The position numbers and the translations under genes are program-made. Source: Variovorax terrae (lineage in GTDB: Bacteria; Pseudomonadota; Gammaproteobacteria; Burkholderiales; Burkholderiaceae_C). Taken from it: 64,000 bases of DNA. The stretch is taken from the NCBI RefSeq assembly GCF_022809125.1, contig NZ_JALGBI010000003.1, positions 62,001-126,000 of the forward strand, in the 5' to 3' direction. A model generated the notes under the pieces. The model was not told the origin of the DNA and did not search any database. It saw only the letters and a program-made list of their open reading frames with translations. Shown here one piece after another: positions 1-64,000 of this stretch; positions within the stretch are counted from its first letter, which is position 1, and each line of letters begins with the position of its first letter.

Positions 1-303
1 CTGGCCGAGCGCCTGGCGCGCCTCGTCGAGTTCGCCGGCCGCGATCAGCTTCTCGGCCAGCAGCAGGCGCAGGTTGAGGTCGCGCGGCTCGGTGCGGATG
101 ATGTTGCGCAGGTAGGCGATGGTGAGATCGCGGTTGCCGAGCTCGGACTCCTGGCGCAACAGCGTCAGCAGGTCGCGCTTGGGAAACACCAGCACCAGGC
201 CGATCACCGCGATGCCGACCAGCCCCAGCACGCCTCCGCGCGGCAGGATGCGGTCGCGCCCGCGGTCACCCGGCGCAACGGAGTACGACGGTGGTTTGTC
301 CAA
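1..303 (-). CDS. pelB: PelB-like TPR membrane protein, N-terminal part
   Basis: The window edge cuts this gene; 101 codons of its N-terminus are visible. After about 24 hydrophilic residues there is one hydrophobic segment (GGVLGLVGIAVIGLVLVF), then a charged alpha-helical stretch of the kind that begins tetratricopeptide repeats (LRQESELGNRDL, then LRLLLAEKLIAAGELDEARQ). PelB is the TPR and beta-barrel protein that exports Pel polysaccharide across the outer membrane, and it normally follows pelA, as here. I chose a TTG start at 303-301, preceded by GGAAG at a good distance. This start overlaps the 3' end of pelA by 38 bases, so translation is probably coupled. The identification rests mainly on the neighbouring pelA. 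The rest of the operon (pelCDEFG) would lie beyond the left edge. Confidence 0.7.
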   Translation of the reverse strand, partial: MDKPPSYSVAPGDRGRDRILPRGGVLGLVGIAVIGLVLVFPKRDLLTLLRQESELGNRDLTIAYLRNIIRTEPRDLNLRLLLAEKLIAAGELDEARQALGQ

Positions 304-3052
304 CCTGGCTTCCTTCAATGACCAGCGCCTCGCCGCTGCGGCTGGCGCGCAGGCCGGGCACGGCGCCCTGCAGCTCGCAGCCCGGGGCCACCAGCCGCGC
401 GTTGAGCGGCAGGTGGCCCTCGAAGGCCAGCCGCTGCAGCGCGCCGTCCTGCGTCCACGAAATCAGCCGCGCATTCGCCGATTCGAGATAAAAACCGGCG
501 GAGGTCCTTGTCCCTTGGTCATAGTTTGCTATCGATTTCGAAGCATGCAGGTACTCGACCGAGGCATGCCGCAGGTGGCCCGCGAAGCCGCTGGCCGGGC
601 TGAAGGCCGGCAGCGGCTGGTCGGCCTCGATGCGCCATTCGCGCAGGAAGCGCCCGCCGCGCAGTTCCAGCCCGCCGTCGGTGCGCGCCACGGTGGCGCG
701 GCGCCAGTCGAGCACGCGCTCGGCGTATTCGCTGGCGTAGACCGGGTGCAGCGTCTGGGCCTTGAGCCGGGCCTCGGCCCAGCCGTAGACCTTGTGCAGC
801 GAGGCGATGCTGGCGCGCTTGGTGACGATGTAGAGGTGGTAGTACATGTCCACCGGCTTGAGGCGCAGCGGCAGGTCGGTCATCTCGTAGGTCTCGGTCA
901 TGCGCTCGTAGCCGTAGAACGGGCCGGTCCAGTCGTTGGTGTAGACGTTCTCGTTCTGGTTGGGCGCGTAGACCTGGAACCAGTCGCCCTTCATCATGCC
1001 CAGCGGGCCGACCAGGGTCAGCGAGGGCTCGGCACGCGTGATCAGGGTGTCGCCGCCGTTCATGTTGAGCAGGCCGGCCTGGTAGGCCAGCTTCACGGGC
1101 TCGGCCAGCGGCTGGGTGTCGCCGCTCCACAGCACCATGCGGGTCTTCTTGCCGGGCGGCGCCAGGGTGTTGATGTAGTCGCGCGCGCCGACGATCTCGC
1201 GCACCGGGTCGTAGCGGTAGCCCGGGATCGGCAGCGCCATGACGGCGTTGCCGTGGGCGCGGCCGAGTTCCGAGTCGGCCCAGAAGAACGGGTGGCTCCA
1301 GGTGTGGCTGGCGATCTCGACATGCGGCAGCGCGAAGATCCTGCGCGCCGTGGCCTCCATCTGGGCCGACAGCGCCGGATACAGGCCGCGCGGCGAGACT
1401 TCGCCTTCGATGATGGAGATGGTGCTGGGCCAGCGGTAGCGCTCCAGGAACTCGCGCAGCAGGTGCTCGCCCGCGATCGGCGTGCCGGGAATCTCGGCGC
1501 GGCTCGGGAAGCCGTCGCCGTCCACGTGCACCATCAGCAGGCGGCGGCCGGTCTCGGTGGTGACGTCGGGCACCGGCACGCCGGGCGCCACGCGCAGCGC
1601 GGCGCGGAAGAAGGCGATCGGGTCGACCACCCAGCGCTCGCCGTTGTCCTGCGGCAGGTCGACCTTCCAGTAGCGGTCGGCCGCGAAGCCGCCCCAGGGC
1701 GTGACGGCCACCACGTCGGCCCGCTCGCCCTGTGCGCTGCGCACGCGCAGCCAGACCTCGCCCTGGCGCACGGTGGCAGGCGTGAAGCTGGCGGCCAGCG
1801 GCTTGGGCTCGATCTCGAAGCCGGTGTACTTCGAGAGTTTTTCCAGCGTCAGCGAGGTGGTGCTGCGTTTGGTCTCGCCGATGTCCACGCCGAACGCGTT
1901 CATCGCGGTGTCGCCGGGCAGCGCGCCGACCATCACCACCGGCACGCCCTGCACGCGCGCGGCGTTGAGCAGCTTCATGAGCGCAGGCGTCTCGTCGAAC
2001 GAGCCGCGGTTGAACCAGGTCACCACGCCCGCGTAGCGCCCGGCCAGCGGCTGCTCGGCCAGCTCGCGCATCTCGTCGGCGCCGTAGTAGACGTACTTCG
2101 CGTCCAGGCCGAGGTAGTTCAGCGGCAGCGTGCCCACGCGGTGGATCTCGTGCGTGGCCAGCTCCGACAGGTTGCCGGGCTCGTCATGGATCGCCAGCAC
2201 CTGGCGCGGCAGCACCTCCACCTGGCCGACGCCGAGGTTGTCGAGCTCGGGCGTGGCCACCCAGGGCACGATGCCCAGCGCCTTGATGCGGCGCGCCGTC
2301 TCGCGCGCCAGCGCCCGGTTCTCGGGCGGCACGTAGTCGATGGCCACCACCGGCAGGCGGTACTCGTCGCGGCACTTGCGCAGCTGCGCGAGCAGCCAGT
2401 CGCGGTCCTCGGCCGTCACCTCGCGGTACTCCTTGCGCTCGGCGTCCCAGCCCTGGAACAGCGATTCGGCCACCACCGCGTCCACCTGGCCGTGCACCTG
2501 CGGCAGGATCTCGAAGCCGCGGTTCAGGATCAGCCGGGCGTCGGGGTAGGCGCGCTTGATCTCCTGCACCAGCGCCGCGAGGCCGGCCACTTGGCGCTGC
2601 TGCGCCTGGGGCGTTTTGGCGACGAGCTGGAACGAATCGAGCGTGTCGAGGAAGAACGCGCGGTAGCCCTGCTGCCACAGCGGCCGCACCACCTGCGCGA
2701 GGTAGAACGCGCTCCAGCCCGGCGCCGCCTGGTCGACCACCACCGAGCCCCAGGCCCGGTTCTCGCCGAGCTTCCATTCGGGCCGCAGCTGCGCGAAATA
2801 GGGACGCGTGGGATGCACCTCGCCCACCGAGACGTAGGCCGCGACCGTGGTGTCCGGGTTGAGGCGGTGCGCCCAGCCCGTGGGGCCGACATGGCCCGGC
2901 TCGACCACGGCGACGTCGAAGGCGCCCAGCGCCTCCCACGGGATGTCCCGGCCGTAATAGAAGGCGAATGTGCCCAGGGTCCCCGCCGCATGGACGCCGG
3001 TTGCTATCAAAACTGCAGCAATCGCTGCCAGCCAGAGCCGCAGCCGGCGCAC
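266..3052 (-). CDS. pelA: PelA-like bifunctional glycoside hydrolase / polysaccharide deacetylase
   Basis: This periplasmic enzyme trims and de-N-acetylates Pel exopolysaccharide. It has 928 residues, close to the usual PelA length (about 950). A signal peptide (residues 1-22, ending VHA) is followed by a GH114/TM1410-type hydrolase domain with the acidic motif FLDTLDS near residues 134-140. A NodB-like deacetylase domain follows, with metal-binding HVDGDG at 509-514 and SHTWSH around H583 and H587. A beta-rich tail ends the protein. The start lies 2 bases after the epimerase stop, and the 3' end overlaps pelB, so the three genes form one operon. Oddity: residues 836-851 (read from bases 501-546) come from a copy of dispersed repeat family A, and a shorter piece of the same repeat core encodes part of the signal peptide (bases 3000-3021). 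Confidence 0.88.
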   Translation of the reverse strand: MRRLRLWLAAIAAVLIATGVHAAGTLGTFAFYYGRDIPWEALGAFDVAVVEPGHVGPTGWAHRLNPDTTVAAYVSVGEVHPTRPYFAQLRPEWKLGENRAWGSVVVDQAAPGWSAFYLAQVVRPLWQQGYRAFFLDTLDSFQLVAKTPQAQQRQVAGLAALVQEIKRAYPDARLILNRGFEILPQVHGQVDAVVAESLFQGWDAERKEYREVTAEDRDWLLAQLRKCRDEYRLPVVAIDYVPPENRALARETARRIKALGIVPWVATPELDNLGVGQVEVLPRQVLAIHDEPGNLSELATHEIHRVGTLPLNYLGLDAKYVYYGADEMRELAEQPLAGRYAGVVTWFNRGSFDETPALMKLLNAARVQGVPVVMVGALPGDTAMNAFGVDIGETKRSTTSLTLEKLSKYTGFEIEPKPLAASFTPATVRQGEVWLRVRSAQGERADVVAVTPWGGFAADRYWKVDLPQDNGERWVVDPIAFFRAALRVAPGVPVPDVTTETGRRLLMVHVDGDGFPSRAEIPGTPIAGEHLLREFLERYRWPSTISIIEGEVSPRGLYPALSAQMEATARRIFALPHVEIASHTWSHPFFWADSELGRAHGNAVMALPIPGYRYDPVREIVGARDYINTLAPPGKKTRMVLWSGDTQPLAEPVKLAYQAGLLNMNGGDTLITRAEPSLTLVGPLGMMKGDWFQVYAPNQNENVYTNDWTGPFYGYERMTETYEMTDLPLRLKPVDMYYHLYIVTKRASIASLHKVYGWAEARLKAQTLHPVYASEYAERVLDWRRATVARTDGGLELRGGRFLREWRIEADQPLPAFSPASGFAGHLRHASVEYLHASKSIANYDQGTRTSAGFYLESANARLISWTQDGALQRLAFEGHLPLNARLVAPGCELQGAVPGLRASRSGEALVIEGSQVGQTTVVLRCAG
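501..546 (+). repeat. Family A dispersed repeat, copy A1 (inside pelA)
   Basis: The left arm reads GGTCCTTGTCCCTTGGTC and the AT-rich core reads TTTGCTATCGATTTCGAAGC. The arm is nearly identical to copy A9 at 49988-50035. It lies inside the pelA coding region, antisense to the repeat, and is read through in frame as ASKSIANYDQGTRT. Its base composition is clearly lower in G+C than the surrounding gene. Confidence 0.8.
3000..3021 (+). repeat. Family A core fragment (in pelA signal peptide)
   Basis: TTGCTATCAAAACTGCAGCA matches the core of the family A repeat, but no left arm (GGTCC part) is visible next to it. It encodes about residues 11-18 of the PelA signal peptide (AIAAVLIA). It may be a truncated copy or a chance match. 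Confidence 0.4.
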
Positions 3053-3054
3053 GC

Positions 3055-3990
3055 TCAGGCTCCCCTCAGCGAGGCGGCGAGGGCCCGCAGGCCCTGCACC
3101 AGCGAGGTCCCGGGCCGGTAGTCCAGGGCCTGCTGCAGGCGCGCCGGCGTGGTGGCCGAGTGCAGCACGTCGCCGGCGGCGGGCGCTTCATGGCGCACCT
3201 GCGCCGGCCGGCCGAAGGCCTCGGTCATGGCCTCGATCAGCTCCAGCAGGCTGACCGAGCGGCCGGTGCCGACGTTGAGCACGCCCTGCACCCCGGAGGC
3301 CAGCGCGCGCCGGTTGGCCTCGGCCACGTCGCCCACGTAGACGAAGTCGCGGGTCTGCGAGCCGTCGCCGAAGACCCGCAGCACAGCGCCCGATTCAAGG
3401 CCGTCGGCGAACTTGCTGATCACGCCGGCATAGGAGGAGCGCGGGTCCTGGCGCGGGCCGTACACGTTGAAATAGCGCATGCCGATGGCCGACACGCCAT
3501 ACAGCGTGCGGTACAGCGCCGCATACTGGTCGTTGATGAATTTCTCCAGCCCGTAGGGCGACAGCGGCAGCGGCACCGACGCCTCGTCCAGCGGCAGCGA
3601 CGCGGGCGCGCCGTACACCGCGGCGCTGGACGCGTAGACCAGGCGCGGCACCTGCAGGCGGCGCACCGCGTCGATCACGTTGAGAAAGCCGGTGACGTTG
3701 TGGCTCGACGAGGCCACGGGCTCGGCCACCGAGCTTTGCACCGAGACCTGCGCCGCCAGGTGCAGCACGGCGTCGCAGCCCTGCACGGCGGCGTCCACCG
3801 CCCGCGCGTCGCGCACGTCCCCTTCGAGCAGCGTGAGCCGGCCGTCGGCCAGCGCATCGGCGGGCAGCCGGTCGCGCCGGCCGCTGGACAGGTTGTCCAG
3901 CACGCGCACCTGCACGCCTTGCGCCAGCAGCGCCTCGGCGCTGTGCGAGCCGATGAAGCCGGCCCCCCCTGTGATCAGAACACGTTGCAT
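3055..3990 (-). CDS. NAD-dependent UDP-sugar epimerase (GalE/WbpP type)
   Basis: This is an extended short-chain dehydrogenase of 311 residues, probably a UDP-glucose/UDP-GlcNAc 4-epimerase. The N-terminal Rossmann motif is TGGAGFIGSH (residues 7-16). The family's YASSAAVYG and the catalytic YxxxK (YGLEK) follow in mid-protein. In many bacteria a UDP-GlcNAc/GalNAc epimerase is linked to pel genes because Pel contains N-acetylgalactosamine; here it is the first gene of the operon, 2 bases before pelA. An AAAGGA ribosome-binding site precedes the ATG. The exact substrate cannot be read from the sequence, so no gene symbol is given. Confidence 0.85.
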   Translation of the reverse strand: MQRVLITGGAGFIGSHSAEALLAQGVQVRVLDNLSSGRRDRLPADALADGRLTLLEGDVRDARAVDAAVQGCDAVLHLAAQVSVQSSVAEPVASSSHNVTGFLNVIDAVRRLQVPRLVYASSAAVYGAPASLPLDEASVPLPLSPYGLEKFINDQYAALYRTLYGVSAIGMRYFNVYGPRQDPRSSYAGVISKFADGLESGAVLRVFGDGSQTRDFVYVGDVAEANRRALASGVQGVLNVGTGRSVSLLELIEAMTEAFGRPAQVRHEAPAAGDVLHSATTPARLQQALDYRPGTSLVQGLRALAASLRGA

Positions 3991-4078
3991 CGCGATAGTC
4001 CTTTGACGGTGGGAATGGTAGCCCTTTCAGGCCGTGCACAGGCCTTTGTCCGTGCGCCGGGGCCCCGCCCGGCGCCGC

Positions 4079-5563
4079 TCACGATGGCAGCGGCCCGGCC
4101 TGCGGCGCCAGCCGGGACCGCAGCGCGGCCTTCTGCACCTTGCCCAGCGCGGTCTTCGGCAGGGCCTCGAGCCGCACGTAGCGGCGCGGCAGCTTGTAGC
4201 GCGCCAGGCGCTGGCGCAGGAAGGCGTCGAGCGCGTCGTCGGCCACCGCGCCGCCGGGCCGCAGCACCACGGCCGCCACCACGGCTTCGCCCCAGCGGGC
4301 ATCCTCCACCCCCAGCACCGCGCACTCGGCGATGTCGGGGTGCTCGGCCAGCAGGTTCTCGATCTCGGCGGGATAGATGTTCTCGCCGCCCGAGATGATC
4401 ATGTCCTTGGCCCGGCCGACGATGGTGCAGCTGCCGTCGGCCGCCAGGCGGGCCAGGTCGCCGGTGTGGAACCAGCCCTCGGCATCACGCGCGGGCTGCT
4501 CGGGCCAGTAGTGCTGCACCACGTTCGGCGCGCGCAGCAGCACCTCGCCCACCTCCTGCTGCAGATGGGCCAGGCGCAGCTCCACGCCGGGCGCGGGCCA
4601 GCCGCAGGAACCCGCGTGGCTGAACGCCTGCGCGGGCGGCAGCGCGATCGAGAACGGGCCGGTCTCGGTGGCGCCGTACACGTTGCAGACCGGCACGCCG
4701 CGCGCATGGAAGGCCTGCACCCATTGGTGCGGCAGCGTGCTCGAGCCGGCCCAGACCGCGCGCAGGCTCGACAGGTCCGCGGCGGCCCAGTCCGGGTGCT
4801 CGACCAGCGCGCGCAGGGTGGCGGGCACCTGCAGCGTGAGCGTGGGCCGGTCGCGCTCGAAGCCGGCCAGCGCCGCCCCGGGCTCGAAGCGGGCGTGCAG
4901 GATCACCGAGGCGCCGGCGTACAGCGCCGGCAGCGTCTGGATGCACAGCCCGCCCACATGGAACATCGGCAGCATGGTGGCCACCACGTCGGCGGCATCG
5001 AGCGACTGCACCGCCTGCGCCGCTGCCATGTTGGCCAACAGGTTGGCCTGCGTGTGCACGGCCCCCTTGGGCCGGCCGGTGGTGCCCGAGGTGTAGACCA
5101 GCAGCGCGGGCGCCGACGGCGCGGCGTGGTCGGGCGCGGCGCCTGGCGCCGGCTCGCCCGCCAGCGCCTCGATGTCGTGGCTGGCCAGGCCGTAGCGCTG
5201 CGCCAGCGCCCGCGCGGCCTCGCGCCAAGCCTCGTCGTGCAGCACGGCGCGCGGCGTGCAGTCGGCCAGCACCGCCTCCCATTCGGGCGGCGCCAGCCGG
5301 AAATTCATCGGCACCAGCATCGCGCCGATGCGCGCCAGCGCGAACAGCAGGGTCAGCTGGTCGGGATGGTTCAGGCCGAGATAGGCCACGCGGTCGCCGG
5401 CGCGCACCCCCCCGTCGTGCCACAGCCGCGCCGCCGCGCACTCGGCGCGGCGGGCCAGTTCGCCATAGCTGAAGCGGCGCTCGCCAAAGCACAGGGCCGT
5501 GGCCTGCGGGCGCGCGGCAGCGTGGCGCAGCAGCACGTCGGGAAGAACGACAGCAGATTTCAT
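4079..5563 (-). CDS. Class I adenylate-forming acyl-CoA synthetase
   Basis: This is an AMP-dependent acyl-CoA ligase of 494 residues, which activates a carboxylic acid with ATP and CoA in the cytoplasm. The AMP/P-loop motif is YTSGTTGRPKGA. Further along are YGATETG, GWFHTGDLA and the hinge/C-terminal motif GRAKDMIISGGENIYPAEIE, all typical of the family. The start MKSAVVLP lies in a 94-base divergent gap before the Spy-like gene. An 88-base gap separates it from the downstream epimerase gene, so it is probably not part of the pel operon. The substrate (medium or long fatty acid, malonate or aromatic acid) cannot be told from motifs alone. Confidence 0.88.
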   Translation of the reverse strand: MKSAVVLPDVLLRHAAARPQATALCFGERRFSYGELARRAECAAARLWHDGGVRAGDRVAYLGLNHPDQLTLLFALARIGAMLVPMNFRLAPPEWEAVLADCTPRAVLHDEAWREAARALAQRYGLASHDIEALAGEPAPGAAPDHAAPSAPALLVYTSGTTGRPKGAVHTQANLLANMAAAQAVQSLDAADVVATMLPMFHVGGLCIQTLPALYAGASVILHARFEPGAALAGFERDRPTLTLQVPATLRALVEHPDWAAADLSSLRAVWAGSSTLPHQWVQAFHARGVPVCNVYGATETGPFSIALPPAQAFSHAGSCGWPAPGVELRLAHLQQEVGEVLLRAPNVVQHYWPEQPARDAEGWFHTGDLARLAADGSCTIVGRAKDMIISGGENIYPAEIENLLAEHPDIAECAVLGVEDARWGEAVVAAVVLRPGGAVADDALDAFLRQRLARYKLPRRYVRLEALPKTALGKVQKAALRSRLAPQAGPLPS

Positions 5564-5657
5564 TTACTTAACTTTACCGCCGGTTCAAGCCGGCGTGATT
5601 CGCCGCGCCCAAGATCGGAACATCCTGCTGCTCCACCTCTTGCCGAAAGGACGCCCG

Positions 5658-6161
5658 ATGACCCCCGCTCCCACGCCCGATGTGCTGCGTCTGCCCGACC
5701 GCCGCAGGATGGCCGGACTGGCCGCCCTGAGCGGACTGGTCATGCTGTCGTTGCAAAGCCGTGCGCAGGACACCCAGGGCCGCGCCCCGCGCAGCGACCG
5801 ACCGGGCGATGCGGCCGCGCGCATTGACGCCCTGGTGGCGCGGATGCTGCAGCGCGTGGACGGCAGCCCCGCGCAAAAGGAACGGATCACCGGCATCGCG
5901 CACGCGGCGCTGGCGGACATCGGCCCGCTGCGCGAGCAGCACCGCGCGGCGCGCCTGCAGGGCCTGGCGCTGCTGGCCGCGCCCACGCTCGACCGCGCGG
6001 CGCTCGAGCAGTTGCGGCAGTCGCAGCTGCGGCTGCTCGACGCGCTGAGCCGGCGCGCCACGCAGGCCCTGGCCGATGCGGCCGAGGTGCTGCAGCCCCA
6101 GCAGCGCCGGCTGCTGGCAACCCGCCTGAAAGAACGCCTGTCACGCCCCGGGCCGGGCTGA
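5658..6161 (+). CDS. Spy/CpxP-like periplasmic protein (LTXXQ type)
   Basis: This is a 167-residue protein with a cleavable-type hydrophobic N-terminus (LAALSGLVMLSLQSRAQ, about residues 20-36) and a helical, Arg/Leu/Gln-rich mature part. The layout (helix, LREQHRA, RAALEQLRQSQL, then LQPQQRRLLATRL) follows the Spy/CpxP family of periplasmic chaperones and metal-stress sensors. I chose the ATG at 5658 because GAAAGGACG sits 5 bases upstream. It lies 47 bases before an OmpR-type regulator and its kinase, the same neighbourhood that CpxP has with CpxRA. This suggests it works in, or is regulated by, that envelope-stress system. The family match is by pattern only. Confidence 0.7.
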   Translation: MTPAPTPDVLRLPDRRRMAGLAALSGLVMLSLQSRAQDTQGRAPRSDRPGDAAARIDALVARMLQRVDGSPAQKERITGIAHAALADIGPLREQHRAARLQGLALLAAPTLDRAALEQLRQSQLRLLDALSRRATQALADAAEVLQPQQRRLLATRLKERLSRPGPG

Positions 6162-6208
6162 AGCCCGCCCGGATTCCCTTGCCCCCCTGTCCGGACTAAA
6201 CTGCCCCA

Positions 6209-6925
6209 ATGAGCGCACAACTGCTGATGATCGAAGACGATACCCGCCTGGCCCAGATGGTCGGGGAGTATCTTGCGCAATCGGGCTTTGGCTTCACCCA
6301 TGCGGCCGACGCGCACACGGGCCTGGCCCGGCTGCAGGACCCGACCTCCGGCGTGCTGCCCGACCTGGTGATCCTGGACTTGATGCTGCCCGACCTGGAC
6401 GGGCTCGAAGTGTGCCGCCGCATCCGCGCCCTGCCGGGCGAAACGGCCCAGACCCCGGTGTTGATGCTCACCGCCAAGGGCGACCCGATGGACCGCATCA
6501 TCGGGCTGGAGCTGGGCGCCGACGACTACCTGCCCAAGCCGTTCGAGCCGCGCGAGCTGCTCGCGCGCATCCGCGCCATCCTGCGCCGGCGCACCGAAGG
6601 CGCCGCGCCCTCGCTCAAGCTGCTGCGCTTCGGCTCGCTCGAGATCGACCGCGATGCCCGCAGCGTCACGGTCAACGGCCAGCCCTGCGACCTGACCTCC
6701 TACCAGTTCGACCTGCTGATCACGCTGGCCGAGCGCGCCGGCCGCGTGCTCACGCGCGACCAGATCATGGAAGCCGTGCGCGGGCGCGAGTTGGAGGCGT
6801 TCGACCGCTCGATCGACGTGCACATGGGCCGCATCCGCGCGGCCATCGAGAGCGACGCCAAGAACCCCAAGCGCATCCTCACCGTGCGCGGCGTGGGCTA
6901 CGTGTTCGCCAAACAGCAGGACTGA
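6209..6925 (+). CDS. OmpR-family response regulator
   Basis: This is a 238-residue two-component response regulator. The receiver domain (residues 1-120) has the acidic pocket IEDD near residue 8, the phosphorylated aspartate D57 in LVILDLMLPD, and the conserved lysine in YLPKPFEPREL. A winged-helix DNA-binding domain follows, with VNGQPCDLTSYQFDLL and the C-terminal LTVRGVGYVF typical of OmpR/PhoB proteins. The kinase gene starts 2 bases after its stop. The domain set resembles CpxR/RstA, and the Spy-like gene upstream supports an envelope-stress role. Confidence 0.93.
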   Translation: MSAQLLMIEDDTRLAQMVGEYLAQSGFGFTHAADAHTGLARLQDPTSGVLPDLVILDLMLPDLDGLEVCRRIRALPGETAQTPVLMLTAKGDPMDRIIGLELGADDYLPKPFEPRELLARIRAILRRRTEGAAPSLKLLRFGSLEIDRDARSVTVNGQPCDLTSYQFDLLITLAERAGRVLTRDQIMEAVRGRELEAFDRSIDVHMGRIRAAIESDAKNPKRILTVRGVGYVFAKQQD

Positions 6926-6927
6926 CC

Positions 6928-8208
6928 ATGGCCGCCACGCTGCAGACCGCGCCGGCCGCCTCGGCGGGCCGGAGCCTGATCAATCCCCTGGCCACGCTGG
7001 CGCGGCGCCTCTACGTGCGGCTCTGGCTGGCGGTGGTGCTGGCGGTCGCGGTGCTGACCCTGCTGGTGGGCTGGGCCTGGCGCGCGGCAGCGGACCTGCC
7101 GCTGCGCGAAGTGGTGGTGCGCAACGAGGCCGGCCAGGTGATTGGCAACGGGCAGTCGCGCATGCGCCCGCCGCCGCCGGCCGATGCCGAGGCCACCGCG
7201 CCGCCGCAAGAATCGCCCGAGGACGAGTCGCGCGCCGGCGCGCCGGGCCATCCGGGCCCGGGGCCGCAGTTCGTGGTCCGCATGAACGACGGCCAGACCC
7301 TGCACATCCACCTGCCACGCCCGCAGCGCTCGCCGTGGACGCGCGCGCCGTTCGGCTTTTTCTGGATGCTCGGGCTGGTCGGGGTGGCCGTGGCGCTGGC
7401 CACCTACCCCATCATCCGCACCCTCACGCGGCACCTGGAGCAATTGCAGCGCGGGGTCGAGCAGTGGGGCGCGGGCGACCTGTCGGTGCGCGTGCCGGTG
7501 CGCGGGCAGGACGAGGTGGCCTTCCTGGCCGAGCGCTTCAACAGCGCCGCCGAGCGCATCGAAACGCTGGTGAAGTCGCACAAGTCGCTGCTGGCCAATG
7601 CCTCGCACGAGTTGCGCTCGCCGCTCACGCGCATCCGCATGGGGCTGGAGCTGATGGGCACGCAGCCGTCGCCCGCCTTCCGCCAGGAGATTTCGCGCAA
7701 CATCGCCGAGCTGGACCAACTGATCGACGAAATCCTGCTGGCCAGCCGCCTCGACGCGCGCGAGGCCGACCTGGGCACCGTGGAGCCGGTCGACCTGACC
7801 GGCCTCGCTGCCGAGGAATGCGCCCGGCTCGGCGCGGAGCTCGATGCCGGCACGCAGGACGTGACGGTGCGCGGCGTCTCCAAGCTGCTGCGGCGCGCGA
7901 TCCGCAACCTGCTGGAAAACGCGCGGCGCTATACCGATGGCGACATCACGGTGATCGTGCGCTGCGAAGGCCGGCAGGCCGTACTGCAGGTCTGCGACCG
8001 CGGCCCGGGCGTGCCCGCCGGGCAGCGCGAGCGCATCTTCGAGCCGTTCTACCGGATGCCCGGCGCCAGCGAACGCGAAGGCGGCGTCGGGCTCGGGCTG
8101 TCGCTGGTCCGCTCGATCGCCTTGCGCCACGGCGGCTCGGTCCGCTGCGAGGCGCGCGAAGGCGGCGGCGCCTGCTTCGTGCTGCAACTGCCGCTTCAGC
8201 AGGTGTAA
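6928..8208 (+). CDS. Membrane sensor histidine kinase
   Basis: This is the 426-residue partner of the preceding response regulator. It has an N-terminal membrane helix (LWLAVVLAVAVLTLLVGWAW), a short Pro/Ala-rich periplasmic region, and a second helix (FGFFWMLGLVGVAVALATYP). A HAMP domain and a HisKA domain with phospho-acceptor H227 (ANASHELRSPLTRIRMG) follow. The ATPase domain has the N box (NLLENARRY), G1 (DRGPGVP) and G2 (GGVGLGLSLV). The periplasmic loop is short and rich in Pro and His (GHPGPGPQFV), which may suit metal or stress sensing. The ATG at 6928 directly follows the regulator stop, so the two are co-translated. Confidence 0.93.
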   Translation: MAATLQTAPAASAGRSLINPLATLARRLYVRLWLAVVLAVAVLTLLVGWAWRAAADLPLREVVVRNEAGQVIGNGQSRMRPPPPADAEATAPPQESPEDESRAGAPGHPGPGPQFVVRMNDGQTLHIHLPRPQRSPWTRAPFGFFWMLGLVGVAVALATYPIIRTLTRHLEQLQRGVEQWGAGDLSVRVPVRGQDEVAFLAERFNSAAERIETLVKSHKSLLANASHELRSPLTRIRMGLELMGTQPSPAFRQEISRNIAELDQLIDEILLASRLDAREADLGTVEPVDLTGLAAEECARLGAELDAGTQDVTVRGVSKLLRRAIRNLLENARRYTDGDITVIVRCEGRQAVLQVCDRGPGVPAGQRERIFEPFYRMPGASEREGGVGLGLSLVRSIALRHGGSVRCEAREGGGACFVLQLPLQQV

Positions 8209-8294
8209 TGAGTTGTAATAAATCCTCTCATCTGGTATTTATCGTGCAATTAATCACGGAAAAAGCCCTCTTTTCCCGAAAAATTAGAAAGCTC

Positions 8295-8310
8295 TCCCCT
8301 AATTAGGGGA
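8295..8310. promoter_or_regulatory. Perfect 16-bp palindrome, candidate operator
   Basis: TCCCCTAATTAGGGGA equals its own reverse complement. It can be read as two heptamers (TCCCCTA and TAGGGGA) around a 2-base centre, the 7-2-7 layout used by NarL/FixJ-type regulators. No matching regulator is identified in the window. It lies 11 bases upstream of a small ORF. Confidence 0.5.
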
Positions 8311-8321
8311 TGCGGAAAACC

Positions 8322-8387
8322 ATGACTCAACCTACAGTTCACTCATCTGCTGTCACAAGAACAAGGGCACAACAATTTAAACAGTAA
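8322..8387 (+). CDS. Candidate 21-residue small ORF
   Basis: The reading frame runs ATG to TAA and encodes a short, Gln/Thr/Arg-rich peptide (MTQPTVHSSAVTRTRAQQFK plus one more Q). It has no membrane segment. It lies between a palindromic candidate operator and a strong terminator in an AT-rich gap. The upstream ribosome-binding site is poor (GGGG about 12 bases before the ATG). It may be a real small protein, the coding part of a dual-function RNA, or chance. I do not recognise it. Confidence 0.3.
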   Translation: MTQPTVHSSAVTRTRAQQFKQ

Positions 8388-8441
8388 GCCTCCAACGGTT
8401 TCAAGTTTCAAGTCTCCCAACGACGTCCTTCCAAGGACTTT

Positions 8442-8469
8442 AAAAGCCACCGAAAGGTGGCTTTTTTTT
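8442..8469 (+). terminator. Strong intrinsic terminator
   Basis: GCCACC, a GAAA tetraloop and GGTGGC are followed by eight T residues. Four A residues precede the stem, so the structure also works in reverse. It can end the small transcript from the left and the nitronate monooxygenase message (stop at 8515) from the right. Confidence 0.88.
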
Positions 8470-8514
8470 CGCCCGCCGTTTTTCCGCCCGACTCCGCCTG
8501 GCCGGGCGGCGGGG

Positions 8515-9597
8515 TCAGGCCTTGAACTTCGCAAGCGCCTGCGCGGCCAGCTCGCGGGTCAGTTCCGCAGCCGGCAGTGCCCGGCCTAGCCGCGCGGCCT
8601 GGCCCGACCACAGCGGCGAGAAATCGCCCGAGCCCTGCGCTTCGGCCCGCGCGCGCAGCGGCGCCAGCGCCTGGGCCGCCTGCGGGAAGGCCGGCGCCAG
8701 GGCCGACATCGGCCCGAGTTCGCGCACCAGCCGGTTGACGAGGCCGCGCGCGGGCCGGCCGGTGAACAGGCGGGTGAGCACGGTCTGGTCGTCGCGCGCC
8801 GTGCGCAGCGCCTCGCGGTGCGGGGCCGGCACCCGCGCCTCGGGGCAGAACAGGTAGGCCGTGCCCAGCTGCACCGCCGCCGCGCCGAGCGCGAAGGCGG
8901 CCGCGATGCCGCGCGCATCGCCGATGCCGCCGGCCGCGATCACCGGCACGCGCACCGCATCCACCACCTGCGGCACCAGGGCGAAGGTGCCGACCTGGGT
9001 GGCGATGTCCTCGCCCAGAAACACGCCGCGGTGGCCGCCGGCCTCGAAACCCTGCGCGATGATGGCATCGCAGCCCTGCGCCTCGAGCCAGACCGCCTCT
9101 TCCACCGTGGTGGCCGAGGACAGCAGCTTCGCGCCGGTGGCGCGCACGCGCGCGAGCAGGTCGGGCGCGGGCAGGCCGAAGTGAAAGCTCACGACCTCGG
9201 GCCGCAGTTCCTCCACCAGCGCGCAGGCGGCCGCGTCGAACGGCGCGCGGTTGGCCGCGGCCACCGTGGCCTGCGGGTCCAGCCCCAGCTCGGCGTAGTA
9301 CGGCGCCAACCGGGCGCGCCAGGCGGCCTCGTGCGCGGCATCGACCGGCGCCGGGCGGTGGCAGAAGAAGTTGAGGTTCACCGGCCGCGGCGCGGCGGCC
9401 CGGTACAGCGCCACCTCGCTGCGGATGCGCGCCCCGTCCAGCGCGGCGCAGGCCAGCGAACCCAGGCCGCCGGCCTGCGCCACGGCGATCATCAGCTCGG
9501 ACAGCGCCGGCCCGACCATCGGCGCCTGGATGATGGGCAGATCGATGCCCAGCAGTTGCTGGATGCGGGTGTCGGGCCAGCCTTGCGACAGGTTCAT
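8515..9597 (-). CDS. Nitronate monooxygenase / 2-nitropropane dioxygenase family
   Basis: This is an FMN-dependent TIM-barrel enzyme of 360 residues that oxidises nitronates such as propionate-3-nitronate, usually as detoxification. It opens with IDLPIIQAPMVGPALSEL, followed by GGLGSLA. The FMN phosphate-binding signature appears as GCDAIIAQGFEAGGHRG, VPVIAAGGIGDARGIAAAFA and AVQLGTAYLFCPEA. The ATG at 9597 overlaps the stop of the upstream MFS gene (ATGA), so the two genes are translationally coupled and probably act together. The physiological substrate is unknown. Confidence 0.9.
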   Translation of the reverse strand: MNLSQGWPDTRIQQLLGIDLPIIQAPMVGPALSELMIAVAQAGGLGSLACAALDGARIRSEVALYRAAAPRPVNLNFFCHRPAPVDAAHEAAWRARLAPYYAELGLDPQATVAAANRAPFDAAACALVEELRPEVVSFHFGLPAPDLLARVRATGAKLLSSATTVEEAVWLEAQGCDAIIAQGFEAGGHRGVFLGEDIATQVGTFALVPQVVDAVRVPVIAAGGIGDARGIAAAFALGAAAVQLGTAYLFCPEARVPAPHREALRTARDDQTVLTRLFTGRPARGLVNRLVRELGPMSALAPAFPQAAQALAPLRARAEAQGSGDFSPLWSGQAARLGRALPAAELTRELAAQALAKFKA

Positions 9598-10850
9598 GGT
9601 GCGGCTCCAGAAGAGGAAGAGGAACGGACGGGATGGGCCCAGCCCAGCCACAGGAAGATCAGGGCGCCGAGCAGCAGCGCCGCGCTGGCCGTGCCGAGCG
9701 ACAGCGTGAAGCCCCGGGCCCGGCTGGCGCCGCCGTGCAGCAGCGCATTGGCCAGCGGCGGCCCGGCGATCTGGCCCAGGCCATAGGCGGCCGTCAGCAG
9801 CCCCATGAAGCTCGCCGCGCCGCCGGGGCGCAGGCGCCGCGCCTCCTGCATCGCGAAGTAGGTGATCGCGGTGAACGGCAGCCCCACCAACAAGCTGCCC
9901 AGCGCGAAGCCGGCCAGGCTCGGCAACCAGACGCTGGCCATCACGCCCAGCGCCTGCACCGCGTAGCAGCCGGCCAGCAGGTGGCGCCCGTCGTGGCGCA
10001 GCGGAATGCGCGTGGCCAGCAGGGCGCCGATGGCCACGCCCAGGCCCAGCAGCGGCCAGAACAGGTCGAGCCAGACCGAGCCCGGCAGCGCCTCGCGCGC
10101 GATCACCGGCAGGAAGGTGGCGGTGATGATGTAGCCAAAGCCCGCCAGGCCGTAGGCCAGCACGAACAGCCCCGTCGCCACCGGGCCGTCTGGGCTGCGC
10201 CCGGCCGCGGCCGGCGCCACAGGGGCCGGGGCGGTGGCTGCGGGTGCGGGATGCGCCGGCCGGAAGATCGGCCAGACCAGGGCTGTGAGCCCCGCCGCCA
10301 GCACGCCGAACACCAGCCAGCCCGAGGCGGACGGCCAGTGCCAGGCCACCATGGCGCTCACCGCCAGCCCGCTGAGCGCAATGCCCGCGCCGGGGCCGAC
10401 GTAGATCAGGCCGCCCAGGGCCGGCGTGCCCAGCGCCGCCAGCCGCGCCAGGCACCAGCCCGAGGTGAAGACGAACACCACGGCGCTGGCCACGCCGGCC
10501 AAAAAGCGCAGCGCCCCCCAGGCCGGCACCCAGGGCAGCGCCATGGCCAGCGTCAGCAGCGTGGTGGCCACGAGGCCGGCACGCACCAGGCGTGCCGCGT
10601 CGAGCCGCCAGCGGTTCGACAGCACCATGCACAGCAGCGCCCCGATCAGGTAGCCCAGGTAGTTGGCCGTGGCCAGCCAGCTGGCCTGCGGCAGGTCGAT
10701 CGACTGCTCGCCGAGCATCATCGGCAGCAGCGGGGTGAAAGCGAATCGGCCGATGCCCATGGCCACCGCGAGCGCCAGCGCGCCGGCCAGCCCGACAACG
10801 AACGGGCGCCCGCCGGCAGGCCGGGACGCAGCAGGAAGGAAAGCAGCCAT
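9594..10850 (-). CDS. MFS transporter, YbfB/YjiJ-like
   Basis: This is a 12-helix major facilitator protein of 418 residues. The first helix contains LALAVAMGIGRFAFTPLLPMML, a signature of the YbfB/YjiJ group. A central, cytoplasmic Pro/Ala-rich linker follows (AHPAPAATAPAPVAPAAAG). The substrate is unknown. It overlaps the nitronate monooxygenase start by 4 bases and is divergently transcribed from a LysR regulator, which probably controls both genes. Confidence 0.85.
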   Translation of the reverse strand: MAAFLPAASRPAGGRPFVVGLAGALALAVAMGIGRFAFTPLLPMMLGEQSIDLPQASWLATANYLGYLIGALLCMVLSNRWRLDAARLVRAGLVATTLLTLAMALPWVPAWGALRFLAGVASAVVFVFTSGWCLARLAALGTPALGGLIYVGPGAGIALSGLAVSAMVAWHWPSASGWLVFGVLAAGLTALVWPIFRPAHPAPAATAPAPVAPAAAGRSPDGPVATGLFVLAYGLAGFGYIITATFLPVIAREALPGSVWLDLFWPLLGLGVAIGALLATRIPLRHDGRHLLAGCYAVQALGVMASVWLPSLAGFALGSLLVGLPFTAITYFAMQEARRLRPGGAASFMGLLTAAYGLGQIAGPPLANALLHGGASRARGFTLSLGTASAALLLGALIFLWLGWAHPVRSSSSSGAAP

Positions 10851-10959
10851 GAGCGAGCGTGGATGCGGCAGGCCCGCAGGCCCTATTCATCTCATATTAA
10901 GAACGATTAAAATATTCTAATCTCAAAACAAGATTCAATCGAACCGTAGAGGGCTTGGC
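10851..10959. promoter_or_regulatory. AT-rich divergent promoter region (MFS / LysR)
   Basis: This 109-base gap between divergent genes contains a run very rich in A+T (about 10886-10938, with ATATTAAGAACGATTAAAAT). A LysR-type regulator next to its target usually binds such a region. Several ATNATT/AATNAT-like half sites are visible, but no single clean T-N11-A box stands out. Confidence 0.45.
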
Positions 10960-11841
10960 GTGGAACTGGCAGACCTGGAAATATTTTGCACCGTGGCGGC
11001 CGAGCAGAGCGTGACGCGCGCCGCCGCGCGGCTGCAGCGCGTGCAGTCCAACGTCACCACGCGGGTGCGCGGGCTCGAGCAGGCGCTGGGCACGACGCTG
11101 TTCCTGCGCGAAGGCCGGCGCATGGCGCTCACGCCCGAGGGCGAGATTCTGCACGGCTACGCCCAGCGCCTGCTGGCGCTGGCCGAGGAGGCGCGCCAGG
11201 CCCTGCGGCCCGGCGAACCGGCCGGCCGGCTGCGCCTGGGCAGCATGGAGAGCACGGCGGCCAGCCGGCTGCCGCAGCCGCTGGCGCAGTTCCACCAGCG
11301 CTGGCCGGCCGTGGCACTGGAGCTCTCCACCGCGCCGTCCCAGCAGCTGCTCGACCGGGTGCGCGACCATGCGCTGGATGCGACCCTGGTGGCGCCCTAC
11401 GCCGACCCGGCCACCGGCTCCGACGGCCTGGATGCCAGCCTGCAGGGCCTGCCGCTGTTCACCGAGGAGCTGGTGCTGGTGCTGCCGGCCGCCCACCCCG
11501 AGGTGCGCGGCCCCGCCGACGTGCAGGCCCTGCCGCTGGCCGCCTTCGAGACCGGCTGCACCTACCGCCGCCTGGCGCTGGACTGGCTGGCGCCGGGGCC
11601 GCCCCGGCGCGTGCTGGAGCTGGGCTCGTACCACGCCATCCTGGCCTGCGTGGCGGCCGGCGCCGCCATCGGCGTGGCGCCGCACTCGGTGCTGGCCCTG
11701 CAGCGCGAGCCGCTGCAGCTGCGCACCCATCTGCTGCGGCGCGTCACCACGCTGCTGGTGCGCCGGCGCGGCTACCGCTCGGCCGCGCTCGATGCGCTGC
11801 AAGCGGTGCTGGCACCCGATTTATCAGTCAAATCGGCCTGA
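10960..11841 (+). CDS. LysR-family transcriptional regulator
   Basis: This is a 293-residue LysR regulator. The winged-helix domain is at residues 1-60 (ADLEIFCTVAAEQSVTRAAA, then VQSNVTTRVRGLEQALG) and the effector-binding domain starts near residue 88 (GRLRLGSMESTAA). The start is GTG at 10960, with AGAGGG upstream. It probably controls the divergent MFS and nitronate monooxygenase pair. Its stop codon lies inside family A repeat copy A3, so the repeat determines the last residues. GAPDH-type or CbbR-type effectors cannot be distinguished. Confidence 0.9.
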   Translation: MELADLEIFCTVAAEQSVTRAAARLQRVQSNVTTRVRGLEQALGTTLFLREGRRMALTPEGEILHGYAQRLLALAEEARQALRPGEPAGRLRLGSMESTAASRLPQPLAQFHQRWPAVALELSTAPSQQLLDRVRDHALDATLVAPYADPATGSDGLDASLQGLPLFTEELVLVLPAAHPEVRGPADVQALPLAAFETGCTYRRLALDWLAPGPPRRVLELGSYHAILACVAAGAAIGVAPHSVLALQREPLQLRTHLLRRVTTLLVRRRGYRSAALDALQAVLAPDLSVKSA

Positions 11842-11885
11842 TGTCCAGGTGCAGTGGTCGTTTCTAGCTATAAATTCTGTAGCAC
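11835..11885 (+). repeat. Family A dispersed repeat, copy A3 (between convergent genes)
   Basis: It starts with GGCCTGATGTCCAGGTG, then CAGTGGTC, and ends in the core TAGCTATAAATTCTGTAGCA. It lies between two convergent genes and carries the stop codons of both: the TGA of the LysR gene (11839-11841) and the stop of waaF (11868-11870). The left arm matches copies A5 and A4. Confidence 0.85.
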
Positions 11886-12851
11886 GCGGGCGGCCGTGAT
11901 GTCGTTCAGGCAGCGCGTGTGGCCGAGCGGGCACTCGCGCTCGAAGCAGGGCGCGCAGTCCAACGGCGGCTGGTAGGCCGGGTCGTTCTTGAGCCAGAGC
12001 ACGGTGGCGCGCTCGCTCAGCGGCGGCGTGTGCAGCGGGCTCGACGAGCCGAACACCGCCACCTGCGGCACGCCGAACGCGGCGGCCACATGCATCAGGC
12101 CCGAGTCGTTGCTCACCACGCTGCTGGCGGCGGCAATCGCGGCGAGCGCCTCGACCAGCGAGGTCTTGCCCGCGAGATTGAGGCAGCGCCCGGGCGCCGC
12201 GGCGCTGATCTCCTCGCACAGCGCGGCCTCCTTGCCCGAGCCCAGCAGCACCACGGGCAGCGTGAGCGCGCGCGCCAGTTCGGCGAAATGCGCCGTGGGC
12301 CAGCGCTTGGCCGGCCCGTACTCGGCGCCGGGGGCAAAGACGTGGTAGCCGCCACGCTGCAGGCCCAGGGACTGCAGCGCCGCCTCCACCTCGGCCCCGG
12401 GCAGCGAGAGTTGCGGGCGGTCCGCCTCGAAGCCGGTCTCGCCGCTGAGCGCCGAGTAGAACGCCACCATCGGCGGCTTGCCCTTGGGGTTCTTCAGCCG
12501 GTGCGTGAGCAGGCCCACGCGGGCCTCGCCGAGATAGCCGATGCGCCGCGGAATGCTGGCCAGGAACGGCAGCAGCGCGCTCTTGAGCGAGTTGGGCAGC
12601 ACGTAGGCCGTGTCGAAGCGGCCCTCGATCTGCTGCGCCAGGCTGCGGCGGGCCTTGAACTGCAGGCCGCCATGCTGGAACGGGAATTCGATCACCTCGT
12701 CCACCTGCGGCATCGCGCGGTAGACCGGCGCCACCCAGGGCAGCGCCCCGACGGCAAGCCGCTCGCCGCGCGCGTGCAGGCGGCGCAGCAGCGGCTCGGT
12801 CATCACCGCGTCGCCGATCCACTGCGGCGCAATGACGAGCGCTTCAGGCAT
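11868..12851 (-). CDS. waaF: LPS heptosyltransferase II (WaaF/RfaF)
   Basis: This is a GT9-family glycosyltransferase of 327 residues that adds the second heptose to the inner core of lipopolysaccharide at the inner face of the cytoplasmic membrane. It opens with LVIAPQWIGDAVMTEPLLRRL, the family signature. The nucleotide-sugar site includes SSVVSNDSGLMHVAAAFGVP and VFGSSSPLHTPP. The C-terminal Cys-rich CAPCFERECPLGHTRC is also typical. It is the third gene of a run ilvE, zinc-ribbon gene, waaF, with a family B repeat in the gap before it. The last residues and the stop codon come from family A copy A3. Confidence 0.93.
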   Translation of the reverse strand: MPEALVIAPQWIGDAVMTEPLLRRLHARGERLAVGALPWVAPVYRAMPQVDEVIEFPFQHGGLQFKARRSLAQQIEGRFDTAYVLPNSLKSALLPFLASIPRRIGYLGEARVGLLTHRLKNPKGKPPMVAFYSALSGETGFEADRPQLSLPGAEVEAALQSLGLQRGGYHVFAPGAEYGPAKRWPTAHFAELARALTLPVVLLGSGKEAALCEEISAAAPGRCLNLAGKTSLVEALAAIAAASSVVSNDSGLMHVAAAFGVPQVAVFGSSSPLHTPPLSERATVLWLKNDPAYQPPLDCAPCFERECPLGHTRCLNDITAARVLQNL

Positions 12852-12873
12852 CAGACTTTCCCTTCCAGAGCCA

Positions 12874-12948
12874 TCGCGGAACCGGCTTTGCCGGGCCGCA
12901 GGTGGCGCCCCCTTGAGGGGGAAGCGGCCACAGGCCGCCCCGGGGGTG
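12874..12948 (-). repeat. Family B dispersed hairpin repeat, copy B1
   Basis: It contains the palindromic CCCCCTTGAGGGGG, flanked by GCGGAACCGGCTTTGCCGGG, which also occurs almost unchanged in copy B2 (reverse strand at 24484-24578). It lies in the gap between the zinc-ribbon gene and waaF, inside a co-directional gene run. Strand assignment is arbitrary because the element is largely palindromic. Confidence 0.75.
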
Positions 12949-12950
12949 GG

Positions 12951-13166
12951 TCAATGTCCACCGGCGCCGAAATGCTCGCCGTCCTTGAGCCGGTAGACCG
13001 TGCCGCAGTACGGGCACTTGGCCTCGCCGGTGCGGGCCACGTCCAGGTAGACCTTGGGATGGCTGTTCCAGAGCTTCATGTCGGCCAGGGGATTGGGGCA
13101 GAACACGCCGCCCTGGTCGTTCAGGTTCTTGGCCAGGAGTTCGACGGAGGCTTGGCTCATGGTCAT
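12951..13166 (-). CDS. Zinc-ribbon (zf-CHCC) protein, NDUFS6-like
   Basis: This is a 71-residue protein with the conserved CHCC arrangement: a cysteine in GGVFCPNP, a histidine in WNSHPKVYLDV, then CPYCGTVY near the C-terminus. The family is related to the zinc-binding C-terminus of the complex I subunit NDUFS6; the bacterial role is not well known. Its ATG overlaps the stop of ilvE (ATGA), a link often seen in Burkholderiales. Start choice between residues 1 and 3 (MTMSQ or MSQ) is uncertain, but the overlap favours the first. Confidence 0.88.
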   Translation of the reverse strand: MTMSQASVELLAKNLNDQGGVFCPNPLADMKLWNSHPKVYLDVARTGEAKCPYCGTVYRLKDGEHFGAGGH

Positions 13167-14101
13167 ACCTTCGTCAGCCAGTGGGCATATTTGGGATTGC
13201 GGCCGTTGACGATGTCGAAGAAGGCGTTCTGCACCTTCTCGGTCACGGGGCCGCGCGAGCCGATGCCGATCTCCACGCGGTCGAGCTCGCGGATCGGGGT
13301 GATCTCGGCGGCCGTGCCGCTGAAGAAGGCCTCGTCGGCGATGTAGATCTCGTCGCGCGTGATGCGCTTTTGCACCACCTCGATGCCGAGGTCCTTGGCG
13401 ATGTGCAGCACGGTGTTGCGCGTGATGCCGTTGAGCGCGCCGGCCGACAGGTCGGGTGTGTAGATCACGCCGTCCTTGACCACGAACACGTTCTCGCCCG
13501 CGCCTTCGCTCACGAAGCCGGCGCTGTCCAGCAGCAGGGCTTCGTCGTAGCCGTCGTCGGTGGCTTCCATGTTGGCCAGGATCGAGTTGCTGTAGTTGCT
13601 GACCGCCTTGGCCTGCGTCATCGTGATGTTGACGTGGTGGCGGGTGTAGCTCGAGGTCTTGACGCGGATGCCGCGCCGCAGGCCTTCCTCGCCGAGATAG
13701 GCGCCCCACTCCCAGGCCGCGACCATGGCGTGGATGGTGTTGCCCTTCGGGGAGACGCCGAGCTTCTGCGAGCCGATCCAGACCAGCGGGCGCAGGTAGC
13801 AGCTTTGCAGCCCGTTGGTGCGCACCACCTCCAGTTGCGCTTCATTGAGCTGCTCGGCCGTGAACGGTACCTTCATGCGCAGGATCTTGGCGCTGTTGAG
13901 CAGGCGCTGCGTGTGCTCCTGCAGGCGGAAGATGGCCGTGCCGTTGACCGTGTTGTAGGCGCGCACGCCCTCGAAGGCGCCGCAGCCGTAGTGCAGCGTG
14001 TGGGTCAGCACATGGATCTTGGCGTCGCGCCAGTCGACCAGTTGGCCGTCCATCCAGATCTTGCCATCGCGGTCGGCCATTGAAGAAATTACGGAGCTCA
14101 T
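13163..14101 (-). CDS. ilvE: Branched-chain amino acid aminotransferase
   Basis: This is a PLP-dependent class IV aminotransferase of 312 residues that catalyses the last step of valine, leucine and isoleucine synthesis. It has the family patterns HTLHYGCGAFEGVRAY, the PLP-lysine region ITMTQAKAVSNYSNSILANM, and EGAGENVFVVKDG and SAGALNGITRNTV. An alternative start is the internal MADRDGKIWMDG (ATG at 14080), which matches the usual IlvE N-terminus better; the upstream ATG at 14101 adds seven residues. It is the first gene of the run with the zinc-ribbon protein and waaF. Confidence 0.93.
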   Translation of the reverse strand: MSSVISSMADRDGKIWMDGQLVDWRDAKIHVLTHTLHYGCGAFEGVRAYNTVNGTAIFRLQEHTQRLLNSAKILRMKVPFTAEQLNEAQLEVVRTNGLQSCYLRPLVWIGSQKLGVSPKGNTIHAMVAAWEWGAYLGEEGLRRGIRVKTSSYTRHHVNITMTQAKAVSNYSNSILANMEATDDGYDEALLLDSAGFVSEGAGENVFVVKDGVIYTPDLSAGALNGITRNTVLHIAKDLGIEVVQKRITRDEIYIADEAFFSGTAAEITPIRELDRVEIGIGSRGPVTEKVQNAFFDIVNGRNPKYAHWLTKV

Positions 14102-14197
14102 GCGGTGCGTCCTTCGCGGGTATGTTGTGTCGCAAAACCCCTGATTTTACGGCGCGCAGGCCCGGGCCGCGCCACCCTGGGGCCGGGCCGCGGGCGC

Positions 14198-14605
14198 CTA
14201 CGCGGATTCCGCCGGCGGGGCCGGGCGCACGAGTTCCCACTTCACGAGCTTGCCGTTGAGGAACTCGCAGGTCACGTGCGACTCGCTGCCGTCGGTCCAG
14301 CGAAAGAGTTCGGGCTGCTCGTCCTTGGGCGAGCGGCCCTCGCCCAGCGCCCGGGTCATGGCCACCACATGGAGCAGGGTCATGCCGGGCTTGAGCTTGG
14401 CGTTGAGCATCACGGCGCTGTCGACATAGCCGACCGGCCGGTTGGCGGCGCGCCGCAGCACCTGCATCATGCGCGTGAAGTGCAGCAGCATCCACATCAC
14501 GGCGGCGCCCGCCACGATGGCCACGCCGCCCCAGCCATAGGCGCGGTAGGCCACGGCCACCAGCACGACGCCGACCACGGGGACAATGATTTTCTGGAAA
14601 TTCAT
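14198..14605 (-). CDS. Small membrane protein of unknown function
   Basis: This is a 135-residue protein. The N-terminus has two closely spaced hydrophobic helices (IIVPVVGVVLVAVAYRAYGW, then VAIVAGAAVMWMLLHFTRMM), followed by a soluble domain of about 85 residues containing VTCEFLNGKLVKWELVRP. The layout suggests a cytoplasmic-facing membrane-anchored protein. I do not recognise a family. It lies between ilvE and radA in the same direction, but 96 bases upstream of ilvE and downstream of radA, so operon membership is unclear. Confidence 0.75.
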   Translation of the reverse strand: MNFQKIIVPVVGVVLVAVAYRAYGWGGVAIVAGAAVMWMLLHFTRMMQVLRRAANRPVGYVDSAVMLNAKLKPGMTLLHVVAMTRALGEGRSPKDEQPELFRWTDGSESHVTCEFLNGKLVKWELVRPAPPAESA

Positions 14606-14661
14606 CCCGCCATTGTCTTATGTCCGCGCCGGCCCGCGGCTTGTGGCGAGTGCGTAGTCGG

Positions 14662-16029
14662 TCACGACAGGCCGCGCACCACCTCCATGGCCTGCTCCAC
14701 CCGCTCCACGGCATGGATGGTGAGGCCTTCCACCGGTTTTTTCGGGGCATTGGCCTTGGGCACCACGGCCACGCTGAAGCCGAGCTTGGCCGCCTCCTTC
14801 AGGCGCTCCTGGCCGCGCGGCGCGGGCCGCACCTCGCCAGCCAGGCCGACCTCGCCGAACGCGATGAAGCCCCGGGGCAGCGGCCTGCCGCGCAGGCTGG
14901 AGGTGATGGCCAGCATCACCGCCAGGTCGGCCGCGGGCTCGCTGATGCGCACGCCGCCCACCGCGTTGACGAACACGTCCTGGTCCATGCAGGCCACGCC
15001 CGCGTGGCGGTGCAGCACCGCCAGCAGCATGGCCAGGCGGTCGCGGTCCAGCCCGACCGAGAGCCGGCGCGGGCTCGGGCCGCCGCTGTCCACCAGGGCC
15101 TGGATCTCCACCAGCATCGGGCGCGTGCCTTCGAGCGTGACCAGCACGCAGCTACCGGGCACCGGCTCGGCATGCTGGCTCAGGAAGATCGCGCTCGGGT
15201 TGGCCACGCCCTTCAGGCCCTTCTCCGTCATCGCGAACACGCCGATCTCGTTGACCGCGCCGAAGCGGTTCTTGATGGCGCGCACCAGGCGGAAGCTGCT
15301 GTGGGTGTCGCCCTCGAAGTACAGCACGGTGTCCACCATGTGCTCCAGCACGCGCGGGCCGGCCAGCGCGCCTTCCTTGGTGACATGGCCCACCAGCACG
15401 ATGCAGGTGCCGCCGGCCTTGGCCGCGCGCGTGAGGTGCGCCGCGCATTCGCGCACCTGCGCCACCGAGCCGGGCGCAGAGGTCAGCTGCTCCGAGTAGA
15501 CGGTCTGGATCGAGTCGATCACCGCGATCGCGGGCTGGCTGGCGTTCAGCGTGGCCAGGATCTTCTCGAGCTGGATCTCGGCCAGCACCTTCACCTGCGA
15601 GCCATCCAGCCCGAGCCGGCGCGAGCGCAGCGCGACCTGGGCGCCCGACTCCTCGCCCGTGACGTAGAGCGCCGGCACGCTGGCGCGCTGCAGCGCGTCC
15701 AGCGCCTGCAGCAGCAGCGTGGATTTGCCGATGCCCGGGTCGCCGCCGATCAGCACCACGCCGCCTTCGACGATGCCGCCGCCCAGCACGCGGTCGAGCT
15801 CGTCCAGGCCGGTGGGCGTGCGTTCGATGTCGCTGGCCTCGATGTCGGCCAGCGTCGTGACTTCGGCTGTCCGGGCCAGCGAGGCGAAGCGGTTCTTCGT
15901 GGGGGCGGCCGTTTCGGCCACCGATTCGATCAGCGTGTTCCAGGCCTCGCAATGCGGGCATTTGCCCAGCCAGCGCGGGCTGGTGCCACCGCACTCGGTG
16001 CAGGTGTAGATTGTCTTTTCCTTGGCCAT
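14662..16029 (-). CDS. radA: DNA repair protein RadA
   Basis: This is a RecA-like ATPase with 455 residues, the normal length. It acts in recombination by promoting branch migration. An N-terminal zinc finger (CTECGG with CPHC, residues 10-27) precedes the Walker A motif GGDPGIGKST (95-104). The RadA-specific KNRFG motif (AIKNRFGAVNEIGVF) follows, and then a Lon-like C-terminal domain. All hallmark residues are present. A LysR gene ends 58 bases upstream in the same direction. Confidence 0.96.
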   Translation of the reverse strand: MAKEKTIYTCTECGGTSPRWLGKCPHCEAWNTLIESVAETAAPTKNRFASLARTAEVTTLADIEASDIERTPTGLDELDRVLGGGIVEGGVVLIGGDPGIGKSTLLLQALDALQRASVPALYVTGEESGAQVALRSRRLGLDGSQVKVLAEIQLEKILATLNASQPAIAVIDSIQTVYSEQLTSAPGSVAQVRECAAHLTRAAKAGGTCIVLVGHVTKEGALAGPRVLEHMVDTVLYFEGDTHSSFRLVRAIKNRFGAVNEIGVFAMTEKGLKGVANPSAIFLSQHAEPVPGSCVLVTLEGTRPMLVEIQALVDSGGPSPRRLSVGLDRDRLAMLLAVLHRHAGVACMDQDVFVNAVGGVRISEPAADLAVMLAITSSLRGRPLPRGFIAFGEVGLAGEVRPAPRGQERLKEAAKLGFSVAVVPKANAPKKPVEGLTIHAVERVEQAMEVVRGLS

Positions 16030-16087
16030 GCCCGAGTGTGCCCGATCACCGGATTGATGAAAAAATCGAACAACACGGCCAAGCGCT

Positions 16088-17014
16088 TCAACGCTGGCCG
16101 AACTCGCGCGCCAGCAGATCGGCGAAGGCCTGCGCCGGCGGCGGCAGCGAGCGCTCCGGCTTGAAGACCACGGCCGTGTTGCGCTCCACCGACGGGCGCA
16201 CCAGCCGGCGCACGGCCAGGCCCGGATAGGGCGCGGCCGCGGCCGTGGAGGCCGGCACCACCGCCACGCCCAGCCCGCTGCTGGCCAGCGCGATGGCCGT
16301 GGTGAGCAGCGAGACCTCGTGCACGACCGTCAGCTTCACCTGGGCCGTCTCGGCCGCCTGGTCGATGCGCCGGCGCACGCCGTAGCCAGGCTTGACGGTG
16401 ATCAGCGGCAGCGCCGCCAGCTGCTTCCAGGTGATCGGCCGTCCGTCGGCGAATGCCGCCGACGCGAGCGCCACGGCCGCCAGGCCGTCGCGCAGAAAGA
16501 CCTGCTCGCGCAGGCCCGCGGTGGGCGCCTCCAGCGTGCCCACGCCCAGGTCCACCCGCTCGCCGAGCACATGCTCGACGAACTCGCCCGGCGCGCAGTC
16601 GTCGATCAGCACCTGCACCTGCGGGTACAGGTCCATGAAGCGCCGCACCGCCCGCGGCAGCAGCGTCTGCGCCACGGTGGACGTGGCGGCAATGCGCAAC
16701 CGGCCGCGCCGGCTGCCGGCCAGTTCGGCCATGCTGGCACCCATCGCGTCGAGCTCGGCCAGCGCGCGTTCGGCATAGGCGATCGCCTCGGCCGCGGCGT
16801 CGGTACGGCGCAGCGTGCGTGTGGTGCGGTCGAACAGGCGCACGCCCAGTTTCTCTTCCAGCTCGCGCAGCAGCACGGTGACGGCCGGCTGGGTCAGCGA
16901 CAGCATCTCGGCCGCGGCCGACAGGTGGCCGCTCTGGTACACCGCGACGAAGGCGCGCAGCTGGCGCACCGAGGGCAGATGCTTCAAAGATGAAGTTTTT
17001 TTATGAATCGCCAT
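16088..17014 (-). CDS. LysR-family regulator divergent from catabolic genes
   Basis: This is a 308-residue LysR regulator. The HTH is in residues 15-75 (VRQLRAFVAVYQSGHLSAAA and LTQPAVTVLLRELEEKLGVR). The effector domain starts near residue 105 (GRLRIAATSTVAQTLLPRAV) and includes SSGLGVAVVPAS near the C-terminus, typical of the family. The ATG at 17014 faces the flavin monooxygenase gene across 72 bases, so it very probably controls that aromatic-degradation operon. The gap contains TTTCATTTTTCCC and other AT-rich patches but no clear box. Confidence 0.9.
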   Translation of the reverse strand: MAIHKKTSSLKHLPSVRQLRAFVAVYQSGHLSAAAEMLSLTQPAVTVLLRELEEKLGVRLFDRTTRTLRRTDAAAEAIAYAERALAELDAMGASMAELAGSRRGRLRIAATSTVAQTLLPRAVRRFMDLYPQVQVLIDDCAPGEFVEHVLGERVDLGVGTLEAPTAGLREQVFLRDGLAAVALASAAFADGRPITWKQLAALPLITVKPGYGVRRRIDQAAETAQVKLTVVHEVSLLTTAIALASSGLGVAVVPASTAAAAPYPGLAVRRLVRPSVERNTAVVFKPERSLPPPAQAFADLLAREFGQR

Positions 17015-17086
17015 GGAAGTTTCATTTTTCCCGGATCGCGTTTCGACCTGTAATGCGCGTTCTACCAAATTCACCGGAGACAGGGC

Positions 17087-18760
17087 ATGGGCCAGACCCT
17101 TCAAGCCCAGGTGCTGATTGTTGGCGCAGGCCCCGTGGGCCTGACGCTGGCGATGGACCTGGCGCAGCGCGGCATCGAGGTGCTGGTGGCGGAAACCCGC
17201 CACCGCGGCGAGCCGCCCAACGTCAAATGCAACCACGTGTCGGCGCGCTCGATGGAGATCTTCCGCCGCCTGGGCGTGGCCGCCAAGCTGCGTGACGCGG
17301 GCCTGCCGCCCGACTACCCCAATGATGTGGCCTACCGCACCAGCTTCACCGGCGAAGAACTGTCGCGCATCCCGATCCCGGCGCGCCAGGACCGCTACAC
17401 CGCCACCGGCGGGCCCGACACGCACTGGCCCACGGCCGAGCCGCCGCACCGCATCAACCAGATCTACCTGGAGCCCGTGCTGTTCGCCCATGCCGAGGCC
17501 ACGCCCGGCCTGCGCATCCTCAACCGCAGCCGCATCGACGACTTCAGCCAGGACGAACACGGCGTGAGCGCCAGCGGAGTCCACCTCGACACCGGCGAAG
17601 CCATCCACATCCGCTGCGACTACCTGATCGGCTGCGACGGCGGCCGCTCCAACGTGCGCAAGAAGATCGGCGCCAGCCTGTCGGGCACCGACGTGGTGGG
17701 CCGCGTGCAGTCCACCTACTTCCGCGCGCCCAGCCTGCGCGGCCTGCAGAAGCACCCGCCGGCCTGGGCCACCTTCTCGCTCAACCCGCGCCGCTGCGGC
17801 AACGTCTATGCGATCGACGGCCGCGAAACCTGGCTGCTGCACAACTACCTCAAGGCCGACGAGACCGATTTCGAGTCGGTCGACCGCGACTGGGCGATCC
17901 GCGAGATCCTGGGCGTCGGGCCCGGTTTCCAGTACGAGATCATCAGCAAGGAAGACTGGATCGGCCGGCGCCTGGTGGCCGACCGCTTCCGCGACCGCCG
18001 TGTCTTCATCTGCGGCGATGCCTCGCACCTGTGGATTCCGATGGCCGGCTACGGCATGAACGCCGGCATCGCCGATGCGATGAACCTGTCCTGGACGCTG
18101 GCCGCCCGCATCAAGGGCTGGGCGGCGGAAGGCATCCTCACGGCCTACGAGGCCGAGCGCCAGCCGATCACCGAGCAGGTGTCGAAGTTCGCGATGAACC
18201 ATGCGCTGGCCCTGCAGAAGCAGCGCGAGGGCGTGCCCCCCGGCATCGAAGCACCGGGCGAGGCCGGCGCGGCGGCGCGCGCCGCGGCAGGACAGGCCCT
18301 GTACGAACTGAACGTCCGGCAGTACTGCTGCGGCGGGCTCAACTTTGGCTACTTCTATGACCAGTCGCCGCTGATCGCCTACGACGGCGAGGCCGCGCCG
18401 GCCTACACCATGGACGGCTTCACGCCGTCCACCGTGCCGGGCTGCCGCACGCCGCATGTCTGGCTCGACGACGGCCGTTCGCTCTACGATGCGCTGGGGC
18501 CCGACTACACGCTGCTGCGCTTCGATCCCTCGCTGGACACCGCGCCGCTGCAGGACGCGGCGCGCCTGCGCGGCGTCCCGCTCGCCGTGCTGGACGTGAG
18601 CGCTGAAGCCGCGCGCGGACTCTATGGCCATGCCCTGGTCCTGTCGCGCCCCGACCAGCATGTGGCCTGGCGCGGCAACGCGCTTCCCGGCGACCCGCTG
18701 GCCCTCATCGACCGCGTGCGCGGCGCCCATTCCACCCCCTCACAGGAGACATCCGCATGA
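17087..18760 (+). CDS. FAD-dependent aromatic monooxygenase
   Basis: This is a 557-residue flavoprotein monooxygenase of the PheA/TfdB/MhpA group, which hydroxylates phenolic compounds with NAD(P)H and oxygen. The motifs are the Rossmann VLIVGAGPVGLTLAMDLAQR (residues 9-28), the DG motif YLIGCDGGRSNVRKKIG, and the second FAD motif RVFICGDASHLWIPMAGYGM. A thioredoxin-like C-terminal domain follows. It starts the catabolic region, before a TctC-type binding protein whose ATG overlaps its stop. It may perform the first ring hydroxylation that feeds the meta-cleavage pathway downstream, taking the place of the HpaBC hydroxylase usual for homoprotocatechuate. The true substrate is unknown. Confidence 0.9.
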   Translation: MGQTLQAQVLIVGAGPVGLTLAMDLAQRGIEVLVAETRHRGEPPNVKCNHVSARSMEIFRRLGVAAKLRDAGLPPDYPNDVAYRTSFTGEELSRIPIPARQDRYTATGGPDTHWPTAEPPHRINQIYLEPVLFAHAEATPGLRILNRSRIDDFSQDEHGVSASGVHLDTGEAIHIRCDYLIGCDGGRSNVRKKIGASLSGTDVVGRVQSTYFRAPSLRGLQKHPPAWATFSLNPRRCGNVYAIDGRETWLLHNYLKADETDFESVDRDWAIREILGVGPGFQYEIISKEDWIGRRLVADRFRDRRVFICGDASHLWIPMAGYGMNAGIADAMNLSWTLAARIKGWAAEGILTAYEAERQPITEQVSKFAMNHALALQKQREGVPPGIEAPGEAGAAARAAAGQALYELNVRQYCCGGLNFGYFYDQSPLIAYDGEAAPAYTMDGFTPSTVPGCRTPHVWLDDGRSLYDALGPDYTLLRFDPSLDTAPLQDAARLRGVPLAVLDVSAEAARGLYGHALVLSRPDQHVAWRGNALPGDPLALIDRVRGAHSTPSQETSA

Positions 18761-19743
18761 ACCGACGCCACGCGCTCAACCGCCTCACCGGCCTGCTGGC
18801 CGCTGCCGCCGCGGCCAGCCCCGCCTCGCTGCTGGCCCAGGGCGACAAGCCCATCACCATCGTCGTGCCCTACGCGCCCGCCGGCACCACCGACATGCTG
18901 GGCCGCATGCTGGCGCAACAGATGGCGCCGCTGCTGGGCCGCCAGATCATCGTGGACAACAAGCCGGGCGCGGGCAGCGGCATCGGCGCAGGCTACGTCG
19001 CGCGCTCGGCGCCCGACGGCAACACGCTGCTGGTGGCCACCAGCACCACGCTGGCGATCAACCCCTGGCTCTACAAGAAGCTGAGCTACGACCCGGCCAA
19101 GGACTTCGCGCCCATCGGCATGATCGGCGCCGTGCCGCTGCTGGTGGTGGTGCATCCCTCGCTGCCGGTGAAGAACATCGCCGAGCTGATCGCGCTGTCC
19201 AAGGCCAAGCCCGAAGGCCTGAGCTACGGCTCGGCGGGCAACGGCAGCCCGCAGCACCTGGGCGTGGAGATGTTCAAGGCCCAGACCGGCGCCAACCTCA
19301 CCCACGTGCCCTACAAGGGCAGCGCGCCCGCGGTGACCGACCTGCTGGGCGGGCAGATCCAGGTGATGTTCAGCGACATCCCGCCCGCGCTGCAGCATGT
19401 GCGCTCGGGGCGGCTACGCGCCCTGGCCGTCACCTCGCTCAAGCGCCAGCCGGCCCTGTCGGACGTGCCCACCGTGGCCGAATCCGGGGCGCCCGGCACG
19501 CGCGGCTTCGAGGCCGTGGCCTGGCAAAGCCTGGTGGCGCCGGCCGGCACGCCCAAGGACCTTGTCGACCGCTACAGCCAGGCGCTGGCCAGGGTGATGG
19601 CGCAGCCGGAGCTGCGCGCCAAGCTCGAGCAGGACGGCTTCGAGCCCGGCACGGCCACCTCGGAACAGCTCGCGGCCTACATCAGGACCGAGACCGAGCG
19701 CTGGGGCAAAGTCATCCGCGCCTCCGGAGCCACCGTGGACTGA
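18757..19743 (+). CDS. Bug/TctC-family periplasmic binding protein 1
   Basis: This is a 328-residue tripartite tricarboxylate receptor (Bug) protein. A signal peptide (to LLAQ, about residue 28) precedes the conserved ITIVVPYAPAGTTDMLGR. Other family patterns are IIVDNKPGAGSGIG, SYGSAGNGSPQHLG and HVPYKGSAPAVTDLLGG. Such proteins bind carboxylated aromatics or organic acids for uptake or sensing. The ATG overlaps the monooxygenase stop (ATGA), which ties it to that enzyme's substrate. No TctA or TctB membrane partner is nearby. Confidence 0.93.
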   Translation: MNRRHALNRLTGLLAAAAAASPASLLAQGDKPITIVVPYAPAGTTDMLGRMLAQQMAPLLGRQIIVDNKPGAGSGIGAGYVARSAPDGNTLLVATSTTLAINPWLYKKLSYDPAKDFAPIGMIGAVPLLVVVHPSLPVKNIAELIALSKAKPEGLSYGSAGNGSPQHLGVEMFKAQTGANLTHVPYKGSAPAVTDLLGGQIQVMFSDIPPALQHVRSGRLRALAVTSLKRQPALSDVPTVAESGAPGTRGFEAVAWQSLVAPAGTPKDLVDRYSQALARVMAQPELRAKLEQDGFEPGTATSEQLAAYIRTETERWGKVIRASGATVD

Positions 19744-19790
19744 CGGCAGCCCGGCCTCGGGAAAATCCCGATGAACGGTGGTGCAGTATC

Positions 19791-19806
19791 ATTTAACATG
19801 TTAAAT
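19791..19806. promoter_or_regulatory. Perfect palindrome, probable HpaR operator
   Basis: ATTTAACATGTTAAAT is a perfect 16-base palindrome, 18 bases upstream of the MarR-type gene, in an AT-rich patch of an otherwise G+C-rich region. MarR proteins bind such short palindromes, often in their own promoter. It probably mediates autoregulation and repression of the hpa-like operon. Confidence 0.7.
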
Positions 19807-19824
19807 AATTAATCGCCCCACCGT

Positions 19825-20256
19825 ATGAGCGCCCCTTTCGTCCACCGCAACCTGCCCCGCCTGCTGCTGCAGGCCCGGGAATCGGTCATGGCCCACACGC
19901 GGCCCGGCCTGCGCGAGCATGGCCTGTCGGACCAGCAGTGGCGCGTGCTGCGCGTGCTCGGCGAGCATGGCGTGGTGGAAACCGGCCGCGTCGCGCGCGA
20001 GGCCTTCATCCTCGGGCCCAGCCTCACCGGCGTGCTCTCGCGCATGGAGCGCGACGGCCTGATCCGCCGCGAGCGCGATCCGGAGGACCAGCGCCGCACC
20101 GTGGTCGAGGCCACCGCCAAGGGCCTGAAGCTCGTGGCCAAGCTGTCGCAGACCATCGAGGCGCACTACGCGTGGATGGAGAAGTCCCTGGGTAAACAAA
20201 AACTGGCGCAGCTGTATGAACTGCTGGACGCCGTGATCGAACTGGAGCAACCGTGA
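19825..20256 (+). CDS. hpaR: MarR-family regulator, HpaR-like
   Basis: This 143-residue MarR-family repressor resembles HpaR, the regulator of homoprotocatechuate meta-cleavage operons. The winged helix has LSDQQWRVLRVLGEHG, then LGPSLTGVLSRMERDGLIRR and the wing DPEDQRRTVVEAT. It is placed directly before the hpaG-like genes, and its stop overlaps the GTG start of the next gene. A perfect palindrome sits 18 bases upstream. It is probably released from DNA by a pathway aromatic compound. Confidence 0.88.
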   Translation: MSAPFVHRNLPRLLLQARESVMAHTRPGLREHGLSDQQWRVLRVLGEHGVVETGRVAREAFILGPSLTGVLSRMERDGLIRRERDPEDQRRTVVEATAKGLKLVAKLSQTIEAHYAWMEKSLGKQKLAQLYELLDAVIELEQP

Positions 20257-20912
20257 ACCTTCCGATATCGGGAACGGTGTACGGCGTCCTGCTGAACTTC
20301 CATGGCGAAGTGCAGGCGCTCGAACCGCAGATGAACCAGCCGCCCTACAAGGCCGCGCCCCGCGCGCCCATCCTGTACGTGAAGCCGGCCAACACCTGGA
20401 GCGCGCACGGCGCGGCCATCCCCGTGCCGGCGCGCGTGCCGCAGGTCGAGGTGGGCGCCACGATTGCGATGGTGATGGGGCGTGATGTCCAGGCCGCGCG
20501 GTCTTCGGATGCTATCGATTCAGTAGCAGGCTACGTCTTGATGAACGATCTCTCGATTCCGCATGCGAGCTTCTTCCGGCCGCCGGTCAAGTTCAAGTGC
20601 CTGGACGGCTTTCTCGGCGTCGGCCCGCAGCTGCGCGCGGCCGCCGAAGCCGGCGACCCGGCCGGCTTCGCGCTGGAGGTGCATGTCAACGGCGTGCTGA
20701 AGCAATCCCTGCGTTTTGCCGACCTCGTGCGCAACGCCTCGCAGCTGCTGGCCGATGTCAGCGCCTTCATGACGCTGCACGCCGGCGATGTGCTGATGCT
20801 GGGCTGCGGCCCCGGCCGGCCGCTGGCGCAGGCGGGCGACCGCATCGACATCAGCGCGCCGGGCTTCGCCACGCTGAGCAACACCCTGGCGCCCGAAGGG
20901 AGTGCCGCATGA
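20253..20912 (+). CDS. hpaG1: FAH-family HpaG N-terminal-type subunit
   Basis: This is a 219-residue fumarylacetoacetate hydrolase fold protein. It matches the N-terminal half of bifunctional HpaG, the decarboxylase/isomerase acting after ring cleavage. It begins ISGTVYGVLLNFHGEVQAL and includes APILYVKPANTW, VAGYVLMNDLSIPHASFFRP and FLGVGPQL. The start is GTG at 20253, overlapping the hpaR stop. It is followed by a separate C-terminal-type protein, so HpaG is split here. Residues 77-93 (GRDVQAARSSDAIDSVAG) are encoded by a family A repeat, apparently without changing the protein's length. Confidence 0.88.
   Translation: MNLPISGTVYGVLLNFHGEVQALEPQMNQPPYKAAPRAPILYVKPANTWSAHGAAIPVPARVPQVEVGATIAMVMGRDVQAARSSDAIDSVAGYVLMNDLSIPHASFFRPPVKFKCLDGFLGVGPQLRAAAEAGDPAGFALEVHVNGVLKQSLRFADLVRNASQLLADVSAFMTLHAGDVLMLGCGPGRPLAQAGDRIDISAPGFATLSNTLAPEGSAA
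20481..20530 (+). repeat. Family A dispersed repeat, copy A4 (inside hpaG1)
   Basis: GATGTCCAGG, then GCGGTCTTCGGAT and the core GCTATCGATTCAGTAGCA. The left part matches copy A3. It lies in frame in a coding region and is read in the repeat's sense direction. The encoded segment sits where ordinary family members have a segment of the same length. Confidence 0.75.
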
Positions 20913-21664
20913 AGCACGCACGCATTGTTTTTGAGGGCGCCACCCATGACGCCACCGAGCGCGACGGCCAGCTGCTGCTGGCCGATGGCCGCCTGGTGGC
21001 GCCCGATGCGGTCACGGCCTGGCTGCCGCCGCTCGCGCCCACGGCGCGCCCGCGCACCATCCTCGCGCTCGGCCTCAACTACGCCGACCACGCCAAGGAG
21101 CTCGAATTCAAGGCCCCCGAGGAGCCGCTGGTCTTCATCAAGGGCGAAAGCACGCTCACCGGCCACCGCCAGTTCACGCAGCGGCCGGCCGACGTGCAGT
21201 TCATGCACTACGAGTGCGAACTCACGGTGGTGGTGGGCCGGACCGCCCGCCACGTGAAGCGCGGCGACGCCTACGACTTCATCGCGGGCTACACGGTGGC
21301 CAACGACTACGCGATCCGCGACTACCTCGAGAACTGGTACCGCCCCAACCTGCGCGTGAAGAACCGCGACACCTGCACCCCGCTCGGCCCCTGGCGCGTG
21401 GATGCCGCGGACGTGCCCGACCCCATGGCGCTGGCACTGCAAACCACGGTCAACGGCAAGGTCACGCAGTCGGGCAACACGAAGGACATGATCTTCGACG
21501 TACCCTTCCTGATCGAGTATTTCAGCAGCTTCATGACGCTGCAGCCCGGCGACCTGATCCTCACCGGCACGCCCGACGGCGTGGTCGATTGCAGGCCGGG
21601 CGATGTGATCGTGACCGAGATCGAAGGCGTGGGCGCGCTGCACAACACCATTCTTGCCGCCTGA
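20909..21664 (+). CDS. hpaG2: FAH-family HpaG C-terminal-type subunit
   Basis: This is a 251-residue FAH-fold protein corresponding to the C-terminal half of HpaG. The metal-binding pattern is present (HYECELTVVVGRTARHVKRG), as are LGLNYADHAKELEFKAPEEP, ANDYAIRDYLEN and the C-terminal LTGTPDGVVDCRPGDVI. The expected reaction is decarboxylation of 5-oxopent-3-ene-1,2,5-tricarboxylate to 2-hydroxyhepta-2,4-dienedioate. The ATG overlaps the hpaG1 stop (ATGA), so both halves are co-translated and probably form one complex. Confidence 0.9.
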   Translation: MKHARIVFEGATHDATERDGQLLLADGRLVAPDAVTAWLPPLAPTARPRTILALGLNYADHAKELEFKAPEEPLVFIKGESTLTGHRQFTQRPADVQFMHYECELTVVVGRTARHVKRGDAYDFIAGYTVANDYAIRDYLENWYRPNLRVKNRDTCTPLGPWRVDAADVPDPMALALQTTVNGKVTQSGNTKDMIFDVPFLIEYFSSFMTLQPGDLILTGTPDGVVDCRPGDVIVTEIEGVGALHNTILAA

Positions 21665-21697
21665 TTTCATCTACCCCCCCTTACTGGAGACAGACCG

Positions 21698-22672
21698 ATG
21701 ACTTTCGCCCGAAAACTCGCCATCGCTGCCGGCCTGGCCGCTTCACTCGTCCTCGCTGGAGCCCAGGCGCAGACTTATCCCGCCAAGCCGGTGCGCTGGG
21801 TGGTGGGCTACCCGGCCGGCGGCGGCACCGATTTTCTGGCACGCACCGCGGGGGCCCAGCTCTCGCAGCAGCTCGGCCAGCCGGTGCTGGTGGACAACCG
21901 CCCCGGCGCGGGCGCGATCATCGCCTCGGACAACGTCGCGCATTCACCGGGCGACGGCTACACCGTGTTCTCGGCCGACAACGGCGTGCTGATCTACAAC
22001 CCGGTGCTCTACAAGAAGCTGCCCTACGACGCCGAGAAGGACTTCGCTTTGCTGGGCATGATGGGCCGTTCGCCGCTGATCATCACGGCCGCGCCGAATG
22101 CCGGCATCGCCGACGCCAAGGCGCTGCTGGCCAAGCTCAAGGCCGAGCCCGGCAAGCTCAGCATCGCCACGGCCGGCACCGGCAGCCCGCATCACCTGGC
22201 ACTCGAGCTGTTCCAGCGCGAGGCGAGCGTCTCCCTGCTGCACATCCCCTACAAGGGCGGGGCCCCGGCCTTGCAGGACCTGATGGGCGGCCAGGTTCCC
22301 TTGATGATGCTCGATCTGCCCAGCGGCATCAACGCGGTCAAGGCCGGCAAGGTCATCCCCCTGCTGGCCATGTCGGGCGAGCGCATTCCGCAGCTGCCCG
22401 ACGTCCCCACGGCCAAGGAGCTCGGCTTCCCCCGCGTCGAGGCCTACACCTGGCAAGGCCTGGTCGCACCGGCCAGCACGCCCAAGAACATCCAGGCCCG
22501 GCTGGGCGCCGAGCTGCAGAAAACCATGAACGAGCCCGGCGTGCGCCAGAAGCTCTATGACGCGGGCTGGGAGGCCCGCCCCGCCAGCGCCGCCGACATG
22601 GCGCGCTACACCGCGGCCGAGCGCATCAAATGGCATGCGCTGATCAAGGCCCGCGACATCAAACTGGACTGA
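21698..22672 (+). CDS. Bug/TctC-family periplasmic binding protein 2
   Basis: This is a 324-residue Bug receptor with a Sec signal peptide (residues 1-25, ending AQAQ). The mature start VRWVVGYPAGGGTDFLARTA and the patterns VLVDNRPGAGAIIASDNVA, IATAGTGSPHHLA and LHIPYKGGAPALQDLMGG are typical. It sits within the hpa-like operon, 8 bases before the aldehyde dehydrogenase. This placement points to binding of the operon's aromatic acid or an intermediate. Membrane partners are absent from the window. Confidence 0.93.
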   Translation: MTFARKLAIAAGLAASLVLAGAQAQTYPAKPVRWVVGYPAGGGTDFLARTAGAQLSQQLGQPVLVDNRPGAGAIIASDNVAHSPGDGYTVFSADNGVLIYNPVLYKKLPYDAEKDFALLGMMGRSPLIITAAPNAGIADAKALLAKLKAEPGKLSIATAGTGSPHHLALELFQREASVSLLHIPYKGGAPALQDLMGGQVPLMMLDLPSGINAVKAGKVIPLLAMSGERIPQLPDVPTAKELGFPRVEAYTWQGLVAPASTPKNIQARLGAELQKTMNEPGVRQKLYDAGWEARPASAADMARYTAAERIKWHALIKARDIKLD

Positions 22673-22680
22673 CCCTTCTC

Positions 22681-24141
22681 ATGCAGATCAATCACCTCAT
22701 CAACGGCAAGTCGGTCGCCGGCCGCGACTACTTCGAAACCGTCAACCCCGCCACGCAGGAAGTGCTGGCCGAAGTCGCCTCGGGCGGCGAGGCGGAAGTC
22801 AACGCCGCCGTGGCCGCCGCGAAGGAAGCCTTCCCCAAGTGGGCCAACACGCCCGCGCCCGATCGCGCCAAGCTGATCCGCAAGCTCGGCGACCTGATCG
22901 CGAAAAACGTGCCCGAGATCGCGCAGACCGAGACCAACGACTGCGGCCAGGTGATCGCCCAGACCGGCAAGCAGCTGATCCCGCGCGCGGCCGACAACTT
23001 CTACTACTTCGCCGAGATGTGCACGCGCGTGGACGGCCACACCTACCCCACGCCCACGCACCTCAATTACACGCTGTTCCACCCGGTCGGCGTGTGCGCG
23101 CTCATCAGCCCGTGGAACGTGCCCTTCATGACCGCGACCTGGAAGGTCGCGCCCTGCCTGGCCTTTGGCAACACTGCGGTGCTGAAGATGAGCGAGCTGT
23201 CGCCGCTGACGGCCGCGCGCCTGGGCGAGCTGGCGCTGGAAGCCGGCATCCCGGCCGGTGTGCTGAACCTGGTGCACGGCTACGGCAAGGAAGCCGGCGA
23301 GCCGCTGGTGGCCCACCCCGACGTGCGCGCCATCAGCTTCACCGGCTCCACTGCCACGGGCAACCGCATCGTCAAGAGCGCGGGCCTGAAGAAATTCAGC
23401 ATGGAACTCGGCGGCAAGAGCCCGTTCGTGATCTTCGACGACGCCGACCTCGACCGCGCGCTCGATGCGGCCGTGTTCATGATCTTCAGCAACAACGGCG
23501 AGCGCTGCACGGCCGGCTCGCGCATCCTGGTGCAACAGTCGATCTACGCCGACTTCGCGGCCAAGTTCGCAGAGCGCGCGAAGCGCATCACGGTGGGCGA
23601 CCCGCTGGACGAGAAGACCATCGTCGGCCCGATGATCTCGCAGGCCCATTTGGCCAAGGTGCGCAGCTACATCGAGCTGGGCCCCAAGGAAGGCGCGACG
23701 TTGCTGTGCGGCGGCCTCGACGCGCCATCGAACCTGCCTGACCGCGTTCAGCGCGGCAACTACGTGGTGCCCACCGTGTTCGCCGACGTGGACAACCGCA
23801 TGAAGATCGCCCAGGACGAGATCTTCGGCCCGGTGGCCTGCCTGATCCCGTTCAAGGACGAGGCCCATGCTATTCAATTGGCCAACGACATCCAGTACGG
23901 CCTCTCCAGCTACGTCTGGACCGAGAACATCGGCCGCGCCCACCGCGTAGCCGCTGCGATCGAGGCCGGCATGTGCTTCGTCAACAGCCAGAACGTGCGC
24001 GACCTGCGCCAGCCCTTCGGCGGCACCAAGGCCTCGGGCACGGGCCGCGAAGGCGGCACCTGGAGCTACGAAGTTTTCTGCGAGCCGAAGAACGTGGCGG
24101 TGTCGCTGGGTTCGCACCACATCCCGCACTGGGGCGTCTGA
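22681..24141 (+). CDS. hpaE: 5-carboxymethyl-2-hydroxymuconate semialdehyde dehydrogenase
   Basis: This is an NAD-dependent aldehyde dehydrogenase of 486 residues that oxidises the ring-cleavage semialdehyde to the diacid. Catalytic residues are visible in MELGGKSPFVIFDDADLDRA (the general base Glu) and NNGERCTAGSRI (the catalytic Cys). SPWNVPFMTATWKVAPCLAF is the substrate tunnel region. Its neighbours (split HpaG, HpaF, HpaH, HpaI) make an HpaE role likely. The ATG at 22681 is 8 bases after the binding-protein stop. Confidence 0.9.
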   Translation: MQINHLINGKSVAGRDYFETVNPATQEVLAEVASGGEAEVNAAVAAAKEAFPKWANTPAPDRAKLIRKLGDLIAKNVPEIAQTETNDCGQVIAQTGKQLIPRAADNFYYFAEMCTRVDGHTYPTPTHLNYTLFHPVGVCALISPWNVPFMTATWKVAPCLAFGNTAVLKMSELSPLTAARLGELALEAGIPAGVLNLVHGYGKEAGEPLVAHPDVRAISFTGSTATGNRIVKSAGLKKFSMELGGKSPFVIFDDADLDRALDAAVFMIFSNNGERCTAGSRILVQQSIYADFAAKFAERAKRITVGDPLDEKTIVGPMISQAHLAKVRSYIELGPKEGATLLCGGLDAPSNLPDRVQRGNYVVPTVFADVDNRMKIAQDEIFGPVACLIPFKDEAHAIQLANDIQYGLSSYVWTENIGRAHRVAAAIEAGMCFVNSQNVRDLRQPFGGTKASGTGREGGTWSYEVFCEPKNVAVSLGSHHIPHWGV

Positions 24142-24154
24142 AGGGAGAAGCGCC

Positions 24155-24481
24155 ATGAGTCTCTACGGCATGCAGAAATTCCTGTTCGCGCTGAACCGCG
24201 AGCCCGAGGTTCAGCGCCGCTACCGCGAGGACCGCGAGCCCCTGCTGGCGGGCTATGACCTCGACGACGAGGAGCGCGCGGCGATCCGCGATGGCGACAT
24301 CGGCAAGCTCTACGTGCTGGGCTGCAACGGCCAGCTGCTGATGCACTTCGCGCCGCTGCTGGGCATGCCCTGGGCGGAATACATCGCCGCGATGCGCGAG
24401 GGTGTGGAGAAATACGGCCCGGTGCGCGCCGGCATCTACGCGATGACCACGCGCGGCGACGAAAAAGTAGCAGGCGTATGA
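24155..24481 (+). CDS. LigA-like alpha subunit of extradiol dioxygenase
   Basis: This is a 108-residue helical protein resembling LigA, the small subunit of protocatechuate 4,5-dioxygenase (class III). Typical patterns are YGMQKFLFALNREPEVQRRY, LLAGYDLDDEERAAIRDGDI and LYVLGCNGQLLMHFAPLLGM. LigA caps the active site of LigB. It lies upstream of the LigB-like gene, but a family B repeat sits in the 133-base gap between them. A two-subunit dioxygenase in an hpa-type operon is unusual, because HpaD normally works alone. Confidence 0.85.
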   Translation: MSLYGMQKFLFALNREPEVQRRYREDREPLLAGYDLDDEERAAIRDGDIGKLYVLGCNGQLLMHFAPLLGMPWAEYIAAMREGVEKYGPVRAGIYAMTTRGDEKVAGV

Positions 24482-24483
24482 CG

Positions 24484-24578
24484 CTGACCCCCAGGCTCCG
24501 CGCACTTCGTGCCGCTTCGCCTCCCCCCTTGCAGGGGGCAACACCAGCGGCCCGGCCAAGCCGGTTCCGCGGTGTTCC
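24484..24578 (-). repeat. Family B dispersed hairpin repeat, copy B2
   Basis: On the minus strand it reads GCGGAACCGGCTTGGCCGGG, then GGTGTTGCCCCCT and AAGGGGGGAGGCGAAGCGGC. This closely matches copy B1 at 12874-12948. It separates the two dioxygenase subunit genes. The element can form a strong hairpin in the message. Confidence 0.75.
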
Positions 24579-24614
24579 CGGACAAGAAAACCATCTGCGA
24601 AAAGGATCGCTGTC

Positions 24615-25433
24615 ATGAGTTTGGTATTCGCTGGCGTCTGCAGCCACGCCCCCGGCATCACCGGCCGCGCGCACCTGGCCGATCCGGCCGTCAAGGACGA
24701 GTTCCACGCGCAGTTCCACCGCTTCGGCGAGGCGCTGCGCGCCACCAAGCCCGACGCGGTGATCATCGTCGCGGCCGAGCATTTCGCGAACTTCTTCATG
24801 AACAACATGCCGGCCTACGCGATCGGCATGGCCGACCACTACGAGGGCCCGATCGAGGACCCGCAGTGGCTGGGCATCCAGAAGACCCGCGTGCCCGGCA
24901 ACGCCGCGCTGTCGCAGCGCCTGATCCGCGAGGTGATGCAGACGGTGGACGTGGCCTATGCCGAGGAATGGAAGTTCGACCACGGCATCATGGTGCCGCT
25001 GAACTTCCTGACCCCGAAGTACGACACCACCATCATCCCGGTCAACATCAACTGCCAGGGCCCGCCGCTCACGCCGCTGCACCGCGCCTGGGCCTTCGGC
25101 GAGGCGCTGCGCCGCGCCTGCGACCAGGCGCCCGAGCGCATCGCGCTGGTCGGCACCGGCGGCATCTCGCACTGGCCCTGCACGCCCGACTCGGGCAAGG
25201 TCAACGAGGCCTGGGACCGCGATTTCCTGGACCGCTGGTGCCGCAACGACCGCGCGGCCATGCTGGACTACACCGACGAGGCCACCTACCGCGAGGCCGG
25301 CCAGGGCGGCTTCGAGATCCGCACCTTCATCACCGTGGCGGCCGCCGCGCGAGGACGCGGCGAGGTGCTGCACTTCAAGCCGATCCCGATCTTCGCGGTG
25401 AGCTGCACGGCCGCGACCATGAGCGTGGAGTAG
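24615..25433 (+). CDS. LigB-like class III extradiol ring-cleavage dioxygenase
   Basis: This is the catalytic subunit (272 residues) of a non-haem Fe(II) extradiol dioxygenase. Iron-binding His candidates are H11 (GVCSHAPG) and H56 (AEHFANFFMNN), with the catalytic His in ALVGTGGISHWPC near residue 185. The sequence resembles LigB more than E. coli HpaD. Given the neighbours, it probably opens a homoprotocatechuate-like catechol between C2 and C3, with the LigA-like subunit. A different catechol (methylgallate or hydroxylated phenylpropanoid) is possible. The gene ends 4 bases before hpaF. Confidence 0.87.
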   Translation: MSLVFAGVCSHAPGITGRAHLADPAVKDEFHAQFHRFGEALRATKPDAVIIVAAEHFANFFMNNMPAYAIGMADHYEGPIEDPQWLGIQKTRVPGNAALSQRLIREVMQTVDVAYAEEWKFDHGIMVPLNFLTPKYDTTIIPVNINCQGPPLTPLHRAWAFGEALRRACDQAPERIALVGTGGISHWPCTPDSGKVNEAWDRDFLDRWCRNDRAAMLDYTDEATYREAGQGGFEIRTFITVAAAARGRGEVLHFKPIPIFAVSCTAATMSVE

Positions 25434-25437
25434 GCCC

Positions 25438-25842
25438 ATGCCGCACCTGGTCATCCTCTACACCGGCAACCTCGAGCGCGAAACCGACATGACGGCGCTG
25501 TGCCGCAGCCTGGCCGACGCCATGCTCACGGTGCGCGACGAGGCCGGCAAGCAGGTCTTCCCCACCGGCGGCACGCGCGTGCTGGCCTACCCGGCCGCGC
25601 ACCATGCCGTGGCCGACGGCCAGCGCGACTACGCCTTCGTCTACCTCAACCTGCGCATGGGTGCCGGCCGCTCGGCCGCCACGCACCAGCGTGCGGGCGA
25701 CGCCGTGCTGGCGGCGGCCCGGGCGCATTTCGATCCGCTGATGGCGCAGCGCCTGGTCGGCATCACCGTGCAGGTGGACGAGAGCCCCGGCCAGGTCTAC
25801 GACGCCAAGCACAGCAACATCCACCCGCTCTTCCAGAAGTGA
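25438..25842 (+). CDS. hpaF: 5-carboxymethyl-2-hydroxymuconate delta-isomerase
   Basis: This is a 134-residue tautomerase-like isomerase (CHMI family), slightly longer than the typical 126. It begins [18 protein letters not shown], where Pro-2 is the likely catalytic base, as in the family. It also has [20 protein letters not shown] and [17 protein letters not shown]. It isomerises the product of HpaE in the homoprotocatechuate pathway. It follows the dioxygenase gene by 4 bases and precedes hpaH by 4 bases, so the operon is tightly packed. Confidence 0.92.
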
Positions 25843-25846
25843 TCCC

Positions 25847-26647
25847 ATGTTTCCCCAAGACCTGATCGACCGGCTCGCCGCCGAACTGCACCATAGCGAG
25901 AAGACCCGCGTGCAGGTGGAGCATTTCTCCAAGCGCTACCCCGGCATGAGCGTCGAGGACGGCTACGCGATCTCGCGCGCCTGGATGAAGCTCAAGCTCG
26001 CCGAGGGCCGCACCGTGCGCGGCCACAAGATCGGCCTGACCTCGCGCGCCATGCAGATCTCCAGCCAGATCGACGAACCCGACTACGGCACGCTGCTGGA
26101 CGACATGTTCTTCGAGCCCGGCGACATCCCGATGGCGCGCTTCATCGCGCCGCGCGTGGAGGTCGAGCTGGCCTTCGTGCTCAGGAAGCGCATCAGCGGT
26201 ACGAACGTAACCGTGGACGACGTGCTCGACGCCACCGAGTACGTGACGCCGGCGATCGAGATCATCGACTCGCGCATCGAGCAGTTCGACCGCCACACCA
26301 AGGCCATGCGCAAGGTCTACGACACCATCAGCGACAACGCCGCGAATGCGGCCATCGTGCTCGGCGGCCGGCAGGTCGCGCCGCGCGAGGTGGACCTGCC
26401 CTGGTGCGGCGCCATCCTGCGCCAGAACGGCGCGGTCGAGGAGACCGGCCTGGCCGCCGGCGTGCAGGGCCATCCCGCGATCGGCGTGGCCTGGCTGGCG
26501 ATGAAGCTCGCGCCCTGGGGCGAATCCCTGGAGCCGGGCCAGGTGGTGCTGGCCGGCTCCTTCACGCGGCCGGTGGCGGCCAAGGCCGGCGATGTTTTCG
26601 ACGCCGACTACGGCCCGCTGGGCCGCTTCGAGTTCCGCTTCGTCTGA
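25847..26647 (+). CDS. hpaH: 2-oxohept-4-ene-1,7-dioate hydratase
   Basis: This is a 266-residue hydratase of the FAH/MhpD superfamily that adds water to the pathway intermediate before aldol cleavage. The family patterns are [44 protein letters not shown] and [20 protein letters not shown]. The metal ligands (VEVELAF) are intact. It lies between hpaF and hpaI in the usual order for the homoprotocatechuate pathway. Confidence 0.93.
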
Positions 26648-26666
26648 CCCTGTCCGGAGACCCGCC

Positions 26667-27494
26667 ATGCAAACCCCCGCGAACCCCTTCAAGCAATCCC
26701 TGGCCGCGAAGCAGGCCCAGATCGGCCTGTGGCTGGGCCTGGCCGATGCCTACACGGCCGAGATCTGCGCCGGCGCCGGCTTCGACTGGCTGCTGGTCGA
26801 CGGCGAGCACGCGCCCAACGGCCTCACCGACATCCTGGCGCAACTGCAGGCCATCGCCACCGTGCCCGGCACCCATGCCGTCGCGCGCGTGCCCATGGGC
26901 CACGGGCATGTGGGCCAGATGCTGATCAAGCAGTACCTGGACGTGGGCGCGCAGACCCTGCTGGTGCCGATGGTGGACACGGCCGAGCAGGCGGCCACGT
27001 TGGTGCAGTCCATGCGCTACCCGCAGGACGACGGCCGCGGCGGCGTGCGCGGCATGGCCGGCGCCCGCGCTTCGCGCTGGGGCCGCTACCCGGGCTATGC
27101 CAAGGAGGCCAACGCCCAGGTCTGCCTGCTGGTGCAGGTCGAGACCCGCCTGGGCCTGGACAACCTGGACGCCATTGCCGCCACCGAGGGCGTGGACGGC
27201 GTCTTCATCGGCCCGGCCGACCTGTCGGCCTCGATGGGCCATGTGGGCAACCCGGGCCACCCTGAGGTGCAGTCCGCCATCGAGGACGCCATCGCGCGCA
27301 TCCTGAAGGCCGGCAAGGCGCCCGGCATCCTGAGCGCGGACGAGGCGCTGGCGCGGCGCTACCTCGAACTCGGCGCGCTGTTCGTGGCCGTGGGCCTGGA
27401 CACCGGGCTGCTGGCGCGCGGCACCAGCGCGCTGGCCGCGAAGTTCAAGGCCGGGCTCGCGCCGGCCCCCACCACCACCGGCAAAGTCTACTGA
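26667..27494 (+). CDS. hpaI: 4-hydroxy-2-oxoheptanedioate aldolase
   Basis: This is a class II HpcH/HpaI aldolase of 275 residues. It cleaves 4-hydroxy-2-oxoheptanedioate to pyruvate and succinate semialdehyde. Visible motifs are [43 protein letters not shown] and [16 protein letters not shown], with metal ligands Glu (VQVETRLGL) and Asp. The ATG at 26667 has GGAGA upstream. The SDR gene follows after one base. Confidence 0.92.
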
Positions 27495-27495
27495 G

Positions 27496-28269
27496 ATGGC
27501 CGACGCGCCCGTGTGCCTGGTCACCGGCTCGGCCACCGGCATCGGGGCGGCCTGCGCGCGCGAGTTCGCGCGGCGCGGCTGGAACGTGGCCGTCACTTAC
27601 CTGGGCGAGGCGCAGCGGGCCGACGCCGAGGCGGTGGCCGCCGACTGCGCGCAAGCGGGCGCGAGCGTGCTGCTGCAGCCGCTGGACGTGACGGACGACG
27701 CCAGCTGCACGCAGGCGGCCCAGGCCGCGCTGCAGCGCTTCTCGCGCCTGGACGCCCTGGTCAACTGCGCCGGCACGACACGCTTCGTCCCGCATGCCGA
27801 CCTGGACGCGCTGGACGCCGGTGAATTCCACCGCACCTACGGCGTGAACGTGGTGGGCGTGCACCAGATGGTGCGCGCCTGCGCTGGCGCGCTGCGCGAG
27901 AGCGAGGCCGGCGCCGTGGTCAACATCTCGTCCATCGGCGGCGTGCTGGGCCGGGGCTCGTCGATGGCCTACGCGGCCTCCAAGGGCGCGCTCAACACGC
28001 TCACGCTGGCGCTGGCCCGCGCGCTGGCGCCCGCGGTCCGCGTCAACGCCATCGCGCCCGGCTTCGTGGAGGGCGGCCTGCCCAGCCGCGTGCTCGACGC
28101 GGCGAACCACGCGCAGGTGCTGGATGCGCAGACCCTGGCCTCGGTGCTGGCGCGCGTGTCGCAGCCCGAAGAAGTGGCGGCGCTCGCCTTCTTCATCGCC
28201 GCGCGCGCGCCGGGCATGACCGGCGAGGTGATCCAGCTCGACAACGGCCTGCACCTGAACGCCGGCTGA
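27496..28269 (+). CDS. SDR-family oxidoreductase
   Basis: This is a classical short-chain dehydrogenase/reductase of 257 residues with the NAD(P) motif TGSATGIGAACA (residues 9-20), NCAGT, and the catalytic pair in YAASKGA, with VVNISSIGG supplying the serine. The C-terminus IQLDNGLHLNAG is typical. It starts one base after hpaI and 40 bases before the IlvD-type gene. A role in side-chain or semialdehyde reduction is plausible but not shown. Confidence 0.9.
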   Translation: MADAPVCLVTGSATGIGAACAREFARRGWNVAVTYLGEAQRADAEAVAADCAQAGASVLLQPLDVTDDASCTQAAQAALQRFSRLDALVNCAGTTRFVPHADLDALDAGEFHRTYGVNVVGVHQMVRACAGALRESEAGAVVNISSIGGVLGRGSSMAYAASKGALNTLTLALARALAPAVRVNAIAPGFVEGGLPSRVLDAANHAQVLDAQTLASVLARVSQPEEVAALAFFIAARAPGMTGEVIQLDNGLHLNAG

Positions 28270-28309
28270 TCCGCCCCCCCAAAAAGAGACCCACGGAAGA
28301 CACACACCC

Positions 28310-30031
28310 ATGACAGCCCCGAAGAAGTTCCGCTCGGCCACGATCTACGAGGGCACGATCCGCGCCACCACGCGCAGCTTCCTGCACGCGCTGGGCCAGG
28401 ACGACGAGGACATCGCGCGGCCGCACATCGGCGTGTTCCACACCGGCGGCGAGATGAGCCCGTGCAACCTGAACCTGCGCGAGCAGGCCCAGCATGCCAA
28501 GACCGGCATCTACGCGGGCGGCGGCACGCCGCACGAATGCCCGGTGGTGTCGGTGAGCGACGGCCTCACCATGGCGCATTCGGGCATGCGCTTCTCGCTG
28601 ATCTCGCGCGAGCTGATCGCCGACAGCGTGGAAGCCTCGGTGCGCGGCCACCAGTGGGACGGCATCTTCGGCATCGGCGCCTGCGACAAGAATCTTCCCG
28701 GCCTGATGATGGGCATGGTGCGCTGCAATGTGCCCAGCGTGTTCGTGCATGGCGGCTCGGCCCTGCCGGGGCAGATGCCGGGCCCCGACGGCCGCGACCT
28801 CAACGTGGTGGACACCTACGAGACCATCGGCAAGGTGCTGGCCGGCGATGCCACGCACGAGGAGCTCGACGCCATGAGCCACGCCTGCCTGCCCACCGCC
28901 GGCGCCTGCGCGGGCCAGTTCACGGCCAACACCATGGGCATGGTGTCGGAGGTGCTGGGCCTGGCGCCGATCGGCTCCAGCATGGTGCCGGCGGTGTTCA
29001 GCGAGCGAGCACCGCTGATGCGCCGCGCCGCCAGGCAGCTCATGAAGGCGGTCATGGGCGACAGCCCGCTGCCGCGCGACATCGTGACGCGCCAGGCCCT
29101 GGAGAACGCCTGCGCGGTGGTCAGCGCCACCGGCGGCTCGACCAACGCGGCGCTGCACATCCCGGCCATCGCGCACGAGGCCGGCATCCGGTTCCACCTC
29201 GACGACGTGGCCGAGGTGTTCGCCCGCACGCCGCTGATCGCCGACCTGCGCCCAGGCGGCAAGTACCTGGCGCGCGACATGTACTACATCGGCGGCGCCG
29301 GCGTGGTGATGCGCGAGCTGCTGGCGCAGGGCTTCCTGCACGGCGACGCGCTCACCTTCACCGGCCGCAGCCTGGCCGAAGAGCTGGCCGGCGCCAACGC
29401 GCCCGATGGCCGCGTGGTGCGCCCCGTGGCCGACGCGCTGAGCCGCGACGGCGGCCTGGCCGTGCTCAAGGGCAACCTCTGCCCCGACGGCGCCCTGCTC
29501 AAGACCGCGGGCCTGAAGACCCTGGTGCACCGCGGCCCGGCGCGGGTGTTCGAGTCGGAGGAGGAGGCGCAGGCGGCGGTGCAGAACCAGCGCTACCAGC
29601 GCGGCGACGTGATCGTGATCCGCAACGAAGGCCCCAAGGGCAGCCCCGGCATGCGCGAGATGCTGGGCATCACCGCGCTGCTCTACGGCCAGGGCATGGG
29701 CGATCAGGTGGCGCTGCTGACCGACGGCCGCTTTTCCGGCGCCACGCGCGGCCTGTGCATCGGCTACGCGGGGCCCGAGGCCGCCGACGGCGGGCCGATC
29801 GCGGCGCTGCGCGACGGCGACATCGTGAGCATCGACGCGCGCGCCGGCTCGCGCAGCATCACGGTGGAGCTGAGCGGCGAGGAGATCGCGCGCCGGCTCG
29901 CCGCGCGTGGGGTCTCCCCGGGTGTGCAGCACCGCGGCCTGCTGGAAAAATACGCGCTCACGGTTCGCCCCAGCCACCAGGGCGCCGTCACCCATTCGGG
30001 GGCGGTGACCTGGCTGCGCGACGAGTCCTGA
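28310..30031 (+). CDS. IlvD/Edd-family dehydratase
   Basis: This is a 573-residue dehydratase of the IlvD/Edd family. Its three Fe-S cysteines lie in EMSPCNLN, GACDKNLPG and GACAGQFTANTM; that pattern fits a [2Fe-2S] enzyme. Other signatures are SATGGSTNAALHIPA, NEGPKGSPGMREM and LLTDGRFSGATRG. Members make branched-chain amino acid precursors or dehydrate sugar acids (xylonate, gluconate). Its place in a catabolic cluster with a class II aldolase and a ketopantoate-reductase-like gene favours a sugar-acid or catabolic role over biosynthesis, but this is inference. Confidence 0.88.
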   Translation: MTAPKKFRSATIYEGTIRATTRSFLHALGQDDEDIARPHIGVFHTGGEMSPCNLNLREQAQHAKTGIYAGGGTPHECPVVSVSDGLTMAHSGMRFSLISRELIADSVEASVRGHQWDGIFGIGACDKNLPGLMMGMVRCNVPSVFVHGGSALPGQMPGPDGRDLNVVDTYETIGKVLAGDATHEELDAMSHACLPTAGACAGQFTANTMGMVSEVLGLAPIGSSMVPAVFSERAPLMRRAARQLMKAVMGDSPLPRDIVTRQALENACAVVSATGGSTNAALHIPAIAHEAGIRFHLDDVAEVFARTPLIADLRPGGKYLARDMYYIGGAGVVMRELLAQGFLHGDALTFTGRSLAEELAGANAPDGRVVRPVADALSRDGGLAVLKGNLCPDGALLKTAGLKTLVHRGPARVFESEEEAQAAVQNQRYQRGDVIVIRNEGPKGSPGMREMLGITALLYGQGMGDQVALLTDGRFSGATRGLCIGYAGPEAADGGPIAALRDGDIVSIDARAGSRSITVELSGEEIARRLAARGVSPGVQHRGLLEKYALTVRPSHQGAVTHSGAVTWLRDES

Positions 30032-30063
30032 CCTTTCCCATCACAACCCCCAGGAGACACGAC

Positions 30064-31053
30064 ATGACGATTTCCCGCCGCCACCTGATCCAATCCACCG
30101 GCGCCGGCGCGCTGCTGGCCATGCTGGGCGAACGCGCCTTCGCGCAGGCCCAGATCGAGACGCTCAAGATCATCACGGGCTTTGCCGCGGGCGGCACCTC
30201 CGACACCACCTGCCGCCGCGTGGCCACCCGGCTGAGCCCCGACTACGCCAAGACCGCCGTGGTGGAGAACCGCACCGGCGCCGGCGGCCAGATCGCGATC
30301 CAGTACGTCAAGGGCGCGCCGGCCGACGGCGCCACGATGCTGCAGACGCCGACGTCCATGCTCACGATCTACCCGCACATCTACAAGAAGCTGCCCTACG
30401 ATCCGCAGGCCGACCTGACGCCGGTGTCGCTGGGCTGCGTGTTCGACTTCGGCTTCGCGGTCGGCCCGGCCGTGCCGCTGGGCGTGAAGACCGTGCCCGA
30501 CTTCCTGGCCTGGGCCAAGGCCAACCCGCTGGGCGCCAACTTCGGCTCGCCGGCCGCGGGCTCGACGCCGCACTTCGTCGGCGCGCTGCTCGGCAAGAGC
30601 GCGGGCATCGAGCTCAAGCACGCGGCCTACCGCGGCACGCAGCCAGCCATGCTGGACCTGCTGGGCGGCCAGATCTCGGCCGTCTCGGGGCCGATCGGCG
30701 ACATCACGCAGCACCTGCCCACCGGCAAGGTGCGCATCCTGGGCGTCTCGGGCGCCAAGCGCAGCCGCTTCGCGCCCGACGTGCCCACGCTGACCGAGCA
30801 GGGCCTCAAGGACATGGCCTACAGCGAATGGTTCGCCTTCTTCCTGCCGCCCAAGGCGCCGCAGGACGTGGTGGCCCGCCTCAACGCCGGGCTCAAGAGC
30901 GCGCTGGCCTCCAAGGACGTGATCGACGGCCTCAACGGCTTCGGCCTGGAGGCCCTGTCGTCCACGCCGGCCGAGCTCAGCGCCCTGATCAAGAAAGACA
31001 CGGCCATGTGGGCGCCCATCGTCAAATCGATCGGCTTCACCGCCGACGCCTGA
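30064..31053 (+). CDS. Bug/TctC-family periplasmic binding protein 3
   Basis: This is a 329-residue Bug receptor. The N-terminus has a twin-arginine-like signal (ISRRHLIQSTGAGALLAM, cleavage after AFAQ). Family patterns are KIITGFAAGGTSDTTCRRVA, VVENRTGAGGQIAIQYVKGA, FGSPAAGSTPHFVGALLG and DLLGGQISAV. It lies between the IlvD-type dehydratase and an aldolase. Its ligand is probably the acid handled by those enzymes. Confidence 0.92.
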   Translation: MTISRRHLIQSTGAGALLAMLGERAFAQAQIETLKIITGFAAGGTSDTTCRRVATRLSPDYAKTAVVENRTGAGGQIAIQYVKGAPADGATMLQTPTSMLTIYPHIYKKLPYDPQADLTPVSLGCVFDFGFAVGPAVPLGVKTVPDFLAWAKANPLGANFGSPAAGSTPHFVGALLGKSAGIELKHAAYRGTQPAMLDLLGGQISAVSGPIGDITQHLPTGKVRILGVSGAKRSRFAPDVPTLTEQGLKDMAYSEWFAFFLPPKAPQDVVARLNAGLKSALASKDVIDGLNGFGLEALSSTPAELSALIKKDTAMWAPIVKSIGFTADA

Positions 31054-31055
31054 TG

Positions 31056-31138
31056 CGCCCCCACGCTCGTCACGCCGTGTACTTCGCGGCCCCCCGAGGG
31101 GGCCGCAGTCGCCTTGGGGCGGCCCGGCGGCGACTGAG
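31056..31138 (+). repeat. Family B-like dispersed hairpin repeat, copy B3
   Basis: It has CCCCCCGAGGGGGCCGCAG in the centre, followed by CCTTGGGGCGGCCCGGCGG. It shares the central CCCC..GGGG hairpin and the CTTCG and CCGGC side elements with B1 and B2, but is more diverged. It sits in the gap before the class II aldolase gene. The layout of this subtype (hairpin, then GCCTTGGGGCGG) is common in Comamonadaceae genomes as far as I recall. Confidence 0.6.
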
Positions 31139-31171
31139 CCCTTCCCTGTTTGTTTTTCCTGGAGACCGCCC

Positions 31172-31945
31172 GTGAACGCCACCCCCAAACCCTCCGCCGC
31201 CATGCACCCCGACGAGTGGCAGGCCCGCGTACAGCTCGCGGCCTGCTACCGCGTGTTCGCGATGCTGGGCTGGACCGAGATGATCTACAACCACATCACG
31301 GTGCGGTTGCCTGACAGCGCCACGGGCGGCGCCAAGCAGTTCCTGATCAACCCGTTCGGCCTGCACTACAGCGAGGTCACCGCGAGCAACCTGCTCAAGA
31401 TCGACCTGCAGGGCAACAAGCTGGACGACAACCCCTGGCCGGTGAACCCGGCCGGCTTCACCGTGCACGCCGCGATCCACGACGGCCTGCCCGACGCGCA
31501 TTGCGTGATGCACACCCACACCACGGCCGGCGTGGCCGTGGCCTGCACCCAGGGCGGGCTGGCGCAGAACAACTTCTACTCTGCCCAGCTCGACGACCTG
31601 GTGGCCTACCACGACTTCGAGGGCATCACCATCCACGCCGACGAGGCGCCGCGCCTGCTGAAGAACATCGGCGACAAGCCCGTGGTGATCCTGCGCAACC
31701 ACGGCCTGCTGGCCTGGGCGCCCACCTTGCCGCTGGCCTTCGTGCGGCTGTGGACGCTGCAGCGCGCCTGCGAGATCCAGATGGCGCAGGCCGCGCTGGG
31801 CCCGGCCATCGCCGTGCCGCCGGCCGTGGCGCGCAAGACCACGCATGACTCGTTCCAGTTCGACGCCCAGTTCGGCGCCGGCCAGGATGTGTTTGACGCG
31901 CTGGTGCGGCAGGTCGACCGGATTGACGTCAGCTATCAAAACTAG
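31172..31945 (+). CDS. Class II aldolase/adducin-family protein
   Basis: This is a 257-residue zinc-dependent aldolase or epimerase of the FucA/AraD superfamily. The metal-binding histidines are in CVMHTHTTAGVAVA, with a further His in ILRNHGLLAWA. The upstream loop GWTEMIYNHITVRLPDS is also typical. The start is GTG at 31172, with GGAG upstream; an ATG at 31202 is an alternative. The stop codon (TAG) lies inside family A repeat copy A5. The neighbouring IlvD-type dehydratase could supply a 2-oxo-3-deoxy acid for it to cleave. Confidence 0.9.
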   Translation: MNATPKPSAAMHPDEWQARVQLAACYRVFAMLGWTEMIYNHITVRLPDSATGGAKQFLINPFGLHYSEVTASNLLKIDLQGNKLDDNPWPVNPAGFTVHAAIHDGLPDAHCVMHTHTTAGVAVACTQGGLAQNNFYSAQLDDLVAYHDFEGITIHADEAPRLLKNIGDKPVVILRNHGLLAWAPTLPLAFVRLWTLQRACEIQMAQAALGPAIAVPPAVARKTTHDSFQFDAQFGAGQDVFDALVRQVDRIDVSYQN

Positions 31946-31982
31946 AGCAAACTTTGACCACCCGACGCGGACATCAGGCCCA
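31931..31982 (-). repeat. Family A dispersed repeat, copy A5
   Basis: Read on the minus strand: GGCCTGATGTCCGCGTCGGG, then TGGTCAAAG and the core TTTGCTCTAGTTTTGATAGC. It supplies the stop codon of the class II aldolase and fills the whole gap to the next ATG at 31984. Confidence 0.85.
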
Positions 31983-31983
31983 A

Positions 31984-32976
31984 ATGACTGAGAAAACGAT
32001 CTCCAAGGCATGTATCTACGGCGCCGGCGCCATCGGCGGCTGGATCGGCATGGCGCTGGCGTCCAGCGGCTGCAGCATCAGCGTGGTGGCACGCGGCGCC
32101 ACGCTGGAAGCCCTGAAGGCCCATGGCCTGCGGCTGCAGAAAGGCGAGGCGACGACGTCCATTCCCGTGCAGGCCAGCGCCGACCCGGCCGAGCTGGGCG
32201 TGCAGGACCTCGTGGTGATTGCCGTCAAGGCGCCGGCCCTGCCCGAGGTGGCGCGCCGGATCGCGCCGCTGATCGGGCCGGACACCCTCGTGCTGACCGC
32301 GATGAACGGCGTGCCCTGGTGGTTCTTCGAGGGCTTCGGCGGCCGCTGGCAGGGCACGCGCCTGAAGGCGGTGGACCCCGAGGGCGCGATCGCGCAGGCC
32401 ATCCCGGCACGCCACATCATCGGCTGCGTGGTGCATGCGAGCTGCTCGCTCAACGGCCCCGGCTTCGTGCGCCACCATTTCGGCAACCGCCTGATCCTGG
32501 GCGAGCCCTCGGGCGAGAAAACGGCGCGCGTGCAGGAACTGGCGGCGCTGCTCACGCAGGCCGGCCTCGAAGCGCCGGTGTCCGAGCAGATCCAGAAGGA
32601 CGCCTGGTACAAGCTGTGGGGCAACATGACGGTCAACCCGGTCAGCGCGATGACCGGCGCCACCACCGACCTCATCCTCGACGACGAGCTGGTGCGCGGC
32701 TTCATCTCCAGCGTGATGCTGGAGGCGCGCGAGATCGGCGCGCGCATCGGCATCCCGATCGCCGACCAGCCCGAGGACCGCCACCAGGTCACGCGCAAGC
32801 TCGGCGCCTTCAAGTCCTCGATGCTGCAGGATGTGGAAGCCGGCAAGGCGGTGGAGCTCGACGCACTGGTCACCGTGGTGAAGGAACTGGGCACCCTGAC
32901 CGGCGTGCCCACGCCCTTCACCGACGCGCTGCTGGGCCTGGCCCGGCTGCATGCGCGGGTGCACGGGCTGTACTGA
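31984..32976 (+). CDS. Ketopantoate reductase-like (ApbA/PanE) protein
   Basis: This is a 330-residue NADP-dependent reductase. The N-terminal Rossmann motif is CIYGAGAIGGWIGMALA (residues 9-25). The catalytic lysine is likely in KDAWYKLWGNMTVNPVSAMT, and a C-terminal helical domain follows. Catabolic homologues of PanE reduce 2-oxo acids other than ketopantoate, which fits this position at the end of a catabolic run. I chose the ATG at 31984, because a TTG 30 bases upstream would use repeat sequence as coding. Whether it serves pantothenate synthesis is not known. Confidence 0.87.
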   Translation: MTEKTISKACIYGAGAIGGWIGMALASSGCSISVVARGATLEALKAHGLRLQKGEATTSIPVQASADPAELGVQDLVVIAVKAPALPEVARRIAPLIGPDTLVLTAMNGVPWWFFEGFGGRWQGTRLKAVDPEGAIAQAIPARHIIGCVVHASCSLNGPGFVRHHFGNRLILGEPSGEKTARVQELAALLTQAGLEAPVSEQIQKDAWYKLWGNMTVNPVSAMTGATTDLILDDELVRGFISSVMLEAREIGARIGIPIADQPEDRHQVTRKLGAFKSSMLQDVEAGKAVELDALVTVVKELGTLTGVPTPFTDALLGLARLHARVHGLY

Positions 32977-33094
32977 GCGGCTGCCTGCTGGGTGGGGGTT
33001 CTCGCTGGCCTGCTTGGCTGGCGAGGGGCAGGCGAGGGGCCAGCGGCGCGGCGGCGATCTTGCGCTCGGTACGGCTCATGTCCTCCCCCCTTTG

Positions 33095-33760
33095 CTATCG
33101 TGTCGTGGTCTTCGCGCCATCCATCGTGTCCGTCGCCGGCCAGATGTGGCGCACCGCCTCCGAGAAGGTGCGGGCGGCAGGCGCATGGTGCTGCAACAGC
33201 CCAGCCACCATGACGAGCGCCAGCAGCGTCGCCGCCGCGAACGGCAGCGTGCCGCGCAGCAGCACGCGAGCCCAGCTCCCGATCACGTCCACGCGCCCCA
33301 GCCGCTTGACCAGCACCCCTGCGAACACCACTTCAAAAGCGGCTTCCAGCAGCAGCGCCGGACCACCGATCCATGCGAACGCAGCCGCCAGCAGCATGCC
33401 CAGCGCTACCGCCGCCAGCGCCAGCAGGCAGCCTTCTCCATCGCCGACCGGAAAATCCACATTCGCCCCCAGATCCGTCATGGCCTCGCCGGAGCCACGC
33501 TCCTGCCGCATGAAGTCCGACCAAACCCGGACACAGAGAAAGAACACCGGGTACGACAGCGCGAAGCTGATGGCATAGCGCAAGGGCATGTTGGCGACGT
33601 TCCATCGCACAAGCAGTGCGCTGATCAGCCAGCCGCTGGCCCAGGTCACACCGAAGATCAAGCCCGCATGCACGCCCACCCAGCGCCAGCGCAGCCGGCT
33701 TTCAATGAAGCGGCGCTTTTCGCGCACGTGGCGCAGCGCGTCCCAGTGGTCGCCGGCCAC
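33095..33760 (-). CDS. Multi-helix membrane protein of unknown function
   Basis: This is a 221-residue protein with an N-terminal basic stretch (REKRRFIESRLRWRW) and about five hydrophobic segments, including LRYAISFALSYPVFFLCV, CLLALAAVALGMLLAAAFAW and LLEAAFEVVFAGVLV. I do not recognise the family. It starts 6 bases after the alanine racemase stop and is probably co-transcribed with it. Its start at 33760 is an ATG. Confidence 0.7.
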   Translation of the reverse strand: MAGDHWDALRHVREKRRFIESRLRWRWVGVHAGLIFGVTWASGWLISALLVRWNVANMPLRYAISFALSYPVFFLCVRVWSDFMRQERGSGEAMTDLGANVDFPVGDGEGCLLALAAVALGMLLAAAFAWIGGPALLLEAAFEVVFAGVLVKRLGRVDVIGSWARVLLRGTLPFAAATLLALVMVAGLLQHHAPAARTFSEAVRHIWPATDTMDGAKTTTR

Positions 33761-33766
33761 CCGCGG

Positions 33767-34864
33767 CTACTCCGCCACCACCACCGGCACGCGCGGCGCC
33801 AGCGCGCACATCAGTTCGTAGCCCACGGTGCCGGCGGTGGCGGCCACCTCGTCGATCGGCAGCACCGTGCCGTTGGCGGCGCGGCCCCACAGCGTGACCT
33901 CGCTGCCGAAGCCGGCCTCGGGCACCGGCGTGAGGTCCACCGCGATCATGTCCATGCTGACGCGGCCCACGGTGCGGGTGCGCACGCCGTCCACCAGCAC
34001 CGGCGTGCCGGTGGGGCACAGGCGCGGGTAGCCGTCGGCATAGCCGCAGGCCACGGTGCCGATCCGGAGCGGCGCCTCGGCCGTAAAATTGGAGCCATAT
34101 CCCACGGAGGTCCCCGCCAGCAGGTGCTGGACAGCTATGATTTTGCTAGCAAGCGTCATCGCCGGCTGCAGACCCCAGTGGGCCGCGGAATGCTCGGGAA
34201 AGTCGGGCGCGCTGCCGTACACCGCGATGCCGGGCCGCACCCAGTCGGCGCGCACGGCGGGATCGGCCGCGTGGCGCAGCGTGGCGGCGCTGTTGGACAG
34301 CGTGCGCTCGCCGGGCAGGTCCTGCGTGGCGGCCTGGAAGGCGGCGAGCTGCTGCGCGATGCCGCGCGGGCCGTCGGCGTCGCTGAAGTGCGTCATCAGC
34401 GAGATCTCGTCCACCTGCGGCAGTGCGTTCAGGCGGGTCCAGGCGGCGCGGTAGCGCTGCGGCGTGAAGCCCAACCGGTTCATGCCCGAGTTCATCTTGA
34501 GGAACACGCGGTGCGGCTGGTGCGTCTTGTGGGTGGCCAGCATGTCGATCTGCTCGTCGCAGTGCACGGTGTGCCACAGGCCCAGGCGCGAGCACAGCTC
34601 GAGGTCGCGCGGCTCGAACACGCCTTCGAGCAGCAGGACCGGGCCGCGCCATCCGAGGCGGCGCACGCGCTCGGCTTCGTCCAGGTCGATCAGCGCGAAA
34701 CCGTCGGCGCCGCGCAGGCCTTCGTAGGCGCGCTCGATGCCGTGGCCATAGGCATTGGCCTTCACCACCGCCCACACTTTCGCATCGGGTGCGGCCTGCC
34801 GCGCACGCAGCAGGTTGTGGCTCAGGGACGAGGTGTGGATGGTGGCGAGAATGGGGCGTGGCAT
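33767..34864 (-). CDS. alr: Alanine racemase
   Basis: This is a PLP-dependent racemase of 365 residues that supplies D-alanine for peptidoglycan. The PLP-binding lysine is K35 ([12 protein letters not shown]). The second catalytic residue, a tyrosine, is Y256 ([10 protein letters not shown]). Other motifs are [27 protein letters not shown] and [13 protein letters not shown]. Residues 238-254, immediately before the catalytic tyrosine, are encoded by a family A-like repeat, without visible change of length compared with ordinary racemases. The gene is divergent from lplT. Confidence 0.95.
34106..34154 (+). repeat. Family A-like repeat, copy A11 (inside alr)
   Basis: It has a clear core (GCTATGATTTTGCTAGCA) preceded by GGAGGTCCCC and GGTGCTGGACA. 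The right half agrees well with the family; the left arm is diverged. It is read in frame by alr as [15 protein letters not shown], in the same frame as copies A1 and A8. It is the weakest of the in-gene copies. Confidence 0.5.
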
Positions 34865-34998
34865 GGCGGCGGCAGGGAGTTCCGGCGGGGAGATGCAGCA
34901 GATTTTGGCACTGCGGGGCGTGATATAACCCCCTGTCGATTGGAGACAGTGACAAAATCAATTGGCATCAGCGCGACTGATGCCCAAGCAGCTATTTG

Positions 34999-36282
34999 AT
35001 GAAGCGCGGTTTTTACACCATCATGTCAGCCCAGTTTTTCAGTTCACTGGCTGACAACGCTATTTTCGTGGCTGCCGTCGAACTGCTGCGCACCAATGGC
35101 TCTCCCGAGTGGCAGCGCGCGGCCCTGGTGCCGATGTTCGCGCTGTTCTATGTGATCCTCGCGCCCTGGCTGGGCGCGTTCGCCGATGCGCTGCCCAAGG
35201 GCCGGGTGATGTTCATCAGCAACGCGATCAAGGTGGTGGGCTGCCTGCTGATGCTGTTCGGCCTGCACCCGCTCTTGGCCTATGCCGTGATCGGGCTCGG
35301 GGCCGCGGCCTACTCGCCGGCCAAGTACGGCATCCTCACCGAGCTGCTGCCGGCCTCGCAGCTGGTCAAGGCCAACGGCTGGATCGAGGGGCTGACAATC
35401 GCCTCCATCATCCTGGGCGTGCTGCTGGGCGGCCAGCTGGTCGGGCACCACATGTCGAGCATGCTGCTGTCGTTCGACTTCCCCTTCATCGACACCGGCA
35501 TCGACACGCCGCCCGAAGCCGCCATCCTGGTGCTGGTGTTCGTGTTCCTGGTCGCGGCCTGGTTCAACACGCGCATCCCGCACACCGGGGTGGAGATGCG
35601 CCCGCTGCCGCGCAACCCGCTGGATCTGCTGCCGGACTTCTGGAGCTGCAACTCGCGCCTGTGGCGCGACAAGCTGGGCCAGATCTCGCTGTCCACCACC
35701 ACGCTGTTCTGGGGCGCGGGCGGCAACCTCAAGTTCATCGTGCTGGCCTGGGCCGCCGTGGCCCTGGGCTACAACACCACGCAGGCCTCCGCGCTGACCG
35801 GCGTGGTAGCCATCGGCACGGCGGTGGGCGCCATCGTGGCCTCCATGCGCATGCGGCTGGACATGGCGACGCGCGTGATTCCCATGGGCATCTCGATGGG
35901 CCTGCTGCTGGTGCTGATGAACTTCATCCACAACGTGTGGCTGGCCGTGCCTTTCCTGATCCTGCTGGGCGGCCTGGGCGGCTTCCTCGTGGTGCCGATG
36001 AATGCGCTGCTGCAGCACCGCGGCCACAACCTGATGGGCGCCGGCCGCTCGATCGCGGTGCAGAACTTCAACGAGCAGGCCTGCATCCTGGGCCTGGGCG
36101 CGTTCTACAGCCTGTCGATCAAGCTGGGCCTGTCGGTGTTCGGCGCGATCACCGCGTTCGGCGTGGTGGTGGCGGGCGTGATGTGGCTGATCAAGAACTG
36201 GCACGACAACAACTGCGTGCGGTACCGCGAGGAGGTCGACCACCTGCTCGACATCGCGCGGCACGATAATATGCACGGCTGA
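34999..36282 (+). CDS. lplT: Lysophospholipid transporter LplT
   Basis: This is a 12-helix MFS-type flippase of 427 residues that moves lysophospholipids inward across the inner membrane for re-acylation. Typical patterns are FYTIMSAQFFSSLADNAIFV at the N-terminus, SPAKYGILTELLPASQLVKANGWIEG (shown here in two overlapping pieces: SPAKYGILTELLPASQ and LVKANGWIEG), and GGLGGFLVVPMNALLQHRGH. No ribosome-binding site is obvious. The start is ATG at 34999; a TTG one codon upstream is possible. It faces alr across 134 bases. No acyltransferase aas gene is adjacent. Confidence 0.92.
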   Translation: MKRGFYTIMSAQFFSSLADNAIFVAAVELLRTNGSPEWQRAALVPMFALFYVILAPWLGAFADALPKGRVMFISNAIKVVGCLLMLFGLHPLLAYAVIGLGAAAYSPAKYGILTELLPASQLVKANGWIEGLTIASIILGVLLGGQLVGHHMSSMLLSFDFPFIDTGIDTPPEAAILVLVFVFLVAAWFNTRIPHTGVEMRPLPRNPLDLLPDFWSCNSRLWRDKLGQISLSTTTLFWGAGGNLKFIVLAWAAVALGYNTTQASALTGVVAIGTAVGAIVASMRMRLDMATRVIPMGISMGLLLVLMNFIHNVWLAVPFLILLGGLGGFLVVPMNALLQHRGHNLMGAGRSIAVQNFNEQACILGLGAFYSLSIKLGLSVFGAITAFGVVVAGVMWLIKNWHDNNCVRYREEVDHLLDIARHDNMHG

Positions 36283-36378
36283 TCCAGGGGCCCTGCGGGC
36301 TGCGCCCGCTCCCTGTTTCCAGATGCCCGCTTCCTCTGCGCCCCGGCCCCCTTTCCCGCCGCGGCGCCCGCCCCCACC

Positions 36379-37275
36379 ATGAACCCCCTGCTGCCCGCCC
36401 TCGCCCTCCTGTTCAACGCCTTCGTCTGGGGCATTTCGTGGTGGCCGTTTCGCCTGCTGGAAAGCCATGGCCTGCATCCGCTGTGGGCCACGGCCATCAT
36501 CTATGTGTTCTCGCTGGCCTGCGTGCTGGCGCTGCGCCCGAACGCCTGGCGCGGCTTCGCGGGGCACCCGGCGCTGTGGCTGCTGGCGCTCTCCTCGGGC
36601 ATCACCAACATGGGCTTCAACTGGGCCGTGACGGTGGGCGACGTGGTGCGCGTGGTGCTGCTGTTCTACCTGATGCCGGCCTGGACCGTGCTGCTGGCCT
36701 GGCTGGTGCTGGGCGAGAAGCCGGCCCCGGCCTCGCTGCTGCGCATGGCCCTGGCGCTGGCGGGCGTGGTGATCGTGCTCAGGACCGAGCACTCGGCCTG
36801 GCCGGTGCCCGAGGGCTATGCCGACTGGCTGGCGCTGCTGGGCGGCTTCAGCTTCGCGCTGACCAACATTCTGCTGCGCCGGCTGCACCGCGCGCCGCCC
36901 GAGTCGCGCGTGGTGGCGATGTTCAGCGGCGGCACGCTGACGGCCTGCGGCGCCGCGCTGATCGGCATGACGCAGGGCCTGGTGAGCGCGCCGCCGGCGC
37001 CCGCCACGGCCTGGCTGCTGGTGGCGGGGCTGCTGAGCCTGGGCTTCCTGGCCGGCAACATCGCGCTGCAGTTCGGCGCCTCGCGCCTGAACGCGCACAC
37101 CACGGCGCTGGTGATGCTGTCCGAGGTGGTGTTCGCCAGCGTGTCGGCCGTGGTGCTGGGCGCGGCCGAGCTGCCGGGGCGCATTCTGGTGGGCGGCTCG
37201 CTGATCCTGCTGGCGGCGCTGTGGTCCGCGCTGTCGCCAAGCCCGGCCGAGGCCCCGCTCAGCGCGGCTTCCTGA
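36379..37275 (+). CDS. EamA-family (DMT) transporter
   Basis: This is a 298-residue membrane protein with about ten helices in two EamA repeats. The first opens LLFNAFVWGISWWPFRLLES, and the second follows GFSFALTNILLRRLHRAPPE. It ends with a short polar tail. Members export amino acids or metabolites. It follows lplT in the same direction after 96 bases. The 3' end overlaps the convergent response regulator gene by 17 bases. Confidence 0.9.
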   Translation: MNPLLPALALLFNAFVWGISWWPFRLLESHGLHPLWATAIIYVFSLACVLALRPNAWRGFAGHPALWLLALSSGITNMGFNWAVTVGDVVRVVLLFYLMPAWTVLLAWLVLGEKPAPASLLRMALALAGVVIVLRTEHSAWPVPEGYADWLALLGGFSFALTNILLRRLHRAPPESRVVAMFSGGTLTACGAALIGMTQGLVSAPPAPATAWLLVAGLLSLGFLAGNIALQFGASRLNAHTTALVMLSEVVFASVSAVVLGAAELPGRILVGGSLILLAALWSALSPSPAEAPLSAAS

Positions 37276-38110
37276 GGGCGTCGGGGTTGGGAATACTGGT
37301 GCCCAGGTCGGTGTGCTGGAAGCCGCGCTGGATCTGGGTGTCGTACCGGCTCAGGATGCCCACCAGATCGCTTTCGTCCAGCGGCTTGACGAGGTAGGCG
37401 TCGCAGCCGGCCAGCGAGCCCTTGATCTTGTCGATGGCGCCGCCGCGGCTGGTCAGCAGCACGACCACGGGCGGCTTGCCGTCGGGGTAGCTGCGCTGCT
37501 TGATGGCGCGGCAGGTCTGGTAGCCGTCCATGCCCGTCATCACCACGTCGAGAAAAACGAAGCGGTAGGGCCGCGCGGCCAGCCGCTCCAGCGCCTGTTC
37601 GCCGCTGTGCACCATCTCGGCCTTGAAGCCGAAGCGGCGCAGGCTGTTCTGCATGAAGCGCAGGGCGGTGTCGCTGTCGTCCACCACCAGGATGCCGTCG
37701 TCGTCGGGCTGCGGGCGCGCCGCGGGCGGCTGCCGGTCGGTCGGCGCAAAGGGCCGGGTGTCGGCGAAGCCGGGCACCAGGGCGGACGGCGCCGCGGCGG
37801 CGCGCGGCACCAGCATCTGGTCGATGGCCGTGAGCAGGCTCATGAGCTTGATCGGGCGCGGCTGGCGCGGCCAGCCGCTGCCGCCGTCCGACGCGCCGAC
37901 CAGCAGCACATGCTGCGCCGGCGGCTTTGCGAGCAGCCCCTGCAGGACGGCCGCGTCATCGGCATTGGCGATGAGGAGCACCGCCTGCGCCGCGTCGTCG
38001 ACGATCTGGTAGCCGTTCTGGCGCCGGGCGGCCAGCCGGAAGAAGGATTCGAAGGTCGTCCGCTCGAAGGCCGAGAAACCCAGCAGGGCAATGGGATACG
38101 GTGTGTTCAT
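37259..38110 (-). CDS. Response regulator with degenerate N-terminal receiver-like domain
   Basis: This is a 283-residue protein. The C-terminal half (about 138-260) is a complete receiver domain: LVVDDSDTAL, the phospho-aspartate D188 in FVFLDVVMTGMDGYQ, LLTSR and the lysine in AYLVKPLDESDL. The N-terminal 105 residues resemble a receiver fold but lack the acidic pocket. A Pro/Ala-rich linker joins them. No output domain is present, so it likely acts by protein contact, as CheY/PilG-type regulators do. It is divergent from the glutathione peroxidase gene. Confidence 0.85.
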   Translation of the reverse strand: MNTPYPIALLGFSAFERTTFESFFRLAARRQNGYQIVDDAAQAVLLIANADDAAVLQGLLAKPPAQHVLLVGASDGGSGWPRQPRPIKLMSLLTAIDQMLVPRAAAAPSALVPGFADTRPFAPTDRQPPAARPQPDDDGILVVDDSDTALRFMQNSLRRFGFKAEMVHSGEQALERLAARPYRFVFLDVVMTGMDGYQTCRAIKQRSYPDGKPPVVVLLTSRGGAIDKIKGSLAGCDAYLVKPLDESDLVGILSRYDTQIQRGFQHTDLGTSIPNPDALRKPR

Positions 38111-38247
38111 GGTGTGGTGGCGCTTGCTGTCCCTCTTCCTCTTGTTCGCCCCGCGTTGGGCATCCCCCTCTGCTTGCCGCAGCTTCCCGATTATGGCGAA
38201 AATGGCCTGAGGCCCAGTGTGGTGCCGCCCTTCTTCCGGAGCCCTTC

Positions 38248-38733
<486 letters not shown>

Positions 38734-38760
38734 TCTGCCTTTTTTCAGGCAGAAACCGCC

Positions 38761-38813
38761 CGAGGTCCAGGTGGGGCGGTCATTTTCTGCTATCAATTCT
38801 GAAGTAAATGGCA
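38761..38813 (+). repeat. Family A dispersed repeat, copy A6
   Basis: GAGGTCCAGGTGGGGCGGTC, then ATTTTCT and the core GCTATCAATTCTGAAGTA. It lies between the convergent glutathione peroxidase and WYL-regulator genes. Here it is wholly intergenic. Confidence 0.85.
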
Positions 38814-38820
38814 TGCCGCG

Positions 38821-39534
38821 TCACGGCGCGGTGCCCGTCGCGCCCCACTGGCGCTGCTCGTCCTCGTGGCGGCGCAGCAGGTCGGCCAGCGTGCGGCCCG
38901 GCTCGTCGCGGAAATGCTCGTCGAGCGTGCGCACGAAGCTGACGCGGTCGACACGGAAGCTGCGGAAATCCTGCCGCTGCTCGCACCAGGCGGCCAGCGT
39001 CCAGACCTTGCCCCAGTAGAAGCAGCCCAGCGGACGCAGGATGCGTTCGCTGGGCTTGTCGTCCTGGTCGCGATAGTGGATGAACAGCTTGCGCCGCGAC
39101 TGCACCGCCTCGCGCAGGGTCTGCAGCGTGCGCTGGGCCGTGGGCCCCAGCCCCACGGCGGGGGCGAAGATCGCCAGGCTCTCGGCCGCCACGCGGGCAT
39201 CGACCGGCAACAGCGGCAGGATCTTGCCGAGCGCGTCCTGCGCCGCGCGGGCCAGCGCCGGGTCGAGCCAGGCCTCGGCCAGCCGCACCGAGGCCACCAG
39301 CGCCTTGGCCTCGTCCTGGGTGAACATCATCGGCGGCAGGTCGAAGCCGGCGCCCAGCCGGTAGCCCACGCCGGCCTCGCCCTCGATCGGCACGCCCTGG
39401 TGCTGCAGGTCGGCCACGTCGCGGTAGATGGTGCGCTCGGACACCTCCAGCCGGCCGGCCAGGAAGGCCGCCGTGGTCAGGCGGCGGCCACGGATGAGCT
39501 GGACGAGATGGAACAGTCGGTCGGCGCGGCGCAT
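38821..39534 (-). CDS. YafY-type HTH/WYL transcriptional regulator
   Basis: This is a 237-residue regulator. An N-terminal HTH_11 domain (residues 1-60, RADRLFHLVQLIRGRRLTTA, then LEVSERTIYRDVADLQHQGV) precedes a WYL ligand-binding domain (about 130-220) with LFIHYRDQDDKPSERILRPL and CFYWGKVWTLAAWCEQRQDF. WYL domains sense nucleic acids or small ligands, and many members regulate defence or stress genes. The target is not evident; the DUF4148 gene is divergent from it. Confidence 0.9.
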   Translation of the reverse strand: MRRADRLFHLVQLIRGRRLTTAAFLAGRLEVSERTIYRDVADLQHQGVPIEGEAGVGYRLGAGFDLPPMMFTQDEAKALVASVRLAEAWLDPALARAAQDALGKILPLLPVDARVAAESLAIFAPAVGLGPTAQRTLQTLREAVQSRRKLFIHYRDQDDKPSERILRPLGCFYWGKVWTLAAWCEQRQDFRSFRVDRVSFVRTLDEHFRDEPGRTLADLLRRHEDEQRQWGATGTAP

Positions 39535-39766
39535 GGTGATAAATCGTGCTGAATCAGGAATTAAATGGTTACATATTTAAGAATTATTGCAATTACCGCA
39601 ATGTGTAATTTCATACTTCGTAGTTTTTCTTTCTTCGTTCGGCATCTACAGTTGAGCCATCGATGAGCCGCAATCAAAACAACGACTCACCGAGGCTGGA
39701 CAAGACGGGGTTGAGATGGAGCCCGACCTGCCCGGAAACGTCAATCGATTTTTGAAAGGAACCATC
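39535..39766. promoter_or_regulatory. AT-rich divergent promoter region
   Basis: This 232-base gap between the WYL regulator and the DUF4148 gene is markedly A+T-rich from 39540 to 39640 (for example ATGGTTACATATTTAAGAAT). It includes the partial palindrome TTGCAATTACCGCAATGTG. It probably contains promoters in both directions. A 30-codon ORF inside it (39663-39755) lacks a ribosome-binding site. Confidence 0.5.
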
Positions 39767-40069
39767 ATGAACCGCACCCTGATCGCTACCGCCCTGATTG
39801 CCGCCGCCACCATGGCATCGACCGCCAGCTTCGCCGCCGGCGAAGCCGACTACGCCGAACAGCAGCAGCATGTGAACAGCACGCTCACCCGTGCCGAAGT
39901 CAAGACGGCCGCAGCCCAGGTTTCCAAGAACTTCAACTGGGAGCCCAACGGTTCGCGCGTGGCGCCCCGTGTGGCGTCCGGCACCAGCCGCCTGGACGTG
40001 CGCAACGAGGCCGTCGCCGCCAACCGCGCCGGCAAGATCGGTGAAGGCGAACTGGGCATGATGCTCTAA
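39767..40069 (+). CDS. DUF4148-like small exported protein
   Basis: This is a 100-residue secreted protein. It has a clear Sec signal (MNRTLIATALIAAATMASTA, cleavage after SFA) and a mature part of about 75 residues with LTRAEVKTAAAQVSKNFNWE. The LTRAEV pattern is typical of DUF4148 proteins, which are numerous in Burkholderiales and of unknown role. I chose the ATG at 39767 because GAAAGGA lies 7 bases upstream. A good terminator follows. Confidence 0.8.
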   Translation: MNRTLIATALIAAATMASTASFAAGEADYAEQQQHVNSTLTRAEVKTAAAQVSKNFNWEPNGSRVAPRVASGTSRLDVRNEAVAANRAGKIGEGELGMML

Positions 40070-40088
40070 GCAGCCTGCCCCCTGCCCG

Positions 40089-40122
40089 AGGCGGCCTTGC
40101 GCAAGCAGGCCGCCTTTTTCTT
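40089..40122 (+). terminator. Intrinsic terminator after DUF4148 gene
   Basis: GGCGGCCT pairs with AGGCCGCC around a 9-base loop, followed by TTTTTC. It lies 20 bases after the stop of the exported-protein gene. Confidence 0.85.
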
Positions 40123-40283
40123 TGCCGCCTCGCGCCGCGACGCCGGAGGACGGTCCCTGAACCAAGCCCCGGGGCATCTCAGCCTTTCTTGGCCGGCCGG
40201 ACCGGGCCGCGTGCCGCCACAGGCCGCGGCAAGGCCGCCCGCACCGCCCGCGCGGCCGGCACGCCTGCTTTCGAAGGTCTTTT
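40123..40283 (-). other. Gap with possible relic of an EVE-protein tail
   Basis: No gene is assigned between the terminator and repeat copy A7. On the minus strand, 40179-40280 keeps an open frame for a Lys/Arg/Pro/Ala-rich sequence (PKRPSKAGVPAARAV, ending RPAKKG, stop at 40179). That is out of frame with the EVE gene upstream because of the repeat between them. Confidence 0.35.
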
Positions 40284-40337
40284 AGGCCTGGGGTCCTTGT
40301 CCAGCCGTTGCATGTAGCTATTAAAAATGTAGCAAAA
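40284..40337 (+). repeat. Family A dispersed repeat, copy A7
   Basis: GGCCTGGGGTCCTTGTCC, then AGCCGTTGCAT and the core GTAGCTATTAAAAATGTAGC. The left arm matches A1 and A9. It overlaps the 3' end of the EVE-domain gene and provides its stop codon. Confidence 0.85.
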
Positions 40338-40764
40338 CACGAGACGCCTCCATGGCCTCGGCGATCCGCCGCATGTCGCTGTCACCGATCTCGAACAGGC
40401 CGAAGCGGAATTTGTAGCCCCAATGCTGCCGGTCGTCCACGAATTCCAGTACGTCCAGCAAGGGCAGGATCGACGCCTCGCGCGCCGGCACATAGGCCAC
40501 GCCGCGCCGGTAGGGCACGAAGCCGCCACCCATGTCGAAGGCATAGGGCTCGCCGGGCTGCACCACGCCGATGCTCACGAAGCTCTGGCAGCGCGGCCCG
40601 CCGCCCATCGCGAGGCCGGGCGCGTAATAGGCCACGCGGTCGCCCGGCCGCACGCGGCGGATCGGCGCGAGCCGGCCGTGGCACACCTGCATGAAGCCGC
40701 CGCCCGCATCGTCGCGGCCGCGCCGCGCATGCTCGGCGCTGGCCACCGCAATCCAGTTCCTCAT
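40321..40764 (-). CDS. EVE-domain (PUA-like) protein
   Basis: This is a 147-residue protein of the EVE/PUA-like fold, which binds modified bases. It begins MRNWIAVASAEHARRGRDDA and contains FMQVCHGRLAPIRRVRPGDR, VAYYAPG and MGGGFVPYRRGVAY. EVE proteins are linked to restriction and modified-DNA recognition, but no such system is nearby. The ATG at 40764 is chosen; a TTG at 40770 overlaps the stop of the VOC gene. The last residues and the stop come from repeat copy A7, so the native C-terminus may have been replaced. Confidence 0.85.
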   Translation of the reverse strand: MRNWIAVASAEHARRGRDDAGGGFMQVCHGRLAPIRRVRPGDRVAYYAPGLAMGGGPRCQSFVSIGVVQPGEPYAFDMGGGFVPYRRGVAYVPAREASILPLLDVLEFVDDRQHWGYKFRFGLFEIGDSDMRRIAEAMEASRVLLHF

Positions 40765-40766
40765 GC

Positions 40767-41147
40767 TCAAGCCGGCGCGTGCAGGCCGACCCGGTTGCCT
40801 TCGGTGTCGATGATGTGGGCGAAGAACCCCAGGCCCGGCGGCAGCGCGGTCTTGGGCGTGTGGATGCGCCCGCCGGCGGGCTGCACGCGCGCCAGCACCG
40901 CGTCGATCGACGGGCCCGCGTTCAGGTAGCCCAGCGTGCCGCCCTCGCCGGGCCGCGCGGCGCCGGGGCCGGCCTGCAGCGCGCCGCGCACCGCCTCCTC
41001 GCCATCGGCCGGGAACACCGCCATCTCCATGCCGGGGCCGCCGTAGTTCTCGCGCACGAGCGCGGCGCCCAGCAGGCGCTCGTAGAACGCCTGCGCCCGG
41101 TCGATCTGCGCGCAGGGAATCTCAAACCAGTTGAGGGCGTGTTGCAT
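40767..41147 (-). CDS. VOC-family (glyoxalase-like) protein
   Basis: This is a 126-residue protein of the vicinal-oxygen-chelate fold. It has NWFEIPCAQIDRAQAFYERL (residues 6-25), YLNAGPSIDAVLARVQPAGG and the C-terminal FFAHIIDTEGNRVGLHAP. The pattern suits a small-molecule-binding glyoxalase/bleomycin-resistance-type protein. The EVE gene starts within a few bases of its stop. Its substrate is unknown. Confidence 0.88.
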   Translation of the reverse strand: MQHALNWFEIPCAQIDRAQAFYERLLGAALVRENYGGPGMEMAVFPADGEEAVRGALQAGPGAARPGEGGTLGYLNAGPSIDAVLARVQPAGGRIHTPKTALPPGLGFFAHIIDTEGNRVGLHAPA

Positions 41148-41213
41148 GGCCTGGCTCCTTGCCAGAAGTTGATCAGGACGCCATGCTGCGCCGCCCCTGC
41201 TGACAGCCCTCTG

Positions 41214-42458
41214 TCAGGAGACTGGCAGTGCCTCGTCCAGCAGCTCGATCCAGTGCCGCACCGGCGTGGCCGTGCCGCTTTGCAGGTGCGTGATGCAGCC
41301 GATGTTGGCCGAGAGGATGGCCTGCGGCGCCAACTCGCCCAGGTGGCCGAGCTTGCGGTCGCGCAGCTGGGTGGCAATGCCGGGGTTGAGCACCGAGTAG
41401 GTGCCGGCCGAGCCGCAGCACAGGTGCGCCTCGTTCGTGGCCGTGCGCACCTGAAAGCCCAGCGCGCCCAGGTGCTGCTCCACGCCGCCGCGCAACTGCT
41501 GGCCATGCTGCAGCGTGCAGGGCGGGTGGAAGGCCAGCAGGCCGGCGGGCGGCTTCACCCGGCCGCGCAGCGCCTGCACCAGCGCGGGCAGCAGCTCGCT
41601 CAGGTCTTTCGTCAGCGCGCTGATGCGCTGCGCCTTGGCGGCATAGGCCGGGTCGTCCTTCAGCACGTGGCCGTAGTCCTTGACCGTGACGCCGCAGCCC
41701 GAGGCGTTCATGACGATCGCCTCGACACCGGCGCCGCCGTCCTGCGGCTCGACGTGCGGCCACCAGGCGTCGATGTTGGCGCGCATCTGGGCCCTGGCGC
41801 CGTCCTGGTCGTTGAGGTGGAATTTCACCGCGCCGCAACAGCCCGCCTCGGGCGCGACCACGGCCTGGACGCCGGCTGCGTCGAGCACGCGCGCGGTGGC
41901 GCGGTTGATGTTGGGCAGCATCGCGGGCTGCACGCAGCCGGCCAGCATCAGCATCTTGCGCGCGTGCTGGCGCACGGGCCAGGCGCCGGCCTCCTGCTTC
42001 GGCGGCACCTTGGCCTGGAGTGCCGCGGGCAGCAGGCCGCGCACGCTCTGGCCGAGCTTCATCGCGGGGCCGAACAGCGGCGAGGGCAGGCCTTCCTTGA
42101 GCGCCCAGCGCAGGGCGCGTTCGGCGGCCGGGCGCGGCACTTTCTCATCGACGATCTTGCGGCCGATGTCCACCAGGTGGCCGTACTGCACGCCGCTGGG
42201 GCAGGTGCTCTCGCAGTTGCGGCAGGTCAGGCAGCGGTCCAGGTGCAGTTGCGTGGCGCGCGTGGGCGCCTCGCCCTCGAGCACCTGCTTGATGAGGTAG
42301 ATGCGCCCGCGCGGGCCGTCGAGCTCGTCGCCCAGCAGCTGGTAGGTCGGGCAGGTGGCGGTGCAGAAGCCGCAGTGCACGCACTTGCGCAGGATGGCCT
42401 CGGCCTCGGCGCCGTCGGGCGTGTTCTTGAATTCGGGAGCGAGGTTCGTCTGCATCAC
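41214..42458 (-). CDS. glcF: Glycolate oxidase iron-sulfur subunit
   Basis: This is a 414-residue Fe-S subunit that carries electrons from the flavin subunits of glycolate oxidase at the membrane. Two ferredoxin motifs, KCVHCGFCTATCPTYQ (near residues 31-45) and RCLTCRNCESTCPSGV (near 81-96), bind two [4Fe-4S] clusters. Two CCG domains follow, with GAVKFHLNDQD, CLAGCVQPAM-like LAGCVQPAMLPNINR and CCGSAGTYSVLNP. The ATG overlaps the glcE stop (ATGA). Confidence 0.95.
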   Translation of the reverse strand: MMQTNLAPEFKNTPDGAEAEAILRKCVHCGFCTATCPTYQLLGDELDGPRGRIYLIKQVLEGEAPTRATQLHLDRCLTCRNCESTCPSGVQYGHLVDIGRKIVDEKVPRPAAERALRWALKEGLPSPLFGPAMKLGQSVRGLLPAALQAKVPPKQEAGAWPVRQHARKMLMLAGCVQPAMLPNINRATARVLDAAGVQAVVAPEAGCCGAVKFHLNDQDGARAQMRANIDAWWPHVEPQDGGAGVEAIVMNASGCGVTVKDYGHVLKDDPAYAAKAQRISALTKDLSELLPALVQALRGRVKPPAGLLAFHPPCTLQHGQQLRGGVEQHLGALGFQVRTATNEAHLCCGSAGTYSVLNPGIATQLRDRKLGHLGELAPQAILSANIGCITHLQSGTATPVRHWIELLDEALPVS

Positions 42459-43573
42459 AACTCCCGGTACAGGCGGCCGCGGTTCAGGATGCCGGCCGGG
42501 TCGAACTCGGCCTTGAGCTGGCGGTGGAGACGGTCCAGCGGCGGCTTCAGGGCATCAAATCGGGCCAATGTCCTTGTCGTGGGGTCTTTTTTTGCTATGA
42601 AAAGCGTAGCATGCCCGCCAGCAGCCGCAGCCGCGGCGCGCAGGCGGGGCGCGTCCTGCGCGCTGGCGTGCACCCAGCGCTGGGCGCCGTGCCACTCGAC
42701 CAGCGGCGGCTCGGGCAGGTCCAGCACCGGCGCGGTCTGCGGCACCGAGAGGCGCCACAGATCGCGCCCGCCGCCCGCCTGGAACCAGGGCAACTGCTGC
42801 TCGCGGCACAGCGCCCAGTCGGGCGCGACCAGGGCGTTGTCCTGGCGCTCGCCGCCCAGCGTGCGGCAGGCGGCCTCGACCGCCGCCACCGCGCCGCGCA
42901 GGCGCAGGTAGAGCGTGCCCACGCCCATGTCCTCGACCCAGCAGCTCGCATTCAGCGGCAGCGGCTGGCCGCCCCAGCGGTTGAGTTGGGCCAGCGCCTC
43001 GGCCTGGTCCATCTCGAACTTCAGCGTGGCCTCGGCCGGCGCGCGCGCCAGCACCTTGAGGCTGACCTCGGCAATCAGCCCCAGCGTGCCGAGCGCGCCC
43101 ACCATCAGGCGCGAGACGTCGTAGCCCGCCACGTTCTTCATGACCTGGCCGCCGAAAGTGAGCAGCTCGCCGCGGCCATTCAGCAAAGTCATGCCGAGCA
43201 CATAGTCGCGCACCGCGCCGACGCTGGCGCGCGCCGGGCCGCTCAAGCCCGTAGCCACCATGCCGCCGACGGTCGCTGTGCTCCCTGCGGCGCTACCGAA
43301 ATGCGGCGGCTCGAACGGCAGGCACTGGCCGCGTTCGGCCAGCACGGCCTCCAGCTCGGCCAGCGGCGTGCCGGCGCGCACGGTGACCACCAGCTCGCTC
43401 GGCTCGTAGCTGGTGATGCCGGCCAGCGGCCGGGTGTCGAGCAGCTCGCCCACGGGCGGCTCACCATAGAAATCCTTGCTGCCGCCGCCGCGGATGCGCA
43501 GCGGCTGGCCGGCGGCCGCGGCGGCGCGGATGCGGTCGGCGATCTGGCTGAGGGCTGGGTCCATGAGCTGCAT
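42455..43573 (-). CDS. glcE: Glycolate oxidase FAD-binding subunit
   Basis: This is a 372-residue FAD-binding subunit. Its N-terminal FAD-binding region includes PLRIRGGGSKDFYGEPPVGE and GGMVATGLSGPARASVGAVR, then FGGQVMKNVAGYDVSRLMVG. The usual C-terminus DPAGILNRGRLYREL is present. It is normally encoded between glcD and glcF; here glcD is missing and an SMP-30 gene lies upstream. Residues 321-338 (ATLFIAKKDPTTRTLA) are encoded by family A repeat copy A8, within a surface-variable segment near the C-terminus. I place the start at 43573; an internal ATG at 43564 is possible. Confidence 0.9.
   Translation of the reverse strand: MQLMDPALSQIADRIRAAAAAGQPLRIRGGGSKDFYGEPPVGELLDTRPLAGITSYEPSELVVTVRAGTPLAELEAVLAERGQCLPFEPPHFGSAAGSTATVGGMVATGLSGPARASVGAVRDYVLGMTLLNGRGELLTFGGQVMKNVAGYDVSRLMVGALGTLGLIAEVSLKVLARAPAEATLKFEMDQAEALAQLNRWGGQPLPLNASCWVEDMGVGTLYLRLRGAVAAVEAACRTLGGERQDNALVAPDWALCREQQLPWFQAGGGRDLWRLSVPQTAPVLDLPEPPLVEWHGAQRWVHASAQDAPRLRAAAAAAGGHATLFIAKKDPTTRTLARFDALKPPLDRLHRQLKAEFDPAGILNRGRLYREL
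42561..42613 (+). repeat. Family A dispersed repeat, copy A8 (inside glcE)
   Basis: GGGCCAATGTCCTTGTC, then GTGGGGTCTTTT and the core TTTGCTATGAAAAGCGTAGC. It is antisense to glcE and read in frame as ATLFIAKKDPTTRTLA, in the same frame as copy A1 in pelA. It is visibly richer in A+T than the rest of the gene. Confidence 0.8.
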
Positions 43574-43626
43574 GGTAAGCGCGGCCGCCCCCCGGCCCGC
43601 GCACGCGGGCTGTGATCTTTTTGAAA

Positions 43627-44553
43627 TCAGTCGCTGAAAAAGTTGACGGGCAGGCCCGGCACGTCCACGCGCATCGAGAACACGCAGCCCGACTCGGGCA
43701 GGGCGGCCAGCTCGTCGGCCGGCCGGCCGTGGCAGGCGGTGGTGAGGTAGAGCGTGCGCAGGTCGTCGCCGCCGAAGCAGGGCATGGTCGGGCAGCGCGC
43801 GGGCACGGCGATCTCGGCCAGGGTCTCGCCCGCGGGCGAGAGCTTGAGCACGCGCCCGCCCTCGAACATGGCGACCCAGTAGTTGCCCTCGGCATCCACC
43901 GCCGCGCCGTCGGGCCGGCCGCCGTAGCCCGGCATGCCGGGCTGCCAGCCGGCCGGCTTGCCCGGGAACTGGCGGAACACGCGGTGGCGGCGCATGGCGC
44001 TGCTGCGCGGCTCCCAGTCCCAGGCCTGGATCACATGGTTCGTGGTGTCGCTCCAGTAGACCGTGCCGTGGTCGGGCGACCAGGCCAGGCCGTTGGCGAT
44101 CACGCCATTGAGCGCCTTGAGCTGAACCACCGGCTTGCCGCCGTTGCCGTTGTCGGGGCGGCAGTCGATGGAGTACAGCTCGGCCCGGCGCGCATCGCGC
44201 GGCTCGTACATGGTGCCGGCCCACAGCCGGCCCAGCGGGTCGGCCTTGCCGTCGTTGAAGCGGGTGGTCTTCGGATCGTGGTTGAAGCGCGCGATCGGCG
44301 TGAGCGCACCGCCCCACTCGGGCGCGCGGTAGATGCCGTCGCGCAGCGCGATCACCAGGCCGCCGCGTTGCGCCGGGGCGATGCAGCCCGGCTCCTGCGG
44401 CAGCTCCCAGCTCTCCAGCGTGCCCATGAAGACGTTGGCGCGGTGGATGCGCCGCCCTGGAATATCCACCCAGTACAGCAGCTGCTCCTGCGGGTGCCAG
44501 AACGGGGATTCGCCCAGGCCGCTGGGCTGCTTCACGACGGTTTGCCAGGTCAT
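43627..44553 (-). CDS. SMP-30/gluconolactonase-like lactonase
   Basis: This is a 308-residue six-bladed beta-propeller of the SMP-30/LRE family that hydrolyses sugar lactones with a divalent metal. Metal ligands are likely in GLGESPFWHPQEQLLYWVDI (Glu), GVIANGLAWSPDHGTVYWSD (Asn) and GAAVDAEGNYWVAMFEGGRV (Asp). It starts 1 base after the aldose epimerase stop and lies 53 bases before glcE, so the four genes run in one direction. Together they suggest oxidation of a sugar or hydroxyacid. Confidence 0.9.
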   Translation of the reverse strand: MTWQTVVKQPSGLGESPFWHPQEQLLYWVDIPGRRIHRANVFMGTLESWELPQEPGCIAPAQRGGLVIALRDGIYRAPEWGGALTPIARFNHDPKTTRFNDGKADPLGRLWAGTMYEPRDARRAELYSIDCRPDNGNGGKPVVQLKALNGVIANGLAWSPDHGTVYWSDTTNHVIQAWDWEPRSSAMRRHRVFRQFPGKPAGWQPGMPGYGGRPDGAAVDAEGNYWVAMFEGGRVLKLSPAGETLAEIAVPARCPTMPCFGGDDLRTLYLTTACHGRPADELAALPESGCVFSMRVDVPGLPVNFFSD

Positions 44554-44554
44554 T

Positions 44555-45454
44555 TCAGTTTTTGCCTTCCACTTGGATGTTCATCTGCGCCGTCATCGAC
44601 TCGCCGGGCGCGAGCACGCGCAGGCCCAGGTCGCCGGCCCGCATGGCGGACGCGGCCAGCAGGTTGACGGCATTGTTCACATGGCTCACCGGCTCGATCG
44701 CAACGAAGTCGTGCGCCTCGCCGGTGAACACCACGAGGTGGCTCAGCGACGAGTCGATGCGCGTGCGCAGCAGCGGGTCGCGCAGGTGCGCGCTGCCGTG
44801 CCAGCCGTCGAAGCAGTGGTCGATCTCGAGCCCGGCGCAGTCGGCGTCCAGCCCCTGGGCCGGCAGGCGGTGGGTCGGCAGCTTCTCGGCGTTCATCTCC
44901 CAGCGGCCCGTGGCCTCGAACGCAATGCGGCTGCCCGCGCGCTTGACGAAGGACGGATGCCAGCCGAGACCGGCCGGCGCGGGCTGCGGCGACTGGTTGG
45001 TGAGGCTCAGCGTGAGTGCCAGCTCGTGGGCGCTCACGCGCAGGGTCTGCGAGGTGTCGAAGGCGAAGGGCCAGGCCGCATCGGGCTGGTGCTCATACGA
45101 CAGCATGAGCGTGCGCGCGTCCTGCTCCAGCACGGCCCAGGGCCGCTGCCAGCCGACGCCGTGGATGGCATGCGGCTCGTCGCCGCCCGGGCGGACCAGC
45201 GGGTGGCTGGTGCCCTGCCACTGCAGCGTGGCGTGGCCGATGCGGTTGGAGAACGGCACCAGCGGGTAGCAGCCGGCCTGGCGCGCCGAGCGCAGGGCTC
45301 GCGGATCGGCCGCGGCGCGCAGCACGGGCACGCCGTCCAGCCACAGGCCCGCGATGCAGCCGCCCAGGGCGGGCAGTACCTCGCAGCGCAGGCCTTCGCA
45401 GGCCAGTTCGATCACAGCAGCGGTCATCGCCGGATTTTGTCTCCTCGGCTTCAT
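44555..45454 (-). CDS. Aldose 1-epimerase
   Basis: This is a 299-residue galactose-mutarotase-fold enzyme that interconverts anomers of sugars. The family patterns are VPFSNRIGHATLQWQG, EPHAIHGVGWQRPW (catalytic His) and FVAIEPVSHVNNAVNL (catalytic Glu). The N-terminus may begin at a second ATG (MTAAVIEL, base 45427). It is the first gene of the run with the lactonase and glcEF. The promoter is not evident. Confidence 0.9.
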   Translation of the reverse strand: MKPRRQNPAMTAAVIELACEGLRCEVLPALGGCIAGLWLDGVPVLRAAADPRALRSARQAGCYPLVPFSNRIGHATLQWQGTSHPLVRPGGDEPHAIHGVGWQRPWAVLEQDARTLMLSYEHQPDAAWPFAFDTSQTLRVSAHELALTLSLTNQSPQPAPAGLGWHPSFVKRAGSRIAFEATGRWEMNAEKLPTHRLPAQGLDADCAGLEIDHCFDGWHGSAHLRDPLLRTRIDSSLSHLVVFTGEAHDFVAIEPVSHVNNAVNLLAASAMRAGDLGLRVLAPGESMTAQMNIQVEGKN

Positions 45455-45521
45455 TGTGCCCGGGGACGGCCCGGCCTCGACTCGGCGTCAACCCTCACCA
45501 GCGCCGCAGGCGGTTGCCGCA

Positions 45522-45557
45522 TAAAAAAGAAAAAAGGGCCCGCATCGCTGCGGGCCC
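45522..45557 (-). terminator. Terminator of the amtB operon
   Basis: The GGGCCCGCA / TGCGGGCCC stem (45536-45557) is followed, on the minus strand, by TTTTTTCTTTTTTAT. It lies 72 bases after the amtB stop codon. Confidence 0.9.
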
Positions 45558-45629
45558 AACATCCAAAGGAGACTCTCGCTGTCTTTGCTCTGCCCCGGCG
45601 GCCTGGAGGGGCGCCGGGGCCGGTGTCGC

Positions 45630-47036
45630 TCAACGGTTGTAGGCGGTCTCGCCGTGCGAGCTGATGTCCAGGCCTTCGCGCTCCTCCTCTTCGGGCACGC
45701 GCAGGCCGATCAGCAGGTCGGCGATCTTGTAGGCGATGAAGGCCACCACGCCGGACCACACGATGGTGAGCAGCACGCTCTTGAGCTGCACGAACAGCTG
45801 ATGGCCCATGGCGTAGTCGGCCGGCTGCACGCCGCCCAGGCTGGGCGCGGCGAACACGCCGGTCAGGAGGGCGCCCAGGATGCCGCCGACGCCGTGCACG
45901 CCGAACACGTCGAAGGCATCGTCGGCACCGAGCATCTTCTTCAGGCCGTTCACGCCCCAGAGGCAGACCACGCCGGCCAGCAGGCCGAGCACGATGGAGC
46001 CCATCGGGCCGACGAAGCCGGCCGCGGGCGTGACCGCCACCAGGCCGGCGACGGCGCCGGAGGCTGCGCCCAGCATGGAGGCCTTGCCCTTGGACAGCGC
46101 TTCACCGCCGATCCAGGCCAGCGTGGCAGCGCCGGTGGCCAGGATGGTGTTGATGAAGGCCAGGCCGGCGATGCCGTTGGCGGCGCCCGCGGAGCCGGCG
46201 TTGAAGCCGAACCAGCCGACCCACAGCAGCGAGGCCCCGACCATCGTCAGCGTCAGGCTGTGCGGCGTCAGCGCTTCCTTGCCGAAGCCGATGCGCTTGC
46301 CGACCAGGTAGGCGCCCACCAGGCCGGCGACACCGGCATTGATGTGCACCACGGTGCCGCCGGCGAAGTCGAGCGCGCCGTCCTTGCCCAGCAGGCCGCC
46401 GCCCCAGACCATGTGAGCCATCGGGATGTAGCTGAAGGTGAACCAGATCACGGAGAACAGCAGCACGGCGGAGAACCTGATGCGCTCGGCGAAGGAGCCG
46501 ACGATCAGGCCCACCGTGATGGCCGCGAAGGTGGACTGGAAGGCCACGAACACGTATTCCGGAATGGTCGGCAAGGCGGCGGACAAGGTGTCCGGCGCGA
46601 TGCCCTTGAGGAAGATCTTGTCGAAGCCGCCGAAGAAGGTGCCCTCGCCGCCGAACGCCAGGCTGTAGCCGTAGATGGCCCACAGGATGGTGATCAGCGA
46701 GAAGATCACGAACACCTGCATCAGCACCGACAGCATGTTCTTGGAACGGGCCAGGCCGCCGTAGAACAGCGCGAGGCCGGGGATGGTCATCAGGATCACC
46801 AGCATGGTCGAGGTCAGCATCCAGGCGGTGTCGCCGGTGTCGAGCTTGGGCGCCGGTGCAGCAGCGGGGGCCGCAGGTGCGGCCGCCGCCGCGGGCGCTG
46901 CGGCTGCAGCGGCAGGAGCCGCCGCAGAGGCGGCAGCGGCCGCAGGTTCCGAAGCAGCCGGCGTTTGCGCCAGCGCTGCCGTGCTGCCGGCGAGCAGACC
47001 GATTCCCAGCACGAGGGAGGCAAGTAGTTTTTTCAT
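45630..47036 (-). CDS. amtB: Ammonium transporter AmtB
   Basis: This is a 468-residue ammonium channel of the inner membrane. After a signal peptide (residues 1-24, ending ALA), a low-complexity Ala/Pro stretch runs to about residue 64. The 11-helix channel starts at DTAWMLTSTMLVILMTIPGL. Family motifs include FYGGLARSKNMLSVLMQ, DFAGGTVVHINAGVAGLVGA and the conserved histidines (HINAG, DVFGVHGVGG). It is the last gene of the porin-glnK-amtB operon and is normally blocked by the adjacent GlnK when nitrogen is plentiful. Confidence 0.96.
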   Translation of the reverse strand: MKKLLASLVLGIGLLAGSTAALAQTPAASEPAAAAASAAAPAAAAAAPAAAAAPAAPAAAPAPKLDTGDTAWMLTSTMLVILMTIPGLALFYGGLARSKNMLSVLMQVFVIFSLITILWAIYGYSLAFGGEGTFFGGFDKIFLKGIAPDTLSAALPTIPEYVFVAFQSTFAAITVGLIVGSFAERIRFSAVLLFSVIWFTFSYIPMAHMVWGGGLLGKDGALDFAGGTVVHINAGVAGLVGAYLVGKRIGFGKEALTPHSLTLTMVGASLLWVGWFGFNAGSAGAANGIAGLAFINTILATGAATLAWIGGEALSKGKASMLGAASGAVAGLVAVTPAAGFVGPMGSIVLGLLAGVVCLWGVNGLKKMLGADDAFDVFGVHGVGGILGALLTGVFAAPSLGGVQPADYAMGHQLFVQLKSVLLTIVWSGVVAFIAYKIADLLIGLRVPEEEEREGLDISSHGETAYNR

Positions 47037-47064
47037 GTTCGTCTCTTTCTTGAGGGCTGCAGAT

Positions 47065-48211
<1,147 letters not shown>

Positions 48212-48249
48212 GAGGTTCTCCTAACAAGAAAAAAGGGACACCGGTGCTA

Positions 48250-48265
48250 AGCAGGGAGCGTGCCA
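48250..48265 (-). promoter_or_regulatory. Sigma-54 promoter of porin-glnK-amtB operon
   Basis: TGGCACGCTCCCTGCT on the minus strand fits the -24/-12 consensus TGGCACG-N4-TTGC(A/T), with CTGC in place of TTGC. The GG and GC dinucleotides have the right spacing. Transcription would start near 48238, 27 bases before the porin ATG. Confidence 0.85.
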
Positions 48266-48366
48266 AAGTTAACGTCCCATGAACGCCTGTCTCTTTCTGC
48301 GTCCTCGCAACAGGGGGCTGCCGCGTTACTCCTTTCAGTCATAGAAAAACGAAAGCACCTGCCGAG

Positions 48367-48381
48367 CACGTTTTTGGTGCG
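48367..48381 (-). promoter_or_regulatory. NtrC-like enhancer site
   Basis: GCACGTTTTTGGTGC resembles the NtrC consensus GCACCA-N3-TGGTGC, with 10 of 12 key positions matching. It lies about 110 bases upstream of the sigma-54 promoter, a usual enhancer distance. A second half-site (GCACCT) begins at 48355. Confidence 0.7.
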
Positions 48382-48440
48382 CCTTCGCGTCCGCCTCGCC
48401 GCACAGGTACAGTGCGCACTCAATTGGGGAGTTGGTTCTC

Positions 48441-49982
48441 ATGAGCTTGTCTTTGGTGCAAAGCCGTGCCCTGCTGGGGCTGGAAGCGGCGGCCGTCACC
48501 GTCGAGGTGCATCTGGCCAATGGCCTGCCGAGCTTCACGCTGGTGGGGCTGGCCGAGGTGGAGGTTAAGGAGGCGCGCGAGCGGGTGCGCAGCGCGCTCC
48601 AGAACTCGGGCCTCGAGTTTCCCCACAACAAGCGCATCACCGTGAATCTGGCGCCGGCCGACCTGCCCAAGGATTCGGGCCGCTTCGACCTGCCGATCGC
48701 ACTCGGCATCCTGGCCGCCAGCGGCCAGATCGACGCCGCGCGGCTGGCCGGCCACGAGTTCGCGGGCGAGTTGTCGCTGTCGGGCGAGCTGCGGCCGGTG
48801 CGCGGCGCGCTGGCCATGAGCCTGGCCCTGCGGGCGCAGCAGGCCCAGCCCCGGCTGGTGCTGCCGGCCGCCAGCGCCGAAGAAGCCGCGCTGGTGCCCG
48901 GCATGCAGGTCTATGGCGCCCGCCACCTGCTCGACGTGGTGCGCCAGTTCCTGCCCGCGCCGAAGGAGGCCGCGCCCGCCGAGGACGACACCGGCGGCTG
49001 GGTGCGCGTGCCGCCGCGGCGGGCCCGGCCGCCCGCGGCGCGCTATGCCGACCTGGCCGACGTCAAGGGCCAGGCCGCCGCCAAGCGCGCGCTGGAGATC
49101 GCGGCGGCTGGCGGCCACAGCGTGCTGATGGTGGGCCCGCCGGGCTCGGGCAAGTCGATGCTGGCCCAGCGCTTTGCCGGCCTGCTGCCGGCCATGAGCG
49201 TGGACGAGGCGCTGCAAAGCGCGGCCGTGGCCAGCCTGGGCGGGCGCTTCTCGCTGGAGCACTGGGCCACCCGGCCGACCTGCAGCCCGCACCACTCGGC
49301 CAGCGCGGTAGCGCTGGTGGGGGGCGGTTCGCCGCCGCGGCCCGGCGAAATCTCGCTGGCCCACCATGGCGTCCTTTTTCTGGACGAACTGCCCGAATTT
49401 CCGCGCGCCGCCCTGGAGGCGCTGCGCGAGCCGCTGGAAACCGGCACCATCACGATTTCGCGCGCGGCGCGGCGCGCCGAATTTCCGGCGCGCTTCCAGA
49501 TGATCGCGGCCATGAACCCCTGCCCTTGCGGCTACCTGGGCTCGCCGCTCAAGGCCTGCCGCTGCACGCCCGACCAGGTGTCGCGCTACCAGGGCCGGCT
49601 CAGCGGCCCGCTGCTCGACCGCATCGACCTGCACGTGGAAGTGCCGGCCCTGCCGCCCGCCGACCTGCTGCAGGCGGGCGCGGGCGAATCCACCGGCCCC
49701 ATCCGCGAGCGCTGCACGGCGGCGCGGGAGCGCGCGCTGCAGCGCCAGGGCAAGCCGAACCAGGCGCTGGCCGGCCAGGAGATCGACGACCACCTGGCGC
49801 TGGAAGATGCCGCCGCGAAGTTTCTCAACACCGCCGCCGCGCGGCTGGGCTGGAGCGCGCGCTCGACCCACCGCGCGCTCAAGGTGGCGCGCACCATCGC
49901 CGACCTGGCCGGCGCCGGCACGACGCAGGTGGCGCACATCGCCGAAGCCGTGCAGTACCGGCGCGCGCTGCGCCCGGCCTGA
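48441..49982 (+). CDS. comM: YifB/ComM family Mg-chelatase-like AAA protein
   Basis: This is a 513-residue AAA+ helicase-like protein related to ComM, which helps branch migration in natural transformation. The N-terminal ChlI-like domain has LSLVQSRALLGLEAAAVTVE and SFTLVGLAEVEVKEARERVR. Walker A is MVGPPGSGKSMLAQRF and Walker B is GVLFLDELPEFPRAALEALR. The Cys-rich MNPCPCGYLG and RCTPDQVSRYQGRLSGPLLD follow. The ATG at 48441 has GGGGAG 9 bases upstream. Family A copy A9 begins 6 bases after its stop. Confidence 0.95.
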   Translation: MSLSLVQSRALLGLEAAAVTVEVHLANGLPSFTLVGLAEVEVKEARERVRSALQNSGLEFPHNKRITVNLAPADLPKDSGRFDLPIALGILAASGQIDAARLAGHEFAGELSLSGELRPVRGALAMSLALRAQQAQPRLVLPAASAEEAALVPGMQVYGARHLLDVVRQFLPAPKEAAPAEDDTGGWVRVPPRRARPPAARYADLADVKGQAAAKRALEIAAAGGHSVLMVGPPGSGKSMLAQRFAGLLPAMSVDEALQSAAVASLGGRFSLEHWATRPTCSPHHSASAVALVGGGSPPRPGEISLAHHGVLFLDELPEFPRAALEALREPLETGTITISRAARRAEFPARFQMIAAMNPCPCGYLGSPLKACRCTPDQVSRYQGRLSGPLLDRIDLHVEVPALPPADLLQAGAGESTGPIRERCTAARERALQRQGKPNQALAGQEIDDHLALEDAAAKFLNTAAARLGWSARSTHRALKVARTIADLAGAGTTQVAHIAEAVQYRRALRPA

Positions 49983-49987
49983 GCGCC

Positions 49988-50035
49988 AATTGCTACCAAA
50001 TCAATAGCAAACAATGACCAGGGGACAAGGACATC
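49988..50035 (-). repeat. Family A dispersed repeat, copy A9
   Basis: On the minus strand: GATGTCCTTGTCCCCTGGTC, then ATTG and the core TTTGCTATTGATTTGGTAGC. It is nearly identical to A1 (501-546) in the left arm and lies just downstream of comM. Confidence 0.9.
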
Positions 50036-50238
50036 TGCGCGATTTCCTTGCCAAATACGGCGCCACCCCGGCCGTACAGCCCGAAACCGGGGCCGTCTGT
50101 TGACTTATACCTAAATGTAGTAAGGGAATGGATAAACTGTGAGGCATGGGGTGTATCGCCCGCCCAGGCCGCGCGACACCGGGCCCTGGCGCCACGAACG
50201 GCCTGCCCCTTTCTACAACGCCTGATCTTTCCTGAACC

Positions 50239-51012
50239 ATGAGTGCTTTCAACGAGGAACGCGTGCTGAGCGTCCACCACTGGACGGACCGCCTGTTCAC
50301 CTTCACCACCACGCGCGACCCGTCGCTGCGCTTCTCCAACGGCCACTTCACCATGATCGGCCTGCGCGTCAACGACAAGCCGCTGCTGCGCGCCTACAGC
50401 ATCGTGAGCGCCAACTACGAGGAGCACCTCGAGTTCCTGAGCATCAAGGTGGAAGAAGGGCCGCTGACCTCGCGGCTGCAGCACATCCAGGTGGACGACA
50501 CCATCATCGTCGGCCGCAAGCCCACCGGCACGCTGCTGATCGACTACCTGCTGCCCGGCAAGCGCCTGTACCTGCTGTCCACCGGCACCGGGCTGGCGCC
50601 ATTCATGAGCATCATCCGCGACCCGGAGACCTACGAGCGCTTCGAGCAGATCGTGCTGGTGCACGGCGTGCGCCAGGTCGACGAGCTGGCGTACCACGAC
50701 CTCATGGTGGACCACCTGCCGCAGCACGAATTCCTGGGCGAGATGGTCAAGCAGAAGCTGCTGTACTACCCCACCGTGACGCGCGAGCTCTACCGCAACA
50801 TGGGCCGCGTGACCGACCTCATGGAAAAGGGCAAGCTGTTCAAGGACCTGCACCTGCCCGAGATCGACCGCGAGCAGGACCGCGTGATGATCTGCGGCAG
50901 CCCCGGCATGCTGGTCGACCTCAAGCACCTGCTGGAAGCGCGCGGCTTCAAGGAAGGCAACACCTCCACGCCGGGCGACTTCGTCATCGAGCGCGCCTTC
51001 GCCGAGAAATAG
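50239..51012 (+). CDS. fpr: Ferredoxin-NADP reductase
   Basis: This is a 257-residue FNR-like flavoprotein that passes electrons between NADPH and ferredoxin or flavodoxin. The FAD-binding motif RAYSIVSA (residues 54-61) is present. STGTGLAPFMSIIRDPETYERF covers the NADP-binding start, with the C-terminal NTSTPGDFVIERAFAEK in the usual place. The upstream gap includes TTGACTTATACC, a possible -35 region. A perfect hairpin follows the stop. Confidence 0.94.
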   Translation: MSAFNEERVLSVHHWTDRLFTFTTTRDPSLRFSNGHFTMIGLRVNDKPLLRAYSIVSANYEEHLEFLSIKVEEGPLTSRLQHIQVDDTIIVGRKPTGTLLIDYLLPGKRLYLLSTGTGLAPFMSIIRDPETYERFEQIVLVHGVRQVDELAYHDLMVDHLPQHEFLGEMVKQKLLYYPTVTRELYRNMGRVTDLMEKGKLFKDLHLPEIDREQDRVMICGSPGMLVDLKHLLEARGFKEGNTSTPGDFVIERAFAEK

Positions 51013-51021
51013 AAGGCTGCG

Positions 51022-51049
51022 CCGCCGTCAGGCCATGCGGCCTGACGGT
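51022..51049 (+). terminator. Hairpin after fpr (weak terminator)
   Basis: CCGTCAGGCC and GGCCTGACGG form a perfect 10-bp stem with a 4-base ATGC loop, 12 bases after the fpr stop. No U run follows, so it may stabilise the message end rather than terminate. Confidence 0.5.
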
Positions 51050-51187
51050 CTCCCGCGGCTTCGGCCGCAAGCAAGACCCTCCATCGCCATGATCGAGGCG
51101 GCTGGCCGGTGAGATTCTGGCCAGCGGCATGGCGATGATCGACGGCATCGCGTGCCGCAACCCCCGCTTGCCGGGCGGCCGATTCTT

Positions 51188-51225
51188 ATTTCACGGATGA
51201 GAAATCTGTTTCATGAATGTGAAAT
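51188..51225. promoter_or_regulatory. Tandem operator upstream of enoyl-CoA hydratase operon
   Basis: Two direct copies of a 17-18-base element, ATTTCACGGATGAGAAAT (51188-51205) and GTTTCATGAATGTGAAAT (51208-51225), lie 20 bases apart. The same motif recurs, reversed, upstream of the FAH gene at 55150-55170, across the IclR gene. This is probably the IclR binding site. Confidence 0.75.
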
Positions 51226-51292
51226 ATAGACCCCAGCCCATTGTGCGCAGGATGCCTTGTTTCCCATACTTCACCCACTCAAAGGTGAAGTC

Positions 51293-52084
51293 ATGTACAC
51301 ATCCATCCGAATCGACAAGCAGGGCAGCGTCTGGCGCGTGGTGCTCAACCGCCCCGAAGTGCGCAACGCGCACGACCTGGACATGTTCAAGGAGCTGGTC
51401 GCGGCTTTCGACGAGGTCGAGAACGACCCCGCATGCCGCTGCGCCGTGCTCACCGGCGCGGGCGACATGTTCAGCGCTGGCCAGGACCTGCGTTTCACGC
51501 GCTCGGCCGATGCCCAGGCGATCGACGCCTACGGCCGCTTCAACGTCGCGGCGCGCCAGCGCATCCAGCGCAATTTCAAGCCCGTGGTCGCCGCGGTCAA
51601 CGGCCCGGCCATCGGCGGCGGCGTCTACCTGGCCACGGCCTGCGACCTGGTGGTGTCGGTCGACAGCGCGTACTTCCAGATGCGCGAGATCCAGGCCGGC
51701 AATCACAGCGGCGGCGCCTTCCTGTTCACCGTGGGCCGCGCCCGCTCGCTGGAGATGTCGCTGCTGGGCCGGCGCGTCAGCGCGCCGCAAGCCGAGGCCT
51801 GGGGCCTGATCAACCGCAGCGTGCCGGCCGACGGGTTCGACGCCGCGGTGGACGACTACGTCCATGCGCTGCTGGAGCTGCCGCCGCTGGCCATCCGCTA
51901 CACCAAGAGCGCCACCAACCTGCTGCTCGATTCGGCCGGCTTCTCCACGCATTCCGAGGCCAGTGCGCCGATGCAGCGCTACCTGAGCCTGAGCCCCGAC
52001 GGGCGCGAGGCCAAGCGCGCCTTCAACGAACGCCGCAAGCCGCGCTTCACCGGCGCCTTCCCCCAGGCCGCCGAGGACCGCTGA
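51293..52084 (+). CDS. Enoyl-CoA hydratase/isomerase family protein
   Basis: This is a 263-residue crotonase-fold enzyme that hydrates or isomerises acyl-CoA thioesters. The CoA-binding oxyanion-hole region is GAGDMFSAGQDLRFTRS (residues 56-72), and the second is VVAAVNGPAIGGGVYLATAC. The ATG at 51293 has AGGTGA 5 bases upstream. The CoA transferase gene starts right after its stop. The operon lies behind a tandem operator motif shared with the IclR-regulated FAH gene. Confidence 0.92.
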   Translation: MYTSIRIDKQGSVWRVVLNRPEVRNAHDLDMFKELVAAFDEVENDPACRCAVLTGAGDMFSAGQDLRFTRSADAQAIDAYGRFNVAARQRIQRNFKPVVAAVNGPAIGGGVYLATACDLVVSVDSAYFQMREIQAGNHSGGAFLFTVGRARSLEMSLLGRRVSAPQAEAWGLINRSVPADGFDAAVDDYVHALLELPPLAIRYTKSATNLLLDSAGFSTHSEASAPMQRYLSLSPDGREAKRAFNERRKPRFTGAFPQAAEDR

Positions 52085-53296
52085 ATGACCCAGGCACTCC
52101 AAGGCTGCAAGGTGCTGGACTTCACGCACGTGCTGGCCGGCCCCATCGCCACCAACTACCTGTGCCTGCAGGGCGCGGACGTGGTCAAGGTCGAGTCCGC
52201 GCAGGGCGACACCATGCGCAACTATGGCGGGCTGACACCGGGCCAGCCCGGCAACGCGGGCATGGGCCCGTCCTTCGTGTCGGTCAACAGCGGCAAGCGC
52301 TCCATGGTGCTGGACCTCAAGAACGAGCGGCACCTGGCGGTGGCGCGGCGCCTGGTGGCCTGGGCCGACGTGGTGATCGAGAACTTCCGCCCCGGCGTGA
52401 TGGACCGGCTGGGCCTGGGCTACGAGGCCTGCAAGGCGATCCGGCCGGACATCGTGTTCTGCTCGGTCTCGGGCTTCGGCCAGTCGGGGCCGCTGCGCGC
52501 CAACCCGGCCATCGACCAGATCATCCAGAGCATGTCGGGCCTGATGAACCTGTCGGGCGAGCCCGGCAGCGGGCCCATGCGCATCGGCTTTCCGGTGGTG
52601 GACACCTTCACCGGCATGCTGGCGGCGCTGGCCATCGTGTCGGCGCTGCTGCGGCGCGAGAAAAGCGGCGAGGGCCAGTACATCGACGTGGCCATGATGG
52701 ACGCGGCCATGGTGATGATGGTGTCGGTGGCGGGCCCCTACCTGGCCGCGGGCATCCAGCCAAAGAAGCAGGGCAACCTGGGCTACAGCATGTCGCCCAC
52801 GGCCGACACCTTTCCCACCGCGCGGGGCGACATCACCATCGGCGCCGTGCGGCAGGACCAGTTCGAGCAGCTGTGCGCCGTGCTGCAGCGCCCCGACCTC
52901 GTGGCCGACGCGCGCTTCGCCGACCGGCGCTCGCGCCAGCAGAACGCCGCGGCGCTGCGCGCGGAGGTGGTCCGTGCGCTGGCCGCGCGCACGGCGCTCG
53001 AATGGGAAGAACTGCTCAATCAGGCCGGCGTCGCGGCCGGGGCGGTGCGCGAGCTGCACGAGGCGCTGGCGCACCCCCACTTCGCGCACCGCGGGCTGAC
53101 CCTGCCCGTGCAGCCGCCCGGCGGCGACCCGGCGCGCATCCTGAACACCGGCTTCCTGCTCGCTAGCGACCCGGGCGGCACGCGCCGCCCGCCGCCGGCC
53201 CTGGGCGAGCACACCCGCGAGGTGCTGCAGGAGCTCGGCTACCCGCCCGCGCAGGTGGACGCCCTGCTGGGCGCCACGGCACCAGACGCCACCTGA
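52085..53296 (+). CDS. CaiB/BaiF class III CoA transferase
   Basis: This is a 403-residue family III CoA transferase, which moves CoA between carboxylic acids. It begins GCKVLDFTHVLAGPIATNYL. The catalytic aspartate is likely in YIDVAMMDAAMV, with FVSVNSGKRSMVLDLKNERH and IENFRPGVMDRLGLG also typical. It starts directly after the enoyl-CoA hydratase stop and is followed by a TctC-type protein. The run suggests uptake, CoA activation and hydration of an organic acid. Confidence 0.93.
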   Translation: MTQALQGCKVLDFTHVLAGPIATNYLCLQGADVVKVESAQGDTMRNYGGLTPGQPGNAGMGPSFVSVNSGKRSMVLDLKNERHLAVARRLVAWADVVIENFRPGVMDRLGLGYEACKAIRPDIVFCSVSGFGQSGPLRANPAIDQIIQSMSGLMNLSGEPGSGPMRIGFPVVDTFTGMLAALAIVSALLRREKSGEGQYIDVAMMDAAMVMMVSVAGPYLAAGIQPKKQGNLGYSMSPTADTFPTARGDITIGAVRQDQFEQLCAVLQRPDLVADARFADRRSRQQNAAALRAEVVRALAARTALEWEELLNQAGVAAGAVRELHEALAHPHFAHRGLTLPVQPPGGDPARILNTGFLLASDPGGTRRPPPALGEHTREVLQELGYPPAQVDALLGATAPDAT

Positions 53297-53319
53297 CCCC
53301 CCAAAAAAAAGGAGACACC

Positions 53320-54285
53320 ATGGACAAAAGACATTTCCTGCGGCTGCTGGCCGCCACCCCGGTGGCCGCGGCCCTCCCCACCTCGGCGCAGCAGCGCTAC
53401 CCGGACCACGCCGTCCGCCTGATCGCACCGTTCGCCGCGGGCAGCACCAGCGATACGTCGGCGCGCTTCATCGCGCAGTACATGGCGGTGGCACTCAAGC
53501 AGAGCGTGGTGGTGGACAACCAGCCCGGCGCGGACGGCCGCATCGGCATGATGGCGGCCAGGAACGCCGCGCCCGATGGCTACACACTGGTACTGGGCAG
53601 CTGGACCAACCTCGCGGTGAATCCCATCCTGATCAAGGCGCTGCCCTACGACCCGCTCAAGGACTTCAAGCCGGTGGCCGGCATCGGGCGCAGCATGCTG
53701 GGCATCGCGGTGCCGGGCAATTCGCCGCGCAAGACGCTGGCCGACCTGCTCGATGCCGCCAGGAGCCGGCCGCGGGCGGTGAACTTCGGCAACTTCGGCA
53801 CCGGCTACCGGCTGGCCGCGGAGTGGCTGTCCAGCCTGTCGGGCGCGCAGTTCACCCATGTACCGTACAAGACCACCAGCCAGATGAACACCGACCTGGC
53901 CGGCTCGCAGATCGACGCGGGCATGGACGGCGTGACCTCGCTCACGCCGCTGGTCAAGTCGGGCCAGTTGCGGCTGCTGGCCGTGACCGGCGAGCAGCGC
54001 CACCCGGAATTCCCCGAGGTGCCGACCATCAAGGAAACCTACCCCGAGTTCTCGGTCTACGGCTGGTCGGCATTGATGGTGCGCGCGGAGGTGCCGGACG
54101 AGATCACCGCGCGGCTGGCCGCGACCGTGCAGGCCATCATGGCCTCACCCGAAGGCAAGGCGTTTGCACAGCGCGTGGGCTCGGAGCTGCTGCTGCGCGG
54201 CACCAGCGAGATGCGCAAGTACCAGGTCGAGCAGATCGAGACGCTGCGCCGCGTGGCCGAGGCGGCCGGCATGAAGCCCGAATGA
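53320..54285 (+). CDS. Bug/TctC-family periplasmic binding protein 4
   Basis: This is a 321-residue Bug receptor with a Sec signal (MDKRHFLRLLAATPVAAALP). The mature start VRLIAPFAAGSTSDTSARFI, then VVVDNQPGADGRIGMMAA and HVPYKTTSQMNTDLAG, are typical. It is the third gene of the enoyl-CoA hydratase operon and convergent with the IclR gene, 23 bases away. Its ligand is probably the acid imported for the same pathway. Confidence 0.92.
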   Translation: MDKRHFLRLLAATPVAAALPTSAQQRYPDHAVRLIAPFAAGSTSDTSARFIAQYMAVALKQSVVVDNQPGADGRIGMMAARNAAPDGYTLVLGSWTNLAVNPILIKALPYDPLKDFKPVAGIGRSMLGIAVPGNSPRKTLADLLDAARSRPRAVNFGNFGTGYRLAAEWLSSLSGAQFTHVPYKTTSQMNTDLAGSQIDAGMDGVTSLTPLVKSGQLRLLAVTGEQRHPEFPEVPTIKETYPEFSVYGWSALMVRAEVPDEITARLAATVQAIMASPEGKAFAQRVGSELLLRGTSEMRKYQVEQIETLRRVAEAAGMKPE

Positions 54286-54308
54286 GCCTGGAGCTTGCTC
54301 AGCGCCTC

Positions 54309-55100
54309 TCAGGCGCGCGGGCGGCCCGACGCCGCGAAGGTCTGCGGCAGCGCTTCCATGTGTTCGCGATGCGCGGCCACCACGCCGCGCAGCGCGTCGA
54401 GAAAGCGCTCCTTGTTCGCACGCAGCGCCGCGATGCGCCCGCCCAGGCCCAGCACCATGGGCGGCTGGTGCTGTGGCGCGGCCAGCAGCATGGTGATGAT
54501 GCCCGAGCCCGGCGTGGACACGCCTTCGCTGTACGACCAGCCGCGCTCGCGGCACAGGTCGAGCCGGGCCTGCAGCTCCGACAGCCGCACCTGGCGGGCC
54601 GGCGCCTCCTGGGCGTTGATGCGGCTGACCAGGGCGCGCAGCTCGGCGCGCGGCTTGAGCGCCAGCACCACCTCGCCCATGGCCGAGCGCAGCAGCGGAC
54701 GCAGCGCGCCGGTGCTGACGTCGGTGCGCCCCGTGGCGTCGTTGCCTTTCACCACGTGGATGTACTGCATCTGGAAGCCGCTCTGGATGCCCAGCACCGC
54801 GGTGCAGCCGGTGTCGTCGCGCAGCCGGTACATGAGCCGCACGATGGTGCCGTCGCTCAGCAGCGCGTCGTTGACCCAGATGCCCAGCAGTGCCGCGCGC
54901 ACGGTGGGCACGAAGGTGCGCTCCTCGCGCGAATAGTCCAGGTAGCCCAGATCGCGCAGGGTGTTGAGCAGCGCGAAGGTGCTGGACGCCGGGTAGCCGA
55001 GCGCCGCGCAGACCTGGGTCAGCGTGGCCGGCGCGCGCCGCTGCGCGAAATATTCGAACACCTCGACCACGCGCTGCGCGGATTTGACGGGGGGAGCCAT
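54309..55100 (-). CDS. IclR-family transcriptional regulator
   Basis: This is a 263-residue IclR regulator. The N-terminal winged helix (residues 1-65) includes VKSAQRVVEVFEYFAQRRAP and PASSTFALLNTLRDLGYLDY. The effector domain follows (KPRAELRALVSRINAQEAPA and GIITMLLAAPQHQPPMVLGL). It is divergent from the FAH gene (89 bases) and convergent with the CoA transferase operon. Matching operator-like motifs before both operons make it the likely regulator of both. Confidence 0.92.
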   Translation of the reverse strand: MAPPVKSAQRVVEVFEYFAQRRAPATLTQVCAALGYPASSTFALLNTLRDLGYLDYSREERTFVPTVRAALLGIWVNDALLSDGTIVRLMYRLRDDTGCTAVLGIQSGFQMQYIHVVKGNDATGRTDVSTGALRPLLRSAMGEVVLALKPRAELRALVSRINAQEAPARQVRLSELQARLDLCRERGWSYSEGVSTPGSGIITMLLAAPQHQPPMVLGLGGRIAALRANKERFLDALRGVVAAHREHMEALPQTFAASGRPRA

Positions 55101-55149
55101 GCGGCGATCCTAACGCCCACGCCGCGCGGGCCCAGGCGCCTGCCCCGTG

Positions 55150-55170
55150 TTTTCTCATCCATGAATTTCA
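55150..55170 (-). promoter_or_regulatory. Operator-like motif upstream of FAH gene
   Basis: The minus strand reads TTCATGGATGAGAAAA and so shares a 15-base stretch, with 1 mismatch, with the tandem element at 51188-51205. It lies in the divergent gap between the IclR gene and the FAH gene. Confidence 0.7.
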
Positions 55171-55189
55171 ACTCCGGAGTCTTTTCCCC

Positions 55190-56140
55190 ATGAAACTGGC
55201 CACCCTTGCCCGTGACGGCCGCGCCGTCCCCGCCCTGTTCGACGCCGCTGGCGTGTTCGACCTGCAGGTGGTGCTGGCGGTGCTGCCCACCGGCCAGCGC
55301 CACGGCTTTGGCGGTGCCGCCGCCGGCCCGCTGTCCATGCTCGACCTGGTCGCCGCCGGCGAGCGTGCGCATGCGCTGTGCCGCCAGGTGGCGCAGCAGC
55401 CGCATGCCTTCGCCGTCGCGCGGATCGCGCCGGCCCAGGTGCGCCTGCTCGCACCGCTGCCCCGCACGCCGCGCAACGTGTTCTGCCTGGGCCGCAACTA
55501 TGCGGACCATATCCAGGAGGACAACCTCTCGCGCGACAAGGCGACGCCGCTGCCCGAGCATCCGCAGTTCTTCACCAAGCCCGCCAGCGCCATCGTCGGC
55601 GACGGTGCCGCCATCCGCTACGACGAGCGCGTCACGCGCCGGCTGGACTACGAGGTGGAGCTGGCCGTCGTCATCGGCACCGGTGGGCGCGACATCGCGG
55701 CGGCGGACGCGATGCGCCACGTGTTCGGCTACACCATCGTCAACGACATCACCGCGCGCGACCTGCAGCGCCGCCACGACCAGTGGTTCAAGGGCAAAGC
55801 GCTGGACACCAGCTGCCCCATGGGGCCGTGGATCGTGAGCGCCGACGAGATCGCCGACCCGCACGCGCTCGCGATCGCGCTGGACGTCAACGGCGAGCCG
55901 CGCCAGCACGCCAGCACCGGCGACATGATCTTCAAGATTCCGCAAATCATCGAGTCGCTCTCGGCCGGGCTGACGCTGGAGCCCGGCGACGTGATCGCCA
56001 CCGGCACGCCCTCGGGCGTGGGCTACGCGATGAACCCGCGCCGCTTCCTGACAGGCGGCGACGTGATCGAATGCCGCATCGACGGCATCGGCCGGCTCGT
56101 CAACACCGTCGAAGCCGTTCAGCCTGACGCTATCAAATAG
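55190..56140 (+). CDS. Fumarylacetoacetate hydrolase family protein
   Basis: This is a 316-residue FAH-fold protein. The metal-binding pattern is in RLDYEVELAVVIGTGGRDIA, with FCLGRNYADHIQEDN, FTKPASAIVGDGAAIRY, FGYTIVNDITARDLQRRHDQ and ATGTPSGVGYAMNPRRFL. It could be an acylpyruvase or a 2-keto-diacid hydrolase. It is divergent from its probable IclR regulator. The stop codon TAG lies inside family A copy A10, which also encodes the last residues. Confidence 0.9.
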   Translation: MKLATLARDGRAVPALFDAAGVFDLQVVLAVLPTGQRHGFGGAAAGPLSMLDLVAAGERAHALCRQVAQQPHAFAVARIAPAQVRLLAPLPRTPRNVFCLGRNYADHIQEDNLSRDKATPLPEHPQFFTKPASAIVGDGAAIRYDERVTRRLDYEVELAVVIGTGGRDIAAADAMRHVFGYTIVNDITARDLQRRHDQWFKGKALDTSCPMGPWIVSADEIADPHALAIALDVNGEPRQHASTGDMIFKIPQIIESLSAGLTLEPGDVIATGTPSGVGYAMNPRRFLTGGDVIECRIDGIGRLVNTVEAVQPDAIK

Positions 56141-56178
56141 ATAGCACTCATCATATGCCGGGCCTGGACTGGAGCCTC
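56127..56178 (-). repeat. Family A dispersed repeat, copy A10
   Basis: On the minus strand: GGCTCCAGTCCAGGCCCGGC, then ATATGATGA and the core GTGCTATCTATTTGATAGCG. This copy has the most perfect core palindrome (GCTATC / GATAGC). It ends the FAH gene and leads into the MFS promoter. Confidence 0.75.
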
Positions 56179-56191
56179 ATTCTGCGATAAT
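56164..56191 (+). promoter_or_regulatory. Possible promoter for a leaderless MFS message
   Basis: An extended -10 (TGCGATAAT, hexamer GATAAT at 56186-56191) ends 6 bases before the ATG at 56198, so a transcript would start at or very near the start codon. A moderate -35 (CTGGAC at 56164) sits 16 bases upstream, partly inside the family A repeat. Confidence 0.45.
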
Positions 56192-56197
56192 TTTGGA

Positions 56198-57430
56198 ATG
56201 ACAGCGCCAGCCGCCCCCGACCACCCCTACGACCGGCGGCTGGTGGGCTGGCTGTCGCTGGGCCAGCTCATCACCTGGGGCAGCGTGTTCTACACCTTCG
56301 CCCTGCTGATGGAGCCGGTCGAGCGCGAACTCGGCCTGAGCCGCTCCCAGTCCTCGCTGGCCTTCAGCCTGGCGCTGCTGACCGAAGGCCTGCTGGCCTA
56401 CCCGATGGGCCGCTGGATCGACCGCGGCCACGAGCGCGCGGTGATGACCGGCGGCTCGCTGCTGGTGGCCGCCTGCCTGCTGCTGCACAGCGCGGTGCAC
56501 AGCCTGGCCGGCTTCTACGCCGCCTGGATCGGCCTGGGCGCGGCCATGGCCGCCACGCTCTACAACCCGGCCTTCGCCGTCGTCACGCGGCGCTTTCCCC
56601 ACGACTTCCGCCGCGCCATCATCACGCTGACCTTCCTCGGCGGGCTGGCCAGCACGGTGTTCATCCCGCTGACCGCCTGGCTGATCGAGCAGCTCGGCTG
56701 GCGCCGCACGCTGTGGGTGCTGGCCGGCCTGCACCTGCTGGTCTGCGTGCCGCTGCATGCGCGCCTGCTGCGCGGCGCCCCGGTGGCTCCCGCCGGGGCC
56801 GGCACCGCGGCGGGAACGCCGGCGGCTTCGCTGGCGCGCAGCCTGCGCAGCGCGCCGTTCCTGCTGATCGGCGTGTTCGTGGTGCTGATGATGGCGATCA
56901 CGGCGGCGCTGCCCGCCCACATGGTGAGCCTGCTGCGCGAAAACGGCCTGGCCGAGGCCTGGGTCATCGCCATTCCGGCCAGCATCGGCCTGATCCAGGT
57001 GCTGGGGCGGTTGCTGCTGTATTTCTTCGAGCACCGCTTCGACCTGCATCTGGCCAACCGGCTGATCCCCTGCCTGATCCCGCTGGGCCTGGCCGCGCTG
57101 CTCGCGGGCGGCGGCCACGGCGGGGCGGCGCTGCTGTTCGTGTTGCTCTACGGCATGGGCAACGGCATGCTGACCATCGTCAAGGGCACGGCGATCGCAC
57201 AGTACGTGAACCGCGACCATGTGGCCGCCCTCAATGGCGCCCTGGGCCTGCCGATGGCCCTCGCGCGCGCGGTAGCGCCGCTGATGCTGGGCCTGCTGTG
57301 GAGCCGGGAGCGCGGCTACGCCCCGGGCCTGTGGGTGCTGCTGGCCGCCAGCGTGGTGGCGGTGCTGGCCCTGCTGCAGGCGCAGCGCCGGGCGCTGCTG
57401 CCGGCGCGACAGCAGGCCGAAAGCGCATGA
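56198..57430 (+). CDS. MFS transporter
   Basis: This is a 410-residue, 12-helix MFS transporter. It opens with LVGWLSLGQLITWGSVFYTF and contains YPMGRWIDRGHERAVMTGGS (loop 2-3 pattern) and LTFLGGLASTVFIPLTAWLI. The sequence resembles OFA/organic-acid-type carriers. It follows the FAH gene after 57 bases, and a repeat lies between them. A GATAAT box directly before the ATG suggests a leaderless message. Confidence 0.88.
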   Translation: MTAPAAPDHPYDRRLVGWLSLGQLITWGSVFYTFALLMEPVERELGLSRSQSSLAFSLALLTEGLLAYPMGRWIDRGHERAVMTGGSLLVAACLLLHSAVHSLAGFYAAWIGLGAAMAATLYNPAFAVVTRRFPHDFRRAIITLTFLGGLASTVFIPLTAWLIEQLGWRRTLWVLAGLHLLVCVPLHARLLRGAPVAPAGAGTAAGTPAASLARSLRSAPFLLIGVFVVLMMAITAALPAHMVSLLRENGLAEAWVIAIPASIGLIQVLGRLLLYFFEHRFDLHLANRLIPCLIPLGLAALLAGGGHGGAALLFVLLYGMGNGMLTIVKGTAIAQYVNRDHVAALNGALGLPMALARAVAPLMLGLLWSRERGYAPGLWVLLAASVVAVLALLQAQRRALLPARQQAESA

Positions 57431-57542
57431 CCCACCAGCCGCAGGCGGCGGATGGGAAGCAAGAGAAAAAGAAGAAATCGGGCTGGCGTGACCGGCAACC
57501 CTGGCGGGAGCGGCGCCGTTGCGGCGCAGCCCCCGCGGCAAC

Positions 57543-58241
57543 TTACTGCGCGCGCAGGCCGTTGCCGTCCACCACGACGCGGGCGCCGACGGCCGGCGCC
57601 GTGGCCTGCTCGATGGTGCGCACCGAGCCGTCTTCCATGCGGACCTGGACCTGGTAGGCCGTGGTCTTCTTCATGTTCTTCTCGACCGCGTTGCCGGCAT
57701 AGCCGCCGCCAACCGCGCCCAGCACCGTCGCCACCGTGCGGCCCGTGCCGCCGCCGACCTGGTTGCCGACCACCGCGCCCAGCACGCCGCCGGCCACGGC
57801 ACCCAGGCCGCTGCCCGATCCCTTGTGCTCCACCGGGGTCACGGATTCAATGGTGCCGCAGTTGGCGCACACCACACGCGCCGGCGCGGGAGCCGGTGCC
57901 GGCGTGGCCTCGCCCACCACCGTCGGCGCCGGTACGGGCTTGCGCGCGACATGGACCGGCGCCGGCTTGGGCGCCGTCACCACGGGTTTGGCCACCGGCT
58001 TGGGCGGAGCCACCTCGTCGGCGGGCTTCTCGGCCGCCGCCGGCGCGGTGACGACCGGCGCCACGCTGGGCGGGGTCAGGGCCGCGACGGGCGCGGGTGC
58101 GCTGGCCTGCGGGGTTTTGGTCTGTGTGTAGATCAGCGTACCGGCCAGGCCGACCACCACCACGGCCAGGGCGCCCACGGCGGCCCACAGGGGTTTGGTG
58201 CTGGAAGCCGCCGGGGCGGTTTGATCGAACGTCGTGCTCAT
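57543..58241 (-). CDS. Glycine-zipper 2TM domain protein
   Basis: This is a 232-residue membrane-anchored protein. A single hydrophobic helix (PLWAAVGALAVVVVGLAGTL, residues 17-36) is followed by a Pro/Ala/Val-rich linker to about 120, then CANCGTIESVTPVEHKG and a glycine-zipper segment (GLGAVAGGVLGAVVGNQVGG) like the Rickettsia 17-kDa surface antigen. The C-terminus (YQVQVRMEDGSVRTIEQA) is a small beta domain. I chose the ATG at 58241, with AAAGGGA upstream. The function is unknown; such proteins are often envelope-associated. Confidence 0.8.
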   Translation of the reverse strand: MSTTFDQTAPAASSTKPLWAAVGALAVVVVGLAGTLIYTQTKTPQASAPAPVAALTPPSVAPVVTAPAAAEKPADEVAPPKPVAKPVVTAPKPAPVHVARKPVPAPTVVGEATPAPAPAPARVVCANCGTIESVTPVEHKGSGSGLGAVAGGVLGAVVGNQVGGGTGRTVATVLGAVGGGYAGNAVEKNMKKTTAYQVQVRMEDGSVRTIEQATAPAVGARVVVDGNGLRAQ

Positions 58242-58434
58242 GATGGATTCCCTTTCTGCCGCAGACCATCCGCGGCCCTCGTGTGTCACGCTCTCTAACG
58301 CGCGACTGGCCCCAAAAGATACACAAGACCGTGCAACGCACGATGTCAGTTTGTAACTCGTCGTGAAGGACGGTACTCCCCGGCCCCTCGGACTGTCAAC
58401 TATTTCACGGCGGCGTCGCGCCTTACGCCGCGCC

Positions 58435-61176
<2,742 letters not shown>

Positions 61177-61197
61177 GGCTCACCCTGCGTAAAGGAA

Positions 61198-61275
61198 GGT
61201 GAGCGTCGTTGCGGTAAACCCACCCAAGCCTGACGGACCTGCCATGAACAGGCTCCGCTGCAACGCTCCTTGGGT
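61198..61275 (-). ncRNA. S-adenosylhomocysteine (SAH) riboswitch
   Basis: On the minus strand the leader of metH begins CCCAAGGAGCGTTGCAGCGG, continues with GTCAGGCTTGG, and ends AACGACGCTCACC. These are the hallmark pieces of the SAH riboswitch: the GAGCG/CGCTC stem P1 and the CCAAG/CTTGG pseudoknot. SAH riboswitches in betaproteobacteria turn on genes that recycle SAH and methionine. The end is 22 bases before the metH start, so translation or transcription control are both possible. Confidence 0.88.
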
Positions 61276-61329
61276 TACCATGATTTTAATTGCTCATTGC
61301 CCCGGCCGCCATGGCCGCTTCATTCACCC

Positions 61330-61929
61330 ATGTTCCAGAAGTTATTTGGCCGAAGAACCGCCGATGCGTCCGAGTCCCGTCTGCCGCAGGAGCGGCTGCG
61401 CGCGATCGAAGGCTCGTCCAGCGCCGATCTCGCGGCCGACATGCTCACCGCGCCCAGCGCCCTGATGCAGCTCACGCACGAGGAAGCGCGCGCGGTGGTG
61501 AGCTACATGCAGCCGCGCAAGATCGCCGTGGGCACCACCTTCATCAAGGAAGGCGACACCCGCGAGACCGACTTCATGCTGCTGGTGCTGGACGGCGAGG
61601 TCACAATCGAGTCGATCGTGGTCAGCCGCACCGAGCCCATCACCGTGACCGTGCTCGGCCCCGGCAGCCTGATCGGCGAGATGGGCCTGCTCGACGGCGA
61701 GCCGCGCTCGGCCTCCTGCACCGCCATGACCCATCTGCGCTGCGCCATCCTGACGCGCGACGCGCTGGCCGAACTGCTGAACGACGACCCGCGCACCGCG
61801 GCCAAGCTGATGATGGCGATCTCGCTGCGGATCGCCGAACGCATGCGCGAGAGTGCGGAAAAGCTCAAGCTCTACGCCCAGCTCACCCAGGCCATGCAGG
61901 AAGAAATCAACCAGCTGATGCCGCTGTGA
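61330..61929 (+). CDS. Cyclic-nucleotide-binding domain protein
   Basis: This is a 199-residue protein with one cNMP-binding (Crp-like) domain at about residues 55-165: PRKIAVGTTFIKEGDTRETD, then VLGPGSLIGEMGLLDGEPRS (phosphate-binding cassette). No HTH follows; the last 30 residues form a helix (RESAEKLKLYAQLTQAMQEE). It may act as a signalling adaptor. The ATG at 61330 was chosen; the TTG at 61270 would place coding sequence over the riboswitch on the other strand. It is divergent from metH. Confidence 0.87.
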   Translation: MFQKLFGRRTADASESRLPQERLRAIEGSSSADLAADMLTAPSALMQLTHEEARAVVSYMQPRKIAVGTTFIKEGDTRETDFMLLVLDGEVTIESIVVSRTEPITVTVLGPGSLIGEMGLLDGEPRSASCTAMTHLRCAILTRDALAELLNDDPRTAAKLMMAISLRIAERMRESAEKLKLYAQLTQAMQEEINQLMPL

Positions 61930-62283
61930 GCGCCAGGCCTGCCGCGCCTGGGGCCTTGCGCCGCCAGGGCAGCAGCGACAGGCGGCCTGTGGTATATTGG
62001 ACACATCGCGTTTGCGACTTTGTCCACTTCGCCTCTTCGGGCGAAGCAGGGTTCTCGGCAGCAGAACCCGCTAGTCAGGCCCTGTAATCGCGAGGGTTGC
62101 GCCTTTGACGCGCAGATAGCCCCGATCTCCCTCCTACCTGCCCTTTCAGACACTGCTGCTGCGGTGTCATGCGACCTGCCCCTGTTGGGGATGTGGCCTG
62201 AGCGGACAGCCCCGGAACCCCTGGCATTCGGGCGTGCCTTGTCTTTCTTCTTCGGATGGCGGCCAACCCGCCATCGTTCTGCA
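61930..62283. other. Gap with hairpin before the small protein gene
   Basis: No clear gene is seen in these 354 bases. A TATATT box is at about 61992, and a 7-bp hairpin with a 7-base loop (GGGTTCT / AGAACCC) is at 62049-62069. The plus-strand frame of the next gene stays open back to a TTG at 62020 (with an ATG at 62191), but the extension looks unlike a conserved protein. Confidence 0.5.
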
Positions 62284-62532
62284 TTGAATTTCATCAACAA
62301 TACGATCTCCGTCGGCAAGTACCGCGTTTCGCCACTGTCCAGGCAACGGGAAGACGGCCTCTACGCCGCCAGCGTTTCCATCAGCAGCGGCCGCGGCAGC
62401 GCGTCCACCGACCGCGTCATGCGCTTCGGAGAGGCTTTTCACACCCAGGACGCAGCGCACCGGTACGCCAGCGAGCAGGGGCTGATCTGGGTGCTCGAAG
62501 CCCAGCGCCCCGCAGGCGCGCGGCCGTCCTGA
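62284..62532 (+). CDS. Small beta-rich protein (DUF6566-like)
   Basis: This is an 82-residue protein, NNTISVGKYRVSPLSRQRED, then GLYAASVSISSGRGSASTDR, VMRFGEAF and RYASEQGLIWVLEA. Its pattern of alternating strands, a conserved YRVSP..DG.YAASVSI..GRGS..DRVMRF and a C-terminal helix repeats in many Burkholderiales, as far as I recall, often near infA or cold-shock genes. The start is uncertain: a TTG at 62284 is the one nearest the conserved region; ATG 62191 would add 31 residues. It shares a layout with the protein at the right end of the window. Confidence 0.6.
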   Translation: MNFINNTISVGKYRVSPLSRQREDGLYAASVSISSGRGSASTDRVMRFGEAFHTQDAAHRYASEQGLIWVLEAQRPAGARPS

Positions 62533-62579
62533 GCGCCAGCCCCTGGCACCCCTTCATTTGAGTATTAACGGAGCACACG

Positions 62580-62837
62580 ATGGCCAAAGAAGATCTGATT
62601 GAAATGAGCGGCGTGGTGGCGGAAGTCCTGCCCGACTCCCGCTTCCGTGTGACACTGGACAACGGCCACCAGCTGGTGGCCTACACCGCCGGGCGGATGC
62701 GCAAGCACCACATCCGCATCCTGGCGGGCGACAAGGTGTCGCTGGAGCTCTCCCCGTACGACCTGACCAAGGGACGCATCAAGTTCCGCCACATCGAGGG
62801 CCGGAGCCAGGCGCCCGCCGTGCGCCGCACCCGCTGA
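62580..62837 (+). CDS. infA: Translation initiation factor IF-1
   Basis: This is an 85-residue OB-fold protein. [20 protein letters not shown], then [20 protein letters not shown] and [14 protein letters not shown] are the standard IF-1 core, with a short basic extension ([11 protein letters not shown]) beyond the usual 72 residues. IF-1 binds the 30S A site. It is not next to ribosomal protein genes, so it is probably the second infA copy known in Burkholderiales. GGAG lies 7 bases before the ATG. Confidence 0.93.
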
Positions 62838-62847
62838 GCGTTGCCCC

Positions 62848-63720
62848 ATGGTCCGCCTGCAGTTCTCGGTTGAGCTCGCCTACGAGGTCACCGCGCCCGG
62901 CACGGACTTCGTTTTCAACATCGAGGCCGCGCGCACGCACCACCAGCGCGTGCTGGCGGAACACCTGAGCATCAGCCAGACGCTGGTGCCGCAGGCGCAC
63001 GTGGACCCGATCACGCACAACCGCTACCTGCGCCTGCAGGCGCACCCCGGCGCGCTGCGCGTGCGCTATGACGCGACGGTGGACCTGGCCCACCACGCGG
63101 TGGCCCCCGAACTGGTGGGCGAGGTGTGGGTGGCCAACCTGCCGGGCGCCGTCCTGCCCTACCTGTATCCGAGCCGCTACTGCGAGTCCGACCGGCTGCA
63201 GGGCTTTGCCCTGCAGCATTTCGGCGGCCTGTGGCAAGGCTACGGCCGCGTCATGGCCATCCGCGACTGGGTGGCCGGGCATGTGGCCTTCCGCTCGAAC
63301 ACCTCCGACAGCCACACCTCCGCGGTCGACACCCTGGCCGGGCGCGAAGGCGTGTGCCGCGACTTCGCGCACCTCATGATCGCGCTGTGCCGCGCCGTGA
63401 ACATCCCCGCCCGCTTCGCGACGGGCATCGACTACGGCGCCGACCCGGCACTGGGGCCAACCGACTTCCACGCCTATGTGGAAGCCTATCTCGGCAACCG
63501 CTGGTACATCTTCGATCCCTCGGGCACCGCCATTCCCATGGGCTTCGTCCGCTTCGCCACCGGCCGCGATGCGGCCGACGCGGCCTTTGCCACCATCTTC
63601 GGCCGGGTCGAGAGCCATGCACCGCGGATCCGCATCGACGCCGTGCCCGACGACGAAGGCCATCTGGTGCTGCCCCGGCACCGCGCCGAAGCGCTGTCCA
63701 CGGACGCGGGCGCCCACTGA
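62848..63720 (+). CDS. Transglutaminase-like domain protein
   Basis: This is a 290-residue protein. An N-terminal beta domain (residues 1-120) precedes a transglutaminase-like cysteine protease fold. The catalytic triad is likely C170 (GREGVCRDFAHLMIALCRAV), a histidine in PTDFHAYVEAYLGNRWYIFD and the aspartate in FDPSGT. Such proteins are peptidases or amidases, often cytoplasmic; no signal peptide is seen. The gene starts 10 bases after infA. Confidence 0.88.
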   Translation: MVRLQFSVELAYEVTAPGTDFVFNIEAARTHHQRVLAEHLSISQTLVPQAHVDPITHNRYLRLQAHPGALRVRYDATVDLAHHAVAPELVGEVWVANLPGAVLPYLYPSRYCESDRLQGFALQHFGGLWQGYGRVMAIRDWVAGHVAFRSNTSDSHTSAVDTLAGREGVCRDFAHLMIALCRAVNIPARFATGIDYGADPALGPTDFHAYVEAYLGNRWYIFDPSGTAIPMGFVRFATGRDAADAAFATIFGRVESHAPRIRIDAVPDDEGHLVLPRHRAEALSTDAGAH

Positions 63721-63795
63721 GCCCCTTGGCGCAAAGAGGCATCACCCCGACACGCAAGAAGCGCATACTGTCGGCTTCAGGTCAAGAAAGCAGCC

Positions 63796-64000
63796 ATGGA
63801 TCAAACCTCGGTCTTCCGGCACCAGCAGTACGAACTGCTGTGCAGCGCCAAGGCCCTCGACGGTGGGACGTTCACCCCGGCACTGGTGATCGTCAAACAG
63901 GTCTGGCCCACCCGGCCGCGGCAGATCGCCGTCGACCGGTGCGACTTCCCGACCGCCGCGGAAGCCATCGATGCCGCCCAGAAACGCGGCATCGAATGGA
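63796..64000 (+). CDS. Small protein, right end cut
   Basis: At least 68 residues: MDQTSVFRHQQYELLCSAKA, then LDGGTFTPALVIVKQVWPTR and FPTAAEAIDAAQKRGIEW. The window ends in the gene. The layout Y-x-L, DGG.F.PALVI, a strand, FPTA..A...A...GIEW mirrors the small protein at 62284-62532. The two may be members of the same small-domain family. Its function is unknown. Confidence 0.6.
   Translation, partial: MDQTSVFRHQQYELLCSAKALDGGTFTPALVIVKQVWPTRPRQIAVDRCDFPTAAEAIDAAQKRGIEW

What the first reader, a model, noticed from the sequence alone, without database searches (positions are those of the whole stretch)
501..56178. Dispersed repeat of about 50 bp (family A) with a GCTAT..ATAGC core
At least ten copies occur in 64 kb: A1 501-546, A3 11835-11885, A4 20481-20530, A5 31931-31982, A6 38761-38813, A7 40284-40337, A8 42561-42613, A9 49988-50035, A10 56127-56178 and weaker A11 34106-34154 (plus a core fragment at 3000-3021). 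Each has a left arm of the type GGYC..TGTCCTTGTCC..GGTC and an AT-rich core of the type GCTATNNATTNNGTAGC. Orientation varies and no transposase is present. The core could form a small hairpin or bind a protein. I know of similar repeats in Comamonadaceae but not of a named family or mechanism.
Basis: seen in the sequence. Interest (0 to 1): 0.75.

Follow-up and report, generated by a model that had tools for sequence, protein, structure and literature searches.

The report
Candidate DNA-uptake tag sequence, Comamonadaceae
A roughly 70-base sequence occurs about 600 times in this bacterium's genome, often written over the codons of ordinary genes rather than inserted, and related bacteria carry their own versions, which suggests a self-recognition tag for taking up DNA of one's own kind.

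Summary
The repeat is real. A profile trained without them finds all 11, and nothing in 20 shuffled windows or 460 kb of core-free relatives. Sampling gives 12 copies per 100 kb, about 590 per genome. It does not behave like an inserted element: 39 of 99 sampled copies lie inside ORFs, and at dxr and two further coding sites most motif-free relatives have native sequence of equal length; intergenic sites stay undecided. The core is rich in 47 of 150 genomes of the family and at background in 243 genomes of other families. Genomes share the frame but differ in the middle, like dialects; this is clear in about five of eleven genomes tested. No RAYT is needed. Best explanation: a long uptake-sequence-like self tag spread by transformation. 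It fits published sequence-specific transformation in Verminephrobacter and Acidovorax temperans, for which the passages I read name no motif. Uptake itself is not shown, and ComEC presence does not discriminate.

The parts
476..552 (+). copy A1; inside ORF 266-3010 (-) with a GH114 domain
   Evidence: independent profile E 4.4e-13
   Evidence: independent profile E 7e-11
11815..11891 (+). copy A3; called stop of ORF 11868-12851 (-) lies in the core
   Evidence: independent profile E 2.6e-17
20459..20535 (+). copy A4; inside called ORF 20277-20912 (+)
   Evidence: independent profile E 6.6e-11
31924..32000 (-). copy A5; called stop of ORF 31172-31945 (+) lies in the core
   Evidence: independent profile E 1.4e-11
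34082..34158 (+). copy A11 (weak); inside the alanine racemase gene 33767-34864 (-)
   Evidence: independent profile E 2.5e-07
38737..38813 (+). copy A6; between convergent ORFs 38248-38733 (+) and 38821-39534 (-)
   Evidence: independent profile E 1.2e-15
40265..40341 (+). copy A7; called stop of ORF 40321-40746 (-) lies in the core
   Evidence: independent profile E 4.7e-07
42542..42618 (+). copy A8; inside ORF 42455-43573 (-), FAD-binding domain protein
   Evidence: independent profile E 3.3e-12
49984..50060 (-). copy A9; just after ORF 48456-49982 (+)
   Evidence: independent profile E 1.1e-15
56121..56197 (-). copy A10 (weakest); called stop of ORF 55190-56140 (+) lies in the core
   Evidence: independent profile E 1.5e-04

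Best explanation
The repeat is a long, three-part self-recognition motif of the DNA-uptake-sequence type: an AT box, a lineage-specific middle, and a GCTAT..RTAGC core. A receptor of the transformation machinery would bind it and favour uptake of DNA that carries it. The taken-up DNA recombines with its homologous place, so copies that suit the receptor better replace poorer ones by ordinary gene replacement. Motifs therefore build up in place by substitution, in genes as well as between them, without changing length, and a change of receptor would change the dialect of the whole set. SHOWN: copy number and motif; length-neutral presence and absence at the coding sites tested; confinement to one family in the genomes searched; patchy presence among close relatives; different middles in different genomes. 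INFERRED: a receptor, uptake bias, spread by transformation.
For: About 590 copies per genome, both strands, 39 of 99 inside ORFs in both senses. Length-neutral at coding sites: own dxr copy 38 of 39 core-less orthologs differ by 0 bases; the L037 dxr copy 46 of 46; similar residues coded with AT-rich or GC-rich codons. Core rich in 47 of 150 genomes of the family, 76 of 150 without any match; at most 7 in 243 genomes of other families. Collective presence or absence between relatives: Polaromonas b69 293/283 against JS666 17/15; Acidovorax NO-1 140/147 against Root219 18/20; presence at dxr needs about 10 changes on a tree of 79 rows. Dialects: in a held-out test with the core left out, 110 of 162 copies from 11 genomes score best with their own genome's flank profile (own 49 of 53, G064 16 of 19, G031 16 of 22), and one middle stands in 13 of 19 G064 copies and 0 of 143 others. 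Literature: V. eiseniae transformation is pilus-dependent and sequence-specific, and A. temperans was transformed only by its own species' DNA (PMC4212676). Few copies between divergent genes (2 of 57, 19% of intergenic bases) and more between convergent ones (19 of 57, 20%).
Against: No uptake, binding or receptor evidence. ComEC does not discriminate: 46 of 47 core-rich and 98 of 103 other genomes match it, and two core-rich genomes have it broken or partial. The motif is far longer than the 9-11 bp given for known uptake sequences (passage). Dialects are not clear in six of the eleven genomes (G125, G004, G003, G035, G009, G099: 19 of 53 copies best with their own profile). A strand bias by replication side in the own genome (56 against 26) is not predicted. 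Intergenic sites and two coding copies do not show equal length. Scarcity in mobile DNA is hardly tested: 1 near-core in 131 kb of three plasmids, and one dialect query with no match in the plasmid and phage collections.
Confidence: 0.55

Rival explanations
1. Binding site of a chromosome-organising or DNA-repair protein (nucleoid, segregation or recombination signal), kept by selection on the chromosome and unrelated to uptake.
For: Core and AT tracts look like a DNA-shape readout site (block exchange of neighbouring columns). A strand bias by replication side on contig C1, 56 against 26. Found in all three own contigs searched for the exact core.
Against: Close relatives lose the sites almost completely, and middles differ between genomes in the same frame, which is unexpected for a housekeeping protein. 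In the complete genome G099 no strand switch was seen by eye in the 100 of 127 places listed.
Confidence: 0.17
2. A self-propagating sequence that overwrites partly similar places by templated strand annealing or gene conversion (like short-patch double illegitimate recombination, recalled), without uptake specificity.
For: Gapless replacement of native sequence at coding sites, copies far apart in sequence, no transposase needed.
Against: The same coding sites carry the core in many genera with different middles, so sites look old and kept rather than freshly hit. No template or enzyme found.
Confidence: 0.12
3. A transcription terminator or other RNA element at gene ends.
For: More copies between convergent genes, few between divergent ones; the called stop lies in the core in 4 of 11 window copies. 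4 of 12 strands folded have z below -2.
Against: No common fold: 8 of 12 z-scores between -0.10 and -1.96 and different structures from copy to copy. No pair covariation in GGCC/GGTC, and C-A mismatches in the core. No Rfam match on a copy. Both senses inside ORFs (21 and 18) and both orientations between tandem genes (19 and 17).
Confidence: 0.06
4. Decayed MITE or REP/RAYT-type mobile repeat.
For: High copy number, palindromic core, intergenic enrichment. Most genomes of the family hold a Y1 transposase (112 of 150). Intergenic orthologous sites differ in length.
Against: No length change at the dxr site. At least 3 of 47 core-rich genomes (G020, G040, G068), and by inference G140, lack a Y1 match. 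No copy near the own Y1 gene. No indels among 51 strong copies.
Confidence: 0.06

Closest known systems
DNA uptake sequences of Neisseriaceae and their dialects (PMC3630211: abstract and outline seen)
   Same: Many copies per genome, in and between genes (the latter recalled), lineage dialects
   Different: About 66-77 bp in three parts instead of a short word; uptake function untested; another family
Uptake signal sequences of Pasteurellaceae (recalled; listings only)
   Same: A core plus AT tracts (recalled), both strands, gapless degenerate copies
   Different: Longer; a palindromic AT-rich end; about 0.12 copies per kb here
Beta-proteobacterial repeat element BRE (PMC3110155: passages and section 14)
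   Same: Repeat in Comamonadaceae and Bordetella, usually intergenic, some copies in genes
   Different: BRE of Bordetella has 63.7-78.9% GC (average 69.0%) and often tandem copies; here 43-61% GC (median 52%, 49 copies) and dispersed copies
REP elements with RAYT transposases (recalled; listing)
   Same: Hundreds of copies, palindromic part, intergenic enrichment
   Different: No need for a Y1 transposase, common inside genes, no length change at dxr

Membership tests
DNA uptake sequence (DUS/USS) | Strong genome-wide over-representation | tested here: met
   49 exact cores against 0 in the reversed control; 99 copies in 864 kb
DNA uptake sequence (DUS/USS) | Both strands, in genes and between genes | tested here: met
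DNA uptake sequence (DUS/USS) | Arises by substitution, not insertion | tested here: met
   met at dxr and mostly at two other coding sites; undecided at intergenic sites and at two coding copies
DNA uptake sequence (DUS/USS) | Lineage dialects of one frame | tested here: met
   110 of 162 held-out copies; clear for own, G031, G064, G085, G020, unclear for six genomes with 5-13 cores
DNA uptake sequence (DUS/USS) | Carried by naturally competent species | tested here: inconclusive
   ComEC in 46 of 47 core-rich and 98 of 103 other genomes; species of V. eiseniae and A. temperans not examined for the motif
DNA uptake sequence (DUS/USS) | Short word of about 9-12 bp | tested here: not met
   profile of about 66-77 bp and 67 bits
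DNA uptake sequence (DUS/USS) | DNA bearing it is taken up preferentially | not testable with these tools
   needs an uptake assay
REP/RAYT repeats | Associated Y1 (RAYT) transposase | tested here: not met
   absent from G020 (290 cores), G040, G068 and, by inference, G140; no copy at the own gene
REP/RAYT repeats | Extragenic location | tested here: not met
   39 of 99 inside called ORFs
MITE / insertion element | Occupied site longer than empty site | tested here: not met
   dxr: 38 of 39 and 46 of 46 core-less orthologs equal in length; intergenic sites inconclusive
BRE | GC content 63.7-78.9% | tested here: not met
   0 of 49 copies reach 63.7%; maximum 61%
BRE | Sequence identity to the Bordetella element | not tested
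   its letters are in a figure and a supplement that I did not have

The most novel reading that the evidence does not exclude
A sequence that spreads through a genome by overwriting: it copies itself over partly similar places, codons included, without inserting anything, and it exists in lineage-specific versions with fixed ends and an exchangeable middle. If spread needs no uptake specificity, this would be a kind of self-propagating DNA that is neither transposon nor uptake tag.
Probability: 0.12. Interest if true: 0.95.

Novelty: new variant of a known kind. Interest (0 to 1): 0.82.

Why it matters
As far as I recall, uptake sequences are established only in Neisseriaceae and Pasteurellaceae (the passage names the same two). 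A third, much longer one would be an independent case of how self-recognition of DNA evolves, would explain the published sequence-specific transformation of Verminephrobacter and Acidovorax temperans, and would give a test system with many natural dialects and close relatives with and without it. Even if the uptake reading is wrong, a motif of this length kept in hundreds of places by substitution, with lineage-specific middles, needs an explanation. Paper searches found no description of it (listings).

Tried and rejected
Insertion model: tested with dxr-region orthologs and not met at dxr; intergenic sites undecided. UbiA: 0 of 56 homologs have a gap at the element, but those are proteins whose DNA I did not see, so I cannot say which of them carry the motif. 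RAYT/REP: tested by Y1_Tnp distribution and neighbourhood. BRE: GC range does not fit; sequence not available. RNA structure: no common fold. My early impression that the core always faces a gene's 3' end did not hold in the larger sample (tandem gaps 19 and 17). Replication-strand bias: present in the own genome (switch point chosen by eye), not seen by eye in G099. The codon test at dxr (ATA in 21 of 22 core-bearing genomes against 19 of 363 Ile codons elsewhere in those genes) is partly circular, because RTAGC is part of the definition of the core. The p-value for intergenic enrichment counts copies overlapping gene ends as intergenic and is not used. Identification of a Verminephrobacter genome through its plasmid failed. 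ComEC as a discriminating gene: no.

Rows left out before counts: one search kept 51 of 60 hits (E up to 1e-6, not cut; the 60 include reverse-strand shadows); one search used 49 of those 51; one search shows 42 of 80 loci; one search counts 79 of 80 dxr loci (L063 not entered); one search has 79 rows (L054 and L063 not entered, own added); one search counts 65 loci with all three sites; one search scored at most 31 places per genome, so its counts are lower bounds.
Full report
The observation. Iterated profile search in the window plus 20 stretches taken at fixed steps from the same genome (464 kb) gave 53 hits at E<1e-3, and none after dinucleotide shuffling. Fifty-one strong copies give a 77-column profile of about 67 bits (copies chosen by score, so somewhat inflated), mean pairwise identity 53%, maximum 74%, with GTCC and GCT invariant and the AGC of the right core arm nearly so. 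A profile trained only on 38 copies from outside the window still finds all 11 window copies, with 0 hits in 20 shuffled windows and 0 in 460 kb from 25 relatives' loci chosen for having no core. With 20 further stretches the sample reaches 864 kb and 99 copies; the second sample alone has 48 in 400 kb, about 590 per genome. The exact core GCTATNNATTNNGTAGC occurs 49 times in the genome, its reversed control 0 times.

Anatomy. In the own genome, reading from arm to core: an AT box (TTnnnAGnCAAAT), a GC-rich middle (GGCCnGAGGTCCnnGTCnnGnGGTCATnG) and the core TTGCTATnAATTnnGTAGCA. Dependence between columns is strongest for neighbouring ones and looks like exchange of small blocks (AG/TT/GC at 33-34; ATT/AAA/TTT at 60-62). 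Some weaker distant pairs also appear, but no helix does. Twelve strands of six copies folded as RNA share no structure beyond the core.

Where the copies lie. Of 99 copies, 39 are wholly inside ORFs (21 antisense, 18 sense), 57 lie between or over the ends of genes, and 3 are at stretch ends. Of the 57, divergent gaps hold 2 (19% of intergenic bases), convergent gaps 19 (20%), tandem gaps 36 in both orientations (19 and 17). Genes come from a simple hexamer-based caller of my own. Pfam supports several carriers: ComEC, RecG, UbiA, an Hsp70, a squalene/phytoene synthase, the NAD(P)H-hydrate repair enzyme and alanine racemase. The dxr gene was recognised by recall and by its relatives.

Not an insertion at dxr. 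Eighty relatives of the own dxr gene were fetched. In the 42 shown, many carry the AT box and core at the same codons with another middle, while others encode similar residues with GC-rich codons. Measuring the distance between flanks, core-less orthologs differ by 0 bases in 38 of 39 cases for the own dxr copy and 46 of 46 for that of L037. Two further coding sites of relatives, about 8 and 9.5 kb downstream of the dxr core and outside the own stretch held, mostly give 0: for example 23 of 28 (the rest by 3, 6 or 9 bases), 29 of 29, but also 20 of 29. UbiA has no gap at the element in 56 homologs, whose motif status is unknown. Against or undecided: intergenic sites, the coding copy at L019:6549 and the site at L081:920 show scattered or non-zero differences, and the comEC copy lies in a loop of variable length, gapless against 1 of 4 relatives.

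Distribution. In 150 genomes of the same family, own included, the core pattern is bimodal: 47 have 15 or more forward matches (up to 380), 76 have no match, controls are 0-5. In an order-wide draw, 243 genomes of other families have at most 7 in a column, near their controls. The full own-type profile gives 6 weak hits in 1.43 Mb of 80 relatives; its best score is 66 bits in the own genome and 47 in any of the other 149. Flanks of cores in ten other genomes show other recurring middles in the same frame. In a held-out test with the core left out, 110 of 162 copies of eleven genomes score best with their own genome's profile: own 49 of 53, G064 16 of 19, G031 16 of 22, G085 6 of 10, G020 4 of 5; the six others (5-13 cores each) are unclear, 19 of 53 together. 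One middle word stands in 13 of 19 G064 copies and 0 of 143 others. Genomes with a named locus: Polaromonas b69 293/283 and JS666 17/15; Acidovorax NO-1 140/147 and Root219 18/20; Giesbergeria anulus 3/3; a Limnohabitans 0/0. On a dxr tree built without the element, presence (23 of 79 rows) needs 10 changes against a mean of 20 in shuffles. At three coding sites, of 65 loci with all three scored, 31 lack all and 13 have all; 21 are mixed or intermediate (there the dxr site was located through the antisense frame). So the motif is largely a property of the whole genome, present or absent between close relatives.

Mechanism. A trait written by substitution into hundreds of places, on both strands, in genes, with lineage versions and collective loss, is what biased uptake and recombination would produce. 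Experimental background exists: V. eiseniae transformation requires type IV pili and is sequence-specific, and A. temperans was transformed only with DNA of its own species (PMC4212676: abstract and outline, section 21, and passages); the passages read name no motif, and neither species was examined here. ComEC matches 46 of 47 core-rich and 98 of 103 other genomes, so it does not discriminate. Two core-rich genomes have it broken or partial: G003 in four pieces in different frames, and G042 with only residues 14-238 of the query. This fits recent loss, but assembly error or a contig end is not excluded. Y1 transposases are missing from G020, G040, G068 and, by inference from the list, G140.

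Against it. There is no uptake, binding or receptor evidence here. A chromosome-organising site remains the main rival; a bias of the arm-to-core strand towards the leading strand on contig C1 (56 against 26; skew switch near 1.83 Mb placed by eye) would suit it, though a G-rich motif may also follow the general skew, and G099 shows no obvious switch by eye in the 100 of 127 places listed. Evidence on mobile DNA is thin: 1 near-core in 131 kb of three plasmids, and a G064-type query without a match in plasmids or phages.

Literature. No paper in the library holds both 'DNA uptake sequence' and Comamonadaceae. Searches with Acidovorax, Comamonas, Burkholderiales, uptake and repeat terms listed no paper that I could see to describe this motif (listings only, often the best 6-20 of many). 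BRE (PMC3110155) is the nearest named repeat and differs in GC content.

Verdict. A genuine, family-wide sequence motif with lineage versions, first taken for a dispersed repeat; most likely a long uptake-sequence-like self tag (0.55), untested by experiment.

Noticed in passing
window 61194-61277 (-): SAH riboswitch (RF01057, 57.6 bits), upstream of the long ORF 58435-61149 (-).
   Followed up: no
window 18994-19095, 21932-22033, 30304-30405, 53554-53655: Four 102-nt direct repeats (65-71% alike) lie in four separate ORFs, probably paralogous genes (Bug/TctC-type receptors by recall).
   Followed up: no
L017:10898-13300, element at aa 389-411: The own comEC gene, the DNA uptake channel, itself carries a strong copy of the motif.
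   Followed up: partly
own genome contig C1: Arm-to-core strand favours the leading strand, 56 against 26; not obvious in G099.
   Followed up: partly
G003 and G042: Two core-rich genomes with fragmentary comEC, perhaps recent losses of competence in which the motif persists.
   Followed up: partly
L142-L145 (G064): Unusually uniform middle: one 11-base word in 13 of 19 copies, as if this dialect were young.
   Followed up: partly
G015: About 20 Y1 transposase matches, several identical in score: an active-looking IS200-like family.
   Followed up: no
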